Made by a program: the position numbers and the translations under genes. A stretch of 64,000 nucleotides of DNA, taken from Straminergon stramineum. Its lineage: Eukaryota; Streptophyta; Bryopsida; Hypnales; Calliergonaceae. Of this stretch, positions 1 to 64,000 are shown piece after piece. The DNA is taken from NCBI GenBank assembly GCA_963920665.1, contig OY987273.1, positions 12,092,501 through 12,156,500 of the forward strand, given 5' to 3'. The notes beneath the pieces are model-generated. The model ran no database searches, was not told the DNA's origin, and saw only the letters and a program-made list of their open reading frames with translations. The first letter of the stretch is position 1. Every line of letters starts with the position of its first letter.

Positions 1-106
1 CCTTCATGTCACATGTGCTTATAACGTTGTTCTTACTTGTAGTTTAGCTCAATTCGAGCTAAACTGCAGGGAAGAACAACATTATAAGCGCATGCAACAT
101 GAAGGT
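1..106. repeat. Long imperfect inverted repeat (hairpin) with a type-A palindrome at its apex
   Basis: The first 106 bases fold back on themselves. The left arm begins CCTTCATGT and contains GCTTATAACGTTGTTCTT. The reverse complement of the right arm begins CCTTCATGTTGCATGCGC and contains CTTATAATGTTGTTCTT. Arms are about 45 bases with a few mismatches. The apex (41-65) is a near-perfect palindrome with core TTAGCTC...GAGCTAA, the same family found at 256-278 and 59,836-60,696. The window edge may cut the repeat. Confidence 0.7.
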
Positions 107-255
107 TTGTTTAACCATTTCTATGTTTAGGTCTATAGATATTTATCATTTTGTTTGAAATTTATTTAAATTTTCAAATTCAAGTGTCGGTGTTCAAGGC
201 TTCCTTATTGCTTCATGAATTTGTCACAGGTATTTGAAGGCCTTTGTACATGTCG

Positions 256-278
256 CTTTAGCTCGAACCTAGCTAAAG
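256..278. repeat. Type-A palindrome
   Basis: CTTTAGCTCGA followed by its near-perfect inverse, TAGCTAAAG, with a short centre. It is the second copy at this edge of the window. The family reappears only around the DUF7869-type gene near 60 kb, which suggests that the left edge and the right flank belong to one disrupted element. Confidence 0.6.
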
Positions 279-1776
279 TGTCATATGGATGTTTACCAAT
301 GATAAAATCACCTAACTTTTGATGGTTTACACTACTTACTACACTAGCATTCAATTGCACTAGAACTTAGCACTAATTTCTGAAGACCAAAAAATTAGGG
401 TCACATTTCATGGTTTCGAAATCCTACTCATCTCATACTTATGCAATCTGCAAACGCATATTGTTGTCCCTAAACCTGCTACTCCAACCCTTCAACTACA
501 AAAACATGTGGATCTCCAAATACAAAAACATAATATATGTAATTGGAAAGCTTCTGAGACTTACCTAGAAAAAAAAGGGTGCACAATCTTCGACAACACG
601 ACGCGATCCTTGCACCAACAAAATCACAATTCAAGCAATACCTAAAAACAACATTTCTGAACATGTCATCCCAAAACCTTAAAGTGAAACCTTAAACCCC
701 AATGTTGCTTAACCCTATCATCCACCATGAAATTTAAGGCACAAAACAGAAATTAGGGACATACAACAATGCTTATAAATCCAATTGATGCAAACATACT
801 GATCAATGAGGTTTAGCAATCCTAGAATGTTTATATTCATGTCAGGAAAACAATCCTACAGCAGTGTAAAGAAGAATGAGATCACGTCTAACACAAGAAA
901 ACACTCAAGGTGCAATACAAAATTGAAACCAATATAACCTAAACTTAATAGGATACCACAAATTACACGAATTGCCACAAGGTAACACAACTTATAGCGT
1001 TCAATTCACAAATTTTGAAGGTGCATGACATCCACAATCCCCAGACCACAAAGCTCTGCTTCTGTGACGGCCACCAAGAATTTGCACAAACCATGAAACA
1101 AACAATGACACTTTGGAACATGAAGCTGAACAGAAAAGGAAGTAGACCCTAGAACTTTACAACATGTCTAGCACATTTAGACATGCTAGAACCTCCAGCG
1201 GAAACATGGAAACTCAGGTCTTTGCAATGCCAAATACAATGCACATGTGACTACAAACACACTCACATAACTAGAAAAACAAGTACGAAACATTGAAATT
1301 CCGGCAAATCCTACTTTTCAAGTGTGGGATTGCAAAGAGAGTCACGAACTTGAAGGCAACAGAAAATGAAGCGCTCTGACAATGCCCAAACCAAAAAACT
1401 CCACACGGAAACAGCAGAAATGGAGAGCACGCCCCAACTAGATGGAAGCACTCACTGACACATGGAGAAAACGAAGCACTTCGACGAAGTGTAAACAATG
1501 AAACTGCATAGGGAAATAGCAAAGACGGAGAGCTTTACTCGTCGAGGTTTAGGGTCCACTCACTCACTGAGTTACACTCACAAAGACTCTCTAGGAACAA
1601 AGATCGCACGCCCACGATGCAAGAACTTCTAGGCGACATGGAAGCAAACTCAAAACATAGGTGCACCAAACCCTAGCACCCCAACGATGGAGGTTATGCC
1701 CATGCCCGAGTCCGTATACAGCGGTATTCATATTGATACCCGGCCCCTTCCCTTGTACCCGAGATTGCCTACTCGA

Positions 1777-1866
1777 TCTTCATCCTGATATCTGTCCCTC
1801 CCCTTGCACTCGGATCTTCATCCTGATATTTGTCCCTCCCCTTGCACTCGGGTCTTCATCCTAATA
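1777..1866 (+). repeat. Short tandem repeat, 38-bp unit
   Basis: A unit starting TCTTCATCCTGATATYTGTC begins at 1,777, 1,815 and 1,853 (the third is partial). A more diverged related segment precedes it. The ORF across it is a product of the repeat, not a gene. Confidence 0.7.
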
Positions 1867-3964
1867 CCAATAGCCTCTCATCTCACCGAAGTCTCTCCTA
1901 GCCCTAATTTAAGCCCTTAGCAACGTGGTGGACGATTACTATCCGATGAATGATAAGGAATTCTCCTTTGTAGGAAAGAATTGTAACTATTCGTCATCGG
2001 AATTAGGAATGGTAGGGAAAGATCTTCTATAGTAGTTTGACTCCCAATGAATATTTCTGGTTCTTGTAAAGTGGATAATGTCACACGGTTTTAGAATGGT
2101 TGATTTCCACGGTCACTAGCCTAGTGTTTAAGGATTGACAACTTCTCTCATCATATACTCAACCCATTATTCATCATGTACTCAACCCATTATTGATAAC
2201 CTGCACCAATGTCTTGTTTGTTTATAGACGGAAAAATCCTAAGAAGTTTGTTTGCAACCACGAATACCACAAAACTTCCTTTCATAACCTAATTATTTTT
2301 GTAGGTAACTTTGGTTAGTCTTGTAGGTTCATATCACTTAATATCCAAAACCTTTCTCATGTGCAATTCCATGTTGAATGCATAGTTACATCCCTTAATA
2401 TCTTAAGAGGGATTCAAAATGAGTCATTTACTCTTCATTCGTTTAAGTACACACTAGTGCCATGCAAATTATTCTTTTCTTTACCATGTCAATCAATGAC
2501 TTATGAAATAGTGAAAACATTTTGTTGTGTACTAACTTCTAGAGAAGACCTCCCAATTGGACAAAAACAAACTATAATGATTAATCGTTGCACTTTTGTC
2601 CCACTAGGTAGAGAGATGCTCTAACAACCTTTGGATTGAAAACATCCTTGTCTTTTTGGCTAGTGACCATGGTAATTATTCCTTTTCTTCATTGGTTGAC
2701 ATAGTCAATGTATTTCTAAAAAACTGAACGTATACATTATAGATCAAAGTGTTGTAGACAATGGTTCTCCCAAGACTAGAATCAGAACGGAATAATTTTT
2801 AAAGTAGAAGTATAATTCACCTAAAACTAAATTCACTATATAAAAAATATTAGAGAATTAAAAGTCAAAAGAGTGAAATTTATATATTTTGAAATCTACA
2901 TAGCCAAAAGAATTTTCAAGAAATTACAAATATTTGATGCAAAACATAATCTATAAAGAGCTTTTAATTTTTCCATCATATTTTTCATCTAAAAATATTG
3001 GTGAAAGGAGTAGACACAAATATAATGGTAGACACGAGTGTAACCATGTGATCTAAAAGTTGTTGTTAGCAACTTTCTGTTGATAGTTCTTCACTCAATT
3101 AATTGTTATTTTAAATTTTACATGAAAGTTAGGTTAGTGTAGGTAGCTATAAATCCAGTAACGGAATTAATTGTATAAAAAATGGCCAATTGAATCAATA
3201 GATTATAACAACTTTGCATGATATATTTTTCATTAATTAACAACGTGACATGTTTTTTTGATGTTGTAACTATTGTTAGAGATGGAATTAGCCTAAACAC
3301 CCTGAATTGTGCATTATATTTAAATATCTCAACTATAGGAAGGCATGAAATTGATTTGGTTTACGAATGAAGAAAATAATGTAGAAGTTGTCATGAAAAT
3401 AAGGGAAAGACCTTTAAATGATTCTTGACAATATGAAATTGATTTTACAATTAATTTCATAATAGGATGAAAGCAAAGAAAAAATTAACCCATCAATGTA
3501 CTATATTCTAAAGATGTCAACAATGGAAAGTGATTAATATAAATTTAATGAATTTGGAATGATAGATGAAATGTACTACTTCAAATTATTTTGAAGATGC
3601 TAAGAAATTCCATGCTAAATTGCTCAATGCTATAGATTTTTTAACTATACTATGAAGTAAGTTTTTAAAAATAACCCACAGTTGTTGCTCCATCGATATT
3701 GAGAAGTCATGAAAATTCACATGATTGGAACTTGTGTGTTTTTTTTTTTCACATAAAACATTCCCACAAGTATTTCATTTTTTTTTTCTCAAATGCAATG
3801 ATAATTCGGTTAACAACGTATTTCAAAAAAATTAGCATGACTCATGTGTAGTTCTGTACTATTGTAACTTAGTTCTTTACTTTATTTCCAATTGTATTTT
3901 TCTCACCTGTGAAAGTTCCTTACTTTAAGAAGTTGGGTAAAGTTCCACAAATAATTATAGGAGA

Positions 3965-4330
3965 CTCATTAAATCTTTCAAGTCATTTTAATCATCTCAT
4001 AATTTAGAGCATTCTCCCCACCCTAATAATAAAAATTTCTTTTAGTTCAAAAAATGCAATGAATGCATGAAATGTAACCCTACATTAAACCCAAACACTG
4101 AAAAAATGTGGGATCCATTCCAATTAAGCACATAAACTTCTGAATGTAATACAATCCAAGAACATAAAGCATAAATCATGAATCCTGTGTAATGTGCTTA
4201 TGAATCTTGATGTTTAAGAATATGCACATTGTATGGGGTTATAAATTTATCTATATGAATTCTATGACGTTTGTTATTTGATTAAAAATCTAATACAATC
4301 CATGTATTTTTCAAGGACCACACTAAGTAA
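3965..4330 (+). repeat. Diverged direct duplication, copy 1
   Basis: Matches 6,165-6,535 about 2.2 kb downstream. Shared landmarks occur in the same order: CATAATTTARAGCATTC, AAAATGCAATGAATG, ACATTGTATGGGGT and TTTGATTAAAA followed by CTAATACAA. Similarity is patchy, so the duplication is old or it is a dispersed repeat family. Confidence 0.55.
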
Positions 4331-6164
4331 ACCATGATTGAATCATGTTCTCTCATTTGTACAACAACCCTAAAGGTATACAAGAAATGTACATGCCAAT
4401 GTCTTTGAAATAAAGTATGAAGGCTGAGTCCAATTTTTAAATGCTTCTATATGTAGGTGTTCAATTTTTATAGCAAAATGCCCATACTTTTCCCAACTTG
4501 TAGCATGAGTTCTTGAAATAAATTGAGACAAAAAACTCCTATTTTTGAATGTATGGTCCTTGTAAAATGCAGTCCCGTGGTTAATTGTTTTGTTAATAAA
4601 TCCATACAATGGCATAAGGCCTTGCATGATGTCATTTAAAAAAAAATCTCTTGCCATTGTTTTCCTTCACTAGTAAATTCAGTTTCTCAAAAGAATTGAG
4701 ATGATGTGATTGTATTTGTAAATGTTTGGTCTTAAATTTCATGAATTGTAGGATTTTTTTTACAATTTCTAGACTATGTTAATATTGCCTTGCTTTCCAT
4801 GCAGTTATTGTAATACTATCATAGGAAGGACAACTTCTTGAATATGGGGTTATAGAGAACTTGGAAAGGATTTTCTAATTGCATCCTCATATTTCTAAAA
4901 TTAAAGTGGATTTGGCACCAATTACATGGTCACTTAGTTGAAGTTCTTAAGAAAAATATCATTCTTTAAAAAAAGGCTGAAGGCTTGACACATCTATGTC
5001 AATTTCAATCCAATGTTTTGACGATACAATACAATCTAATTCTTACTAATTAAATAAATGAAAAAATTTAATTTCAATTTATTGTAATTTAAGAAATTCC
5101 TTGATGCATGTGAACCTCATATATGTTTACCACAATTGAAAGTTGTTCATGTTCTTTCCATGTGGAGAGCAACGAACTAATTTATAAGAGCATTAAAACT
5201 TACATGAGTTGTACTAATGCTTATGAAAAATCAAAATTATGACAAGAAAGGCTCTTCGTACCATTCATTACTATCTGAATTGCAATGATCAGAGTGTGGT
5301 TATCATCCAATTGCAATGATTATACCACTTGTTAATATGACTGTTAAATTATTGCGATGATCAAAGCACGTGGAATGTTATGAAACATGGCATTACAATT
5401 GCATTGATCCCAGAACTTCACTTTAATCCTCAATTGATCATTGCATAATAATTTTTATAGACACATGCCATAAACATTGCTCATTTCATGACTTGAGTAA
5501 ATATAGTTATTTAAACTACATTGGAGGGTTCAAGCTATATTTTTTTAGTTTTCTTTGAAATTATAGTTCTTTAGATTACATCAAAGGACTCATAGTGGAA
5601 TTTTTTAGTCAACATTGTATGAAAAAAATCGCTACAATGACTTTTGTAAAAATGTGTACTAGTATAGCTCAAATGTTTACTTCATTTCAAACTTCATTAT
5701 TTTCACCAAAAAAAGGGCTTTACTTTAGGGACTTTTGAAAGAAGATTTGAAATTAAAGAATAAAGTACAATACACTTTGGGTTCATACTTCACTTTATTT
5801 TTCCTGCAATTAAAAAAATAAATATGCATCAATTTCATGAGCTCCTAAACCTCTAATTTACACATCATTTGTAGTTGTCTTTTCTATTTTTTTTCCTCAC
5901 CATGATGTGCTCTTCATTTCAAGAAGTATTAAATATTAATTCTTTACAATAGAGTGAAAGCACCACAAATCATGGGAACGTTGCACCTCAATTTGCATAG
6001 CTATTCCTAATGTACAATGTATACACTACAAGGAAAAATTTATTTAGTTGTATTTTGGAAAATTCAATTCTCAAAAGATATGAGATAAAGATGAAAATGA
6101 AAGTGCAGGCAAGAGAAGTTGTAAAATTTGGAAAAAGTTAGTGCAATAATGTAAATCTCATTCA

Positions 6165-6535
6165 ATCATTCCAGTCATTTGAAGCATATCATAATTTAAA
6201 GCATTCCCCTCCAAAAAAGAAATTAATTTGTTATTGCCAAAAAAATGCAATGAATGGATGAAACCACAATAACAGTAGTAACCTATTGTAAATGAAGGAA
6301 ATCAAATCCGAAATAAAAGGGAGACACTTTAAAACGGGGAATTCATTCAAAGGAATCACAGTAAGTTTTCAATGTAATAAAATTCAAAATAAGATAGCAT
6401 AAAGTGTAAACCCAATTTAATGTGTTCATGAATCCCCGATGTTTGAAAGTAAGTACATTGTATGGGGTCATATAGTTGTCGTCATGAGTTTTATGCTTTT
6501 TGTGATTTGATTAAAACCCTAATACAAGAATGAGT
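6165..6535 (+). repeat. Diverged direct duplication, copy 2
   Basis: Second copy of the segment at 3,965-4,330, same orientation, with small insertions and deletions. No coding potential was seen in either copy. Confidence 0.55.
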
Positions 6536-7442
6536 GGAATTTGAGAACCTATGATTTCCTATTTTGAGAATTATGCACACAAAAGGAATTTCTAAATTTT
6601 GTAAGAGATGAAATTTATATTTCTATTGAAGCATATAGGTGTTTACATCAAATTTTGAACCCCGAAGAAGCTAATTTAATGAACCAATGACTTCATAGAA
6701 TAGATTGAAGAAATTCATTCATGCTTGTAGCATGAATTTTAATAATTTAATGGAAGTACACATCTACAAAAGATGTATTTATTGTTCAAGGAAAAATTGT
6801 TCTTCCTAATTAGTTCAAGAAGTATTTAGATCATTGTGAGAATTCATAAGAAGTTAATGGAAGTACATGTTGTATTTAATACTTAGAACCATTTGAAAGA
6901 ATATAGTAGTTGACGCATTCTCTTTTTAGGAAAGAAATTGACACATAAGTTCCAAATTTGGGGGGATTAGGGTAGCATTCATGTTTCTTAGAAAGGTTTA
7001 TGGTGCTTAGTGTCGCGAGCCGTAATCCTAGAATACATCGGGTTAGTCTTAAATAGTTTATAGTTATACAAAAAAATTTCCAAAATTCTAATAGGAAAAC
7101 AAGATTAGAATCTTTTTAGCCTAAACATCTCTTTAAGGCTTAGACGATACTCGAAGTGTTCCGTAACAGGATCCAGGACGGAACCGGATTCCGGAAACCC
7201 GGATAGCGACAGCCTACGATCTAGAGTTCCGGTCTAGGAAACTAAGGATCCGTTATGGATAAACGGTCCGCTTCAGGAACGGTCGGTAAGATGACGGGTA
7301 CTTAACCCCGCCACTCCCATTTCTTCTTCCTCTTTCTTCTACAACTGTTTTGTGCGCGTATAGTTGAGAGAAAGAGTGGTGAGATAGTGATCATTTCAAG
7401 AGCTACTCACTGTCCAAATCTTGGTTTAGCTTTTAGTTTGCA

Positions 7443-7756
7443 ATGGGGGAAGGGGATATCCGAAAACCGTTGGTGACGGGGCGGATGGTCTATCCGACCA
7501 TTCCGGAAAGGCTGAGACACTTGGTCACAGTTGGAGGATGATCTGAGTGAGATAGGGTGTGTCGGCTTGTTTTTGAGACCATGGACATTAAAGAATGATA
7601 GGATGATTCAGGAGCTTATTGTAGGTGCCTCGAATCAGTACGAGTTGATAGTGAGGGGGCAACTCGGAACTTGGATTGATGAGGTCTGGGCCAAGGTTTA
7701 CGGATTCCCCCCAAAAGGATCCGGATTAGCCTCCCGGACGGATAAGTTGTAGTAGG
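7443..7756 (+). pseudogene. Copy 0 gag-like ORF, N-terminal part
   Basis: An ATG at 7,443 opens a reading frame that must shift near 7,530. From there LEDDLSEIGCVGLFLRPW aligns with the copy-1 and copy-2 product (..DLxSMGCxGFxxKPWGFK). DEVWAKVYGF matches EEVWRTVYSF. Two adjacent TAG codons (7,750-7,755) lie just before the insertion of copy 1. The frame resumes at 55,709. The encoded fold resembles gag-like 'putative plant transposon protein' domains only weakly (inference). Clearly a decayed relative, older than copies 1 and 2. Confidence 0.6.
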
Positions 7757-7761
7757 AAAGT
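7757..7761 (+). repeat. Target-site duplication AAAGT (left, copy 1)
   Basis: AAAGT directly precedes TGTGGCGATG, the left terminus of copy 1. It is repeated at 55,705-55,709 directly after the right terminus GCTGCGACA. A perfect 5-bp duplication nearly 48 kb apart shows that the two halves are one insertion. Confidence 0.85.
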
Positions 7762-8025
7762 TGTGGCGATGTGAAACTTTATTTTTTTTGGTTTACCTAG
7801 TAAAACTAACCGGAAACCCAGAGGTAGGTATCCGGATCTAGCTAAGGAACCATTGGGAGCTAAAATAGAGAAGAAAAATGAGATAGTGGAGGGATTTACT
7901 TGAATCCGGTCCCAACAGGAAAACGGATGAGAACGAATGTCTAAACCGGATAGGGGATGGACCGGATATCGTGGAGGAACTGGATCCAGAATAGGTCATG
8001 ATGAGGTGACAGGGGGTCCAACGAC

Positions 8026-8033
8026 TATATAAG
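8026..8033 (+). promoter_or_regulatory. TATA box of LTR-like copy 1
   Basis: TATATAAG followed by GGCTGGCCTG, conserved at the equivalent place in copy 2 (47,226-47,233). It lies about 260 bp upstream of the ATG at 8,288, as expected for a Pol II promoter in an LTR. Confidence 0.55.
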
Positions 8034-8287
8034 GGCTGGCCTGCCCAGTTGAACCTCTTTTGCATTTTTTTGTCTATCTTAGCGTTCTCCACGCTCTGAG
8101 CTCCCTACTCTCGTCTATAGCTTGACTTTCCGTGTTGGGTTTGTGTGAGAGTGTTTTTTCTCGAGAGTTGTGTTGATTTTGTTTTGATTTCCGGTTGAGA
8201 TCCGAGAGAGAAAGTAAGGAACGGGATGTGTGGCTAGGAGAGAGTGAGGTAGAATCAGAAAGGGGTTCCGAGCGCGCATCTGTGTCC

Positions 8288-9587
8288 ATGCCGCAGCTTA
8301 GGAGAAGTAGAGGTGGACAGGCTAATACATCCTCGGTGGAGGTGAAGCTCTGGAAGGTGATTCCGATTATTCCCTCTACTGAACCAACCAAGTCCCAATT
8401 CATGGAGGATTTGACTTCCATGGGTTGCCTGGGGTTTGTAGAGAAACCCCTGGGCTTTAGGGAGGAAGTCATGGTGAGGGAACTCTTGGGTAAGTTGTCC
8501 AATGAGTTTGATAACATTGTGAGAGCAGTTCCGCATCTCTAGATAGAGGATGTCTGGAGAACGGTGTATAGTTTTTGGGCAGGAGGATTAGGAATGGTGA
8601 ACCGGAAAGATGAGTTCGTCCGGGGCAAGTTCTAGGGTGCTGTCAACCCGAAGGACGGATACGCCATAGAAGACTGTGTAGACGAGCGGCACCACTGGCT
8701 TTTGTAGTTCCTTGTTTCAATCCTGCATTTGGAAAAGCCAACGAGGGTGACAATCTTCCTCGCGAATACGATTTTTGGCGCCCTGAGGGGAGACTAGAGA
8801 GTCGACTAGGCTCGGATCATTTCCGATTTGGTCACCCAACTCGTAGGTAGAGTTGGAAAGAGTAGGGCCACTCCCGTATGTCCCTACCTCATCCATCTCT
8901 ACCATTTCCATCAACTCCTGAGCGTAGGAGAGGAGAAGGTGTGGAGGGCTCAAGAAATCCTCCTGAGGTATGGAGAATCGGAAATGGATGATGAAGTCAA
9001 ATCCGGTTCCGAACTTGAGGAGAACAATGAGTCAGAAGAAGAGGAGGAGCTGCTGATGCCACTAATCAAGCGACAAAAGACGACCTCACCTCACAAGCGA
9101 GGCACACCACCCGGTCGTGATACCTCGGCCCCGGAAGAGAGACCAGAGGTTGAGAAGACCATGTCAGAGGAATTAGATCCCCATGATTCGTTCAACCCTC
9201 TCGTCAAGATCTTGTGTGACATGAGAGTGGATTGGGAACTGAAGAGAAGAATCCTGCTCGCGATCGGAAAGTTGGTGGGAGCGCTACCAGACAGAGAGCT
9301 ACCGAAGAAGGTGGCTAGTTGTATCTTCGATCCGGTTGAGACTTGAAAACAAGAGATGGAGATCTGGAGACTGCAAGAGGAGGTGGATTGAGTGAAGGCA
9401 GAACTCCTTGTACTTAAGGAGAACTTTGCAGCCGCTCGATTGATGGCAGATGAGGCTCAAAAAATGGTGGAGCAAGTGAAGGCCACATTTGGGGAGACTG
9501 GAATGGCCGCCGCCAAGGCTAAGCTATTTGACGAGAAGGTGCACGATCAGAAGAAGCCATGCGGGTCCCGGATGGTCGAGATTCTAA
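8288..9587 (+). pseudogene. Copy 1 gag-like plant-transposon ORF, N-terminal part
   Basis: One frame from the ATG at 8,288 (MPQLRRSRGG) to the insertion point is collinear with the copy 2 ORF. A globular N-terminal half contains MGCLGFVEKP, VRELLGKLSNEFD, VNPKDGYAIED and NTIFGALRGD. An acidic linker (SELEENNESEEEEE) with a basic KRQKTTS patch follows, then a coiled coil (VKAELLVLKENFAAARLMAD). Against copy 2, in-frame stops appear at eight places counting the C-terminal piece: TAG replaces TGG, CAG, CGG or GAG six times, and TGA replaces CGG twice. The fold looks like the gag-like 'plant mobile' domains of plant transposons (inference); no protease, RT or integrase is present. The frame continues at 54,131-54,431. 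Confidence 0.7.
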
Positions 9588-9590
9588 GGC

Positions 9591-9612
9591 CTTATTCGTT
9601 AAATTGAGACAA
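9591..9612 (+). repeat. Left terminal inverted repeat of the 44.5-kb element
   Basis: 22 bp, starting CTTATTCGTTAAATTGAGAC, identical to the reverse complement of 54,106-54,127. It begins exactly where homology to LTR-like copy 2 stops. Confidence 0.85.
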
Positions 9613-9848
9613 GCTACAGTCTCATTTTAATTCACTTCTATATTTAGAAAACAAAAGAGTTCATTAAATTGAGACAATTCAATGAATTGAGACTTAAAAA
9701 TGTTGAAGTACATATTTAATTAATTTACTATTGCTATAAATAGCAAAAAAAAGTTGCATTCATCTTTTGAACATTTTTATTTCATTAAAAATGTACACTT
9801 TAAATCATGCAAGATGTCATCAATTGAGACATTTCTTGAAATTGAGAG
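9602..9848 (+). repeat. Subterminal AATTGAGAC repeats
   Basis: AATTGAGAC occurs at 9,602, 9,667, 9,685 and 9,822, plus a variant AAATTGAGAG near 9,839, all in one orientation. The first copy is part of the terminal inverted repeat. Repeated subterminal motifs are typical transposase-binding sites. The right end has only the TIR copy. Confidence 0.6.
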
Positions 9849-10132
9849 GTGCATCTATGAAAGGACTAATCTTTAGGTTGTTGATACCAAACTTTAACAT
9901 CTAAAACATCTTTATTACAAAAAATTCAAATGAATACATTTAATACAGAACATTGGAGAAAAATGATAAGATAAAATATACTATTAATAGAAATCAACAA
10001 TTATAACACAATCAAACTATCCTAATAAAATGGACAAAATATATTTCTGCGAACATCTCAAAACATGTAAATGCAAAGTCCATGCAACTTCACACCCTAC
10101 AACAAAAACTACTTATATTACCTACACACTAT

Positions 10133-12963
10133 TTATCCTTCTGTCATAGACTCATCGTCGTCTGAATTAGTCGTGAAGGCTTCTACTGATGCTTTGACGA
10201 TGTCAATTTGTGGCTTTGGAATTGCCACCCTTGGATCTGAAGTCCCCTCTTGCATATGTGGCTTCCAAGCAGTCATGATACAGTCTGTGCTCGACCATGT
10301 TGGGGTTATTGCTCGATCTTCACACCACACATTCCCTTTTTTTGTGTCCCATCCATCATATGTTTCCATGTCAATGTGTTGATCTGAAGCTGGCGTCCAA
10401 TATTGGATTTGGATCATATTCATATGCCCTGGATCCGGATTTGGATTCGTAATGGCTTGGAGTCACCATTAGCAGGCCACACCACAACAAAATAACCTGC
10501 AAACATATCATGATTAACACAGAAAGAAGCACGGGGATGATCACGCCTTCATCCAACAAAAGGTGCATCCTTTGCATCCCCTTCAGGTAGTGTACCATCC
10601 CTCTCCCTGCGATTTGCCTCATCATGGATGATCCTCGAAGCTGGCTAGAATCCATGTAGTAATGTCTCACGTGGCTCTAGAGGTGCGTCAAGAGCTGCTT
10701 GAACACCTTTCCAATACTTTTTTATAGGGCCATTCTTCCTCTTGAATTCTCCAGATTGGTCATCGTCTGCCATTCTACTCCAATGTGCAATAAAACAGTT
10801 CAAACCTCTCTTGATTTCATCGAGAGAACGCATCTTCTCAGAAACTAGAGGTAGTGGATCACCGCTTGGAAGTATTGGACATCCATCTTCAGTCTCAGAC
10901 CACAAGTGAATTCCTTTGCCATCCTTTGGCAACCATTTCTTGTCTATACACAAATTTTTATACTCCATCAAAGGCCATCCACTAGAATCCATGTAAAACT
11001 TGAACTGCTGGGACCTAGAATGACCTTCCAAAAAATCTCCTCCTGTGCCAAAATACCCATCTACATATCGCTTGAAATCAAGAACTTCCTCGATGAGATG
11101 AGGAATGACGGGGTGCGTTTCGCAATCCATGAAGGATTTCATGAGTTTCGGAAGTGTTGGATAGTTGTTTGTCTTCAATTTAGTGCTCCACCGACCAAAA
11201 AGAGCGTCAATGTCTTCATGAGTGTGCCCAACAATGAGGAAATTGATGTACACTTTGCGGAAAATCCCTTTGTATATAAGTAGGGAACAAAAAGCAAAAA
11301 CCCATCTATTCTTATTGTCCCCTGATGCATTATCCAACTGCAAAGTCAATATTGGTGGTAAAGGTTGAACTGGAATTGCTTCTTCCGGAGGAAGAAGGAG
11401 AGAGTCCAAGCAAATATCTGCTTCTTCCAGAATCGCCTTGGTTAATGTGGATTGCATCTCCTTTTCAGAGAATAACTTGCGCGATGAATTCTTTGGTGGT
11501 TCTTCAACATCACGCAACAACTTTGCGATGGACCCAATGGTATGATTTGAGTTTGTTGGAAAAATGTCTAAACCGTAGTATGCATATCGAACATCCCCAT
11601 GCCCATGAGTGATCATACTCATAACTGCAATGGGCATTTTCATGTAGGAATCCATTGCTTTGGTCTTGTGAGAGAAGTGTGGAGAAGCGGTCTTGGAGTG
11701 ATCCATTTTATCATGGATAATGGTTAGCATCTTCTCAAGATATGTTTCAGAAATATGCCGATTTGCATAGTATAGTTCTCTGTGGGCCCTTTGGCCTACA
11801 AGGTGGGTATCCAAAGCAACGGTCCACCTCTCTTGCGCGTACGAAAGGTGAGTGCATGTGCTCCTCAATTGCTTGTATTTATCACACAAGCCACATCGAG
11901 TGAAACTATCTCCACGTGCTTTTGGAGCAAATTATGGGAAAGAAGCATGTCGAATGTTGCTCAAGCCACTCGAAGAAATTGGTTGCAAATTTAAAGTTGC
12001 ATTGGCCTCATTGATTTTTGGTAATTGATCACTCCAACAAAATGCAAACGGCAAAACCATTGTAGGGACTTTCTCCCCTGATTCAAGTGTCCTCGTTTTG
12101 TGTGGCATTTTGTCAACTTCAGGAACTACTAATGTTCGAAGTGTTGTAGTAGCTTGCACAATATGTTTCCGTGGTTTTTTGGACCCCAAATTCCTGTGCA
12201 CCTCTGCTTCCTTCCCATCTTTGGCCATCTCTTTGTACCTATAAAAGGTAGCTTTTGAAATCCCATGAATGGTCCACCATGCAGTGGGACATACTTCCCT
12301 TCCTTTCAAGGTAATCCACTCCTTGCTAGTAGGATCTTTATGGATCTGCCTATGCACTTCAAGAAGACACTTCTTCCGAGCATATACTCCATCATTAACA
12401 TGGAGTTGAGAACGAATGCCTTGAATTTGCCCATGTGGAAAAGGCTATAAACAATTGTTTGGACAACACGTTTTGGTGGACACTTCAGTGATCGCTTGAG
12501 GAACCAGGAGGGTCTCTTTTTTGGGATAACTAAGCTCCTTTCTCTCACGAAAGCTTTCATAGAATCGAACCCCTTTCCGAATTCTTCTATTAGTAGCATT
12601 CATGGCTGTGTTGTAAATATGTGTCTGGTCATGGTCATACAAACTGACACCAAAGAGGAAAACTCGCTTGATGTGCCAAGAGTGAATTGAGTACATCCAC
12701 CCAGTTGGGACTTCTGCCTCGCACAAGGACTACGCAATTTGATTGGAAAATCGATCCTCTCCAAGAGGCTTCCCATTGCTGTCCACAACAACATTTGGAT
12801 CGACGCTCTGTAATACTGCATTTGCGACATCGTCCCCTGCTTCATTACGGAGAGTGATTGGTTTAAAGTTCCATTTTGCTCGAGGAATCCCGTCACAAGT
12901 ACAGACATCAGGGTCTAACGTAGGGACCGGATTTGCAAAATCTTGAGGTCCATGAATATCCAT
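10133..12963 (-). pseudogene. DUF7869-type transposase-like gene of the 44.5-kb element (decayed)
   Basis: One minus-strand frame from ATG 12,963 to about 10,480 is broken by TAG at 12,730 and 12,445, TAA at 11,932, TAG at 10,645 and a TGA near 10,550. A frameshift near 10,430-10,480 leads into the last exon-like segment, ending at 10,133. Landmarks in order: NNCLxPFPHGQI, W..I.GISKATFYRYKE, a CxxC pair (RCGLCDKY), THGHGDVRYAYYGLDIFP, LQLDNASGDNKNRWVFAF and GHTHEDIDALFGRWS. The last two are the signature I associate with the Pfam family DUF7869. The spaced acidic residues suggest an RNase H-like DD(E/D) nuclease (inference). It is collinear with 60,785-63,613. Its place beside the left TIR, transcribed outwards, fits the element's own transposase. 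Confidence 0.75.
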
Positions 12964-13114
12964 TCTGCGGGAAATGATGAATGATCAGATGGTCTCTCAT
13001 GGACTACACAATGCACATATAGATTATACTCTGAATAGGTCATAAATCTACTGTAGCAAATGATAAATATGCTTTAATACTAAGGGTCAAACTCAATCAT
13101 AGAATAAGCACATT

Positions 13115-14515
13115 TATCATCGAGTCGACGATATAACTCAAAGCCAATCAATCGACGAAAACATTTATCTCTGAGTTGATAACAGAACACGAATCAACGA
13201 AATGTGCCACACTCAGTTTGAAATAGAACACTATATGAAATAGACAATATACACAACCTATACATCAATTGTTTGATTCCACAAAGAATTCTTAACCTGA
13301 AATCGATGCGAACTCCCAATTTCTGAATTCAAGAATACACACTTCCAATTCCCAGACACACTGATCACAAAAGATGACTATCCTCGAACCGAGGATACAG
13401 TACAGAATTGATTATAACTCAATAATTGCAAGGAAAAAATATTCCTCATTCATAAATTCATAAAGTACGAATTTCAAAATAAAGTGATAGACATAGAGAG
13501 TCTTCAATGAACAATACTAGAACCATTCTTACCATAATGTCCGAAAGCATATGCCAATTTATCAACTCAATTCGTTATTTATCCGAGATTGGAATATTAG
13601 GGTCAAAGTTAGAAATTGGTATCCTCGAGTCGATGATAATCATCTGAGAGTCCTAAAGTATAGACCACATAACATAATTACAAAAAGGGATTACCGATAT
13701 TTACAATTTGTAGTGGATATTCTTTGTTACTACATACAACTCCTACTTCGCCTCTAGTCAAAGTTACTATTGATATTTTCCTAAATAAAAGGTTATTGTC
13801 ATGAAGATATGAAGGTCATCGTCAAACCGAAGAGACTGTGTCAGAAATATTCCACAAAACATCAATAAAACCTTATCCCAATATAGTACGAAAATATATT
13901 ACAAATTATTAACCTTGTCTACTAGACAAATATGAATCAAAATATTTTTCTTCAAGTGAATTATGAGTATCATCGAGTCGATGATAATCTTCTAAGAATT
14001 TAGATATATTTACCTTTCGTTATTGTAATATTAAATGGAGTCCAGTCAATTCAAATATATTATAGAGATCATTCATAAAAACAAAACATTGTGACTTATC
14101 CTGGACTCAATGATAAGACAATCAGACCAATAATGTTCCCGAATATATTTCAATTTCTAAAAAGAATTTATTACTCTTGTACAAGTTCAAAGATTCCTGG
14201 AGAAGTTGAAAATAGGTATCGTCGAGTCCACAATAACACTCTGAGAACTAAAAAACATCAACCTACCAATATTATCCCCAAAGATGGGTAATGTCCATTT
14301 CGATAGACAGTCAGACAACATGATTCTTCAAAATATAAACCAGAGACTTATCCTTGAGTTGACAATAAGACCCACATATTCCTTCATAAAACACATATCG
14401 TCAAGTTGAGGATACAATGGACAGGAAGCAAGAAATCGAACCATTCCAACTTATTATTAACACCACAATTGTGCAGTACATATTAAGTTTAATGGATATT
14501 GTTGACTCGAGGATA
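13115..14515. repeat. Cluster of nine type-B palindromes upstream of the DUF7869-type gene
   Basis: Near-perfect 19-bp palindromes, consensus TATCRTCGAGTCGAYGATA, lie at 13,115, 13,164 (weak), 13,379, 13,620, 13,968, 14,217, 14,349, 14,396 and 14,497. Spacing is irregular (47-350 bp) and the DNA between them is unrelated AT-rich sequence, so this is not a tandem repeat. Changes in one arm are often matched in the other: ATCCTCGAACCGAGGAT keeps pairing, as does ATCATCGAGTCGATGAT. They occupy the 5' side of the minus-strand gene ending at 12,963. Confidence 0.75.
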
Positions 14516-15454
14516 ATTTTTAGATCATCATAATGTTCAATTCTCCGTGATTTTCAGTGACTATTTTGGACGACGTATACTTGACTATCTCGATGATGCA
14601 CATTACGAACACTACCGTCGAACACAATAGAGATCAAATTCTTTGATCTAGTCTTTTGCTGATGAAACTACAAATCTATAAACAATGAGACGTAATGTAT
14701 AACAGTAACAGAAGAAGTGCTCACAACACAAATCAGATATCAAATCACAATACTACCTATGAGAAACTACAATGAATGTACACACACCTCTTCTGAGAGT
14801 TCCCACTATTTGAACAAGTCTATTGCAAACGAAGGTGGATTGGAAATGCTGAAAACAAAATTCTGAAGCATCCTAGAGGTCAGAGATGAGCAACAAAACT
14901 TATGATGAGAACAATCAAATGCTGGGGCTGTGCAAACACAATACAATTGCAACGTCAAGGTGCAAGGGAGAGAGGCTAGAGCTTCCGCCGATCAAGGGCG
15001 GGAAAGAATTGCCATGGGAATTCAAATTCTCCGGAAAAATATGGCATCTGCCAATGTTTATGGTCCACTTTCTGTAGCAGTGCATAAATGCTGTTTCATG
15101 TGCTGATTTCTGTCAGCTTTGCAGCGTAAAGATGCGGCTCAAGAACAATAGCAATCCCAAAAGGGCTTCTCTAATACTAGCCCAGAAATGGATCCAATAA
15201 CACCAACCAAAAAAAGGCCTTATTAATAACAACCAAAAAAAGGCTTTCCAAGTCCCAACAAAAATTATTCGTCTATTTATAGTTTATATGCTCTTCATGC
15301 CGTTGTATTAGCTACTGTACATGTGGATGTCAATTCTAGGGGATTTCTAGAAAGTGGCTTCTTCAATTACACTTTGTCCACAGTCTGAATTTCTTAAAAT
15401 ATCATTCCTTTAACAGTTTGGGGTCCTGTGGATGTGCAGTGTAGGTTTCATGCC

Positions 15455-15484
15455 TTAGGGTTTAGGTTTAGGGTTTAGGGTTTA
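15455..15484 (+). repeat. Interstitial telomere-like repeats
   Basis: TTAGGG, TTTAGG and TTTAGGG units in a row (about four), the plant telomere motif TTTAGGG on this strand. Too short for a telomere. Confidence 0.6.
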
Positions 15485-16554
15485 TGATTTCTGATTATGA
15501 AAAATTCTAAATTTCTCGTATACAAATGTGCAATCTACTAAGTTTCTTAGGTAATGCAAGTTATATGAAGTTCATCATTTGATTCTACGAAAGTATTCTT
15601 TAAAAGCTTTGCATTTAGGGGACATTTTTTACTACAATTTTTTCCATGATTTGTTTACAGTCATGTGTAACCTTATTCATGTATTCATAAAATATGGCAT
15701 TTACAATTGTTGTACGCTTAAGTAATTTGTCTACAGCTTAGAGTATGAGGTCTACTTTACATATACAATACAAAATTTTTGGATTCTGCTATAATTTTGT
15801 TTTCTTTAATACGTACTAATTTTTTATTCATTGAAATGTAAAGTGAATTCATTTTTAGTGTACTTCTTGATAATATATATTGATTTGTATTTGTCAAGTG
15901 ATTAGCATATGCCATTGCTCAATGGTAATTTACTACGCATTTGAAATTCTACTAGTATTTGAATCATTGTTCATTAAGAAGATTTAACTCTTCAAAAGGA
16001 TAATGATGACATCAAGCATTTGGTGCATGCCAAACAATTCTACATGTATGATGAGATGAAATCATGCTCCTTAGTACTCGTAGTTTTATTTATAAAATTT
16101 TTAAAATATTGGTAAATCCTAAATATTTGAACTCCAAAAAATATTCTTTATTTGGAAAAAAATTAATTTTAGACAATGTAGATAATTGCATATAGTTTTT
16201 TTGGACTTTAGGCTTCTAACAAATGAATTACTCTAGATAATTATGTTTCATGTTGTTCTGTTTTAGAGTAAATTTATTTGAGGGTTTACATTTTAAGATG
16301 ATTTGAACTAGTTCACTATTTCTTTTGTCAAATTTTCAATTTCACCAATTTAATGCTTAGCTCAATTCATTTCAATTTTCTTTGTGAAGTGCTAATGAAA
16401 ACAATTGTTCCAGACTTCTACTTGAGTAATTTTCACTTATAGTTTTATGTCTACCTAGACACCCAAGTTCAAAATTAATTTTTTTTCTTACAGAATGAAT
16501 GTTTTATGCTACTTCATTAAGGAAGTGTTTAGGTCACTCATAAAATTCAAGGAG

Positions 16555-16855
16555 TTGCATTAAGTTCCCATGGTTATTTTAATGAACTTGATGCTTGTAT
16601 GGTTTCAAAGAAAATTTAATTGGATTTCTTCATGAATGTAGAATTGTTGTGTTCTTCTATTACAAAGTACATACAACAGGAAACAATACCCTTGAATTAG
16701 TTATTGTATTAAAATTTCAACTATTTTGACATAAATTTTTTGCTTTATCTTAACACTTGTATGGTTCACTGAGAAGATGATGTTAATTTCATATAATAAA
16801 TTAAAATCTAATGCGTGTATTTTACCAAAATAATGGAACAAAATATGTATTAAAT
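16555..16855 (+). repeat. Duplicated AT-rich segment, copy 1
   Basis: Matches 17,158-17,465, about 600 bp downstream. Shared words in order: TTATTTTAAT, AACTTGAT, TATGGTTTCAAA, TGTAGAATT, ATACCCTTGAAT, AACACTTGTATGGTTCACT and AAGATGATGTTAATTTCATA. Direct orientation. Confidence 0.65.
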
Positions 16856-17157
16856 TCTTTCAATGTGTTCAAGGTTTTATGGTCTTGTATTTGAAAGATT
16901 TATAATCATAGATATTTTGAAACTTATATATCTTTTAAATTCCTTTAACTTTGCATATCATACATTTATTTAAACTACCATGGACAATTCTTCATTTAAA
17001 ATTTGTTTGAAACCATTAATGTGGAAAAATGCTATGAATTATGTTTGTGAACTACAATTCTTCAAATAATTATACACTTCTACATATTTTTTGAACCCCA
17101 TTAATCAATAAAGAATCCATGAGTTCCAAAATAAGTATTGTTTATAACTCTATAGTA

Positions 17158-17465
17158 GAATCCAATGGATATTTCACTAAGTTTCCATGATTATTTTAAT
17201 AAACTTGATCTCTTTATGGTTTCAAAAGAAATTTTAATTTGATCTCCCCATAAATGTAGAATTATTGTGTTCCTTTATTTCAAAAGTATACATAATAGGG
17301 ATTAATACCCTTGAATATGTGTTTTATTCAATTGGCAACGATTTAGACAAAAGCTTTGGAAATCATCCTAACACTTGTATGGTTCACTAAAAAGATGATG
17401 TTAATTTCATACAATAAATTAAAATGTAATGTGCATATTTCACCGAAACAACATAATAGAATATG
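17158..17465 (+). repeat. Duplicated AT-rich segment, copy 2
   Basis: Second copy of 16,555-16,855, diverged at many positions and with a short extra stretch near 17,330. It forms a direct repeat with a period of about 600 bp. Confidence 0.65.
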
Positions 17466-19754
17466 TATTAACCCTCCTCCACCCCACAAGCCAAAATCTA
17501 GCCTCTTTGAATTCCATTTGGGCCAAAATCACTTTGAATTGCGGTGGTACTGCCCTCCAAAATGTACAAGCGGGGTAGGATACAAGAAGGTAACATTTTA
17601 GAGTGATTTTGATGAGAATTATTGTTGTAAATTGGAGTGGGTTTAGGAATTGAAATTGTAAGTACAAGGAGATCTACTTTATGAATATTCAAATTATTCA
17701 TGAACTTTGAATGGAAATATGCATCCTATTTAATTGACTCCATCCAAAAGTTCTTGTATGTATTGTTATTATTATTTTTTATCAAACATAACCCTATTGT
17801 AAACCCTATAAATCCTTGTTGTAGGGATAATTATTCATAATTTCTATATTCATAACTTCTTCATACGCTTAGTAAACTATGATGATCAATTGAACGTACA
17901 ATATTTTTGTTAATTAGTAGTGTGGGCTCTTTTCAATTACAATAGAAACTATTGAATAAAACTATAATGTTGGAATGTTTCATTTCCATAAAATAATGTC
18001 CTTGTTTCATTTTATTTTGTTGATGATTGATTTCAATGACTGAGTCCAAAACTTGCTCAGTCAATTTTCATGATAAATGTCACATGCAACTATGAAATAC
18101 CACTTGTGCCTTACATTTATTTTTTTGGATTATAGACAACCATAAGTTCTAATTTTTGTTCTTCTACTTTCTTGAAATAAAGTCCCTACTTTGTGGTCCA
18201 CTTCATTGACATTTTCAATAGATGCAATACTTGTGAGTCTATAATATTAGTACAAGTATAAAATATAGGGAGGATTTATAATTCATGAAAATAGTAAAGT
18301 CATGGGTTTAAGGTTTAAATCACAATGATGGGAATGATTCCTGAGAATTTGAATTGTAGTTTAGGGTAAACATCAATTATCGATATTTAAGGAATACACT
18401 TAGGGGCCTCAAGAAAAATTGGGCAACCACTATTTTTAAAGTTGGTATGAATGTTTTGACAAGAATTAAAACATTTTCTTGCTTTGAATGCTAATAATTA
18501 TACTCAAACTTTGGAGTACGCTGTGTTGCTATTTGTAAATATAGTATTAATGTTTAGTTTTTGTACATGAAGCCTTAACCCGTGAGTGCCTTGGCATCCA
18601 TTTTTCTGTGTGATGAATAAATTGGACATGAAGTTTCATCCTCATTAATGCTTGGATGAAAATCATCCTAATTTGTGTGGATACTTTTTGAAGATGTTGT
18701 TCTATCCGATGGTAGGATTTGGTGCTATTATAGCACCCAATTTTCTAAAATTGAATAAAGTACAAAAATGTCTAGTGCTTGACTAAGCTAGAATTGCACT
18801 CACTTTAGTTCAAAATTTGATTAGCCAAAATGAGGTCATAGATTTTTAAAACACAAACATTTCAAAATATCATGATGTCAACATATCCTCATTTAAAATC
18901 CATTCCAACAAATTTTACTCCAACCTTTCGTAATACTTTGCTTATAATCAAATGTAGAAGGAATTTTTGAATTTTTAGTCAAAATTAATGAAAAAATAGT
19001 AGTGAGAGATTTTAAACATATAGATGGAATATACAACTCATAGTGGAAAACTTTTATTTGTATAACAATAGTTTCAATATGCTTCCAAAGAGCACTTCCT
19101 AATGATTTTTCTCAAATTGTCAATTTAGGAGATGAATCTAGTCTTGTAAGGGTTAAACCTCTATGCCATTTAGGGTTTGACTTTGAAACATTGAGGTGAA
19201 CGTTTTATGTCTGTTGGATAACATAGACGATTTAAGTTAACGATAAAAGTGCAAGTAACTATTTATCTTTGTAATTCTTTGTAAAATTTAGAGTCAATTT
19301 TTAAAATTGAAGTCCACAAGGCTTGGTTGAAAATGGTGGCTTGGCTTTAGGTTCACCTTTGTATTTGGGTGGACATCTCTAGGTTCGGATAGTCATTTCG
19401 AGGTTCGGATGCGATTGGCGGCTCGGCCTTAGCATTGGGGTGAGTTGGAGGGTTGGGCGGAGGCTTGGAGTAGCCCCGGGAGGTCATCTTCTTCCTTGTG
19501 TCGCGCCTGCGCTTCCTTTCATGTTGCACTATGCTTGGGAGATTTTTGGTCGCGCCATGCCTAAGCTTTGCACCGCTCTTGTGCACATTGTTCTAAGTTC
19601 ATTTTGATTGTTGCACGTATCTCTTTCAGTTGTGAGTTGTGAGGTATGAGTTCGCACCTGATTCCTCTTTGAGAGTGATTGAGTGGTTGTGTCTTCCAAT
19701 GTGCGCTTGGGATCGTGAATGACTTTGCAAGTGCGGCTTCCAATTTGTTAATTC

Positions 19755-19985
19755 TTCTGTGTTTGCGCGTCTTCTGTGTTTGTGCATCTTTTGTGTTTGC
19801 ACGTGTGGAGCTCTGATCTGCAGGTTCATCTCTTCTCCCATTTTTAATCTTGTCTCCCTCTTGTGTTGTGCAATTTCTCTTGTGTGCAATTCCTCTTGTG
19901 CTGTGCAATTTCTCTTGTGCTGTACAAGTTCCCTCATGTTCTTTTCTTTTTCTGTGTAAGTTTTCTTCTTCTCTTGTGCAAGTGT
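19755..19985. repeat. Low-complexity degenerate tandem repeats
   Basis: Two repeat blocks. The first has GTTTGCGCGTCTTCTGTGTT-like units (19,760-19,805); the second has units around CTTGTGCTGTGCAATTTCT (19,855-19,985). They create overlapping ORFs on both strands (Lys/Asn/Cys/Thr-rich on the minus strand), which I regard as artefacts. They may form the leader of gene Y, whose possible first exon is near 20,268. Confidence 0.5.
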
Positions 19986-20400
19986 TGGACACTGTGGTTA
20001 GGGTTCAGGGTTTACTAAGTTCGATTTAGGGTACTCTTGAATTCTTCCACTCTTTTGTGCATTCTTGATTTTGTGTAGATTGTTGTGTTCATGTAAAAAC
20101 TTGCAGTTTTGATTTTGTAGTACCAACTGAAAAATCAGGAATTAGAATGCTCTCTAATCTTTCATTTAGGGCACATTCTTATATTTCTGTTGTGATTGTT
20201 CAACTACACTAATAGTATTCTTGTATGACTCTAGGTTTCAAGTGTGGGTTCAAAATTCAGTATTTGGATGGGGAAACCAGTTGACAAAGATTTGCAAGAA
20301 TTTGCAATTGAGGTATGCAAATCATCTACAATACATAGGGTTCATGTCCTAAAATTAGGGTTTTTGTTGTGAAGAAGACATATTACAAGTACTTATCAGA

Positions 20401-21033
20401 TATCCTCAAGTCGGTGATACCTCATTCTGATAAAATGAGATATTGTTGAGTCGAGGATAACAGGAATATCAGTCATTTGAAACTTCTAATGATAATTAGA
20501 GAATGCTAATCAGTTCTTATACAAGTCCGGTTTGATCAACTTGATATACTCCAATTAAAACAACACAAACAATTGTATCATCGAGTGGATGATACAACTG
20601 TTGAAGTCCTGCAAACTCCATAAACGAACTCTTTATCAACAAATATCATTACCAAAGGAATCAAAATGAATACTTCAAATTTTAATCAGTTTCTCAACCT
20701 ATTTATAAAGAAATTAGAAGAAATTTAAAAGTAATTCAAAACATTTGCAATCCAACATTTACTTTCTGAACTCTAAGAAAGTATCATCGAGTCGACGATA
20801 CTCTGAACTACATAGGTACTTTGACATATCTAACACTCCAACTAAATTTCTGACTAGCTATCTCTTATCATCGAGTTGACGATAAGCAAAGGTAATAACA
20901 AGCCATAGAACCCCATAACTTACTACCAAATGATTTCACAAAAATTTATGATATTCATATTAAATACTTATATTGAACATAATCATGAACATTGAAGGTT
21001 TTACAAAGTATTGTTATCGTCGAGTCGATGATA
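20401..21033. repeat. Cluster of six type-B palindromes 5' of gene Y
   Basis: Palindromes of consensus TATCRTCGAGTCGAYGATA at 20,401, 20,441, 20,576, 20,782, 20,866 and 21,015. The segment may be an intron: a short ORF starting ATGGGGAAACC at 20,268 ends in GAG followed by GTATGC at 20,313, a plausible donor. The coding part of gene Y resumes near 21,180. Confidence 0.65.
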
Positions 21034-22595
21034 CACAATGTAGAATCCTCTTGCAATTTACAACCATCTACAAATTCAACATACTATAGAAGACCTCGGA
21101 GAACTAAATCATTTACCCTTCCATTCGTTTCCACTCCAACATTTCTCATCTAACCAAATGTAAATTGATATTGAACGAAAATGGATGACACCTACGACTA
21201 CTTTGTGACAAAACATCACCTCCAACCATTCGTAAATCCTCTCAACGATGAACCATTCATCGTTGAGATGGAAGACACATTGGGATGCTCTCGGAATTTA
21301 AGGAGCACATCCACACCTGGAATTTTGGTGTGAATTGCTGGAAAAATTACGTTTAACTCCGCTATCGTACAACCGGGAAGATGAATTATATGCCATGGAA
21401 TATAAAAGAGAAAGTGACTCTCATCGAGGAACATCAAGGAAACTATGTCCTTATTGTTTTGCGAGAAGTTGATGACAGTGGCAAAAATAAAGACCATTGC
21501 CACTCCATAGTCATTAATGTGAATTCCTATCATGGGAAATTCGATCTGGAGAACCTCATGACTTTTCTGGAGGGGTCGCAAATGGAGTACTTGAATGAGG
21601 AGTTTGAAAAGAACGGGTACGTCCCATGGAAGAATAACATGGCAAAGTCCAACGCCTCAAGATTGCGCCTCATCTTTCAGACGCTAGATTGATTTGCATT
21701 AGAGAACGTCAAGCAACAACCTATGATAGGTCATATTGTCAATCAAGGAAGAAGAGATGAATCTGATTCCTGTCTGAGACAAACATCTGTTGTTGCTAGA
21801 TCAGGGAGTAGAGAAACTAGGCCTAGTCAAACAAGATCAGAGCAAAAACAAAAAGATGCGGTCCTATCTAGAGGACTTGAATCGAGCAGAAAGAGGAAGA
21901 AAAGCCTTCCAACTAGAACCAGGGTTGCTGGTAGTTCTGGATCAGCATTAATGACGGTCTCGGCAGGTCCTCTATCCTTTGCGGAACCACAAGAAGATTA
22001 CGAGAGGTATGCCCTCATACAGAGGAACTTTTGGGCCGAACACAAGCCGTGTTTTCTTCTAAGATCGAAGACTGTGTCCGTTGACATCAAACAGTGCATC
22101 ATCGCGAGTAATCAATATATCATTCGGACTTTGCAGAGAGACATAGTTGAGGCGGTAAAGAAAGAATTGATCCAGCTTATTGACATTAAGCAATGCCAGA
22201 AAGTTTGTCTCACGCCCGTGGACAAAAATCGTCAACTTCTCAAGAAGAAGCCAGAAAAGTAGGAAGAAATAGAATGTGGCCAATTCATGATCATAAATGG
22301 CCAGCATAGTATTACTGCCTCAAAGGAACTTCAAAAGGCAGGTTGTGGTGAGGCCCATAGAGTGGAGCTTCAGAGATGGGATGCATACATTATTTGGTCA
22401 CTAGATCATAACAAATTGAGGAACATTTCAAAATTCTACAACTACACTAAGCACTTGGACCACGCACAACCGACTTGGGGAAACCAAATCGTTAGTTGCT
22501 GAAACATTTGGTTGGCTTACAAACGTCCAACGGACAATCAATTAGAAGATGCGACAAGGAATAACAATTCCATTGTCAACGTGACAAATTATAAG

Positions 22596-22824
22596 GTAAC
22601 AATCTATGAGCCCTTTAATCACCAAATGGTTTATTCATTCATTGAATCATTTTCAATCTTGTTATATATTGGTCTGTCCCAATTATTTATGAATTCATTA
22701 TTCTTTTTCATGCCTTCTTTGAATAAGAAGGCAAATCGTGGGCTATCCTTGAGTCGAGGATACTCTTTTTTAAGAATCAAACCTAGGTGTGGACATTCTC
22801 ATGTTTTATATTGGCATGTTTCAG
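22596..22824 (+). other. Intron of gene Y containing a type-B palindrome
   Basis: Donor GTAACA follows ...NVTNYK at 22,595 and acceptor TTTCAG ends at 22,824. The intron is phase 0, and both flanking exons stay in one protein-like frame. At 22,744-22,762 it contains TATCCTTGAGTCGAGGATA. The other recognised gene Y intron also contains two palindromes. Confidence 0.55.
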
Positions 22825-22979
22825 AAATTCATAGATACAATTGTTGAGCGGTTTTAGAATATCAACCTAGAGAAAGACAGCGCATCGATTGGTGGGACGA
22901 TAGATCTGAAAAATGAAATTAAGATAATAACATTATTGGATGAGCTGTGGAAGCACTAGCAAGCGTTCTTAACCAAACA

Positions 22980-22987
22980 CACTACAG
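22980..22987 (+). repeat. Target-site duplication CACTACAG (left, hAT element)
   Basis: CACTACAG directly precedes CAGGGTTGTTC and recurs at 44,895-44,902 directly after the right end. Deleting the element and one copy joins ...TKHTTGKLTDPV... in frame, which confirms the boundary. Confidence 0.9.
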
Positions 22988-23198
22988 CAGGGTTGTTCTG
23001 TCGAACGTGTTTTCGGGTTTGGGTGTCGAGTTGTTCGTCTGATGTTGCATGTCGTATAAGACGAGTGTCGCATATACGAGACAAATTTGACGAGCGCGAA
23101 ATTAGGGTTTAGGATTTTTGGGCAGGGCAGCCAAAATTTTTATCTTACGTGGCGGGTTGTCAACAATGACGTGGGAAGCTTTGACCACGTCACCATAG

Positions 23199-23396
23199 GC
23201 GACTGCGGGTGGGGCACGTGCGGGTAAGGTGGGGCGACCGCGGGTACCAGAATGAGGGCGACTGTGGGTCCTAAATCCAGGGCGACCGCGGGTCCCAAAA
23301 TGAGGGCGACTGCGGGTCCAAAATCCAGGGCGACTGCGGGTCCAACTCAGGGCGACTGAGGGTGTAAAGGCGACCGCGGGTGTAAGGAAAAGGGCG
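23199..23396 (+). repeat. GC-motif array at the left end of the hAT element
   Basis: Eight or nine copies of GCGACYGCGGGT or close variants (GCGACTGTGGGT, GCGACTGAGGGT, GCACGTGCGGGT), spaced about 18-25 bp, about 210 bp inside the left terminus. The orientation reads inwards. There is no gene between it and the terminus, so a role as subterminal transposase-binding array is plausible. Confidence 0.7.
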
Positions 23397-24264
23397 ATCT
23401 TGGCTTTATCCCATATGCAAGGAATTTCTTTTGTTCCATGGATGATAAGAACTTCTAATATACGACATAAATGCAATTGTCCATCTTTGAAAATTGGGTC
23501 CCAATTCCCAAAAGAGAGATCTCACTGAGTCCTCATACCGGAAATGAGTATTTTTGTGAGGGGAAAGGCAAGTACATCACATCACAAAGTTCCATTGGAG
23601 ATGATTTTCATACTCACTAGTCCATCCGTTAAAGGTTAAGAGCAACCTCGTGTGCCGTTGCAATTGCAAACATGGATATAACAACCATTTCAATCTTGCT
23701 CACGATTTAGGATCCTTCAGTTTCCATGTGCCATTGCATTCTCCTAAGCCTTAAATTAAGTATTTCACATTCTGTGGTCATTCACTCATTCATAGGAGCC
23801 TCCGAGTTCTACATGTTTTTATTACATATGGTTGGGAATTTCTAATTCAAATTTTCTACTCCTATTGAAGTGTAGAAGCCAATATCACAATTGGATATAA
23901 TAATTACACCAAAAATAGATACAAAAACAAGAAAAAAGTAAGGATAATTAGTATTACTGTATTTATAAGTTGTACACACTAATAGAGTAGTGACCCAATC
24001 TTATAAATGAACTTCTACTTCAATTGTACTTCCATGAACTTTGTTAAGATCTCCACGTCTATACCTGTAGAAGTCCACACTAAAGACATTGAACAAAACT
24101 TTGTAATTCTAACACTATCATGCTTTCATACTAAAGTAGATACTACACAAAACTCATCTATAGGCTATTTGCCTATGAACTTAAGCTAGAAAACTTCAAC
24201 ACACCAAAATTATGCAAAAGCATTACATTACCACTTCACTACCTCTAAATCTATATTTATAAAG

Positions 24265-27200
24265 TTACGGTGAAAATGTGTAATCACTAGGCACCTCATC
24301 AGCGTCAGGGTCAGAATCATCATCCGACTCCTCCCCCTTATCATTATTATCACGGTTATCATTCTCGTCATCCTCAGTTTGTACTCGTTCATTTTGCACT
24401 TCATGTTCTACCTCTGAGTTCACGTTCCGCACTTCAGTATCCACGACGCCATCGCCGCTAGTTTGCACCAATCGTTTAGTCAACCTCAATGCATCTCTTG
24501 TTCCATCAAGGTTGGATGCAAGATGTCGTCCGCCTCTACTAGATTGCCCGATGTTTCGATTCGAATTGGCTTCACCCATGATGAATCTTTGGACAACATG
24601 GTTCTGTCGTTTGGGATTTCTTTGTAGCCTCTCTTACGTCTTCCTCAATCGCTTTTTCTGTCCTCTTGTGCCTTCACGCACGAGCAAGGATGATTCTCCA
24701 GGGCCAGAAATAGAGGAGGGTTGAGTGGGTTGCGGAGCTGAAGCATGGCCTTCATTATCAACTGTCCTAAGAGGACTATTATGCAAAGGCGGCCTAGTCG
24801 CACGGGTTGGTATAGACCTAGTCGCCCTAGCATTGTTTGCGTTTCCTCCTCCACTTAAGGGCACCGTACGATTCCGGTTCATAATAGCTTGCAAGGGCAA
24901 GTCTGAATCATATTCCACATTTTCTGTTCTTAAGGGGCTTCGTAATGGAGAAAGTGGAACGCTTGTAAGCACAACATCTTTGACGTGTGTTGGCGGTGTT
25001 GCCTCCTCTTACCATTCATTTACCTCAGGAACTCGAGCAGCACCTCGTAGGTTCATTACCCTTGTAGAACCTTGATCTACGACATTTAGAGATCTTGCTT
25101 CCTCAGCTCTTATGGGCATTGGACTATGTATGCCTTCATTGGGGTTGTCGGGACTACTTGCCCGAGTTGGTGATGAATTTATTGGAGGAGGTACATTCCT
25201 ATCCCTAGCAGAGACGTAGGGTTGCGGGGGCCTTCGCGGTGCACGTTGAATCTCCTCCTCCTCAGAGTAGTACGTATTATTCTCAGCTGTAAATGTATTT
25301 CCATAGTTGTGTCTCCGTGGAGGACTCTTTTCACTACGAATCAGTCCTGTCCAAATATTTCCACGTAGACGCTCTTCTACCAGCCTAATGTTCTCATTAG
25401 CTCGAGCCCTTCTAACTGGGTCGCCATCCCCTGATGATCCTGTACCTAATGGCTCCTCATTCTCTTCCGAGGTATTTCCATCCATAAGGTACTTTTCGTA
25501 GAACACTGTAGGATTGCGTCCACGTTTCTCACGTTCAAGTTTACTGTTGGTGTAGATATACACCAATGCTTCCGCCTTGGATGTGGTTAGGCGATTTCGC
25601 ACTTTATTGTGCACAAACAAATACATGCTCCAATTCCTTTCACATGATGATGCTGAGCACGTCAAAGATAGAATTCTCATTGCAATTTTTGGGAGAACAT
25701 TAGCACCCACAAGATTCCACCATTGATGAGGCATTAGTTTACATTGTGTAATATCAGGAGCCTCTTCTAAGGGGTCAAAAGGACCTGTCTTCTCTTCGAA
25801 CTGCGTGAGCTCCTGCATTGCCTCCATGTATGATAATCCCAATGACTCGCTCATTTTTCGAAGCACCCGATTTAAGGCTCTTTTGGCCACACCGTCGTTA
25901 CGAAGGGTTCCTACTTCAATCAAGAAAGGATTTAAGAGTGCCCCTACATAGTGTAGGTCTGTGAGCATCAATTTCCAACGAGCCTCGAATTGCGTCTCAA
26001 ACTTCGTTGCAGTTTCATCATTCAGAAAAAAAGGTTTGTTTCTCAAGCTCCACACGTGCTCTTGAAGAGTCTTCATAACCAACCAAGCCTTAGGCATTGT
26101 TGGGGCTTTCCCATCAAACACTCGGAGAGCAATAATGACGGGCTCCACCATGTGCAAAAAATTCTCACACTCCACCCAAAAAGATTCCGCATGAATGTCA
26201 TTCCGCGCTATACGGGCTCGTGCACTCAATACATCTCCATTTTGGCGACGTTCCAAATTAGCCTCAAATTGCACATATGTCTCATCCATTATCACTCGCA
26301 TCAATGCTGACTTGCACTCCACCACATGTGATATCATGAGGAAGTTCACTGCAAAGCGTGTTTGAGAAGGCATTCGCAATGCCTTGTCCGGGGAGTACTT
26401 TTGGAAGAGAGCCAATGTGGAATGGTACCTCTTGATGTATTTTACTATCTACGTACAACGTCGTACTATTCTCGTCACCTTGACATCCTTTGCCCAGTCT
26501 TCCAAAAGCAAGTCCAAAATGTGTGATGTGCATCCTTGGGTATACATGTGAGGATATTTCTCTTGTAATGCCTTCAAAGTCCCCGTCATGACAACAGCAT
26601 TGTCCGTACACAGTTGGACAATGTTTTGGGGGCCAACCTCTTCTATGTATTGCGCCATCATATTGGTTGTGTACGCAATGTCCTTCTTCTCCCCCGTGGT
26701 GTCCACCGATCCAAGAAACACATCCCTCGCAGGACACACGAGCATTAAATTTAGTAATGGACGGCTATTAGTATCAGACCAACCATCCGAACAAATAGTC
26801 GCTCCATAAACTTCGATAAAGTGCTTTGTCCGCTCAGTGACCATTTTAGAAACACTTTCTTTCTTTGGCTCTATCATTCTTGTACGCAAAGCATTGTATG
26901 AGGGCGGTTGGTATCGTAGTCCTGATGCCGCTGTCTCTTTTACTGCTTTCACAAAGGCAGGATGGCGCGCAACATTGAATGCGATGCTAGCCTCATAAAA
27001 AAAGGAAGCCCACATGGTATCTAACTTTGCTCTCGTGCTACTTTGTAATGCCTCATCCATGCTAGTTTGCCTAGAAATGGAAGGGTTATTCCTCCTTCTC
27101 AAAATTGTTTGAGGAGTGGAATCTCCTGAATCTGTAATAGGGAGCATTGGTTCATTCGTAGCACTAGGCTCCTCTAACCTCTCCCTATCCCCCTCCAACA

Positions 27201-27542
27201 TAGGCTCAACCACAGTCTCGTCTACAACATCAAATTCTGGAACCTCCTCATGCATTTGTTCAAAGCTCATTTCCTTTGGAACAACCCCACCACAAGTCCT
27301 GAACTTTTGCAATACTGCCCATGGGATTTTCTTACATCGCTCCGATGCAGTCCTGCCGCCAAATCCAAAGTGACAAAATGCCCACTTCGTACAAATACGG
27401 AGGTCCACCCACAGAAAACACATGTTCGTGTGTTTCCCGCAAATTGACGGTCAATGTCTACAACCAACCAAGGGTCCCACTCCTTCGTGGCTCTCCTTGT
27501 ATCGTTAATGGTAGTCCTCCTCCCCTCACCCCGACTAGCCAT
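24265..27542 (-). pseudogene. hAT transposase (BED finger, DUF659, hAT dimerisation domain), nearly intact
   Basis: The N-terminus (from 27,542, CVFCGW) and the next part (FGFGGRTASERCKKIPWAVL) form a BED-type zinc finger joined by a frameshift near 27,370. From 27,423 one frame continues. A DUF659 region holds CSDGWSDTNSRPLLN and LCTDNAVVMTG, and the C-terminal hAT dimerisation region holds SASSCERNWSMY. The three acidic positions (D in SDGW, D in TDNA, E in CERNWS) match the hAT DDE triad. A TAG at 26,449 lies where CAG is likely. TAA at 25,009 is followed in the same frame by about 740 nt of protein-like, acidic, disordered sequence with another TAA at 24,634, ending at 24,265. The C-terminus was therefore probably longer once. 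It is the only transposase in the hAT element and lies near its left end. Function predicted from family; activity is doubtful with these breaks. Confidence 0.85.
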
Positions 27543-27865
27543 ATTGTTCCTCGCCTATGAGTTCTTCAAACAATATTATCATATGAATCAAAGCCTTGAT
27601 TTAGAAAAAAGAATGGCAAAGCCACTTGCTTTGAACGGTCTTTTAAACCACACAAACCAAGTCGTTGCCCTCCAAAGAACCAAACATCCGCAAGAAGCCT
27701 CTTTCGAAGATTCAAGGCAAGAGTTCATCCTTGAAGCAAGGTGAAAACCACAGTCCGGGCCTTCAGCTTTATACTGCCGTCCTGCTAGCACCGCAAGTCG
27801 CCCCCTGAGAGCCAGAATGGGTGCAAGAAACGGGCGACATCGTAACAGGTACACTCGCCCCGTGG

Positions 27866-28240
27866 GTGACTGCGGGTCGACGGTTTGCACTAGGAGCACG
27901 CATGCAGATCAAAGGGCGACCGCGGGTTCAAGGGGGGCGACTGCGGGTCGAAGAAGAGGCAATTGCGGGTCCAAGGAGGGCAACTGTGGGTCGAAAAAGA
28001 GGCGATTGCGGGTCCAAGGGGGGCAACTGTGGGTCGAAAAAGAGGCGACTGCGGGTAGAAAGAGGCAACCACGGGTCTGGGGGGGGGCGACTACGGGTCC
28101 AGGGGGGGATGACTGCGGGTCTAGGGGGGGCGACTGCGGGTCCAGGAGGTGCGACTGCAGGTCCAAGGGGGGCAACTGCGGGTAGAAGGGGGCGACCGCG
28201 GGTCTCAAGAGGCGACTTCGGGTACTTGAAGGGTGACCGC
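27866..28240 (+). promoter_or_regulatory. GC-motif array upstream of the hAT transposase gene
   Basis: About 15 copies of GCGACYGCGGGT-like motifs (variants GCAACTGTGGGT, GCGATTGCGGGT) at irregular 20-28-bp spacing, 5' of the minus-strand transposase. Read in gene orientation the motif is ACCCGCRGTCGC, as upstream of the other four hAT genes. Long ORFs across it on both strands are artefacts of the repeat. Confidence 0.65.
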
Positions 28241-29122
28241 GCTTACGCTTTAGGACCCAAGGCCATTTTTGTTATCCCGTTAGCGTTCCATCGCAGAGTT
28301 TCTAGATGAAAGTCATCCTAGTTTAGATAGAGATTTTATTAAACCCTAAACACTATCCAAGGGGTTCACGTGGTATTTATAGATACTTCAAAAAAAGATT
28401 TTCGGGAGTATGGTCATAGACTTAAGGAATGCAATTTTTTTTTTAAACAACCACATGAAGGGAAACTCATTTCAAATCCATTCCAACAAACTTAATAAAA
28501 AATAAATAGAATTAGCTTGTACTCAAATGTGGAAAAAATTAAGAACTTTCTCTTTCAAATTAAAAAGAAAAATGGGGGACAACATTGGTTGATCAAACCA
28601 TATACATGGAATCCACAACTCAAAATGTATAACTTCCATTTCTCTATCAATTCCAAAAGTATTCTTTTGAGTACCTTTTTAGGATGTTTTTTCCCAAATT
28701 ATAAATCTCAAGAAGAATCCATACATTCACAAGGTGAAGGGCATGGGAATGTTGTCATTTACAATATGTTCAAACCATATGTTAAAATACTGAAAAATGC
28801 AACCATATAAACTTATATTGAAACTCTCATGGATGATGCAGCTTAAATTTATTGAGGGTTCTTTGTGTAGACTCAAAGTTACTAGAATTCTTTTCTTTTT
28901 TAAAACACTACACAAATTTAACAAGAAATTAACATTCACATAACTTCAAATCATCAAAATTTGTCAAAAATTCAAATGTTTGGATCCAAATGCAATCACA
29001 TTTTCATACACAAAAAATAAAAATAAACATTCTTGTATTTCAGCAAAAATAAGGACAAAGCCTTTTTCTTCATATATCTTGGAAGAAGTACATAGTCATA
29101 AAAGAAACAAGAGCCACCTAAT
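28241..29122. other. Gene-free AT-rich spacer in the hAT element
   Basis: Between the transposase-side array and the 3' end of gene A. AT-rich; no ORF with family resemblance. Nothing further seen. Confidence 0.5.
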
Positions 29123-30682
29123 TTATACTCCATCCATTTCCCCTTGTTCTTCCCTTTTCTTCTTTTCCAATTCTATTTGGGCTCTTGCCACTCTCTCTTC
29201 CCTCTTCAAAAGAGTCAGGTCATGGTTCCACATCTTATTTTGGATCCACCACTTCTTGAACAATGACATGAACCTGATGTGTGCCTTCGGCCACGACATC
29301 TTTTCCTCCAACTTTTGTTCCAATCTTTTCACAGACGCTAACTTCATCTTCAACTTCTCTATTTCCGTAGTGGATGATGAATCTTCAACATCCACAGACA
29401 ATGAATCCGATTGCAACGACCGGTCAATAGGATCTGCATCCTTCATCTCCTTCAAGCGGTTCAATGTCGATCTTGCCTTTTCCACACCTCCTTTTTCAAT
29501 GGCAAGGTTGTTTTCTTCCATCCTACATTTTCCCATTATTGTTTGAAGTCGTTCATCCATAACAGGATTGACATTTGAACTAGAACCTCCATCTTCTCCC
29601 TTATTGAACTTGAGGTAAAATTGTTCCAGTTGTTCCATTTCTCTTTGTTGGGCTGCCAAACGAGTTTGTCCAGCTTGAATTAGTTCTTTGAGGGTGCCCA
29701 CATCCTCAACCTGAATCTCTTGTGCGCTTCGCTTCTCGATGATCTCACACTCCCTTTCTTTTTCTTCAAGATCCTTTAAAAGCATCTCCAACTCCACTTT
29801 ATAGGATTCTTTCGTTCGCCGTTTATTGTCTTCTCCAAGTACACCTTGATGTTCTTGTTCCATTTCACGCAATCCTTCCATGGAAGGCAAATTCATCAAG
29901 GTCAAAGGAATCTCTTCTTCGGCTTCACTCTCCCCATCCAACCTATCTTCATTAATTTCTTGCAAGCGAGCTTGCATGTAATGGAACACTTCGTCATCTT
30001 CAGGAGGACGGACGCCTATCGATTCCACAGACATAAAAGGTTCTCCATCCGTTGGTGTGGTCCGTTGCATGTTGCCTTCTTCAGAGACCACCAATGCTAA
30101 GTTTTCTTCCATTGATGTATCTTCCATCCTGTCCCTAGGTTCAGGCAATGGCTCTTCATCGGAGTTCGATTCTCCAGTTGACGTTGACCAAACATAATCC
30201 TCATCTGCCACTCCTTCTATAATGTTCTTTTTGGGCCCTAGCCCTTCTCGAGGATTATTTGAAGGACCCGCTCTTGGAATGTCTTTTGTAGTTGGAAGCG
30301 TGACATTCTTGGATGTCTTGAAGGTCATCCAATCTACCGTTTTCCCCAATTGTAACTCTACATATACCATTTGGCATATGCCCATTGAGACTTCGCTCCG
30401 TGGAATTTTTCGCTTTCCATACAATGCTTGATACACTTCGATACATCTCTAGACAAATGCATCATCCTTGCAATAATGAAGATTTGCTTGGTTTTGCTTC
30501 ACATGGTGAATGTGTCGATGGTAAGGGAAGAGCTTGTCGATATGGCACCAATCCACAAATAACTTGCAAGTCGTTAAGGTCCAATCGGAATTTACATGAC
30601 GCCATCCCCGATATGCCTTAGCTGTTGGGTCAAGAAGGGCGCGTTGTTGCCTACTATGGCAATCTCCTTTCTTCTTCGTCAT
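29123..30682 (-). pseudogene. hAT cargo gene A: coiled-coil protein with the shared WCHIxKLFP domain; one in-frame TAG
   Basis: One frame of about 519 codons, from ATG 30,682 (MTKKKGDCHSRQQRALLD) to the stop at 29,123, broken only by TAG at 30,449-30,451. The homologous positions in genes B and C read AFLQRCIE and GFILRCCE, so the lost residue was probably Gln (CAG to TAG). Residues 20-115 form the shared domain: GWRHVNSDW, FVDWCHIDKLFPYHRH, KQNQANLHYC and LGKTVDWMTFK. A long acidic middle follows, then a predicted coiled coil (YKVELEMLLKDLEEKEREC) with heptad-like Leu/Glu patterns. An upstream GC-motif array lies at 30,897-31,333. Function unknown. The basic N-terminus and conserved Cys/His residues suggest a DNA- or zinc-binding domain (inference). 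Confidence 0.7.
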
Positions 30683-30787
30683 CTTGTCGTGTCACTCTAG
30701 CGTAAAGAGAACTAGACTTTTGTTGATAATATAACCGAAGAAATGAACTCGTAAACGTGGAAGCCACAACACATGTAGATGCCCAAA

Positions 30788-30835
30788 CTTCCAACCCACG
30801 AACCGGCAGTCAGACGCTTCAAGGCGGATGAAAGG
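30788..30835 (-). promoter_or_regulatory. Conserved block between array and start of gene A
   Basis: Read on the minus strand: TTTCATCCGCCTTGAAGCG, then TCTGACTGCCGGTTCGTGGG. The same block, with few changes, lies between array and ATG of the kinase gene (36,148-36,190) and gene B (38,486-38,520). Conservation in non-coding DNA at the same relative place suggests a core promoter or leader element. Confidence 0.45.
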
Positions 30836-30896
30836 CGCGGTGCGATGAAGGAAGTGACGACTTGGGAATCCAGTATCCCCTTAAATACCCAAAGTC

Positions 30897-31333
30897 GCCT
30901 AGGGCGCGTGTGAGAAGAGGGCGCGTGTGGGTCTTGGGCGACTGCGGGTCTGGGTCCCACTGTTCAGAAACTGCCATTCAGGAAAAATTACAGTTTCTGG
31001 AAGGAGACCTCGGGTGCAGGGTGACCGCGGGTATAGGGGGGCGGTTGCATATGGCGACCATAGGTCTTTTCCTAGGCGACCTCGGGTAATGGGGCGACCA
31101 CGGGTACAAGAGGCGGTTGCATATAGGGCGACCACAGGTCATTTCTTGGGTGACCGCGGGTAATGGGGCGACCGCGGGTACAGGGGGCGGCTGCATATAG
31201 GGCGACCACAGGTCATTTCTTGGGCGACCGCGGGTAATGGGGCGACCGCGAGTCTCAGATTCCAAAAGGTCTTCCCCAGTTCATGACGATGGGAGCGGCT
31301 GCATATGGGGCGACCTCGGGTCAGGGGCGTCCA
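30897..31333 (+). promoter_or_regulatory. GC-motif array upstream of gene A
   Basis: About 17 copies of GCGACYGCGGGT-like motifs, mixed with GCGCGTGTGGGT forms. Several sit in a larger repeat with GGCTGCATATAGGGCGACCA (about 62-65 bp). Orientation relative to gene A is ACCCGCRGTCGC, as for the other genes of this element. Confidence 0.65.
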
Positions 31334-31393
31334 CGGGTCAGGAGCGCCAAAAAACATGAGTTTGAGTTTCCGCCCTAACAAATTGAGAGAAGG

Positions 31394-31755
31394 CATGGTT
31401 GTTTGGCAGAACAACTCGACAACATGACGAACACGACGTCCAACACGTCTAGTAGACCCCCTTGTCCGTCTAATAAAGTCACCTTTAAGGTTGACTTTCA
31501 AATAAAACACTTTCTATTTCCAATCTTGACATATTTGAGTTTCATTTTATTGAAGTGTCTCAATTTAATAATCACTTATTACATTCTTAATTATGGATCA
31601 TAAATAAAATGAGATTTCAAATTATCTCTGCTGTTAGGATAAGGCTTTATTCGTCAAAATTGTCATGTATACACGACACTCGTCTTGTACGACACGCGAC
31701 ATCAGACAAACAACTCGACACCCAACCCCAAAATGTGTTCGACAGAACAACCCTA
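31394..31755 (-). mobile_element. Non-autonomous hAT derivative (MITE-like), inverted inside the large hAT element
   Basis: 362 bp. The left end CATGGTTGTTTGGCAG and the next 100 bp match the right end of the large element. The right end (reverse complement TAGGGTTGTTCTGTCG) and about 105 bp match the large element's left end. It is flanked by AGAGAAGG and AGGGAAGG (7 of 8 identical), an 8-bp duplication. It is thus a short internal-deletion derivative of the same hAT family in opposite orientation, with no coding capacity. Confidence 0.8.
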
Positions 31756-31897
31756 AGGGAAGGTGTTCAAACTTTTCAAGTACCGCTCCCCCCTTTTCTG
31801 AGGATTAACTCCAGAAAATTCTAAAAATGAGGCATTCAAGACAAAGTGATCAAAAGTTCATTAAGTAATAAAGAAAGAGAATTGGTTGACGAAGTGG

Positions 31898-32600
31898 AGA
31901 GTTGGAAAAGCCCTTCTTCCTAACATTTTATTTCTTCTTCATCCATCCATGTGGTCATGTAAAATTCAACGTAACCATTTCCTACTTTCATTTTTGGAGG
32001 GAGTACATTAAAAGGAGACCTTTCCTTGTGGGGGGAAACGATATACAAATAAAATACTGAAACTGTGGGATGCATGAAGAAAAAATCTTTTTATCTACAT
32101 CAAAAGTGGTTTTAAAAAATGGAGACTTGGGAAAGCTCTTCTCCTTGACATTTTCTTTTTCCGCATGCTCATGTAAAATTCAACATGACCATTTCCTATT
32201 TTAATTTTTAGAGGGAGTACATTTGGAGGAGACCTTCTCTTTGGGGGAAATGAATAAATGATGTACAAAAAAAATACTAACACCATGAGATGCATGAAGA
32301 AAAAATCTTTTGATCTCCATAAGAAATGGTTTTTAAAAATGGAGGCTTGGGGAAGCTCTTCTCCTTCACAATTTTTTTTTCTTCGTGCTCATGTAAAATT
32401 CAACATGACCATTTCCTATTTTAATTTTTAGAGGGAGTACATTTGGAGGAGACATTCCCTTTGGGGGGAAACGATGTACAAAAAAAATACTAACACCATG
32501 AGATGCATGAAGAAAAAATCTTTTGATCTACATAGGAAGTGTTTCTTAAAAATGGAGACTTGGGAAAGCCTTTCTCCTCGTCATTTCATTTTCCATCTTT
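31898..32600 (+). repeat. Tandem repeat, about 215-bp unit, three copies and a part
   Basis: Units begin near 31,898, 32,120, 32,341 and 32,553. Each has GACTTGGGAAAGC, CATGTAAAATTCAAC, GGAGGGAGTACAT and GATGCATGAAGAAAAAATC in the same order. The minus-strand ORF at 32,095-32,295 falls in one unit and is not considered a gene. Confidence 0.75.
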
Positions 32601-32880
32601 AAACATAGGAATTTGAATAGGGTCCTCCTCTTGATACATCAAGGGGATTTAAAACACATTTGAAGGGGTGAATGAATATTGAATTTATTGAAGATTAAAA
32701 AGTTTGGAAATGACACCTTCAATGGTTTATATCTTACAAGTGCAAGGTTTAGGAGTTCAAACTTTTTTATGACATATAATGAAAAGCAAATCACATATGT
32801 TTATCATTTTATCCACCCTAAAAAATAGAAGTACATTACTTTTGGGGTGGCATACATGGAGAAGGTCCATGGTTTTTCTA

Positions 32881-32930
32881 TAGGGTTTAGGATATAGGGT
32901 TTAGGGTATAGGGTTAGGGTTTAGGGTTTG
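32881..32930 (+). repeat. Interstitial telomere-like repeats
   Basis: About six units of TAGGGTTTAGG and variants (TAGGGTATAGGG). Plant telomere-like, degenerate, inside the hAT element. Confidence 0.6.
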
Positions 32931-33127
32931 GAAAACCCTCTTCAATTTTTCTAATTAGTCTTACTATAATTCTGTATTTATAGACTGATTTTGTAGTATT
33001 AACTCGCTACCAATATTGAAGGACAAGTCAGTTGTAGTCAATGAAGCACGCAATTAAGTCTGACTTCATTAGTGTTGGAGATGGCTCACATCTTCTGCTA
33101 TGGTGGTTTCTCGACTGGCGTGACTTT

Positions 33128-34410
33128 AAGATAGAGGCGATTGCTGGTGGGGGGCGACTTCAGGTCCTGGGCGACTGCGGGTAGGTGCTTGGTCTTCTCG
33201 CTTGGTGTTGTTGAGCCCAGTTCGGTGGAATGGGGCGATTGCGGGTGGGGGGCGAGTTCAGGTTCTGGGCGACTGCGGGTGGGGATTGGATTTCTGGCTT
33301 GTTGTTGTTGAGCCCAATTTGGTGGAATGGGGTGCGACTGCGGGTGGGGGGCGAATTCAGGTCTCGGGCGACCGCGGGTAGGGGCGACTTCAGGTCCTGG
33401 TGGTTTCGAGGCCAATTTGGTGGATTGGGGGCGACTGCGGGTAGGGGGGCGACTTCAGGTCCTGGGCGACCGCGGGTGGGGGCAACTTCATGTCCTAGTG
33501 GTTTTGAGGCCAATTTGGTGGATTGGGGGCGACCTCGGGTGGGGGGGCGACTTCAGGTCCTGGGCGACCGCGGGTGGAGGCAACCTCAGGTCCTGGTGGT
33601 TTCGAGGCCAATTTGGTGGATTGGGGGCGACCTCAGGTGGGGGGGCGACTTCAGGTCCTGGGCGACCGGGGGTTGGGGCGGCTTCAGGTCCTGATGGTTG
33701 TGGAGGGCAGTTTGGTGGAATGGAGTGCGACTGCGGGTGGGGGGCGAGTTCAGGTCCTGGGCGACCGCGGGTGGGGGTCCTGGTGGTTTTGAGCCCAATT
33801 TGGTGGATGGAAGGGCGACCGCGGCTTGGGGGTGACTTCAGGTCCTGGGCGACCGCGGGTGGGGGCGCGGTCTTCTGTTTTGGTGGTTTCCAGACTAATT
33901 TGGTGGAGGGGGGGGGGGCGATCGCGGCTTGGGGGCGACTTCAGGTCCTGAGTGACCGCGGGTGGGAGCGCGGTCTTCTGTTTTGGTGGTTTCCAGACTA
34001 ATTTGGCGAAGGGGGGGGGGGCGACCGCGGGTGGGGGCGACTTCAAGTCCTGGTGGTTTCGAGCCCAATTTGGTGGATGGAGGGGTGACCGCGGCTTGGG
34101 GGCGACTTTAGGTCCTGGGCGACCGCGGGTGGGAACGCGGTCTTCTGTTTTGGTGGTTTCCAGACTAATTTGGCGGAGGGGGGGGGCGACCGCGGGTGGG
34201 GGGCGACTTCAGGTCATGGGTGACTACGGGTGGGGGCGCGGGCTTCTGTTTTGGTGGTTCGAGCCTAATTTGGTGGATGGGGGGGGGGCGACCGCGAGTG
34301 GGGTCCGACTTCAGGTCATGGGCGAGCGCGGGTGGGGGCGACTTCAGGTCCTGGTGGTTTCGAACCCAATTTCGTGGATTGGGGGCCGACCGCGGGTGAG
34401 GGCGTGCCTT
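33128..34410 (+). repeat. Higher-order GC-motif array (about 100-bp repeats)
   Basis: Roughly 12 diverged units of about 95-100 bp. Each combines two or three motifs (GCGACYGCGGGT, GCGACTTCAGGT) with the spacer CCTGGTGGTTTCGAGGCCAA and TTTGGTGGATTGGGGG. One motif variant, GCGACTTCAGGT, occurs mainly here. No gene follows in the orientation expected from the other arrays. It may be an expanded array or a satellite born from one. Gly/Arg/Trp-rich and Pro/Arg-rich ORFs across it on both strands are repeat artefacts. Confidence 0.7.
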
Positions 34411-34511
34411 CTAATCCAAAGAAGTTTTAATAAGTATAACGAGTTCAACTTTTAACATCCAAGAACAAGTCACTTCATTAGGACCTTGGGGTCTTCAAGG
34501 CATCTTCGGGT

Positions 34512-34660
34512 GATGCATGGAAGGTATTGGCTTACTGGAAGTCATTGTTCTTGTGGAGGTCTCGGGTTTGATCCCCAATGAGATGAATTTGGTTTGGTTC
34601 TTGTAGCCAACCGACAGAAAAGAAAAAAAAAGACGTCAAGCTAGTTCCCTGTGGTATGTG
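34512..34660 (+). mobile_element. Possible tRNA-derived SINE
   Basis: A-box-like TGGCTTACTGG at 34,528-34,538 and B-box-like GGTTTGATCC at 34,565-34,574, 37 bp apart, match the RNA polymerase III internal promoter of tRNA-derived SINEs. Downstream is an A-rich stretch (34,618-34,632). No target duplication was found, and a complete tRNA fold is not evident. Confidence 0.35.
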
Positions 34661-34890
34661 GGAGGGAAGGTGATTTGATTCGCAAGGTCTAGGGGATGGT
34701 CCATGAGAGTTATAAGAAATTAGTATTGAATTTCGTATGGAAATGTATGTGGTGCAACCTTGCACCTCATACATTTCCGTACGAAATTCAAAACTGACCG
34801 TCTCAACCCTCATAGCACATCTCCGAAACCTTGGGAATCAAATGATGTTTCTTGCTCACCTATCGGAGTGACCAAACTTGACGTTTTGTC
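34625..34890. repeat. Foldback (long inverted repeat)
   Basis: The centre near 34,757-34,760 is flanked by arms sharing GAATTTCGTAYGGAAATGTA and GTGGTGCAA/TTGCACCTCAT. Outer parts also pair loosely (GGTGATTTGATTCGCAAGGT against the complement of ACCTTGGGAATCAAATGAT, and GACGTCAAG against CTTGACGTT). Arms reach about 130 bp with many mismatches. Possibly a foldback transposon or a transcribed hairpin. Confidence 0.6.
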
Positions 34891-35900
34891 TCTTTGGAGA
34901 GAGATTATTTTTTTGTATAGAAAAGTTGAAGTAAACCTTGGATAGCTTTTACAAGAACATATTGAATGTCCTCCATAGAATACTTAGCCAAAGAAATTGT
35001 ACATTGTATAAGGATTTGCATGTGACGGTTCTTCATCTTTAAATGATGGGGTGGCTAATTTTGAGTCCATAAATGATAGAAACTCTCTATATAGGATAGA
35101 AGAGAATCTCATCATCTTGTAAATTTTGTAGTGTAAGAAGGGGTGGTCCTCCTTGGAAAGTTTACTTCCGAAGACTGCATCTATAATTTGTAACTTAACA
35201 ATTTACAACGTCTAAGAAGGATGATTTTGAAGGTGTCCCATTTGTCCATTTAGAAATTTCTTGTATTTTGTGGGTGACCAATTTTGAAGGATTGGCATGC
35301 AAAAAAAAGAAATGATAGCATTCAAACACCCTTGATGGTTTGAACAATGTCTTCATCAAGGATAACAATCTTTTGACTTGATGTGCATATGCTTCATTTA
35401 TTGTTCATTACTTCATTTCAGTGTGCTCTGCAACATGAATGTTTGCATTTATGACCTCTTCCACCCCAAAAGGGTTTAGGGTTGTGTAAAAAAGCCGAAT
35501 TCATGTTCATTGTAGAGCAAACTTGAAGAAATTAGAAAAAGACTTTGGACACTTCTAAAGTAACCTCTATAATATCATTATGCAAAGGTAGAATGTAAGT
35601 ATTTCAAGTTCTCCCTTTTTGTTTCAATAGAAGTCAATCATGTCCCGTACTTTTATATTTCTGATTCCCTTTTTCCGTTTTGGCCCATTCCTTTTTTTTC
35701 TTTGTGAACATTGTAGACATATATTTGGAACCATAAAGAAACAAGTCAAAATCTAATTCCACATTCTAGACCATATCATAGTGGTCTTATGATTTTATTC
35801 AAAAGCAAGCGAAATAGAAGTGGGAAGTTGTAATGCCAATGTTTCTACCCCATATCAAGGTTTCTTTTAGCTATTATTTAGGATGGTCCATCCTTTTTGT
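34891..35900. other. Gene-free AT-rich spacer
   Basis: No coding sequence or clear repeat seen. It ends at the array upstream of the kinase gene. Confidence 0.5.
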
Positions 35901-36126
35901 ACCCGCGGTCGCCCCCACACGAACGGTCGCCTCCATCCTCGAGGACCTCTGGAACCTGCAACCGCCCCCTCCCGCGGTCGCCCCAACCCGCAGTCGCCCC
36001 TCCCGCGGTCGCCTCCATACCCGCGGTCGTCCCATACCCGCGGTCACCCATTTCGCATGCGCTAGACACGCACGCGCCCCAAGGCGACCTCGGGTACTTA
36101 AGCAGTCGCCCAGACCCGCGGTCGCC
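35901..36126 (-). promoter_or_regulatory. GC-motif array upstream of the kinase gene
   Basis: Nine or ten motifs reading ACCCGCGGTCGC or ACCCGCAGTCGC on the plus strand, that is, in the direction of the plus-strand kinase gene. Relative to the arrays on minus-strand genes the array is inverted on the map, yet it has the same orientation with respect to its gene. Confidence 0.7.
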
Positions 36127-36147
36127 ATTCTTGGTCTTGCGCATTGG

Positions 36148-36190
36148 CTTTCATCCACCTTGAAGTGGCTGAATGCCTGCTCGTGGGCCA
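36148..36190 (+). promoter_or_regulatory. Conserved block between array and kinase start
   Basis: CTTTCATCCACCTTGAAGTG and GCTGAATGCCTGCTCGTGGG follow one another here. Closely similar blocks precede gene A and gene B. It lies about 85 bp upstream of the ATG at 36,273, so it may mark the core promoter or transcription start. Confidence 0.45.
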
Positions 36191-36272
36191 AGGTGATTTC
36201 AGAAGGGGAAGTTTTTGCCCATTTTTCTCTCCAAGTTCAAGTCAAGAACGCCTCGTTTTTCAAAAGAGGACC

Positions 36273-37862
36273 ATGTCTACTTCAAAGGAAGGAAGTAGTA
36301 CGGGTCGGATATCGGCTTGGGAGAAGGACCTTGATAATCCTGCAGCATTTGTTGTAGATATAACTACCAAGGAGGTAATTGGGGGTGCCAGACCATCCAA
36401 GACAAAGAAGTCCAAGACAACACACGATAAGGACCCTACCTATCCTCCAACACGATATACGACCTATGCACATGAGGCTTGTCTCCAATGGTATGAGGAA
36501 AAAAGTGTACAATATTTGGAGAGGAAATACTTGAGAAATAAAGAGGCAGGCATCCAATCCTTGAAGGATGAGTTGGAGGAATTTATTACAAGGAAATGCA
36601 AGGAATCTTCGGACTATGCAGATGTGGATGAAGTGTATTTCAACCAATGGCAAACGTGGATTGGTAATTGCCTACAAACTGGTATATTCAACACCAAGAA
36701 GTTGATGCTTGAGTTGCGACCTATAGTGCCTAGATTTGGAGAAACGGATAGGGCCCAGGAGTTTCGTGAGAAGATGGATTGGTGGCAAATTGCAGCAAAA
36801 AGATTGTCAAGGTCTGAAGCTAGGGGTATGGGGTGGTAGACAGATGCATTGAAGGCTGCATTTACAAGAGATAGTGGTTCATGTATCATGTGGGTCTACT
36901 CAGAGGCCAAGGTGGTCCCACTTACTAGATTTGACCGTCAAGGAGGATATGCAAAGGTGCGCAAGGTACGCATTGAAGGGATGTCCATGATCCCAGCACA
37001 TGTACATTTCGCGGGGAAATTGTCAAAGCAAAGGAACAAACGTGATGCGAGGGTGGAACGGTTAGTGGAGGCTTTGGTATGCCCATTGAATCATCCGGCC
37101 ATTATTAAATTCCTAGCTGTCCATGACCAAACAATGGAAGCATACACTTTGTGGTGGAATGGTGGTAATTTCAAAGAGTTGCTTCATTTGAATGAGAAGG
37201 TGGTGTCACATGCGGATTGGCATGAAATCAAGTTGGTCAAGCAACTTACAGGCCAGCAACAAAAGGAAATTAGCCTCTTTTGAAGACACAAGGCGAAGTT
37301 GGTGTGGGCCCTGGTTTATGTGACAAGTCTCGTGCACAATGCTGGGGTGCTGCACAATGACTTGTCACCTATGAACATATTGTTGCATTATCCCCCCTTC
37401 TCGGACGAAGAGGTCAACATTGGGATTTGTGATTGGGGAATTGCAAGTCGCATTCAAGAAGGAGCTCCCTCGCATTTTGGATATGAAAAACAGGAAAAAC
37501 TTGATGCTGAGAGGATGGGCCGTTGGTGGGCAGCTCCAGAGTTGTTCTATTTGTTTGGGCCAGAGGGTTCAGATACGAGTTTAGATGTGATGAAAGTGAC
37601 CTACAAATATTCGGTGAAGTCCGACTCTTATTCCATTGGAAAGTTGACCCAACGCATGAACATAGAACACATGGTTGAATACGACAAGGACTTATTTAGA
37701 AATCATGAGTCATCAAGGTATTTTGCCATGAAGTTACGTGAACTAGTTGATGTTGATGTTAACAAAAGACCAACATGTGCGCAAGTGGTGGACCTCCTCA
37801 TGGGTAAACCATGGTTCATGAAACCACCCGAATTCGTCTTTCGGGACTCTGTCCTCTCATAG
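36273..37862 (+). pseudogene. hAT cargo: protein kinase gene with two in-frame stops
   Basis: One frame of 529 codons from ATG 36,273 (MSTSKEGSSTGRISAWEKDL), broken by TAG at 36,837 (codon 189) and TGA at 37,281 (codon 337); both sides of each stop are protein-like. The N-terminal 190 residues are not recognised. The kinase domain follows, with a degenerate Gly loop (RQGGYAKVRKVRIE, about 222-235), catalytic loop HNDLSPMNILL (about 361), DWG in place of DFG (about 384), WWAAPELF in place of the APE motif (about 419) and RPTCAQVVDLLMGKPW near the end. The catalytic Asp and Asn and the metal-binding Asp are present. Substrate unknown. The conserved block and GC-motif array lie upstream. Kinase genes are not normal parts of hAT elements, so it is captured or specialised cargo (inference). 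Confidence 0.7.
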
Positions 37863-38141
37863 GATTTGATGTAATAGTTTTCTAGTGGGAATAGTAACGT
37901 TGGCCACCTTATGAGCATCTCATTTTGGAAAAGCAATGCAAGTGTATAAACTATTTTTAATGTGAAGTGCATGTTTGGACCCAAAATATGAGTATTGTAC
38001 AGACACATCACCTACTTGCATGCATTGGGTTTGAATATGAATTCTTTGCATGGTTCATTTGGGGGTAAGTCAATCTAATTGTTAAGGCAATCTAATTTCA
38101 CTATTCAGTGAAGGTATGTGCCTTTGCGGTCGGGGGTTTGG

Positions 38142-38433
38142 GACCCGCGGTCGCCTTACACCCGCACGCGCCCCCAGTCGCAGTTGCACCAGACCCGCAG
38201 TCGCCCAGGCCCGCATGCGCCCCCCAGTGTGCGTTCCCCTCACCCGCGGTCGCGCCAGACCCGTTGTCGCCCCACCGTACCCGCAGTCGCCCCCAGACCC
38301 GCAGTCGCCATCAGCCGCGGTCGCGGGCGGTGGTCCTAAACCCGCGGTCGCCTTCCCGACCTGCACGCGCCCCCCCCTTGGACCCGCACGCGCCCCATCC
38401 AGAGCCGTGCTCGCCCTGAGGCGACTGCGGGTA
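38142..38433 (-). promoter_or_regulatory. GC-motif array upstream of gene B
   Basis: About 14 motifs, mostly ACCCGCRGTCGC and the second subtype ACCCGCACGCGC, in places alternating; the last one (38,419) is inverted. They point in the direction of gene B, as in the other arrays. The Pro/Arg/Ser/His-rich ORFs here are artefacts. Confidence 0.7.
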
Positions 38434-38485
38434 CAAAATCAGACCCTAAACCCGTAGTCTCTCATCTTTCCCTTTTGCGCCTTGT

Positions 38486-38520
38486 CTTTTATCCACCTGG
38501 AAGTGGCTAATTGCAAGCTT
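38486..38520 (+). promoter_or_regulatory. Conserved block upstream of gene B
   Basis: CTTTTATCCACCTGGAAGTG then GCTAATTGCAAGCTT, similar to the blocks before gene A and the kinase gene. It is about 230 bp upstream of the ATG at 38,752. Confidence 0.45.
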
Positions 38521-38751
38521 GAGAGGGGAGGTGGGTGTTGTGAGGAGGATATTCTATGTCTCCTCATGTCACTTTCATCCATTGATTGTAAATCACACCG
38601 AATTGTTTGAAACTTGATTGTGATTGTAAATGCTCATGTTGATGTATTTGTAAATGTGAATTACCACGAGGTAATAGATTTGAGTTTGGACAACCACGGT
38701 TTTAGGCTTGGTATATTTGGCATAGTATCCGAGTAGAATTGATCGTATAGA

Positions 38752-40224
38752 TTGAGCACTATGGAGAATGAGCCCCCACCATTGACGCCTGCCACAATCA
38801 AACGCCTTACACGACAAGAGATGAAGCTCATCCACGACAAGGGTCGGAAACGGTCCGGTAAAATTCACAAGAAGCGTGTGGCCATTTTGATCCATCCAAA
38901 GATTAAGGCATTTAAAGGTTGGAGAAATGAACCTGAGCCTTGGAGTTACAAAACCGTTTGCAAATACGTGGATTGGTGCCACATCAGCAAATTATTTCCC
39001 TTGTGTCGGCACAAAGAGCATTTGAAGCAAAACAAAGTAAATCTTGCATACTCCAAAGATGAGGGCTTCATACTTAGATGTTGTGAGGTGTGGAAGCACT
39101 TGTATTTGGAGGACTCAACTTACCGAAACGACAATTTCTGTTTCTTTCTTGTGAGAATGGTGTATGCTGAATATGTATTGAAGAAGGAGGTGGATTGGTC
39201 AACATTGAAGGAGGTCCCTATTACAATCATTCCAGAGACTGCAAAAATTTTACCACCAGATGAACCTGTGGATGTAAAGAAGATGTTATCCAAGGTGAAG
39301 CGTGGGAAGTCATTTGTTCACGATGAAAGCGTGGTTTGGTCAGAGACTTCTAGCTCTGATCTACACACCCATGAATACGATGGACATTCTTTCCACAGCG
39401 ATGAGGAGGAGGTTGCCATACAAGAATCTAGGCTGGCTGTGGATGTGGGAGTTGACCAAAGTGGACAATCAGCTCAAGAGCCCATCATAGTACAAGATAC
39501 GGATGAAGAAGGCATGGATGATGGGGTGGCTAGGAAAGTGGACCCCGTTTTGCGAGAGGGTGACGGGAGTGGTGGAGGAAGCAATTCAGAAAATGAAGAG
39601 GCAATGTTGCTTGCCAAAATAGAAAGTGCAAAATTAGCATTGCGTGCAAAGAACGAGCAATTGAAAACTTTGAAGGAGCAAGAAATGAATCCCACTTTCG
39701 TAGAGGTGTTGAAGCAACGGTTGAAGGCCATAACGAACGTCATCGAAGAGAATGACAAGGGCTTCCATTCCTTCAAAAGAAATCGCGATTTTTATTTGAA
39801 GGAAATGAAGAGTGGGAAGGTGCATAAAATGGACCATTATTTGATATGGGAATCAAAACTCGAAACCCTTGTCCGCAAACGTCAGCAGGCAGAGAATGAA
39901 AGGCGAAGCCTAGAACTTCAAATAATAGAGAAGAAGAAAGAATATTACGAGGCTGCCGTCCAGCACGTTCCAAAAGTAGAGCTTTTGGCTTCTTCCTCAA
40001 CATATGGTAGTGTTGCTAGAGAAGTAGCAACGCTTGAGAAGTTGGTGAAGTTCCATGAGCAAAGATTACCATTGATGGTATCGGAGTTGGAAGGTTTGAG
40101 GGCAGAAAGTCAGGTTTTTTCGGATTGGTATAAGTGGAATAGAGCTAGCATAGGGAAGTCTGATGCAGAATTACAGCAAATGGGTCCGGAGCCCATTTTG
40201 AAGGACTACCTCAACACAAAATAA
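38752..40224 (+). CDS. hAT cargo gene B: intact coiled-coil protein with the shared WCHIxKLFP domain
   Basis: The only long uninterrupted cargo ORF (490 residues). In frame, MSTMENEPPPLTP opens at the first ATG; the codon printed at 38,752 is preceded by GAGCACT and the ATG is at 38,761. The shared domain spans residues 20-150: a basic stretch (KGRKRSGKIHKKR), FKGWRNEPEPW, YVDWCHISKLFPLCRH, KQNKVNLAYSKDEGFILRCC and YVLKKEVDWSTLK. An acidic linker follows, then a long coiled coil over about 285-450 (IESAKLALRAKNEQLKTLKE and onward). No catalytic motif is visible. It is likely a dimerising structural or DNA-associated protein (inference). GC-motif array and conserved block upstream; AATAAA at 40,317. 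Confidence 0.75.
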   Translation: MSTMENEPPPLTPATIKRLTRQEMKLIHDKGRKRSGKIHKKRVAILIHPKIKAFKGWRNEPEPWSYKTVCKYVDWCHISKLFPLCRHKEHLKQNKVNLAYSKDEGFILRCCEVWKHLYLEDSTYRNDNFCFFLVRMVYAEYVLKKEVDWSTLKEVPITIIPETAKILPPDEPVDVKKMLSKVKRGKSFVHDESVVWSETSSSDLHTHEYDGHSFHSDEEEVAIQESRLAVDVGVDQSGQSAQEPIIVQDTDEEGMDDGVARKVDPVLREGDGSGGGSNSENEEAMLLAKIESAKLALRAKNEQLKTLKEQEMNPTFVEVLKQRLKAITNVIEENDKGFHSFKRNRDFYLKEMKSGKVHKMDHYLIWESKLETLVRKRQQAENERRSLELQIIEKKKEYYEAAVQHVPKVELLASSSTYGSVAREVATLEKLVKFHEQRLPLMVSELEGLRAESQVFSDWYKWNRASIGKSDAELQQMGPEPILKDYLNTK

Positions 40225-40316
40225 AATACCTAGGAATACAATGAGGATAAATACTTTCATCATGATTATTTTGTATTTTGCCTATCCTGGTGTTCTAAAG
40301 AAATGCAATGTTTTCA

Positions 40317-40322
40317 AATAAA
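40317..40322 (+). terminator. Polyadenylation signal of gene B
   Basis: AATAAA 93 bp after the TAA stop of gene B, within TTTTCAAATAAAACAATG. The distance and context are plausible for a plant near-upstream element. Confidence 0.4.
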
Positions 40323-41477
40323 ACAATGTATATGGTGTCTTGAAGCAATGTGTGTACTAGAATAGTTAAATTGGTGTGGGCACACTAGTGGTGTGCATGG
40401 AAGGGAGAAAATGCCACACCATTTTGGGATCTTACAACTTTTCTATATGGATGAATATGTCTCTCTCATGTTTTGGGAGAAGGTGATGGTATGATGAATG
40501 GAATGGGATTCTTGCACATAATTACAATCGAATAGGAACATGGGATTGATGGGAAGTTCTTGATTCTTGACTGTAAAAGTTGACATAGTATTTTCACTAT
40601 TTTGTGAGAATGTCATCATGAAATCTACAGTACAACTTGTATTAATGATTTTCATATGAATAGTGGAGGACGAAAAACCAATTATGCCCCAAATACCATA
40701 TTAATCGAGGAAATTTATTGAGCTTATTTGTCTCAGGTGATTTGCTGCATTGTTCCTCCTTGTATGTAGGATTTTTTAGAATTCTAGCTTTAGCGTAATT
40801 TGAAGAAAATTACAATGGATATTGAGGAATTAGGTAGGTTTTATATGTAAGTTGGCCTACTAATGTTTTTTATGAATTTGAATTTTGACCTCCAAGGACA
40901 GGGTGAACCATTTGAAGGTATGGTAATGTGAAGTCAACAAGTCAACATCCACGAAAAGGGGCATGTTGTATTTGAACCCCTTTTATTCCTTCTTTGGCCA
41001 AGTATCTTGAAAGCTTAGAGGAAAAGCTTCGTATAATTAGAACCTCACGATTTTAAAGAATATGAAAGGAAATATCCAATTGGACAATGATGCTCCACTC
41101 TAGTGAGTAGTGACCTAGTTTTCTTCTCAATGCAAGTGAAATTAATTTGAAAAGTTCAACTTTAGGAGCTTTGTTGATTTGATTCATACAAACTATTTTT
41201 GGAAGAACTCGAAAAGATCATTCTCGACATGATTTCAGAAATTGGTGCTTTGGTAGAGAGGAAAAAAAGGTAGTATTAAATAAAAATCAATGCCATATGG
41301 AATTGCCGTACATAGGTATGCTAGGAAGTCGTAGAAGTGGAATGAAAGAAGCAAACCCTAAACCACTCCATCGTACTTGCCAAAACAACTAGAAACATAG
41401 TGTAACTAAAACCTAACCCTTACTTGTCATCTATTATGATGGGAGGTAAGGCTAAATTGCATGATTCCTACGAATGT
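40323..41477. other. Gene-free spacer between convergent genes B and C
   Basis: About 1.15 kb of AT-rich DNA between two genes that end towards each other. I see no repeat or ORF worth naming. Confidence 0.5.
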
Positions 41478-43970
41478 CTAGTCAATTACATTTGGGTTGT
41501 TTTGAGAGCCACTTCCTTCACCTTCTTCGTAGGTCGATGCTTCCCCAACCCCTAGCTTTCGCTTTGCACGGGTTCGTGAAGCTGGTCCGTCTGCCTTCAA
41601 AATTGATTGCAACACGTTGGAGTCCTGTAGAGCTTGGAGGGTCCTTGTTGTTTGCGGAGAATGTGCTTCCAACAAGTAGTCAAGTGCTTGACTTTGGTAA
41701 TATGGTCCGTACGTAGAGTCCAGGTAAGCCATACTAGTCAAGTCTTCTAGGGAGGCACTATCATCTTGATTAGCCACCCTTTCTCCTTCTAAATTCCAAC
41801 GATGTCGTTGCGGATGAGGACCCCACTTGAAGGTTGAGGAGGTCTTGTCCCAATATCCACCAAGGCATTGGAAGAAGAATGCCCTCCTCCCTTCGTTTTG
41901 TGGCCCCTTTCCCATGAGCCTTGGTGCAACTCTGGCAATTTCGTCTGGGTCTGTTTCCCAATTCAATTGCGAGCTAGCAGGTCCTTTTTCTTGATCATGT
42001 TGTCCTTCTCGCCAACTCCAAACCAAATCTCGGCCCCACAAGGTTGTGTCAGCCGTAGTATCACGTGTGTGTTCCCAAGAAGGAGGCATGTAGGTCGTCA
42101 AGTTGAACATGGTATATAGGCGATCATGGAATGGTGCTGAACAAATCACACAACGTCGTCTAATCAAGCATTGTGTGATGAGACATTGGGGGTGGTATAC
42201 ATGCACACAAGATCCTAGTGCCCAACCCCCTTCGGGGCCAAATTGTTCAAGACATATTGGGCATTTGGTATGGTCCAAAACAAAAGGTGCAGGCTTGGGC
42301 CACAATAGCATTCGTTTCTTCTCTTCTATGTGGCTAGACATTTGGTTTTGGTGGTCCCAACTATTTTTGCTCCAATCTATGACCTCCTTTTGTGGCAATT
42401 CCACCATGCACATGTTATTGGGAAACATGTCCTCCAACAATGCCCATGACGTCAGTCCATTCTCACGTTTAGGAGCATTTGCAACAAAGTTTCTAGAAAC
42501 TTTCTCTAGCTCCTTCGCAATTTGTTGGGATCTATCCACAGAGAGAATGCAGGCGACCTTCCAATGGTAGTATGTGGTAGTCAACTCAGCCAACTTTCTT
42601 CGAAGCATCTTATTTTCTTCTTGAAGTCCATGGTCTTTCTCCAATTGAATAATTGATGGAACCACAGGAAACGAAAGAGAGTCTTGGGTCCCATTGAGGT
42701 CAATTGTGTCATTGGTAGTATATCTTGTGACAATAGTAGGAAGTGTATTTGGAATGATGGGGGAGTGTCTAGTGTGCTTGGCAAGAGGAGAACGCTGAAG
42801 GATATGGTTGGTAAGGTCCCCCACAACCTTGTCCACATTTTGGAGGTTCTGCTCAACAAAGGCGTCATCCATATCCGACAAAGTGAAAGTGTCAGGGTCT
42901 TTCTCACGGAGGCGTTGCAGTTCTATAGTTTGTTGAGAGATGAGTGTACTTTTTTGTTCACACTCACATCGCAATTTCCTCATTTCATTCTGTAGTGAAG
43001 AAATTTCAACATCTTTGGTCTTGAGGAGGTCCAGAGCTTTTGCCAAAGTCATAATGTCATGGCTTGAGCCCATTGTTGATGGAGAAATGGGAACACAGTG
43101 AGTTTCTTCCATAGCCATGTCCTCATCGGGCCCAAAGTCGAAGACGTCATTTGTGCGCTGTGTTGGCAGTGATGGGTTAGGAACTATAGTTGGAATCGAT
43201 GCGGGTCCCACTCGTGTTGTTGAACGCCGTACTCTAGATGGTTGCCTTGGTCGTTGTCTTGTGGATGTCGCGGGTCCTTCTACAACTTCATTTTGAACCT
43301 CATTGGGGCAAACAGATTACTCCACGATTCGTATGACCCTATGGACGCGCGTACCATTAGAGTCATCATCTTCTTCAGACTCCTCAGTGTCAACCTTAGT
43401 GGCAGGGGTTTGCGTTTTGTATGCACTTCGAATAGGACCGAGTCCCCCCTCAGGAAAAGCTAAAACTCCTTTTGGGATGAAACCACTCTCTGGACGAGTG
43501 ACATACATACTTCCCTTGATTATGCTCCAATCAACCTCCTTGTTTAGAGCGACCTCAGCATATGCTCCTCTAGCAAGGAAGAGGGGGACCTCGTTCCTAT
43601 CTACAAAGGCGGTTTTGTAGAGGACTTGCCACAATTCAATGCATCTTTGAAGGAATGCTGGATTCTCACAATACTTCAAGTTGGCCTTATTGGAGTGCCG
43701 ATTATAATGATGACGCCATAAAGGAAAGAACTTGCCGATGTGGCACCACTCGATGCAATCTTCGCAGGTTTGTATTGTCCAAGGCTCTGGTTCTTCATTC
43801 CAACCCTTAAAAGCAAGGTGGGCTTCACTATTGAGCACGTGCAATCGCTTCCGATGAATAGTGCCCCTACGCTTGCGATGTTTGTCTTTGGCAACCTTCC
43901 GTAATGCCCCGGCGGTCTGTGCAACTGCGGAGATAGGCAATGCCCTGGCATTGTTAACTCCAGTGGCCAT
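41478..43970 (-). pseudogene. hAT cargo gene C: RING-H2 protein with the shared WCHIxKLFP domain; one in-frame TAA
   Basis: One frame of about 830 codons from ATG 43,970 (MATGVNNARALP), broken only by TAA at 43,317-43,319 (codon 218) in a linker. The shared domain is at residues 40-160: RKRRGTIHRKR, FKGWNEEPEPW, CIEWCHIGKFFPLWRH, NKANLKYCENPAFLQRC and LNKEVDWSIIK. Central coiled coils follow. At about residues 570-612 is a RING-H2 finger: CPIC, then CVHVYHPQC, then CVIC, giving C-x2-C...C-x-H-x2-H-x2-C...C-x2-C with all ligands present. The C-terminal region (WGRDLVWSWREG, FFFQCLGGYW) is not recognised, and a basic RTRAKRKLG lies near the end. RING-H2 proteins are usually ubiquitin E3 ligases, so it may act as one (inference). 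The GC-motif array at 44,165 lies upstream. Confidence 0.7.
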
Positions 43971-44164
43971 CAATGATTGTCGTGTCCAAGGCTCAAAAAA
44001 CTCTTTTGGGAGTTTAGGTGGTCCACAACTACTAAGGTAAGAAGGGTGGATGAATGTAATAAATAGTAAATAGTCAAGGTTCACGCATGTAGCCACTAAA
44101 GGATACAAGACAAGAAGCCTCAATGAAAGGTGCCCAAAAGGTCTTGGGCGAGTGGATAAATAGA

Positions 44165-44704
44165 TGGGGCGAGCGCGGGTGAGAGTTGGTCATGGGGCAC
44201 GTGCGGGTGGGCAACCACTGGTTGAACCCGTGGTCTCCAGGGGGCACGCACGGATCTTGGGGAGCGACTACGGGTTTGGTAGGGCGCATTCGGGTTCGAG
44301 GAGGCGACTGCGGGTCCAAGGGCGTGTGTGGGTCCTGGGAGGGGCGACCTCGGGTACAAGGGCGCGTGCGGGTCTTTTGGGGGGCGACTACGGTTACAAG
44401 GGCGCATGCAGGTCCTTTGGGGGGCGACTGCAGGTCTTTGGGGCGCGTGCGGGTGCCTTGGGAGGCGACTGCGGGTCTTTGGGGGCGCGTGCGGGTCCCT
44501 TGGGAGGCGACTGTGGGTCTTTGGGGACGACCACGGGTAATTGTGGGGCGTTACTTCTCTTTGGGTTCTCACTTCGTGTCTTTGCTTCGCAGCTTGCCAC
44601 GTACTCGACACCCGCGGTCGCCCACCAACCTGAACCCGAAGTCGCCCTACCCGTGGTCGCCCGTACCCGTGGTCGCCCAAACCCGAGGTCGCCCACACCC
44701 GCAT
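44165..44704 (+). promoter_or_regulatory. GC-motif array upstream of gene C and beside the right end of the hAT element
   Basis: Up to about 44,540 two subtypes alternate: GCGCGTGCGGGT and GCGACTGCGGGT, each followed by spacers such as CTTTGGGG. From 44,604 the motif is inverted (ACCCGCGGTCGC, ACCCGTGGTCGC; six copies). The inverted part reads inwards from the right terminus, mirroring the array at the left terminus, while the first part has the orientation typical for the minus-strand gene C. Confidence 0.7.
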
Positions 44705-44787
44705 GCGCCCCTTTAGGATGCTACGTGGAAGACATGTGTCTGCCACATGGCATCCAGGTGGCCTCATGGGCAGGGTAAAATTTTTTT

Positions 44788-44894
44788 TAAAAGTCAAAGG
44801 TAAGTTTGACTCTATTAGACGGACAAGAGGGTCTACTTGACGTGTTGGACGTCGTGTTCGTCGAGTTGTCGAACTGTCTGCCGGAACAACCATG
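44788..44894 (-). repeat. Right end (type 2) of the hAT element
   Basis: The reverse complement reads CATGGTTGTTCCGGCAGACA, then TCGACGAACACGACGTCCAA. It matches the left end of the small hAT derivative (31,394-31,500) over about 100 bp. With the type-1 left end it shares only the outer CAKGGTTGTTC. Confidence 0.75.
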
Positions 44895-44902
44895 CACTAC
44901 AG
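44895..44902 (+). repeat. Target-site duplication CACTACAG (right, hAT element)
   Basis: Identical to 22,980-22,987. Gene Y continues directly after it (GKLTDPVTFARFK). Confidence 0.9.
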
Positions 44903-46961
44903 GCAAATTGACTGACCCGGTCACCTTTGCTCGATTTAAGGATGTCAAAGGTTTGAAGATAAAGACAATGTCACTGAAAAGGGAATTTTTCAAACATTGT
45001 GGCCATTTTACAGATAACGATTTTGGGACCTTTACACAGTATCTACTTGGTGAGACACCGAAACGGTAGGCTATTTACCCAAAAGTCTCTGTCTCAAAAA
45101 CCAAAATTCTTGTTCCGAACAATCTGTCACATGGTGATTGGGTGGAGAGGAAGAAGCGGAAGAAAATTGTGCTCCAAGATCTGATGGCCATTAAGCCCGC
45201 CTTAAAGTTTACGAATAGCGGTGGGGACGTCATTGATGAAACATGGAAGTCTTGGAAGGCGAGACATAGGTTTACATCGGCGACATGGGATTTCCTCATC
45301 TCACACCCCAAGGCCGAATATTTCAAGAGGCGTCTCAGAAATGATGCATGGCTCAAGCGCGCAAAGGATCTTGAGAAGCCATTTCCGGAGGTGCTTCACA
45401 TGTTCACAAGATTCATGAAGTTGAAGTACCAACTTCAGGACCAAAGCGGTGGAGTCCAAGTTAGAGGAATCGACATGTCCGCGAAGGTGCTAGTGACAAA
45501 TACCACTTATCAGTATCATAGTCGGGAGGTGGATCTTGCACTTTTGGATGCACGGGAGGTGCAAAGAACAACGTCGAGTGAAAATATAAGCGCCATTGAC
45601 CTTGTCCTCGATTTCCTCCTTTAGAAATTGAGTCCAAAAATGATTGAGCCAAATGTGTGGCTCTTCATTCTGGAAGAGAAGGAAGATGTCAAGGTTGCAA
45701 TTAGGTTTGCAACTTCCAAGCTTGAGTAGTATGAGTACGTATTGTCTACGTACATACCAAGAAGAGTAGACATGCTCAATAATGTCACCAATCGAGGGAT
45801 TGCTCCTAACGTTCCACTCTTATTCTTTTTTAAGAAAGGAAATATTTTGCACGCGCCGCTCGGGAGTTAATGAAGTCCAAGTATGATACGCCCTCAAATT
45901 GCGTGTACTACTTGGACTCTTCAAAGAATATAGAGGCAAAGTGGAGGATTGAGCCTATTGAACTTAGGATGGAGTTCTACCTAGACATCCAGCACGCTTT
46001 TGCGACGCCAGAGAAAAACGTTCTCGGCCTCTATTCGAGTGTGAAGTTCATGCTTGCTGCAAAGGTAAGTATACCCACTCTTGGAGTCTTGGAACTAGTT
46101 ATCGTCGATTTGAGGATATGGGGGGAGTTCTGTTTGATTAGTCATTACTTTCTCTTGTTAGTTTAGAATTATGTTATCCTCGACTCGAGAATAACATCAA
46201 ATGTCCAGAACTTGTGTTTTAGAATGCAACCTTCATGATAATTACTCAATTCTCCCTTTCTTCACTACAGATGTTTGGAGCTTTTTTCTATGGTTTTGTG
46301 GACAAGGATGTTGCAAAGTCGTATCTGAGAATTTCGAATCTAGTGAAGAAAATGGATAAAAACAATTTTCTGTTCTCAAATTTGCCTTATTTGTTGTTAT
46401 ATGAAAAACCAGCTGGTTGTGGACATGTGGTTGTTCATTCAAACTCTCCTTTGTCAATGCCCATGACATTTGACTCACCGCCTGCAGCGGTTGTCCTTGT
46501 TAATAGAGAGAGGGAGACGGTGGGTCCTCATCTGTGTAGTGATCTCGGCGTGGAAGGCATCGACGAGTTTGGAACCAACACGTTTCAAATTCATACGTGG
46601 ATGTCAACTCCAATCTCGCCGCCTGTATTGAAAACTGCGAACGATGAGGAGGATATGGAGACGGATTCGGAGTTTGAGCGCGAGCAACAACAATGACTGG
46701 TGCTTCCATCTAGAGGGGCAAGAGTCGAGGCTGAGCAAGATGTGATCATCAACGAAGTATTCGGGCCCAACGACATTCCCATAATTGAAGAACCACAACC
46801 TTCTCAAAGAAATAATATCCCGACGTCGCAGGAGGCTGGGGTTATCATCATTAGCGATGATGATGATATTGATCATCCCCATTCCTCAAATGATGACGAG
46901 GAGGAGGAAGGCATTCCGCCGGTGACGAAGATGAAACCTGTCGTTGCACCCTCGGGTGTGG
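44903..46961 (+). pseudogene. Gene Y, middle part
   Basis: Continues in phase after the hAT insertion: GKLTDPVTFARFKDVKGLKI and FKHCGHFTDNDFGTFTQYLL. TAG at 45,067, 45,622 and 45,727 and a frameshift near 45,868 interrupt it. The GT-AG intron 46,065-46,270 splits ...KFMLAAK from MFGAFFYGFVDKDVAKSY. After TGA at 46,694 the same frame runs through an acidic stretch (VIIISDDDDIDHPHSSNDDE) to ...VAPSGV at 46,961, where LTR-like copy 2 begins. The region 45,240-45,450 (WKARHRFTSATWDFLISHPK) looks globular. No known domain recognised. The run of TAG codons without TAA is notable. Confidence 0.55.
46065..46270 (+). other. Intron of gene Y with two type-B palindromes
   Basis: Donor GTAAGT at 46,065 and acceptor CTACAG ending at 46,270, 206 bp. 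It contains TATCGTCGATTTGAGGATA (46,100) and TATCCTCGACTCGAGAATA (46,175). Good splice sites and protein-like sequence on both sides support it. Confidence 0.7.
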
Positions 46962-47225
46962 TGTGGCAGCATGAAATTTTAATTTTTTGGTTTTACTTAG
47001 TAATACTAACCGGATAGCTAGATAGGGGTATCCGGATTTGGTTAAGAAACCATAAGGAGCGGAAATAGAAGTGGAAAATAAGATAGTGGGAAGATCTATT
47101 CAATCCAATTTCTAGAGAGTGAACGGATAGGAGCAGATGTCTGACCGGATAGGTGATGGACCGGATACCATATAGGAACCGGATCCGGATTAGGTCATAA
47201 TGAGGTGGTAGGGGGGTCCAGCCAG

Positions 47226-47233
47226 TATATAAG
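47226..47233 (+). promoter_or_regulatory. TATA box of LTR-like copy 2
   Basis: TATATAAG followed by GGCTGGCCTGGCC, 255 bp upstream of the ATG at 47,481. It is conserved in sequence and place with copy 1. Confidence 0.6.
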
Positions 47234-47480
47234 GGCTGGCCTGGCCAGTTGCACCTCTTTTTCACTTTTCCAGCGCTCTCAAGCTCCTCGTGTCTGTCAG
47301 TTTTTACTTTCCGTGTTAGTCACTGTTTCGAGTGTTTTTCGCGAGAATTATAGTGTCTGTTATAGTGTAAGTTTGGTTTCCGGTTGAGATCGGAGAGAGA
47401 AGGAAAGGAACGGGACGTGCGGCTAGGAGAGCGACAGTAAGGTAAAATCGGAAAGGGTTCCGAGTAGCTCATCCGCGACC

Positions 47481-49151
47481 ATGCTGCAGCTCAAGTGAAC
47501 TAGAGGTCATGCTAGTTCGTCGTTAGTAGTAGATGTCAAACTCCGGAAAGTAGTTCCAGTTATCCCTCTGTCAGAGGATACCCGAGCAGAACTCATGGAC
47601 GACTTGAACTCCATGGGTTGTATAGGGTTTGCAACCAAGCCCTGGGGTTTCAAGGAGGAAGTTTTCGTGCGGGAACTCTTGGGCAAAGTGTCCAATGAGT
47701 GGGACGATACGTTGAGAGCGATTCCGCCCCTCTGGACGGAAGAGGTCTGGAGGACAGTTTATAGCTTCCGGTTAGGAGGATTTGGAATGGCCAGCCGGAA
47801 GGACGACTTCGTCCGAGGCAAGTTTGAGGGTGCAGTAAACCCGAAGGACGGATACGCCATAGAGGACTGCAAGGATGAGCGGAACCGCCGACTCTTACAG
47901 TTCCTCGTTCCGATCCTCCATCCAGAAAAGCCAACAAGGATAACCATTACCCTTTCGAACACCATTTTCGGGGCTTTGAGAGGGGACCGGAAAGTTGACT
48001 GGGCCCGGATCATTTCCGATCTGGTGCTCTAGTTAGTTAATAGAGTTGGAAAGAGTAGGGCAACTCCAGTGAGCCTCTACTTCATGCACCTCTATCAGTC
48101 TCATCAACTCCTGAATGACAGAGAGGACGAGGTGTGGAAGACTCAACAAGTAGTGCTGAGGTATGGAGAGTTAGGATCGGATCGGGAGAGCGAATCCGGT
48201 TCTGAACTGGGAGAGGATTCGGAGTCGGAAGATGAGGAGGCGCCAATACCACCGGTCAAGCGTCACAAGACTACCTCCCCCAACAAATGAGGGACGCCAC
48301 CTGGTCACAACACTCCAGCTCCGGAAGGGAAACCGGAAGAGGAGAAGGCAGTATCGGAGAAAGTGGATCCTGAGGACCCGTTCCAACCCCTGGTGAAGGT
48401 CCTTTGTGACATCAAGATGGATTGGGAACGCAAGAGAAGGATAGTTGTAGCCATCGGGCAGTTGGTGGGAGTAGCACCCGATAGAGAGCTACTGGAAAAG
48501 GTGGCGGGTTGTATCTCTGATCCAGTCAAGGCCCGGAAGCAGGAAGCAGAGATCCGCCGGTTACAAGAGGAGGTGGATCGGATGAAGACGGAGATCCTGG
48601 TGCATAAGGAGAACTTCGCAGCCACCAAGTCTATTGCAAAGGATGCTCGACAGATGATGGAGCAAGTGAAGGCCACGTTTGGGGAGACCGGAACGGCCCT
48701 CACCAAAGCAAAGTTGTTTGACGAGAGGGTGCACGAGGAGAAGAAGCTATTCGGTTCCCGGATGGTAAGGATTCTCAACGACTTTGCCGAGCAGGTAGAA
48801 GCGGCAATGAAGGAGGCACAGAAGGCAACGAACCGGATAGAGGAGAGTACCCGGATACTGTCGAGAGCAACTTGCTCTCGCGGTATCCGACTCTCGAATA
48901 TCTCTCTCCCAGATTCGTTCCCGGAAGTGACAATAGGAGAAGGGAAGGATGCGACCCCCAAGTCCAAGAGAACGACCGAGGCTGGCACGCTTGGAACCGC
49001 CATCGACTTGGACTCACCACCCACGTCCATAAGAGGCAATCCGGTTCCTCGACCTCAGGAGGTAGAGAGGAGTCGGAATCTAAACGATGTTTTCGAGCAG
49101 ATGGACCCGGGAGCGGACAGCGCGACCATCGGATCGCGAATAAAGGCTTAG
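47481..49151 (+). pseudogene. Copy 2 gag-like plant-transposon ORF
   Basis: One frame of 557 codons from ATG 47,481 to TAG 49,149, with in-frame TGA at 47,496, TAG at 48,030 and TGA at 48,288. The TGA at 48,288 stands where copy 1 has CGA. N-terminal globular domain: MGCIGFATKPWGFKEEVFVR, EEVWRTVYSF, VNPKDGYAIEDCKDERN, NTIFGALRGDRKVDWARIIS. Acidic linker (SELGEDSESEDEE) and a basic patch follow. The coiled coil spans about 355-440 (RKQEAEIRRLQEEVDRMKTE). The tail is Ser/Pro-rich (NDVFEQMDPG). The N-terminal part resembles gag-like 'putative plant transposon protein' domains (weak, inference). It has no protease or nucleic-acid-binding knuckle. If read through, it would be a structural gag-type product. 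Confidence 0.65.
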
Positions 49152-50332
49152 GATGTACAGAGTAGGTAGAATAGGAACGGATACGGAAACTGTTCCGATC
49201 TAGTTGGGAGTAGGTAGGACCGGAAAGTTTGACTGAGATGGCGGCAGAACTTTCGCGAGTTTTCTTGCCCATTTGTAACTTTTTGAAATGTATATAGTTA
49301 GCACCCGCGAGGGACGTTGGGAGTCTTCTTTTTGCAATTTCTATTGTACCTTTGTATGCGCTCTGTTGTTGTGTGTGTCTCCCAAGCTTGGCAGGTTTGC
49401 ATGATGTGGAGTTAGGAAGGCGTAAGGCAAATTTGTGATTAGATTTTTCCCCTTAGTGCGATAGTTTCCGATCCTTAGTGTGTGTGCAGATTGTGTAAGA
49501 GTTGGGAGTGTATTTCAGTGCCTCAGCAAGATCTAGGGTTTTGAAGTTCCAGGTGAGATAGCCGCTGTTAGGCTAGGCGGATAGGGAGGGTATCCTTAGT
49601 CGCGCTAGAACTCTTGGACGGGGAGTCCAGTTGAGTGTCCGACCTTCTGAGAGGTCTCACCACCTTAGTTGGTAAATGGAATGATCCTAGTTACTGTTGG
49701 AACGGACGAGTACACTTGTAACCACCTAGCTTCGCACGGGTAGGAGTTGGCATTGAGGTCGTTGTAGTAAGAACGGATCGTATAGGGGATCTCTGTGTGA
49801 CCTGCATTCCGGATTGCTGTCGGGAGTGCTGTGAGGGATCAAATCGGATTTGAGTTAGTTAGGAGAGGAAGGGAGAGAACAGTGGGTCTTCAACCATTAT
49901 AATCCGCAGAAGGAGTGGTGGGCCTACCACTCAGAAACCTAAGCGGCAAACCCTCTGATGGTCCAACAGAGGCAAAACTAAACCGGAAGAGAGTTGAGGA
50001 GGTACAGGAACGAGCCAGAGCGGATTGGTTCAGAGCAGGACTAGGACCGAAATTGTTTAGGTCCTGGAGATTGGGAGAATTGGGTTAACCGGAGGATTAA
50101 AGAATCGGACGAGAAGCAATCCGGTCCTAATCCTCTTGGTGGTTGGTTGTTTCTGGTTTTAGATCTAGGACCGGAAAGGAAGTTTTAGAGGGTGAGAGAG
50201 CTTCCTCGCCCAAAACAAGTAAATACTTCACAGAATCTTGTGGGTTCGATCTTTAGAGTCACTTCGTTATGCTCTAGAGTGATTTTTGTGAGCATAATAG
50301 GGAATTTACTTATCTTGTGCTGCGACATGTGG

Positions 50333-51147
50333 TCGTCAAGGTGGAGAAGGATTGGTGGCAAAAGGACAAGGAGAAAAGAGAGAGAAGAATCACACAGAAG
50401 GCGGAGAAAGAGGCGAAGGAGAAGCAACTGGCAGATGCAGTTGCGAAAAATGCAGAGACGAATGCTAAAATGCTGAAAATGCAAGAGGAGTGGAAGGCTC
50501 AATTCTCTGAGTTGAACAGTCAAGTTGCATTGCTGCTATAGGCGATGAATTTGCAGAGCAGCCAATCTCTAAGCCAACCACTGTTCGTTTTTAGGGCTCC
50601 AACTCCTCAGCCTTTACCTTCGATAGTCCATGGTCCTAACTTATAGGAAATGCAACGTATAGTACCGGTATTGTCTTATCTTCGAGTCGAGGATAACCAA
50701 GACTATGTTTCCCTCGCTCATGAGGATCTGGTCAACTCAACACCAGCATCCCAACTGCCAGAAGTTTCTTCTCGAGATCAAGCGGCATTCGAAGTCCTTG
50801 TTCTTGGAGGTGAGGACGTCTCTCAAGCAAAAGAAGAGACAAAAGTTTCATAGCAGTATCATCAAGGCGATGATAAGGGCGAAGTGGAATCAGGACCTAT
50901 TTCATAGGCACCCAAAATGGAGACATCGGTGTGCGGCACGTCGTCTCAGGTCGTGGAGGAGTTGCACTCACCCTTATTCGTAGAGGAAGAAAGGGTCGAT
51001 TACGAAGCCAACAAGGACGATACCCAAGATAATGTGGCAGAGGAGATCCAAGGGGGCCCTCCTACTATAGCGGCAATGGGAGGGGATGAGCCTCAAGAGC
51101 ATGGATCTGCTCAGGTACAACCCTCTAACCCATACGGTTTCGATTGA
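50333..51147 (+). pseudogene. Gene Y, 3' part
   Basis: Resumes in phase after copy 2 (VVKVEKDWWQKDKEKRERR). A charged coiled coil follows (QKAEKEAKEKQLADAVAKNA, EEWKAQFSELNSQ), then an acidic, disordered tail to a TGA at 51,145. The four in-frame stops (50,539, 50,644, 50,851 and one near 50,905) are all TAG. It probably forms the C-terminus of the gene that begins at 21.2 kb. Confidence 0.5.
50677..50875. repeat. Two type-B palindromes within the gene Y 3' part
   Basis: TATCTTCGAGTCGAGGATA at 50,677-50,695 and TATCATCAAGGCGATGATA at 50,857-50,875. These lie in stretches that can be read as coding. Weaker half-sites occur at 52,981 and 53,083. Confidence 0.6.
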
Positions 51148-51439
51148 GTCGATAGAACTTGAAGTCGATCATGTCTGTGTGTATGAAGAGTAGGGAGAAG
51201 GCTTTGAGTAGTCATTGAATCTCATATGTACTCTTGTTGCGTGGTAGGATGGTGTGACCACTCGTTGATTGCTTGCGCATGGACTACATATCCGTTTGCG
51301 GCTCCTTCTCATGTAGTCTAGTGTACCATAGTTTTGTTAGAATAGATTTTGCGACCCTATTTGAAATAGAAAATTTTCACATGTATTATGTAATCTATGT
51401 AAATAAAATATGCACATTTTCAAATATCAAGTAGTCTAA
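51148..51439. other. Spacer between gene Y and the FCP1-like gene
   Basis: About 290 bp without a supported ORF. It may contain the end of gene Y or an intron. Confidence 0.35.
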
Positions 51440-52482
51440 TTGGATCCTGCTTTTGATGTTTTGGGTGACCAGCTCGAAAAACTTGAAAGTGTGCACCGCC
51501 CACTGCCAATGAAAGCACTTCCTATTGGGAGACCGCAGTCGATTAATGGAATTCAATGCATCTCTCTCCTTTTTGGCTCACCCGTTTCTGCGTTTAAACA
51601 AGTAACTTCATTTCTTTGTTGTTATGCTCTGATTAGGTAGTAGTAGAGGGCAGAAGAGAGATCGTACCCAAGAATGTGCCTCCCGTACTTCCTCCACCGT
51701 GGAGGAAGTGGATGAACATTGTCTTTGACTTGAACGGCATATTCTGTCAAACGGCAATGAAGTCCTATGGGGAGAAATTCAAACCATACAAGCTCGAAGA
51801 CAATGTTCTCTACCATAGAAATCCCACAATCATCGGACCCAAGGCGGTATTCGCTCGGCAAAATTTGGGGGAATTCCTCCGGCAGGTTTTGACGATCGCA
51901 GATAGGGTCTTAGTATGGACCACGATGTTGAAGTGTAACGCAGAACCCATTGCTAGACACTTGTTCAATGGTTGTAGAGGACCCTATGATATCCTTAGTC
52001 AGGAACAATGCAAAAAGATAGAGTACTCTCTAGGAAAGTTCTTTCATCTCGGTGAGCAAGTGCATTGTATGAAAGTGCTCTCCGAGACCTTGTTCTACAA
52101 TCCGAGCGGAAGCACGTCCTTCACTTCGGATAATACGCTTCTCATTGATGACTCTCCGAATAAGAGTGTCTGCAATGAGAATGGGAATGCCATATTCCTA
52201 GACACTTGGAGGCACCATAATCGCAGAGACGACGTCCTCATAGGGGAACTTCTGCCATGGCTTAGACGTCTAGATTCGAACTGGCAATCGGGCCAAATGT
52301 AGACATACGTCGAGGAAAACCGCATTGGTTTGAACCCATTGGGAGCCGAGGACTACAAGGTGTAGGAGCTCATAGACGGGATGAGAGAGTCCTCGAAGGT
52401 CATGGGTTCTAGATACGAGCTCCCTCGAATAGGCGTAATCATAAAGCGAGGCCAAAGTAGGAAGTACGTTGAAAAGTAGATT
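51440..52482 (+). pseudogene. FCP1/NIF-type (HAD) phosphatase-like gene in the 44.5-kb element
   Basis: A likely first segment is 51,440-51,601 (DPAFDVLGDQLEKLESVHRP...FGSPVSAFKQ). A 35-bp GTAACT...ATTAG gap follows, shorter than a normal plant intron. The main exon starts at 51,637 (VVVEGRREIVPKNVPPVLPP). Motifs: WMNIVFDLNGIFCQT (motif I; D-L-N replaces the usual D-x-D, so the acid/base Asp is Asn), FARQNLGEFL, RVLVWTTM (motif II), CMKVLSE and LLIDDSPNKSVCN (motif III/IV). TAG at 52,300 and 52,363 are in frame; the frame ends at 52,480. FCP1-family enzymes remove phosphate from phosphoserine, for example in the RNA polymerase II tail. The Asn substitution makes catalysis doubtful. Its role in a transposon is unknown. 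Confidence 0.7.
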
Positions 52483-52749
52483 CTCTCTAGATGTGAGATA
52501 GTATTTTGTGTATAGTCGTCGATTTGTACACTACGATCTTTTGTAAATAATATATTGAGTTCGGATTTCTCTTGAACCTTTGCCGTGTGCTTGGGGGGTT
52601 CACTATCCATGTCCCCCATTCTCGATTGAAGATGCCTTTGCATTATATTTATTTGACGGTGGGTAATGTGGGTGGGCTTGTGGAATTTGCACGTATTGTA
52701 GGTTGGAGGCGTTTGCTTCGTTGAACTGCCAAAAAGGCAAAGATTGACT

Positions 52750-53621
52750 AGGAGTCTACTCTTTGGATCCGAAAGGTCGCTCTCCAACCAGTCCGAATCC
52801 GAGGGGGGGAGTTGCAACACGATTCCGTATTCCAAGCCATACATGTTGCGATCTGCCACGAATGCTACATCTACGGCCATAGACTATTCCAAGGGGGATG
52901 TGGAAGAAGGCATTGTGGACAACCCCCAAGTTGCGAACCTGTAAGGACTCCCATCTGCTCTCCTTTGCCGTTGAAATAAGCATCCTCGACCCGAGGGGAC
53001 TCGTTCTCCCCTGCTCCACGGACCGATGCTGCAACCAGTTGTAAACTAGACCTACCACTAGACAAACCGGCAAGTTGTCCTTGGCTCGAGGATGCACTTC
53101 AATTATCGCTCGCGATTCAGCACCTTCCTAATGACATTGTCGGACGTAAGGCGACACCTGCGTTCGACCATGAGACAAAGAGTGCATTGCCCTTGCCCAC
53201 GACTGATGCTCTTGGACCTCGGCTCCAAAATAAACAAGCTCGTCCCTCGCTATCTGTTGGAGCCAGACGATCTCCTTCTGCCGACAGTCTCTTCCGACAA
53301 CAAATTTTCAAAGATCATAGGCGGTTGTTGGACTCCAAAATAGTTGGGGCTCCACTTCCATACGTGGACAATGTCAATGCAACACTACCGAGGCTACCTC
53401 CTTGAGGGTCAAAATCGCTTTCCACTTCAAAGGTGCCGCAAGCTACTCGAAGGCCAAAGCGGAAAGACAATGGATCTCAAAGTTTGGATTTGCACAGCAC
53501 ATTGGACGGTGGAAGTGGGCAACACTATCATTCCCGACGCGATGATATCTTTAAAGGTCTAGAAAAGATAAAAGCAATGGAAGCAACCAAGAGCAATAGT
53601 ACAGCCAATAGCGATGCTTAG
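52750..53621 (+). pseudogene. Possible Ser/Pro-rich ORF near the right end of the 44.5-kb element
   Basis: One plus-strand frame from after a TAG (52,749) to TAG 53,619 is protein-like for about 290 codons, with TAA near 52,977 and TGA at 53,403. Segments: GGELQHDSVFQAIHVAICHE, DALQLSLAIQHLPNDIVGRK, KQARPSLSVGARRSPSADSL and RPKRKDNGSQSLDLHSTLDG. No family recognised. No start codon is fixed, and it could be the tail of the FCP1-like gene. Other frames are also partly open, so confidence is low. Confidence 0.3.
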
Positions 53622-54105
53622 GTGACCAACTAAAGTTTTTGAAGCCAAATAAACTTCGGGGTCTCTTTTACTATTAATAGCATGGAAAATAATCACAAAA
53701 AAATACCTAAAGTAGTTCAGTACTCTTACATGTACGGTAATGTTCCTTGTTACTACTTACATTCTAGGCAATCGTTTGCCTTCATAATTCAATCACTTCA
53801 AAGGACATTGTGAACAAAAAGTTAGATACTCTTTGTGTATTCAATCTCCCAAATAAGTCAAATGGATTGAATTGAAATTCACTTGCATTTCATTTTTCCA
53901 AGGGCTTTGGTACATTCTTGAATGAACTTCTTAATATGTCTTTTCATGAGTTGTTGCAATCGATGCAATTCGACTCACTTGTTTTAAGTCATTTGAACCC
54001 AACCCTTATTCAAAACTATGTGTCCTTGGTTTTTATCCTTGGGTTCAACAACTATTACCTCAATGAAGCTTCGCACTCGTTTTTCAAAGTCTCAAAATAA
54101 CCATA
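53622..54105. other. Right subterminal region of the 44.5-kb element
   Basis: AT-rich, no gene. Unlike the left end it has no extra AATTGAGAC copies. Confidence 0.45.
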
Positions 54106-54127
54106 TTGTCTCAATTTAACGAATAAG
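54106..54127 (-). repeat. Right terminal inverted repeat of the 44.5-kb element
   Basis: Perfect 22-bp inverse of 9,591-9,612. Three bases later, TTTTCTCACAAACTTTGCC resumes the copy 1 ORF. Confidence 0.85.
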
Positions 54128-54130
54128 TCA

Positions 54131-54431
54131 TTTTCTCACAAACTTTGCCAAGCAAGTGGAAGTGGAAATGAAGGAGGCATGGAAGGCGGGGGATTGGATG
54201 GAGGAGAGTACCCAGATATTGTTGGGAGCCACCTGCTCTCGAGGTATTCGACTCTCGGATATATCTCTTCCGGATTCGTTTCTGGATGCAACGATAGGGG
54301 AGGGGAAGGATGCCACTCCCAAGTCCAAGAGATCGGAAGCGAAGGCGAATCTGGCCGGAACGCCCGGAACCACCATTGACTTGGACTCAACCCTCGGATC
54401 CCCAAATGACGATCTAGTTCCTAACCCTTAG
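54131..54431 (+). pseudogene. Copy 1 gag-like ORF, C-terminal part
   Basis: FAKQVEVEMKEAWKAGD, then CSRGIRLSDISLPDSF and DATPKSKRSEAK, match the copy 2 C-terminus. TAG at 54,429 stands where copy 2 has CAG (..RPQEVE), another CAG to TAG change. Homology continues about 90 nt past it (NEIFEQMELG). Confidence 0.65.
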
Positions 54432-55704
54432 GAGGGGGAACGGAATTGGAACTTGAACGAGATCTTTGAGCAAATGGAGTTGGGAGTGGATAGTGCCACC
54501 ATTGGATCTCAGGTGGGTACTTAGTGTGTATATAATAGGAATGTTAGAAATGGATTTGGATCTTGTTCTGATCTGGTTAGGAATAGGTAGGACTGAAAAG
54601 TCTGGCCCAAGTTGTGGCGGAACTTTTGCAAGCTTTCTCGCCCACTTGTACTTTTTGATTGTATTTAAGTCAGTCCCTACGAAGGGTACTGGTGTATTTT
54701 CTCTTTGCAAATTCCTTGTACCTTTGTATGCGCTCTTGTGTTGTATATGTATCTCCCAAGCTTGGCAGAATTGCATGGCGTGGAGTTAGGAAGGTGTAGG
54801 ACTAATTTGTGAATTGATTTCTCCCCTTGGCGTGTAAGTTTCTGATCCTTAGTGTATGAAAGCAGGTTGTGGAAGTGTTGGGAGTGGACTTCAGTGCCTC
54901 AACAAATCTAGAGTTTTGAGTTCTGGGTGAGAAAACCATTGTTAGGCTAGGCGGATAGGGAGGGTATCCTTAGTCGCGCTAGAACTCCTGGGTGGGAAAT
55001 GCGGTTGAGTGTCCGATCTTCTGAGAGGTCTCACCACCTTAGTTCGTAAACAAAATAACTCTGGTAAGTGTTGGAACAAACGAGTACACTTGTGACCACC
55101 TAGCTTCGTATGGATAGGAACTTGCATCAAGGTCGTTGTAGTAAGAAAGGATCGTACAGGGGGTCTCTGTGTGACCTGCGAACCAGATTGCTGTCTGGGT
55201 TGTTGTGAGGGATCAAACCGGATCCGAGTTAGTTTAGGAGAGGAAGAGATAGGACAGTGGGCCTTCAGCCACTATAATCCACAAAATGAGTGGTGGGCCT
55301 ACCACTCACAAAACCAAGTGGCGACCCCTTTGATGGTCTAACAGAGGTAAAACTAAACTGAAATAGGAGTGAGGAGATATACGGACAATCCCAAATGGAT
55401 TGGTCCAGAAGAGTACGAGGACTAGAAGTGGTGCGGTCCTGGCATTGGATTAAATTGGATCAACCGGAGATTTAGGGAACCGGGTAGGGAACAAATCCGG
55501 TCTGCTACTATTTGGTGGTTGGTTGTTTCCGGTTTTAGATCTAGGACCAGAAGAAAGGATTTAAGAGGTTAGAAAGGCTTACTCGCTTAATAAAGTTAAA
55601 TACTTCACAGAATCTCGTGGGTTCGATCTTTAGAGTCACTTCGTTATGCTCTAGAGTGATTTTTGTGAATATAACAAGGAATTTACTTACTCTATGCTGC
55701 GACA
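54131..55704 (+). mobile_element. LTR-like element copy 1, 3' part
   Basis: Collinear with 48,770-50,327 of copy 2: end of the ORF, then landmarks such as TTGTACCTTTGTATGCGCTC, TCTGAGAGGTCTCACCACCT and GTCACTTCGTTATGCTCTAG. It ends CTATGCTGCGACA at 55,704, followed by the duplication AAAGT. The 1.27 kb after the ORF has no gene. Confidence 0.8.
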
Positions 55705-55709
55705 AAAGT
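55705..55709 (+). repeat. Target-site duplication AAAGT (right, copy 1)
   Basis: Identical to 7,757-7,761. Copy 0 sequence continues directly after it. Confidence 0.85.
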
Positions 55710-57283
55710 TTAGGAATGTAGTGCATTCCAAGGAAGGGTATGCCATTAGCGACTGTCTAGATGCAAGGTAGAAGTAGGTCCTAGAATTTTTGATCCCTAT
55801 CTTCTATCTGGAAAAACCTACCCGGGTTACGATTATGGTAGCTAACACCATTTTTGGTGCTATGGAGGGCAAACCAGTCAACTAGGGCAAAGTCATTGGA
55901 GTAGTAGTCTCCAAGCTTGCCACCAACATCAGGAAAGCTAAAACCAGACCAATTGGGCCTTACCTATTCCACCTCTACCATCATGCGAAACTTCTAAGTG
56001 ACGCAGAAATGGTAGAGTACAACACTGGATCCACCATCCTACGATACAGCCTCATAGAGGAAGTAGAGGTGAAGCAGCCGCCAATTGAGGAGGAAGAAGA
56101 GCCGAAAGAGGAGGAGCATCTCTTGGATCGGAGGCGGAGGAAATCCATCGATCTGGCTTCACAAGGGAAATTCCCTACTCAAGAGAAGATTCTGGCGGAA
56201 GAAGGAAGCATATCCGGATTCTTCAAAACCGGATTCAATTGGGTACTACAAGCTCAAGAGTACCATGAGAACCTGGTTGATCTTCTCAAGAGGATCAACA
56301 AGGAGTTGAGGACAGAGCCAGAAGACATACTTGACACTTTGAAAAAACTTCCGAATCTAGAAGCATTGGAGAAGAAGGAGAAGCATATTGAAGGCCTAGA
56401 GAAGGAGAAGATAGACCTTCAAGCTAGGTTGAGCTAGGCTCAAGGAGAATTGGCCGCAGCAAAGCAAAGGGAGAAGGAAGCCCTGCAGCTGGTCAAGAAC
56501 CTATCCAGGTTGGTGGACAAGCCGGTAGATCTGGTTGTGAAGGCCGCTCTCATACAAAACCGGCTTGCAAAAGAAGGACATCTCACCGAATCCAAGGTGA
56601 TCCACATCCTGGTGGACTTCTCATCGAGGATGGATTCTACTTTGAAGGAGATGTGTCAGCTATTGGGACGGATTGATCCAAACCGTATCATGGATTTCTC
56701 CAACTTTCCGGAAATCCACTTTGACACGAAGACTCTGGTGAAGTTAACAGCATCAATGCCATTGTCAGCTAGACCGAAAGCCCCTAGGGAGACTCTTCGG
56801 CATTCTACAAAGCCCTTCTCGACACAACTCGAGAAGACAATCCGAGGAAGTGTGAAGACAGCATGAGAACCAACCAAGTAGCCGGAAGTAGCACAGGAGT
56901 TAGCGCCATCAGAGGTTACAATCTCGCCACCTGTTCCAACATTCCGTCTTCCGAAAAAAGAGGCACTCTAGACACCCAGGTCATTTAGCCGGAGTGACCT
57001 ACCGAGTCGGATTGGGGGATTGACGAATCTAGCCAGGACTCATCCGGAAGGTTTTGAGCACATGATGCAGTCGCAACCAAGGAAGGAGGGGATCCCCATC
57101 GTCTTGGATGACACCTCTCTAGGTGAAGAAGACGAGAGGGAGATCACTCAGATTGAAAAATCTGAGGAAGAGGAGTATCAAACTGGATCAGAAGAAGAAG
57201 AGGAGGAGGACATGGAAGACGAAGACTCGCCTCCAAAAATCCGGAAGATCCAAACCTGGGCAGCGTTGAGGATGACTCCGTGA
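55710..57283 (+). pseudogene. Copy 0 gag-like ORF, C-terminal part
   Basis: The frame continues from 55,709 (FRNVVHSKEGYAISDCLDAR; VLEFLIPIFYLEKPTRVTIM; NTIFGAMEGKPV), homologous to the copies 1/2 domain. A charged middle follows (EEVEVKQPPIEEEEEPKEEE), then a coiled coil (NLEALEKKEKHIEGLEKEKI) and a very acidic C-terminus (KSEEEEYQTGSEEEEEEDME). In-frame TAG appears at least six times (two near 55,770, then 55,886, 56,435, 56,879 and 56,969) and TGA at 56,864. There is no TAA. The C-terminal half differs strongly from copies 1/2, so it represents a subfamily. Confidence 0.6.
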
Positions 57284-58430
57284 AGGCAACTCTGAAAGAA
57301 ACTCCAAGGTCATCCACCCAAGCACCTGCAAGTCAAGGCAAGAGCAGTCAGAAGAAGGCGCAAAAAGCAAAGTAGTTAGAATTTGAATTTTGAATCGAAT
57401 CCGGATTTCCAAATGTAGGCCCGGGTTCCGGATTTGTAGGATCTGACTTTTCCGGGTTTCTCGGGAAGTTTGTGATTGGTCACCTGGATTTCCAGGTGGC
57501 TTTTTGGCCTTTTTGGCTGTGGTTGTTTTGGGTTTTTAAAGTGAGGGGCAAGTTTGTTGCCTCTCATTCCATCCTAGCATTATAATTTGAATTTGGTCAT
57601 CCTTTCTTTAATCTGAGCCACCAAGTGGACCCTCAAGAATTGATCTGTCGTATATCCAACTTTCCTGTGTTTGTTTGTGAGAGTGTTGAAGTGTAAGAGA
57701 GAGGAGGAGGAAAGGAGGAATCCGGATCTGAGGAGACTTGGACCTGATTTGTGAGGAACATTTATGATGTAGTTTAGACTAGTGATTTTGGTCTTGAGCA
57801 CGTGCCTTTGAAACACTGGAACGGGAATCCGATTAGGAGTGGCATGGGTGCGAGTCCGGAATACCAGAGAGGGTTCCGTGCGGGGATAAGCAACCACCAG
57901 TGGAAGAAATCCCCATACCACTTACTAGAAGGTTAGCCAAACCCTAGGATTAGTCTAAGCGAACAACTAACAATCCCCATATCAGTTCTGGTTTTTGTTG
58001 GTCTGACATTGTAGTAGAAAAGTCTAGAAGTGGCTCTGTGCGACTTGCCTTCTAGATTGGTCATCTGGAAAGTTGTGAGAGTGTTTCCGGTCTGATCGAG
58101 TGCAATAGTTGGTCTAAGTGTGTGTTCTGTAGTTTTAAGAGAGAAGAGAGTGTGAGGATACGAGTGGTGAGTCCCCACCCCTCTACAAGATCAAAGGCGA
58201 ACCCTCTACGGGTAAAACAAAGGTACCAAAAACTAGTGTTTGTGTGTGAAGGGACAGATCCATATTCCGGATTGAAGTAGATCCGGATTGGATTTCGGAA
58301 AGGTAGTCATCCAAAGAAGAGAAGAGAGGTGAAGAGAGAACTTAAGTCAATAGAACGGATAATCTCGGCTTGCAACAATAGTCTAGAATCCCTTGGGACG
58401 ATATTTCGAGTTAGTTTACACATTTTGGTG
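55710..58430 (+). mobile_element. LTR-like element copy 0, 3' part
   Basis: The rest of the oldest unit: ORF to 57,283, then about 1.15 kb of 3' sequence. In architecture, though weakly in sequence, it resembles the 3' region of copies 1 and 2 (CCGGATT-rich words, GGTGAGTCCCCACCCCTC near 58,170). The exact right end is unresolved, between about 58,380 and 58,440. Confidence 0.5.
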
Positions 58431-58560
58431 TTGTAAATGGTATTTACTGCCATCTACGTGTATGACAAGTAGACCATTCAAGAAACAATTAGGAGGCTCC
58501 AAACATGAAAATTTTTCTTTTCATACTCTTCAGATGCAGACATTGAAATATGTTCATATA

Positions 58561-58615
58561 GACCCTAAACCCTAAAACCCTAAATGTAGACTCTAAACCC
58601 TAAACCCTAAACCTA
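58561..58615 (-). repeat. Interstitial telomere-like repeats
   Basis: CCCTAAA-type units (about seven, some degenerate) on the plus strand, the complement of TTTAGGG. Confidence 0.6.
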
Positions 58616-58616
58616 A

Positions 58617-58845
58617 CCTACCACATAGAAATTGGGAGAAAGTGGAATCCAAGAAGCATTCCTTTTTCATTATTATATGTGTAGGTCCACTTTCTATTTT
58701 GTGCTGCAAAAATAAGACATTCCTACCACACAAAAATTGGGAGAAAGTGTTATCCAAGGAGCATTCCTCTTTCATTATTATATGTGTAGGTTGACTTTGT
58801 ATTTTCTGTTGTGAAGAATAAAACATTCCTACCACACAAAATTAG
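58617..58845 (+). repeat. Tandem duplication, about 112-bp unit
   Basis: Two units, from CTACCACATAGAAATTGGG and CTACCACACAAAAATTGGG, sharing GGGAGAAAGTG, GAAGCATTCCT or GGAGCATTCCT and TTTCATTATTATATGTGTAG. A third, partial unit starts near 58,830. Confidence 0.75.
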
Positions 58846-59835
58846 GACAAAAACAACAATCAAAGTCCATTGTTCTTGAAATAACCCGAATACCTTTTTT
58901 TGGTGCTAAAATAGGAAACTGCATGAAATATCCAATAGATTGTGAATATTGTTCAAACTTTATAGTTTCGAAATTTGTCATTTTGGGTCGTGGGGCTTTA
59001 AACCTGAATTGGAAAGAGTAGGTGAAGCTTACATTGCGATTGGCATGCAGCCACGATAGTCTTCAGAAGTCAACAAGTAATTATGACAGGAAACCTTGTA
59101 AACTAGACGAGGCTGTAATTTTCGTGGGCCCAGATACTTAATTCAACATTCCATGTCATTTACTATAGTGATTCTTGTTTTTTTCAAAATTGAAAAGTGC
59201 GTGGTTGAGAACGCACGATGAGTTTGCGCTCTTTTGTTCTCGCGCAAGTAGTTGGGACACTCTCTCTAAAGTCACCATCCCATTTGCAAACACCTCTTTT
59301 GAGCTTATTCCTCATTTTTGTCGACGTTGGTGTCCATTTGCTTCTTGCGCTCTTCATTCGACTTATATTGTTACGCCTTGCGAAGTGTTTCAGGAGTTTG
59401 GTTAGCGTTTCATTGTATGTTATTGCCCTCTTCGACAAAGCGTTTTGTTGCGAAGAGTTCGTGGTTAGCTATTCAGATCTCTTTGCTGCTTGAATGTGAC
59501 TCTTTCAATGTAATGCACTCATTAAAGGCTTATATATTACCAATCAATCCTTTATTGTCAATGAGTTGTATATGGTGTTTACTTCTCATTTCTTGATTTG
59601 ATAATACTTGCAGTTGTAAATTTGTAAGTTTCTTGAAGCGCCGTTTTCATAGTTCATTGTAGGACGATGCTCTACGTATGCGGGAGGTTGTTCCGATTAT
59701 GTCGCCGAATTTTTTGGCTTACTAAATATAGAAACATTTGGTACTCTTTAAGAAGCTTTAGAACTTCAGAAATAATGGATTATTGTAGCTCTAGTGTAGG
59801 TGAAAACCAATAGTGGTTTTTGCAAGACATTATCG
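58846..59835. other. Gene-free stretch upstream of the outer palindromes
   Basis: Overlapping ORFs on both strands at 59,175-59,600 show no family resemblance and none is convincingly coding. It may include the promoter or leader of the DUF7869-type gene downstream. Confidence 0.4.
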
Positions 59836-60696
59836 CAATTCAGCTCAAGTCGAGCTGAATTGATGTATAAGATTTTCTAGTAGATCAATACGACGTTTGT
59901 GAACCCCCATTGCAGATTAGCTCGGCTCAAGCTGAATGTCCATTGATTCCACAAAAATGTGATTTGAACAACATTGCCTTCTTAATTATGTGAAATTTAC
60001 AGTACTCTCATTTTATTTGCAACTACAATTTAGCTCGAGTCGAGTTGAAATGGCATATGGGGAGAGTTTAAGACTAAATCAAGTACCAGAATTACTTTAG
60101 TTCTAAAACAAATCAGTTAGAATACATTATATGTAAATTCTATTGTCAAATTCGAACCCCAACCATCGATATAGATTGAATACTTAAAATTCAAATATTA
60201 GATCATTAATTCTTTAAGAATTGCAGTTTAGCTCGAATAGAGCTAAACTAACATATGGCTGCTTTTGCTTGAAACGAGCTAATGTGTTGAAGTCTGTGGA
60301 TGACTAAATGAGTTAGTATAAAAATAAGATATGTCATTCTATTCTCAGGTCCCATATTATGTTTGGAAATTAATCTGAAGTCAAACATCAGCACCTGTTT
60401 AAGTATTATGAAATTGTAACAATGATTGTTTAGCTCGACTCGAGCTAAACTGTTGGGTAGGAGTAATGCGTTTCCAAAAAGGAAGTTCCATTACAACACT
60501 TGAACTCCGATTGAACTGAGGTGTTTCTATGTATCTAGTGCTTTCTTAACGTTTTTTTCACTTGGACTAGAGCTTATTTTGGCCATAATCTAGGATTGCA
60601 TTCTTGGTAGATTTATGTGATATTACTTCTTCTAATGGTGTCGATAGTTTTCCCATAAGTACTGAATATGAAATTCAACTCGAGTCGAGCTGATGT
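59836..60696. repeat. Cluster of six or seven type-A palindromes upstream of the outer DUF7869-type gene
   Basis: Palindromes with core TTAGCTCGANTCGAGCTAA or close variants at 59,836, 59,916, 60,026, 60,225, 60,266 (weak), 60,428 and 60,672. They are irregularly spaced in unrelated AT-rich DNA. The best, at 60,428-60,450, is perfect over 23 bp. The position relative to the gene is like that of the type-B cluster beside the inner DUF7869-type gene, but the sequence differs except for the central TCGANTCGA. Confidence 0.75.
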
Positions 60697-60784
60697 GCAA
60701 TCTGAGATTTTCTCATCTTCAATTGTTGACTACTGTTTCTTATCCTTTATGTCTATCTCGGAATATGTAGGTACTACGAGTTTC

Positions 60785-63613
60785 ATGGAGAATCCAATGG
60801 ACATGATGTTCTCATCGGACGACGAATTCCAAGATGTGGAACACATGAATATTGGTGCTCCAGAGTGCGAAGGTCTTCCATGCCGTCTTTGGGTTACGAA
60901 GTGCGTGACTTTGTATAACAACGAAGGCGTACTTGTTGGTGAAGGTACTTGCCATAGTGTCAACTCTAACTTGGTTCTTAGCGCAAATGGTCCTCTTGGA
61001 GACACACACATAGGGATCCACATTTCCAAGACACATTCTAAAGAGGACATTCCCCATGAGCAAGTGTATTCGCTCGTAGCATGGCCTATTAAACTAGTCC
61101 ACTGCCGTGGAACAAGTCTACACGATCATGATGCCCAAGACACGTTCAATCGTATTCAAGCTAGTCTACAGAACCCTCCCTTTGCATTGTCGACCCGACC
61201 ATATACAAGTATCATCTGGAACCCTCCTCGCGAGACTAGCTTGAAGGCAAAGGAACTTCTCACTCAAGAGTCTATCAACACAGTGTCTAGCAAGGTCTGC
61301 TATAGCAGGAATTGCGTGCAACCATTTCCTAGGGAGAAAATTCGTGCCTTCCATGAACGCATGTACTAGAGATCGACCTTTAAGTTCAGAGCCCACATGA
61401 AGACAAATGTTCACAAGTTGACTCATCATGACTCGCGTAGGAGGAAGATGGTTACGGTAGAAGGGATCAATGTTTGCATGCGAGCGTGGATGCTGATTAC
61501 CGGAGTTCCAGAAGCAACGTTCTATCGTTACCAAACATATGCGAAGAATCAACGAGAAGCCAAGGATCATGATAATTCGAGATTGCTTAAGCCAAGGAAG
61601 TACACAGAACAAGTTGCTACGAAGTTGAAGTGCATTCTAGACAAGGAGGCTGATCACATGCCACATAAGACTACAACTTTGAAGTCAGGAGAGAAAGTTG
61701 TGTCCATGATTCTCCCAGCTACCTTTCAATGGAAGGATCAGATTTCGAAAATCAATGAGGCCAATGTTTCTTTCGGACTTAAGGAGGTCTCCACTTCCAA
61801 CTTGAGCAAGATTAGATCTACTAAGTTCCCAAAGTACGACGTCAAGAAGCCAGGTGATAATTTTGCTCAGTGCGGCACTTGTGACAAATTGCAAGAGCTT
61901 AAAAAGGGTGCTCTAGCTAGCTCTCAAAGCGCTTTAAAATGGTCAATCAAGCTGGACAAGCATCTTGCAATTGCTCGTGCACATAGAGAGTTGTACTATA
62001 CAAACCGTTATATGTCGCATACTTCTCCTCACGAGTGCCTTACAATTGTGCACGACAAGATGGATCATGCCAAGACTGCTTCCCTAGTCTTTTCTCACAA
62101 AAGCAAAGAGACGGATGGCTTAGTGAAGTTGCCCGTTTCCATTACTGGCATGATTGCACATGGTCATGGAGATGTTCGTTATGCACATTATGGCTTGGAT
62201 ATCTTCCCCCACGATTTGAATTATACTATAAGGTCGATGGCAAAGTTGTTGCGAGACTTAGAAGAACCATTGAAGTCTTCTTTTTGCCAATTGTTTGTGG
62301 GGTCAGGGTCAACACCTTTATTTCGCAAGGTCCTCAAAGGCGCAGAGATGTGCGAAGCATTGCTACCCCCAGTCCTAGAAATCTTAGTTATGATGACATC
62401 ATTGCCGCCCATTCTTAATGTGCAAATGGATAATGCCACCGGGGACAACAAGAATAGATATGTTTTATGCTTCTGGTCTCTACTTGTGGCAAAAAAGATC
62501 TTCCGAGAAGTTTACATGAACTTCATGATTGTGGGTCACACGCATGACGACATTGATGCATTGTTTGGAAGATGGAGTATGTTATTGAAGAAGGAGAACT
62601 TTCCAACAATCCCAACTCTCATGAAGTCCTTTATGGATGTAAAGTCCATTCCCACTATCCCTCACCTCATTGAGGAGGTGCTAGACTTCAAGGGATTCAT
62701 TGCAGGTGCATTTGTCGATGGTGATGACATCCTTGTTGGACATACAAAGCCACAACAAGTGAAATTCTACTTGGATTCAAATGGAACTCCAGTCATGAAG
62801 TACAAATTGTTGTGCACTGATGTGGAATGTTTTGGGGAAGATGGCAGAGGTATCAAGTTGTGGAAGGAGGATTCTGAGGGGCGTAGTATGTGGCCTCATG
62901 GAGTGCCATTTCCAGTTCCTCTACAGCCAATGAGGGGTGTGGAGGATATTATGAAAGGCATATTTGGGTTTGGGAAGTATTGGGAGAACTTGTGCAATGT
63001 AGATGTTACTCGAGAGTGCCGAAGGCGTTACAAGCATTTGGTGTACTATTGGTGTGATGTGAGGGATGCTTTGTAGGAACCAATAACTACCTCTAATGTT
63101 CTCAAGGATGGGTTTTGGCCCACTACCCGTATTCAAGTGAATGTAGTAGATCGATTAGGAAAAGATGGCGAGGATCGTGAAGAATTTGGGGAAGATGAAG
63201 TATATGTTGGGTCTCTGAGGGGTCATCCCCAACCATCCTTTAGGGTTGGTTGTGATCTCTTTGAAGGGTAGTTCGTGGTAGTTCGTCCTGCAAATGGTGA
63301 CACACGACCAATTTGGATTGCAAAGGCCTTGTCTAATCCAAATTGTAACCCTAAGAAACTGAATTGTGTTCTCATTCAATACTTGCGCCCAACATCAAGG
63401 AGTCAAGATGTTCAAGACTTCTACATTGGATGGGACAATGAAAGAGGTTTGCGTTGGAAGGTTGATATAGCTGATCCGCTTGTTTGGGAAGAAACGAACG
63501 CTCTCATGACAGCATGGAAGTCTCAAATTCGAAAGGATACTCGCCAATGTTTGCTCAAGATCCAGACTACACAAATTGAGATCATCAACCACATCCTCGC
63601 TTCATATGTTTGA
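60785..63613 (+). pseudogene. DUF7869-type transposase-like gene of the outer element; three in-frame TAGs
   Basis: One frame of about 943 codons from ATG 60,785 (MENPMDMMFSSDDEFQDVEH) to 63,613, interrupted only by TAG at 61,367, 63,074 and 63,269. Motifs in order: CYSRNCVQPFPREKI, TGVPEATFYRYQTYAK, CxxC (QCGTCDKL), HGHGDVRYAHYGLDIFP, VQMDNATGDNKNRYV, VGHTHDDIDALFGRWS and a C-terminal NALMTAWKSQI. It is collinear with the inner gene at 10,133-12,963 and less decayed. The spaced acidic residues fit an RNase H-like DD(E/D) active site (inference; DUF7869 as remembered). Upstream type-A palindromes may lie in its promoter or an intron: a TATGTAG acceptor-like site precedes GTACTACGAG at 60,771. 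An earlier ATG at 60,668 overlaps a palindrome and is less likely the start. Confidence 0.75.
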
Positions 63614-64000
63614 TATGTTTTAATTGGATTCACTTATTTCTTATAGTTCTTGAAGTGATAATATTGTATACTAAATATTTTCATGTATTCCTTGGATAGT
63701 AGTTTTGTTCTATAGTACTAGTGTACTTTTATATATTTTTAATACAATCACTATTATATTTTTGTGTGTTCCTTTCTTTTTAATTCTTGGTATTGTATTT
63801 TCTTATTGATTGAAGAAATTGCATCTAGAAATAAAAAGTGATTGGAAAAAATTGAGTAGTGGATACAACCACTTTTTATTTCGTTAATGTGTTAAGCACT
63901 TGTCACGCTTTCAAATAGGGGTTTGGTTGGTTGTTGCAACTTTCCTGTCTGCAAAGCTCACTTAGCAGCACCAAGTCATGTATTTTTTCAACCGTTCATA
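63614..64000. other. 3' flank of the outer DUF7869-type gene
   Basis: AT-rich, with several possible AATAAA-like signals. The inverted repeat seen on the inner element (CTTATTCGTTAAATTG) is absent, so the end of the outer element lies outside the window or differs. Confidence 0.4.

Follow-up and report, generated by a model that had tools for sequence, protein, structure and literature searches.

Oriented motif arrays at the promoters and ends of a giant moss hAT element suggest a private, changeable DNA code

VANDAL elements belong to the Mutator-like superfamily. One of them, VANDAL21 of Arabidopsis, is a multi-gene DNA transposon with an anti-silencing protein, VANC21; in the accounts drawn on here, the VANDAL/VANC system involves a short motif present in dense, one-orientation tandem arrays in non-coding regions, and related families have a different motif (PMC5735166; PMC10398659). 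The CACTA elements En/Spm and Tgmt* are described, in the portion of the source used, as having subterminal repeats that are bound by TNPA, include a GC-rich part, lie near both ends and are family-specific; CACTA deletion derivatives that keep the cis sequences are moved in trans (PMC2613891). Among hAT elements, subterminal repeats and short terminal inverted repeats (TIRs) are on record for Ac/Ds, Ac being 4.6 kb long (PMC3260210), and for Hermes (PMC10368747), as far as these excerpts go.

A 64,000-nt stretch of the genome of the moss Straminergon stramineum (the window) was found to contain an element of 21,907 bp with five genes, at positions 22988-44894 (no strand assigned). Its boundaries, determined by Blast, are common to other copies. 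The termini, CAGGGTTGTTC on the left and GAACAACCATG on the right, include short TIRs (CAGGGTTGTTC / CATGGTTGTTC), and their inspection revealed an 8-bp target-site duplication (TSD), CACTACAG, at 22980-22987 and 44895-44902 (both on the plus strand). Six of the seven copies examined at both ends (those of the window, C1b, C1c, C1d, C1e and C1g) had a perfect 8-bp TSD, those of C1c and C1e being found after adjusting the ends by eye; no TSD was seen for the seventh, C1a. The transposase matched PF05699 (hATC; 1.3e-07) and PF04937 (DUF659; 1.6e-34), both above the curated cut-offs, and relatives carry the same domains. With its hAT dimerisation domain, hAT-type transposase and short TIRs, the array-bearing element belongs to the hAT superfamily. 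It does not have the Mutator-like transposase of VANDAL elements, a Pfam scan of the transposase pieces having returned DUF659 and hATC only; nor does it have the CACTA termini and 3-bp duplication of CACTA elements, its termini being CAGGG/CATGG and its TSD 8 bp long. A nested insertion of 362 bp with related termini was recognized at 31394-31755 (no strand assigned) by Blast and its termini, flanked by AGAGAAGG and AGGGAAGG (7 of 8 positions).

The transposase gene region, with DUF659 and hATC, lies on the minus strand at 24265-27542 (from Pfam matches, stops and ATG; the 3′ end is uncertain); in the window copy it is broken by stops plus a frame change. The N-terminus of the transposase is zinc-finger-like. 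Genes A (29123-30682, minus strand), B (38761-40224, plus strand) and C (41478-43970, minus strand), delimited by their open reading frames and ATG, each encode a so-called WCHI domain, for which a fold search returned no match whatever. Gene C, for which profile matches were also used, additionally encodes a RING-like finger: RING models match it below the Pfam cut-offs, and a family profile matches RING chains. The kinase gene (36273-37862, plus strand) was assigned from a Pkinase match, open reading frames and ATG. In the window copy, genes A and C each contain one in-frame stop, and in-frame stops interrupt the kinase reading frame.

The arrays consist of a 14-bp motif, GGGCGACYGCGGGT, with sharp edges. 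Allowing one mismatch, 77 sites were observed in the window against 0.06 expected, all within eight arrays of this single element; at this threshold none was found in the five gene bodies or in the window outside the element. Genome-wide, 5341 exact matches were counted, compared with 13 for the reversed pattern. As the original prediction stated, an array lies upstream of each of the five genes. The motif scan located these arrays at 27866-28223 (transposase; 16 plus and no minus sites at ≤2 mismatches), 30938-31338 (gene A; 13 plus), 35901-36125 (kinase; 7 minus, 1 plus), 38143-38461 (gene B; 12 minus, 1 plus) and 44169-44538 (gene C; 12 plus, 1 minus), their main orientation being plus, plus, minus, minus and plus, respectively. 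Three further arrays have no gene and hold 48 of the 112 sites: one at the left end (23199-23381; 8 sites, all plus), one at the right end (44610-44708; 6 sites, all minus), neither having an element gene outward of it, and the largest of all, which the original prediction omitted, at 33137-34397 (34 sites, all plus, with a 98-bp period). The 3′-3′ gap between genes B and C contains no motif site. The absence of a gene from the largest array (33.1-34.4 kb) counts against the reading favoured below.

Read on the strand of the gene, the motif in the five gene-upstream arrays is ACCCGCRGTCGC at 41 of 43 sites (≤1 mismatch) and at 60 of 64 sites (≤2 mismatches). The orientation had been expected to be invariable; it holds but for four single inverted copies, one each at gene A (30887, minus), the kinase (36084, plus), gene B (38421, plus) and gene C (44226, minus). 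Over the whole element, 108 of the 112 sites follow the orientation of their array, and these dense, same-orientation arrays are confined to non-coding DNA, with no site in gene bodies. At the level of arrays the agreement (5/5) is statistically weak, because five arrays are few and genes A, B and C have a common domain.

The spacers vary from array to array, as anticipated, with main periods of 16 to 98 bp and a single common core; a plain satellite, with motif and spacer alike in one unit, does not fit arrays that differ in periods and spacers while the core stays constant. The claim that the motif is more conserved than the spacers stood among the repeats within one element, in a half-motif test, but not between recent copies, for which non-CpG differences were 0.044-0.057 in the core and 0.048-0.055 in the spacers; copy-to-copy comparison detected no extra conservation of the core in young copies. 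The arrays as a whole diverge more between young copies than does the remaining element. Outside the arrays, CpG sites differ between copies at 0.146-0.177 versus 0.018-0.022 at other sites, a high divergence that would be as expected of methylated DNA. Four gene-free derivatives of 3.2-4.0 kb were also identified, which have lost the genes and the core promoters; each retains 41-66 sites, and all four have the same end orientation. Their match to the 27.9-28.2 kb region is weak (68-72%, with one short piece at 86%) and may reflect motif likeness only.

At three genes the inverted motif joins a TATA-like stretch, followed by a common start region 65, 65 and 66 bp past the motif start for gene A (30806-30899, minus strand; TATTTAAG), the kinase (36083-36176, plus strand; TACTTAAG) and gene B (38420-38514, plus strand; TACAAAATC), respectively. 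Similarity scores between start regions were 50 (A-kinase), 50 (kinase-B) and 23 (A-B), equalled by 0, 0 and 14 of 500 shuffles; in the control, one non-gene pair (left end and middle) likewise scored high (1 of 500 shuffles). The kinase shares this region with genes A and B although no similarity was found between its coding part and either gene. Gene C shares it weakly. The transposase promoter (27764-27805, minus strand), in which an inverted motif-like GGGGGCGACTTGCGGTG starts 27 bp before GGCAGTATAAAGCTG, does not share it. With 15 copies of TATAAA in the element, a TATA word near an array means little on its own.

A divergent relative at C1:7499931-7534075 (transposase 38-42%, gene C 33-47% and kinase 32% identical) carries another motif, GGGCRYGGACTY, in a similar layout. 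At ≤2 mismatches, 8 plus and no minus sites were found at its left end, 11 plus and no minus before its minus-strand transposase, ending just before TATATAAA, and 4 plus and 1 minus between gene C and the kinase. The right-end sites are weaker, with none at ≤1 mismatch, a single minus site at ≤2 and five minus sites at ≤3, no plus site being found at any of these thresholds. At ≤3 mismatches the other zones are less clean (16 plus and 1 minus at the transposase; 8 plus and 4 minus between gene C and the kinase). The latter array is common to divergent genes, gene C on the minus and the kinase on the plus strand; read for the kinase, it would break the orientation rule. Cross-occurrence at ≤2 mismatches is low: the window motif was found once in the relative, and GGGCRYGGACTY six times in the window element. 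No motif array was seen in a second, decayed relative (C1:700001-740000), so a change of motif between related families is documented for one pair only.

The moss element resembles VANDAL21 in being multi-gene, in its dense, one-orientation tandem arrays in non-coding DNA and in the different motif of one relative; unlike VANDAL21, it has a hAT transposase, other proteins, an 8-bp TSD and a longer, GC-rich motif, and its arrays precede every gene and occupy both ends. It is like CACTA elements in having, near both ends, a repeated motif that includes a GC-rich part and differs between families, and derivatives that keep the cis sequences; it differs from them in its hAT termini, its 8-bp TSD and the arrays that also precede five genes. 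With Ac/Ds and Hermes it shares hAT identity, short TIRs and subterminal repeats, but compared with Ac at its described 4.6 kb, it spans 21.9 kb, holds five genes and has arrays far inside.

A cis-regulatory or protein-binding system, as first proposed, fits these data better than a plain satellite; it cannot consist of promoters only, because arrays also occur at both ends, in the gene-less middle and in gene-free derivatives. We moderately favour the view that the arrays are platforms binding an element-encoded protein, at promoters and ends, with motif and protein turning over together. Each array would be bound by a sequence-specific protein that the transposon itself encodes, the candidate reader being the transposase, through its zinc-finger-like N-terminus, or a WCHI-domain protein. 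The array before each gene would be the upstream part of its promoter, and one protein might turn all five genes on or off, or de-silence them, jointly as a regulon. The same sites at both ends would be subterminal repeats marking the DNA for transposition in cis, and the gene-free derivatives, by keeping arrays, would ride on proteins made elsewhere. Tandem duplication would multiply the sites within an array, and joint change of motif and protein would yield a private code for each family. What the sequences show directly is the position and orientation of the arrays, the promoter module common to three genes, the arrays at the ends, the derivatives and the other motif of one relative; what we infer is that a protein binds the arrays, which protein does so, its role in activation or anti-silencing, and its co-evolution with the motif.

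A special case of the binding-platform reading, possible if somewhat doubtful, is VANC-like anti-silencing, in which an element protein (e.g. one with a WCHI domain) would bind the arrays and remove DNA methylation from the element. It agrees with the combination of dense one-orientation non-coding arrays and motif change between related families reported for VANDAL/VANC, in the part of the source cited (PMC5735166), and with the CpG divergence outside the arrays; the failure of the fold search to match the WCHI domain speaks against it. Rather unlikely, though compatible with the other readings, is that the arrays are recombination hot spots that yield non-autonomous copies. The junctions of the four gene-free copies do fall in plus-oriented arrays, at about 23.3, 31.2, 34.0-34.4 and 44.2-44.4 kb, but these copies have nearly the same junctions and so probably derive from one inherited event, and hot spots would explain the derivatives, not the placement at promoters.

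It seems improbable that the arrays, at the ends and inside, are nothing more than repeats to which the transposase binds, as in Ac or En/Spm, with a role in transposition and a secondary placement at promoters. The outward-facing arrays at both ends of the window element, also seen in one relative with weaker right-end sites, and the sites retained by derivatives without genes and core promoters would suit it; arrays that lie before all five genes and as far as some 11 kb from the nearer end, and three genes in which an inverted site with a TATA-like stretch keeps a fixed distance from a common start region, do not. Equally hard to credit are non-functional minisatellites, in which slippage spread a GC-rich word and orientation came from duplicating one ancestral promoter with its array: the homologous promoters of genes A, kinase and B, from which orientation could be inherited, the lack of visible selection on the core in young copies and the tandem structure throughout are set against a sharply bounded 14-bp core amid varying periods and spacers, and a different motif in similar layout in one relative.

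The arrays before all five genes and at both ends, together with the different motif in similar layout of a distant relative, suggest that the element labels its control regions in a DNA code that is private and open to change. More tentatively, and on balance short of what we would assert, this giant moss hAT may have evolved a private self-recognition code independently of VANDAL and CACTA, an element protein reading the arrays at all promoters and ends, controlling or de-silencing the whole element, and turning over together with the motif. If so, arrays for sequence-specific self-recognition, already known from two other superfamilies of plant transposons, would have arisen in hAT too and would there structure an entire regulon of several genes. 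Where one genome contains families that differ in their motif, these would then be natural pairs for locating the specificity domain and following the co-evolution of motif and reader.

Blast comparison of the window with other stretches of the same genome revealed common sharp boundaries at 22988 and 44894, delimiting a 21,907-bp hAT element with genes for a transposase, a kinase and the proteins A, B and C. Its ends are CAGGGTTGTTC and, reversed, CATGGTTGTTC, and the 8-bp duplication CACTACAG flanks it on either side. The transposase contains DUF659 and a hAT dimerisation domain, both over curated cut-offs. Few of its 87 relatives carried an organism name; these included the mosses Ceratodon purpureus (three) and Physcomitrium patens (one), and a Primulina eburnea protein, 28% identical. 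The host is accordingly likely to be a moss. The closest of the 87 (P0020, 55%) is labeled as a Bacilli bacterium MAG, probably through contamination. The element also includes three 220-bp tandem repeats (31955-32594), which are mostly retained in gene-free derivatives and in which no ORF of 100 aa was found. Beyond the element lie two DUF7869 ORFs on opposite strands (10645-11931 and 61370-63076; E about 1e-44), probably belonging to another repeat family. The sequences at 46959-50327 and 54142-58467 recur several times in C1:11110001-11170000 (76–87% identity; C1 is a contig of the same genome).

Allowing at most one mismatch, the window contained 77 sites of the motif GCGACYGCGGGT, where shuffles predicted 0.06; all 77 lay within eight arrays, and none in the five gene bodies or in the window beyond the element. 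At up to two mismatches, all 112 sites were inside arrays. The genome (326 Mb, 59 contigs) held 5341 exact matches, versus 13 for the reversed pattern. The original prediction placed an array upstream of every gene, and this was found for all five: the transposase (16 sites at up to two mismatches), A (14), the kinase (8), B (13) and C (13). The arrays are not exclusively gene-linked, however, since three others, with 48 sites together, precede no gene: one at the left end (8 sites, all plus), one at the right end (6, all minus), both reading outward, and one at 33137-34397 (34, all plus) that the prediction had omitted. The orientation, proposed to be fixed, was largely so: the gene strand read ACCCGCRGTCGC at 60 of the 64 gene-linked sites (up to two mismatches), the four exceptions being single inverted sites at A, kinase, B and C. 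In some arrays (44360-44708, 38143-38393), the main motif and a second form, GGGCGCGTGCGGGT, occur in alternation.

At A, kinase and B the inverted site is directly joined to a TATA-like stretch, and a common start region begins 65, 65 and 66 bp, respectively, past the start of that site. The word TATAAA alone proves nothing, as it occurs 15 times in the element. The array-free promoter parts were compared by local alignment, with 500 block shuffles as control. The pairs A-kinase and kinase-B each scored 50, a value reached by none of the shuffles; A-B scored 23 (14/500 as high). The promoter of C was weakly similar (B-C 21/500, A-C 42/500, kinase-C 47/500), and that of the transposase was at chance against A, kinase and B (418/500, 229/500 and 471/500), with 26/500 for transposase-C. 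Pairs involving gene-free stretches were mostly at chance, the exceptions being left end versus middle (1/500) and B versus middle (26/500). In the transposase promoter, an inverted motif-like word that carries an indel begins 27 bp ahead of GGCAGTATAAAGCTG. The kinase coding part showed no similarity to genes A and B; the promoter module is thus common to unlike genes.

Loci of other copies were taken from the first 100 of the 5341 matches, all on C1, so the sampling is not genome-wide; 99 fell within the compared stretches, C1:415565 being left out. Four sampled copies bear genes (C1a, C1d, C1f and CH). Where these parts are retained, the promoter modules of A, kinase, C and transposase were found again, with a kinase spacing of 49 in C1d. 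The B module was found in C1a but neither in C1d nor in C1f and CH, which are partial copies. The other four (C1b, C1c, C1e and C1g; 3.2–4.0 kb) are gene-free, yet each retains 41–66 sites (plus/minus 63/3, 59/4, 60/4 and 37/4), the minus sites lying at the right end save an extra one inside C1e. Their junctions fall in plus arrays and are nearly identical, so these copies may descend from one event.

The motif had also been claimed to be more conserved than its spacers. Information content was 0.8–1.9 bits at positions -1 to 12 and 0.05–0.68 at neighbours. Because such a profile depends on choosing sites by the motif itself, a second selection used a single half of it; the unselected half was still conserved, and conservation fell at the motif edge. 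This supports the claim, but three young copies do not: at non-CpG positions core (0.044–0.057) and spacer (0.048–0.055) differed equally, so no selection is visible since insertion, and the rest of the element lay below both (0.018–0.022). CpG differences were higher throughout (core 0.135–0.166, spacer 0.189–0.216, rest 0.146–0.177), an excess compatible with methylated copies.

Copy C1d is inserted within gene C of a divergent relative at C1:7499931-7534075, which measures about 13.6 kb when the insert is discounted. The termini of this relative are CAGGGTTGTCATA / CATGGTTGTCATA, and its duplication is ATGGTTGC / ATGGTTGT (7/8 matching). Its transposase, gene C and kinase are 38–42%, 33–47% and 32% identical to those of the window element; no separate gene A or B was found. 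It bears another motif, GGGCRYGGACTY. At up to two mismatches, plus/minus counts were 8/0 at the left end, 0/1 at the right end (none at up to one mismatch), 11/0 ahead of the minus-strand transposase, where the array stops just ahead of TATATAAA, and 4/1 between the minus-strand gene C and the plus-strand kinase; four of the 29 sites lay elsewhere, two within gene C. At this stringency, approximate block shuffling of a comparable stretch yielded 3.3 sites on average as the expectation, and 10 at most. At up to three mismatches the right end had 0/5, the transposase zone 16/1 and the gene C/kinase zone 8/4. At up to two mismatches the window motif occurred once in the relative, and GGGCRYGGACTY six times in the window element. 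A second, decayed relative (C1:700001-740000) yielded no motif array. With one relative bearing an array and one without, there is thin support for motif turnover as a rule.

Proteins A, B and C have a common WCHI domain, found in at least 18 relatives of gene C; a fold search gave no match for it. A further relative of the domain (L033, C1:11285254-11285598; 24–29% identical) adjoins a gene-bearing copy. Titles and abstract openings, in a search that left most subscription papers outside, described no hAT element with a motif array ahead of each gene. The element itself is neither a CACTA nor a VANDAL, since its termini, duplication and transposase are hAT. In two known systems, TNPA of CACTA elements acts on subterminal repeats (PMC2613891), and VANC of VANDAL elements acts on same-orientation motif arrays, which differ among related families (PMC5735166, PMC10398659). 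The simplest account of the arrays, which we modestly favour as the best explanation, would resemble both systems: a putative protein encoded by the element would recognise its own family's motif at the element's promoters and ends.
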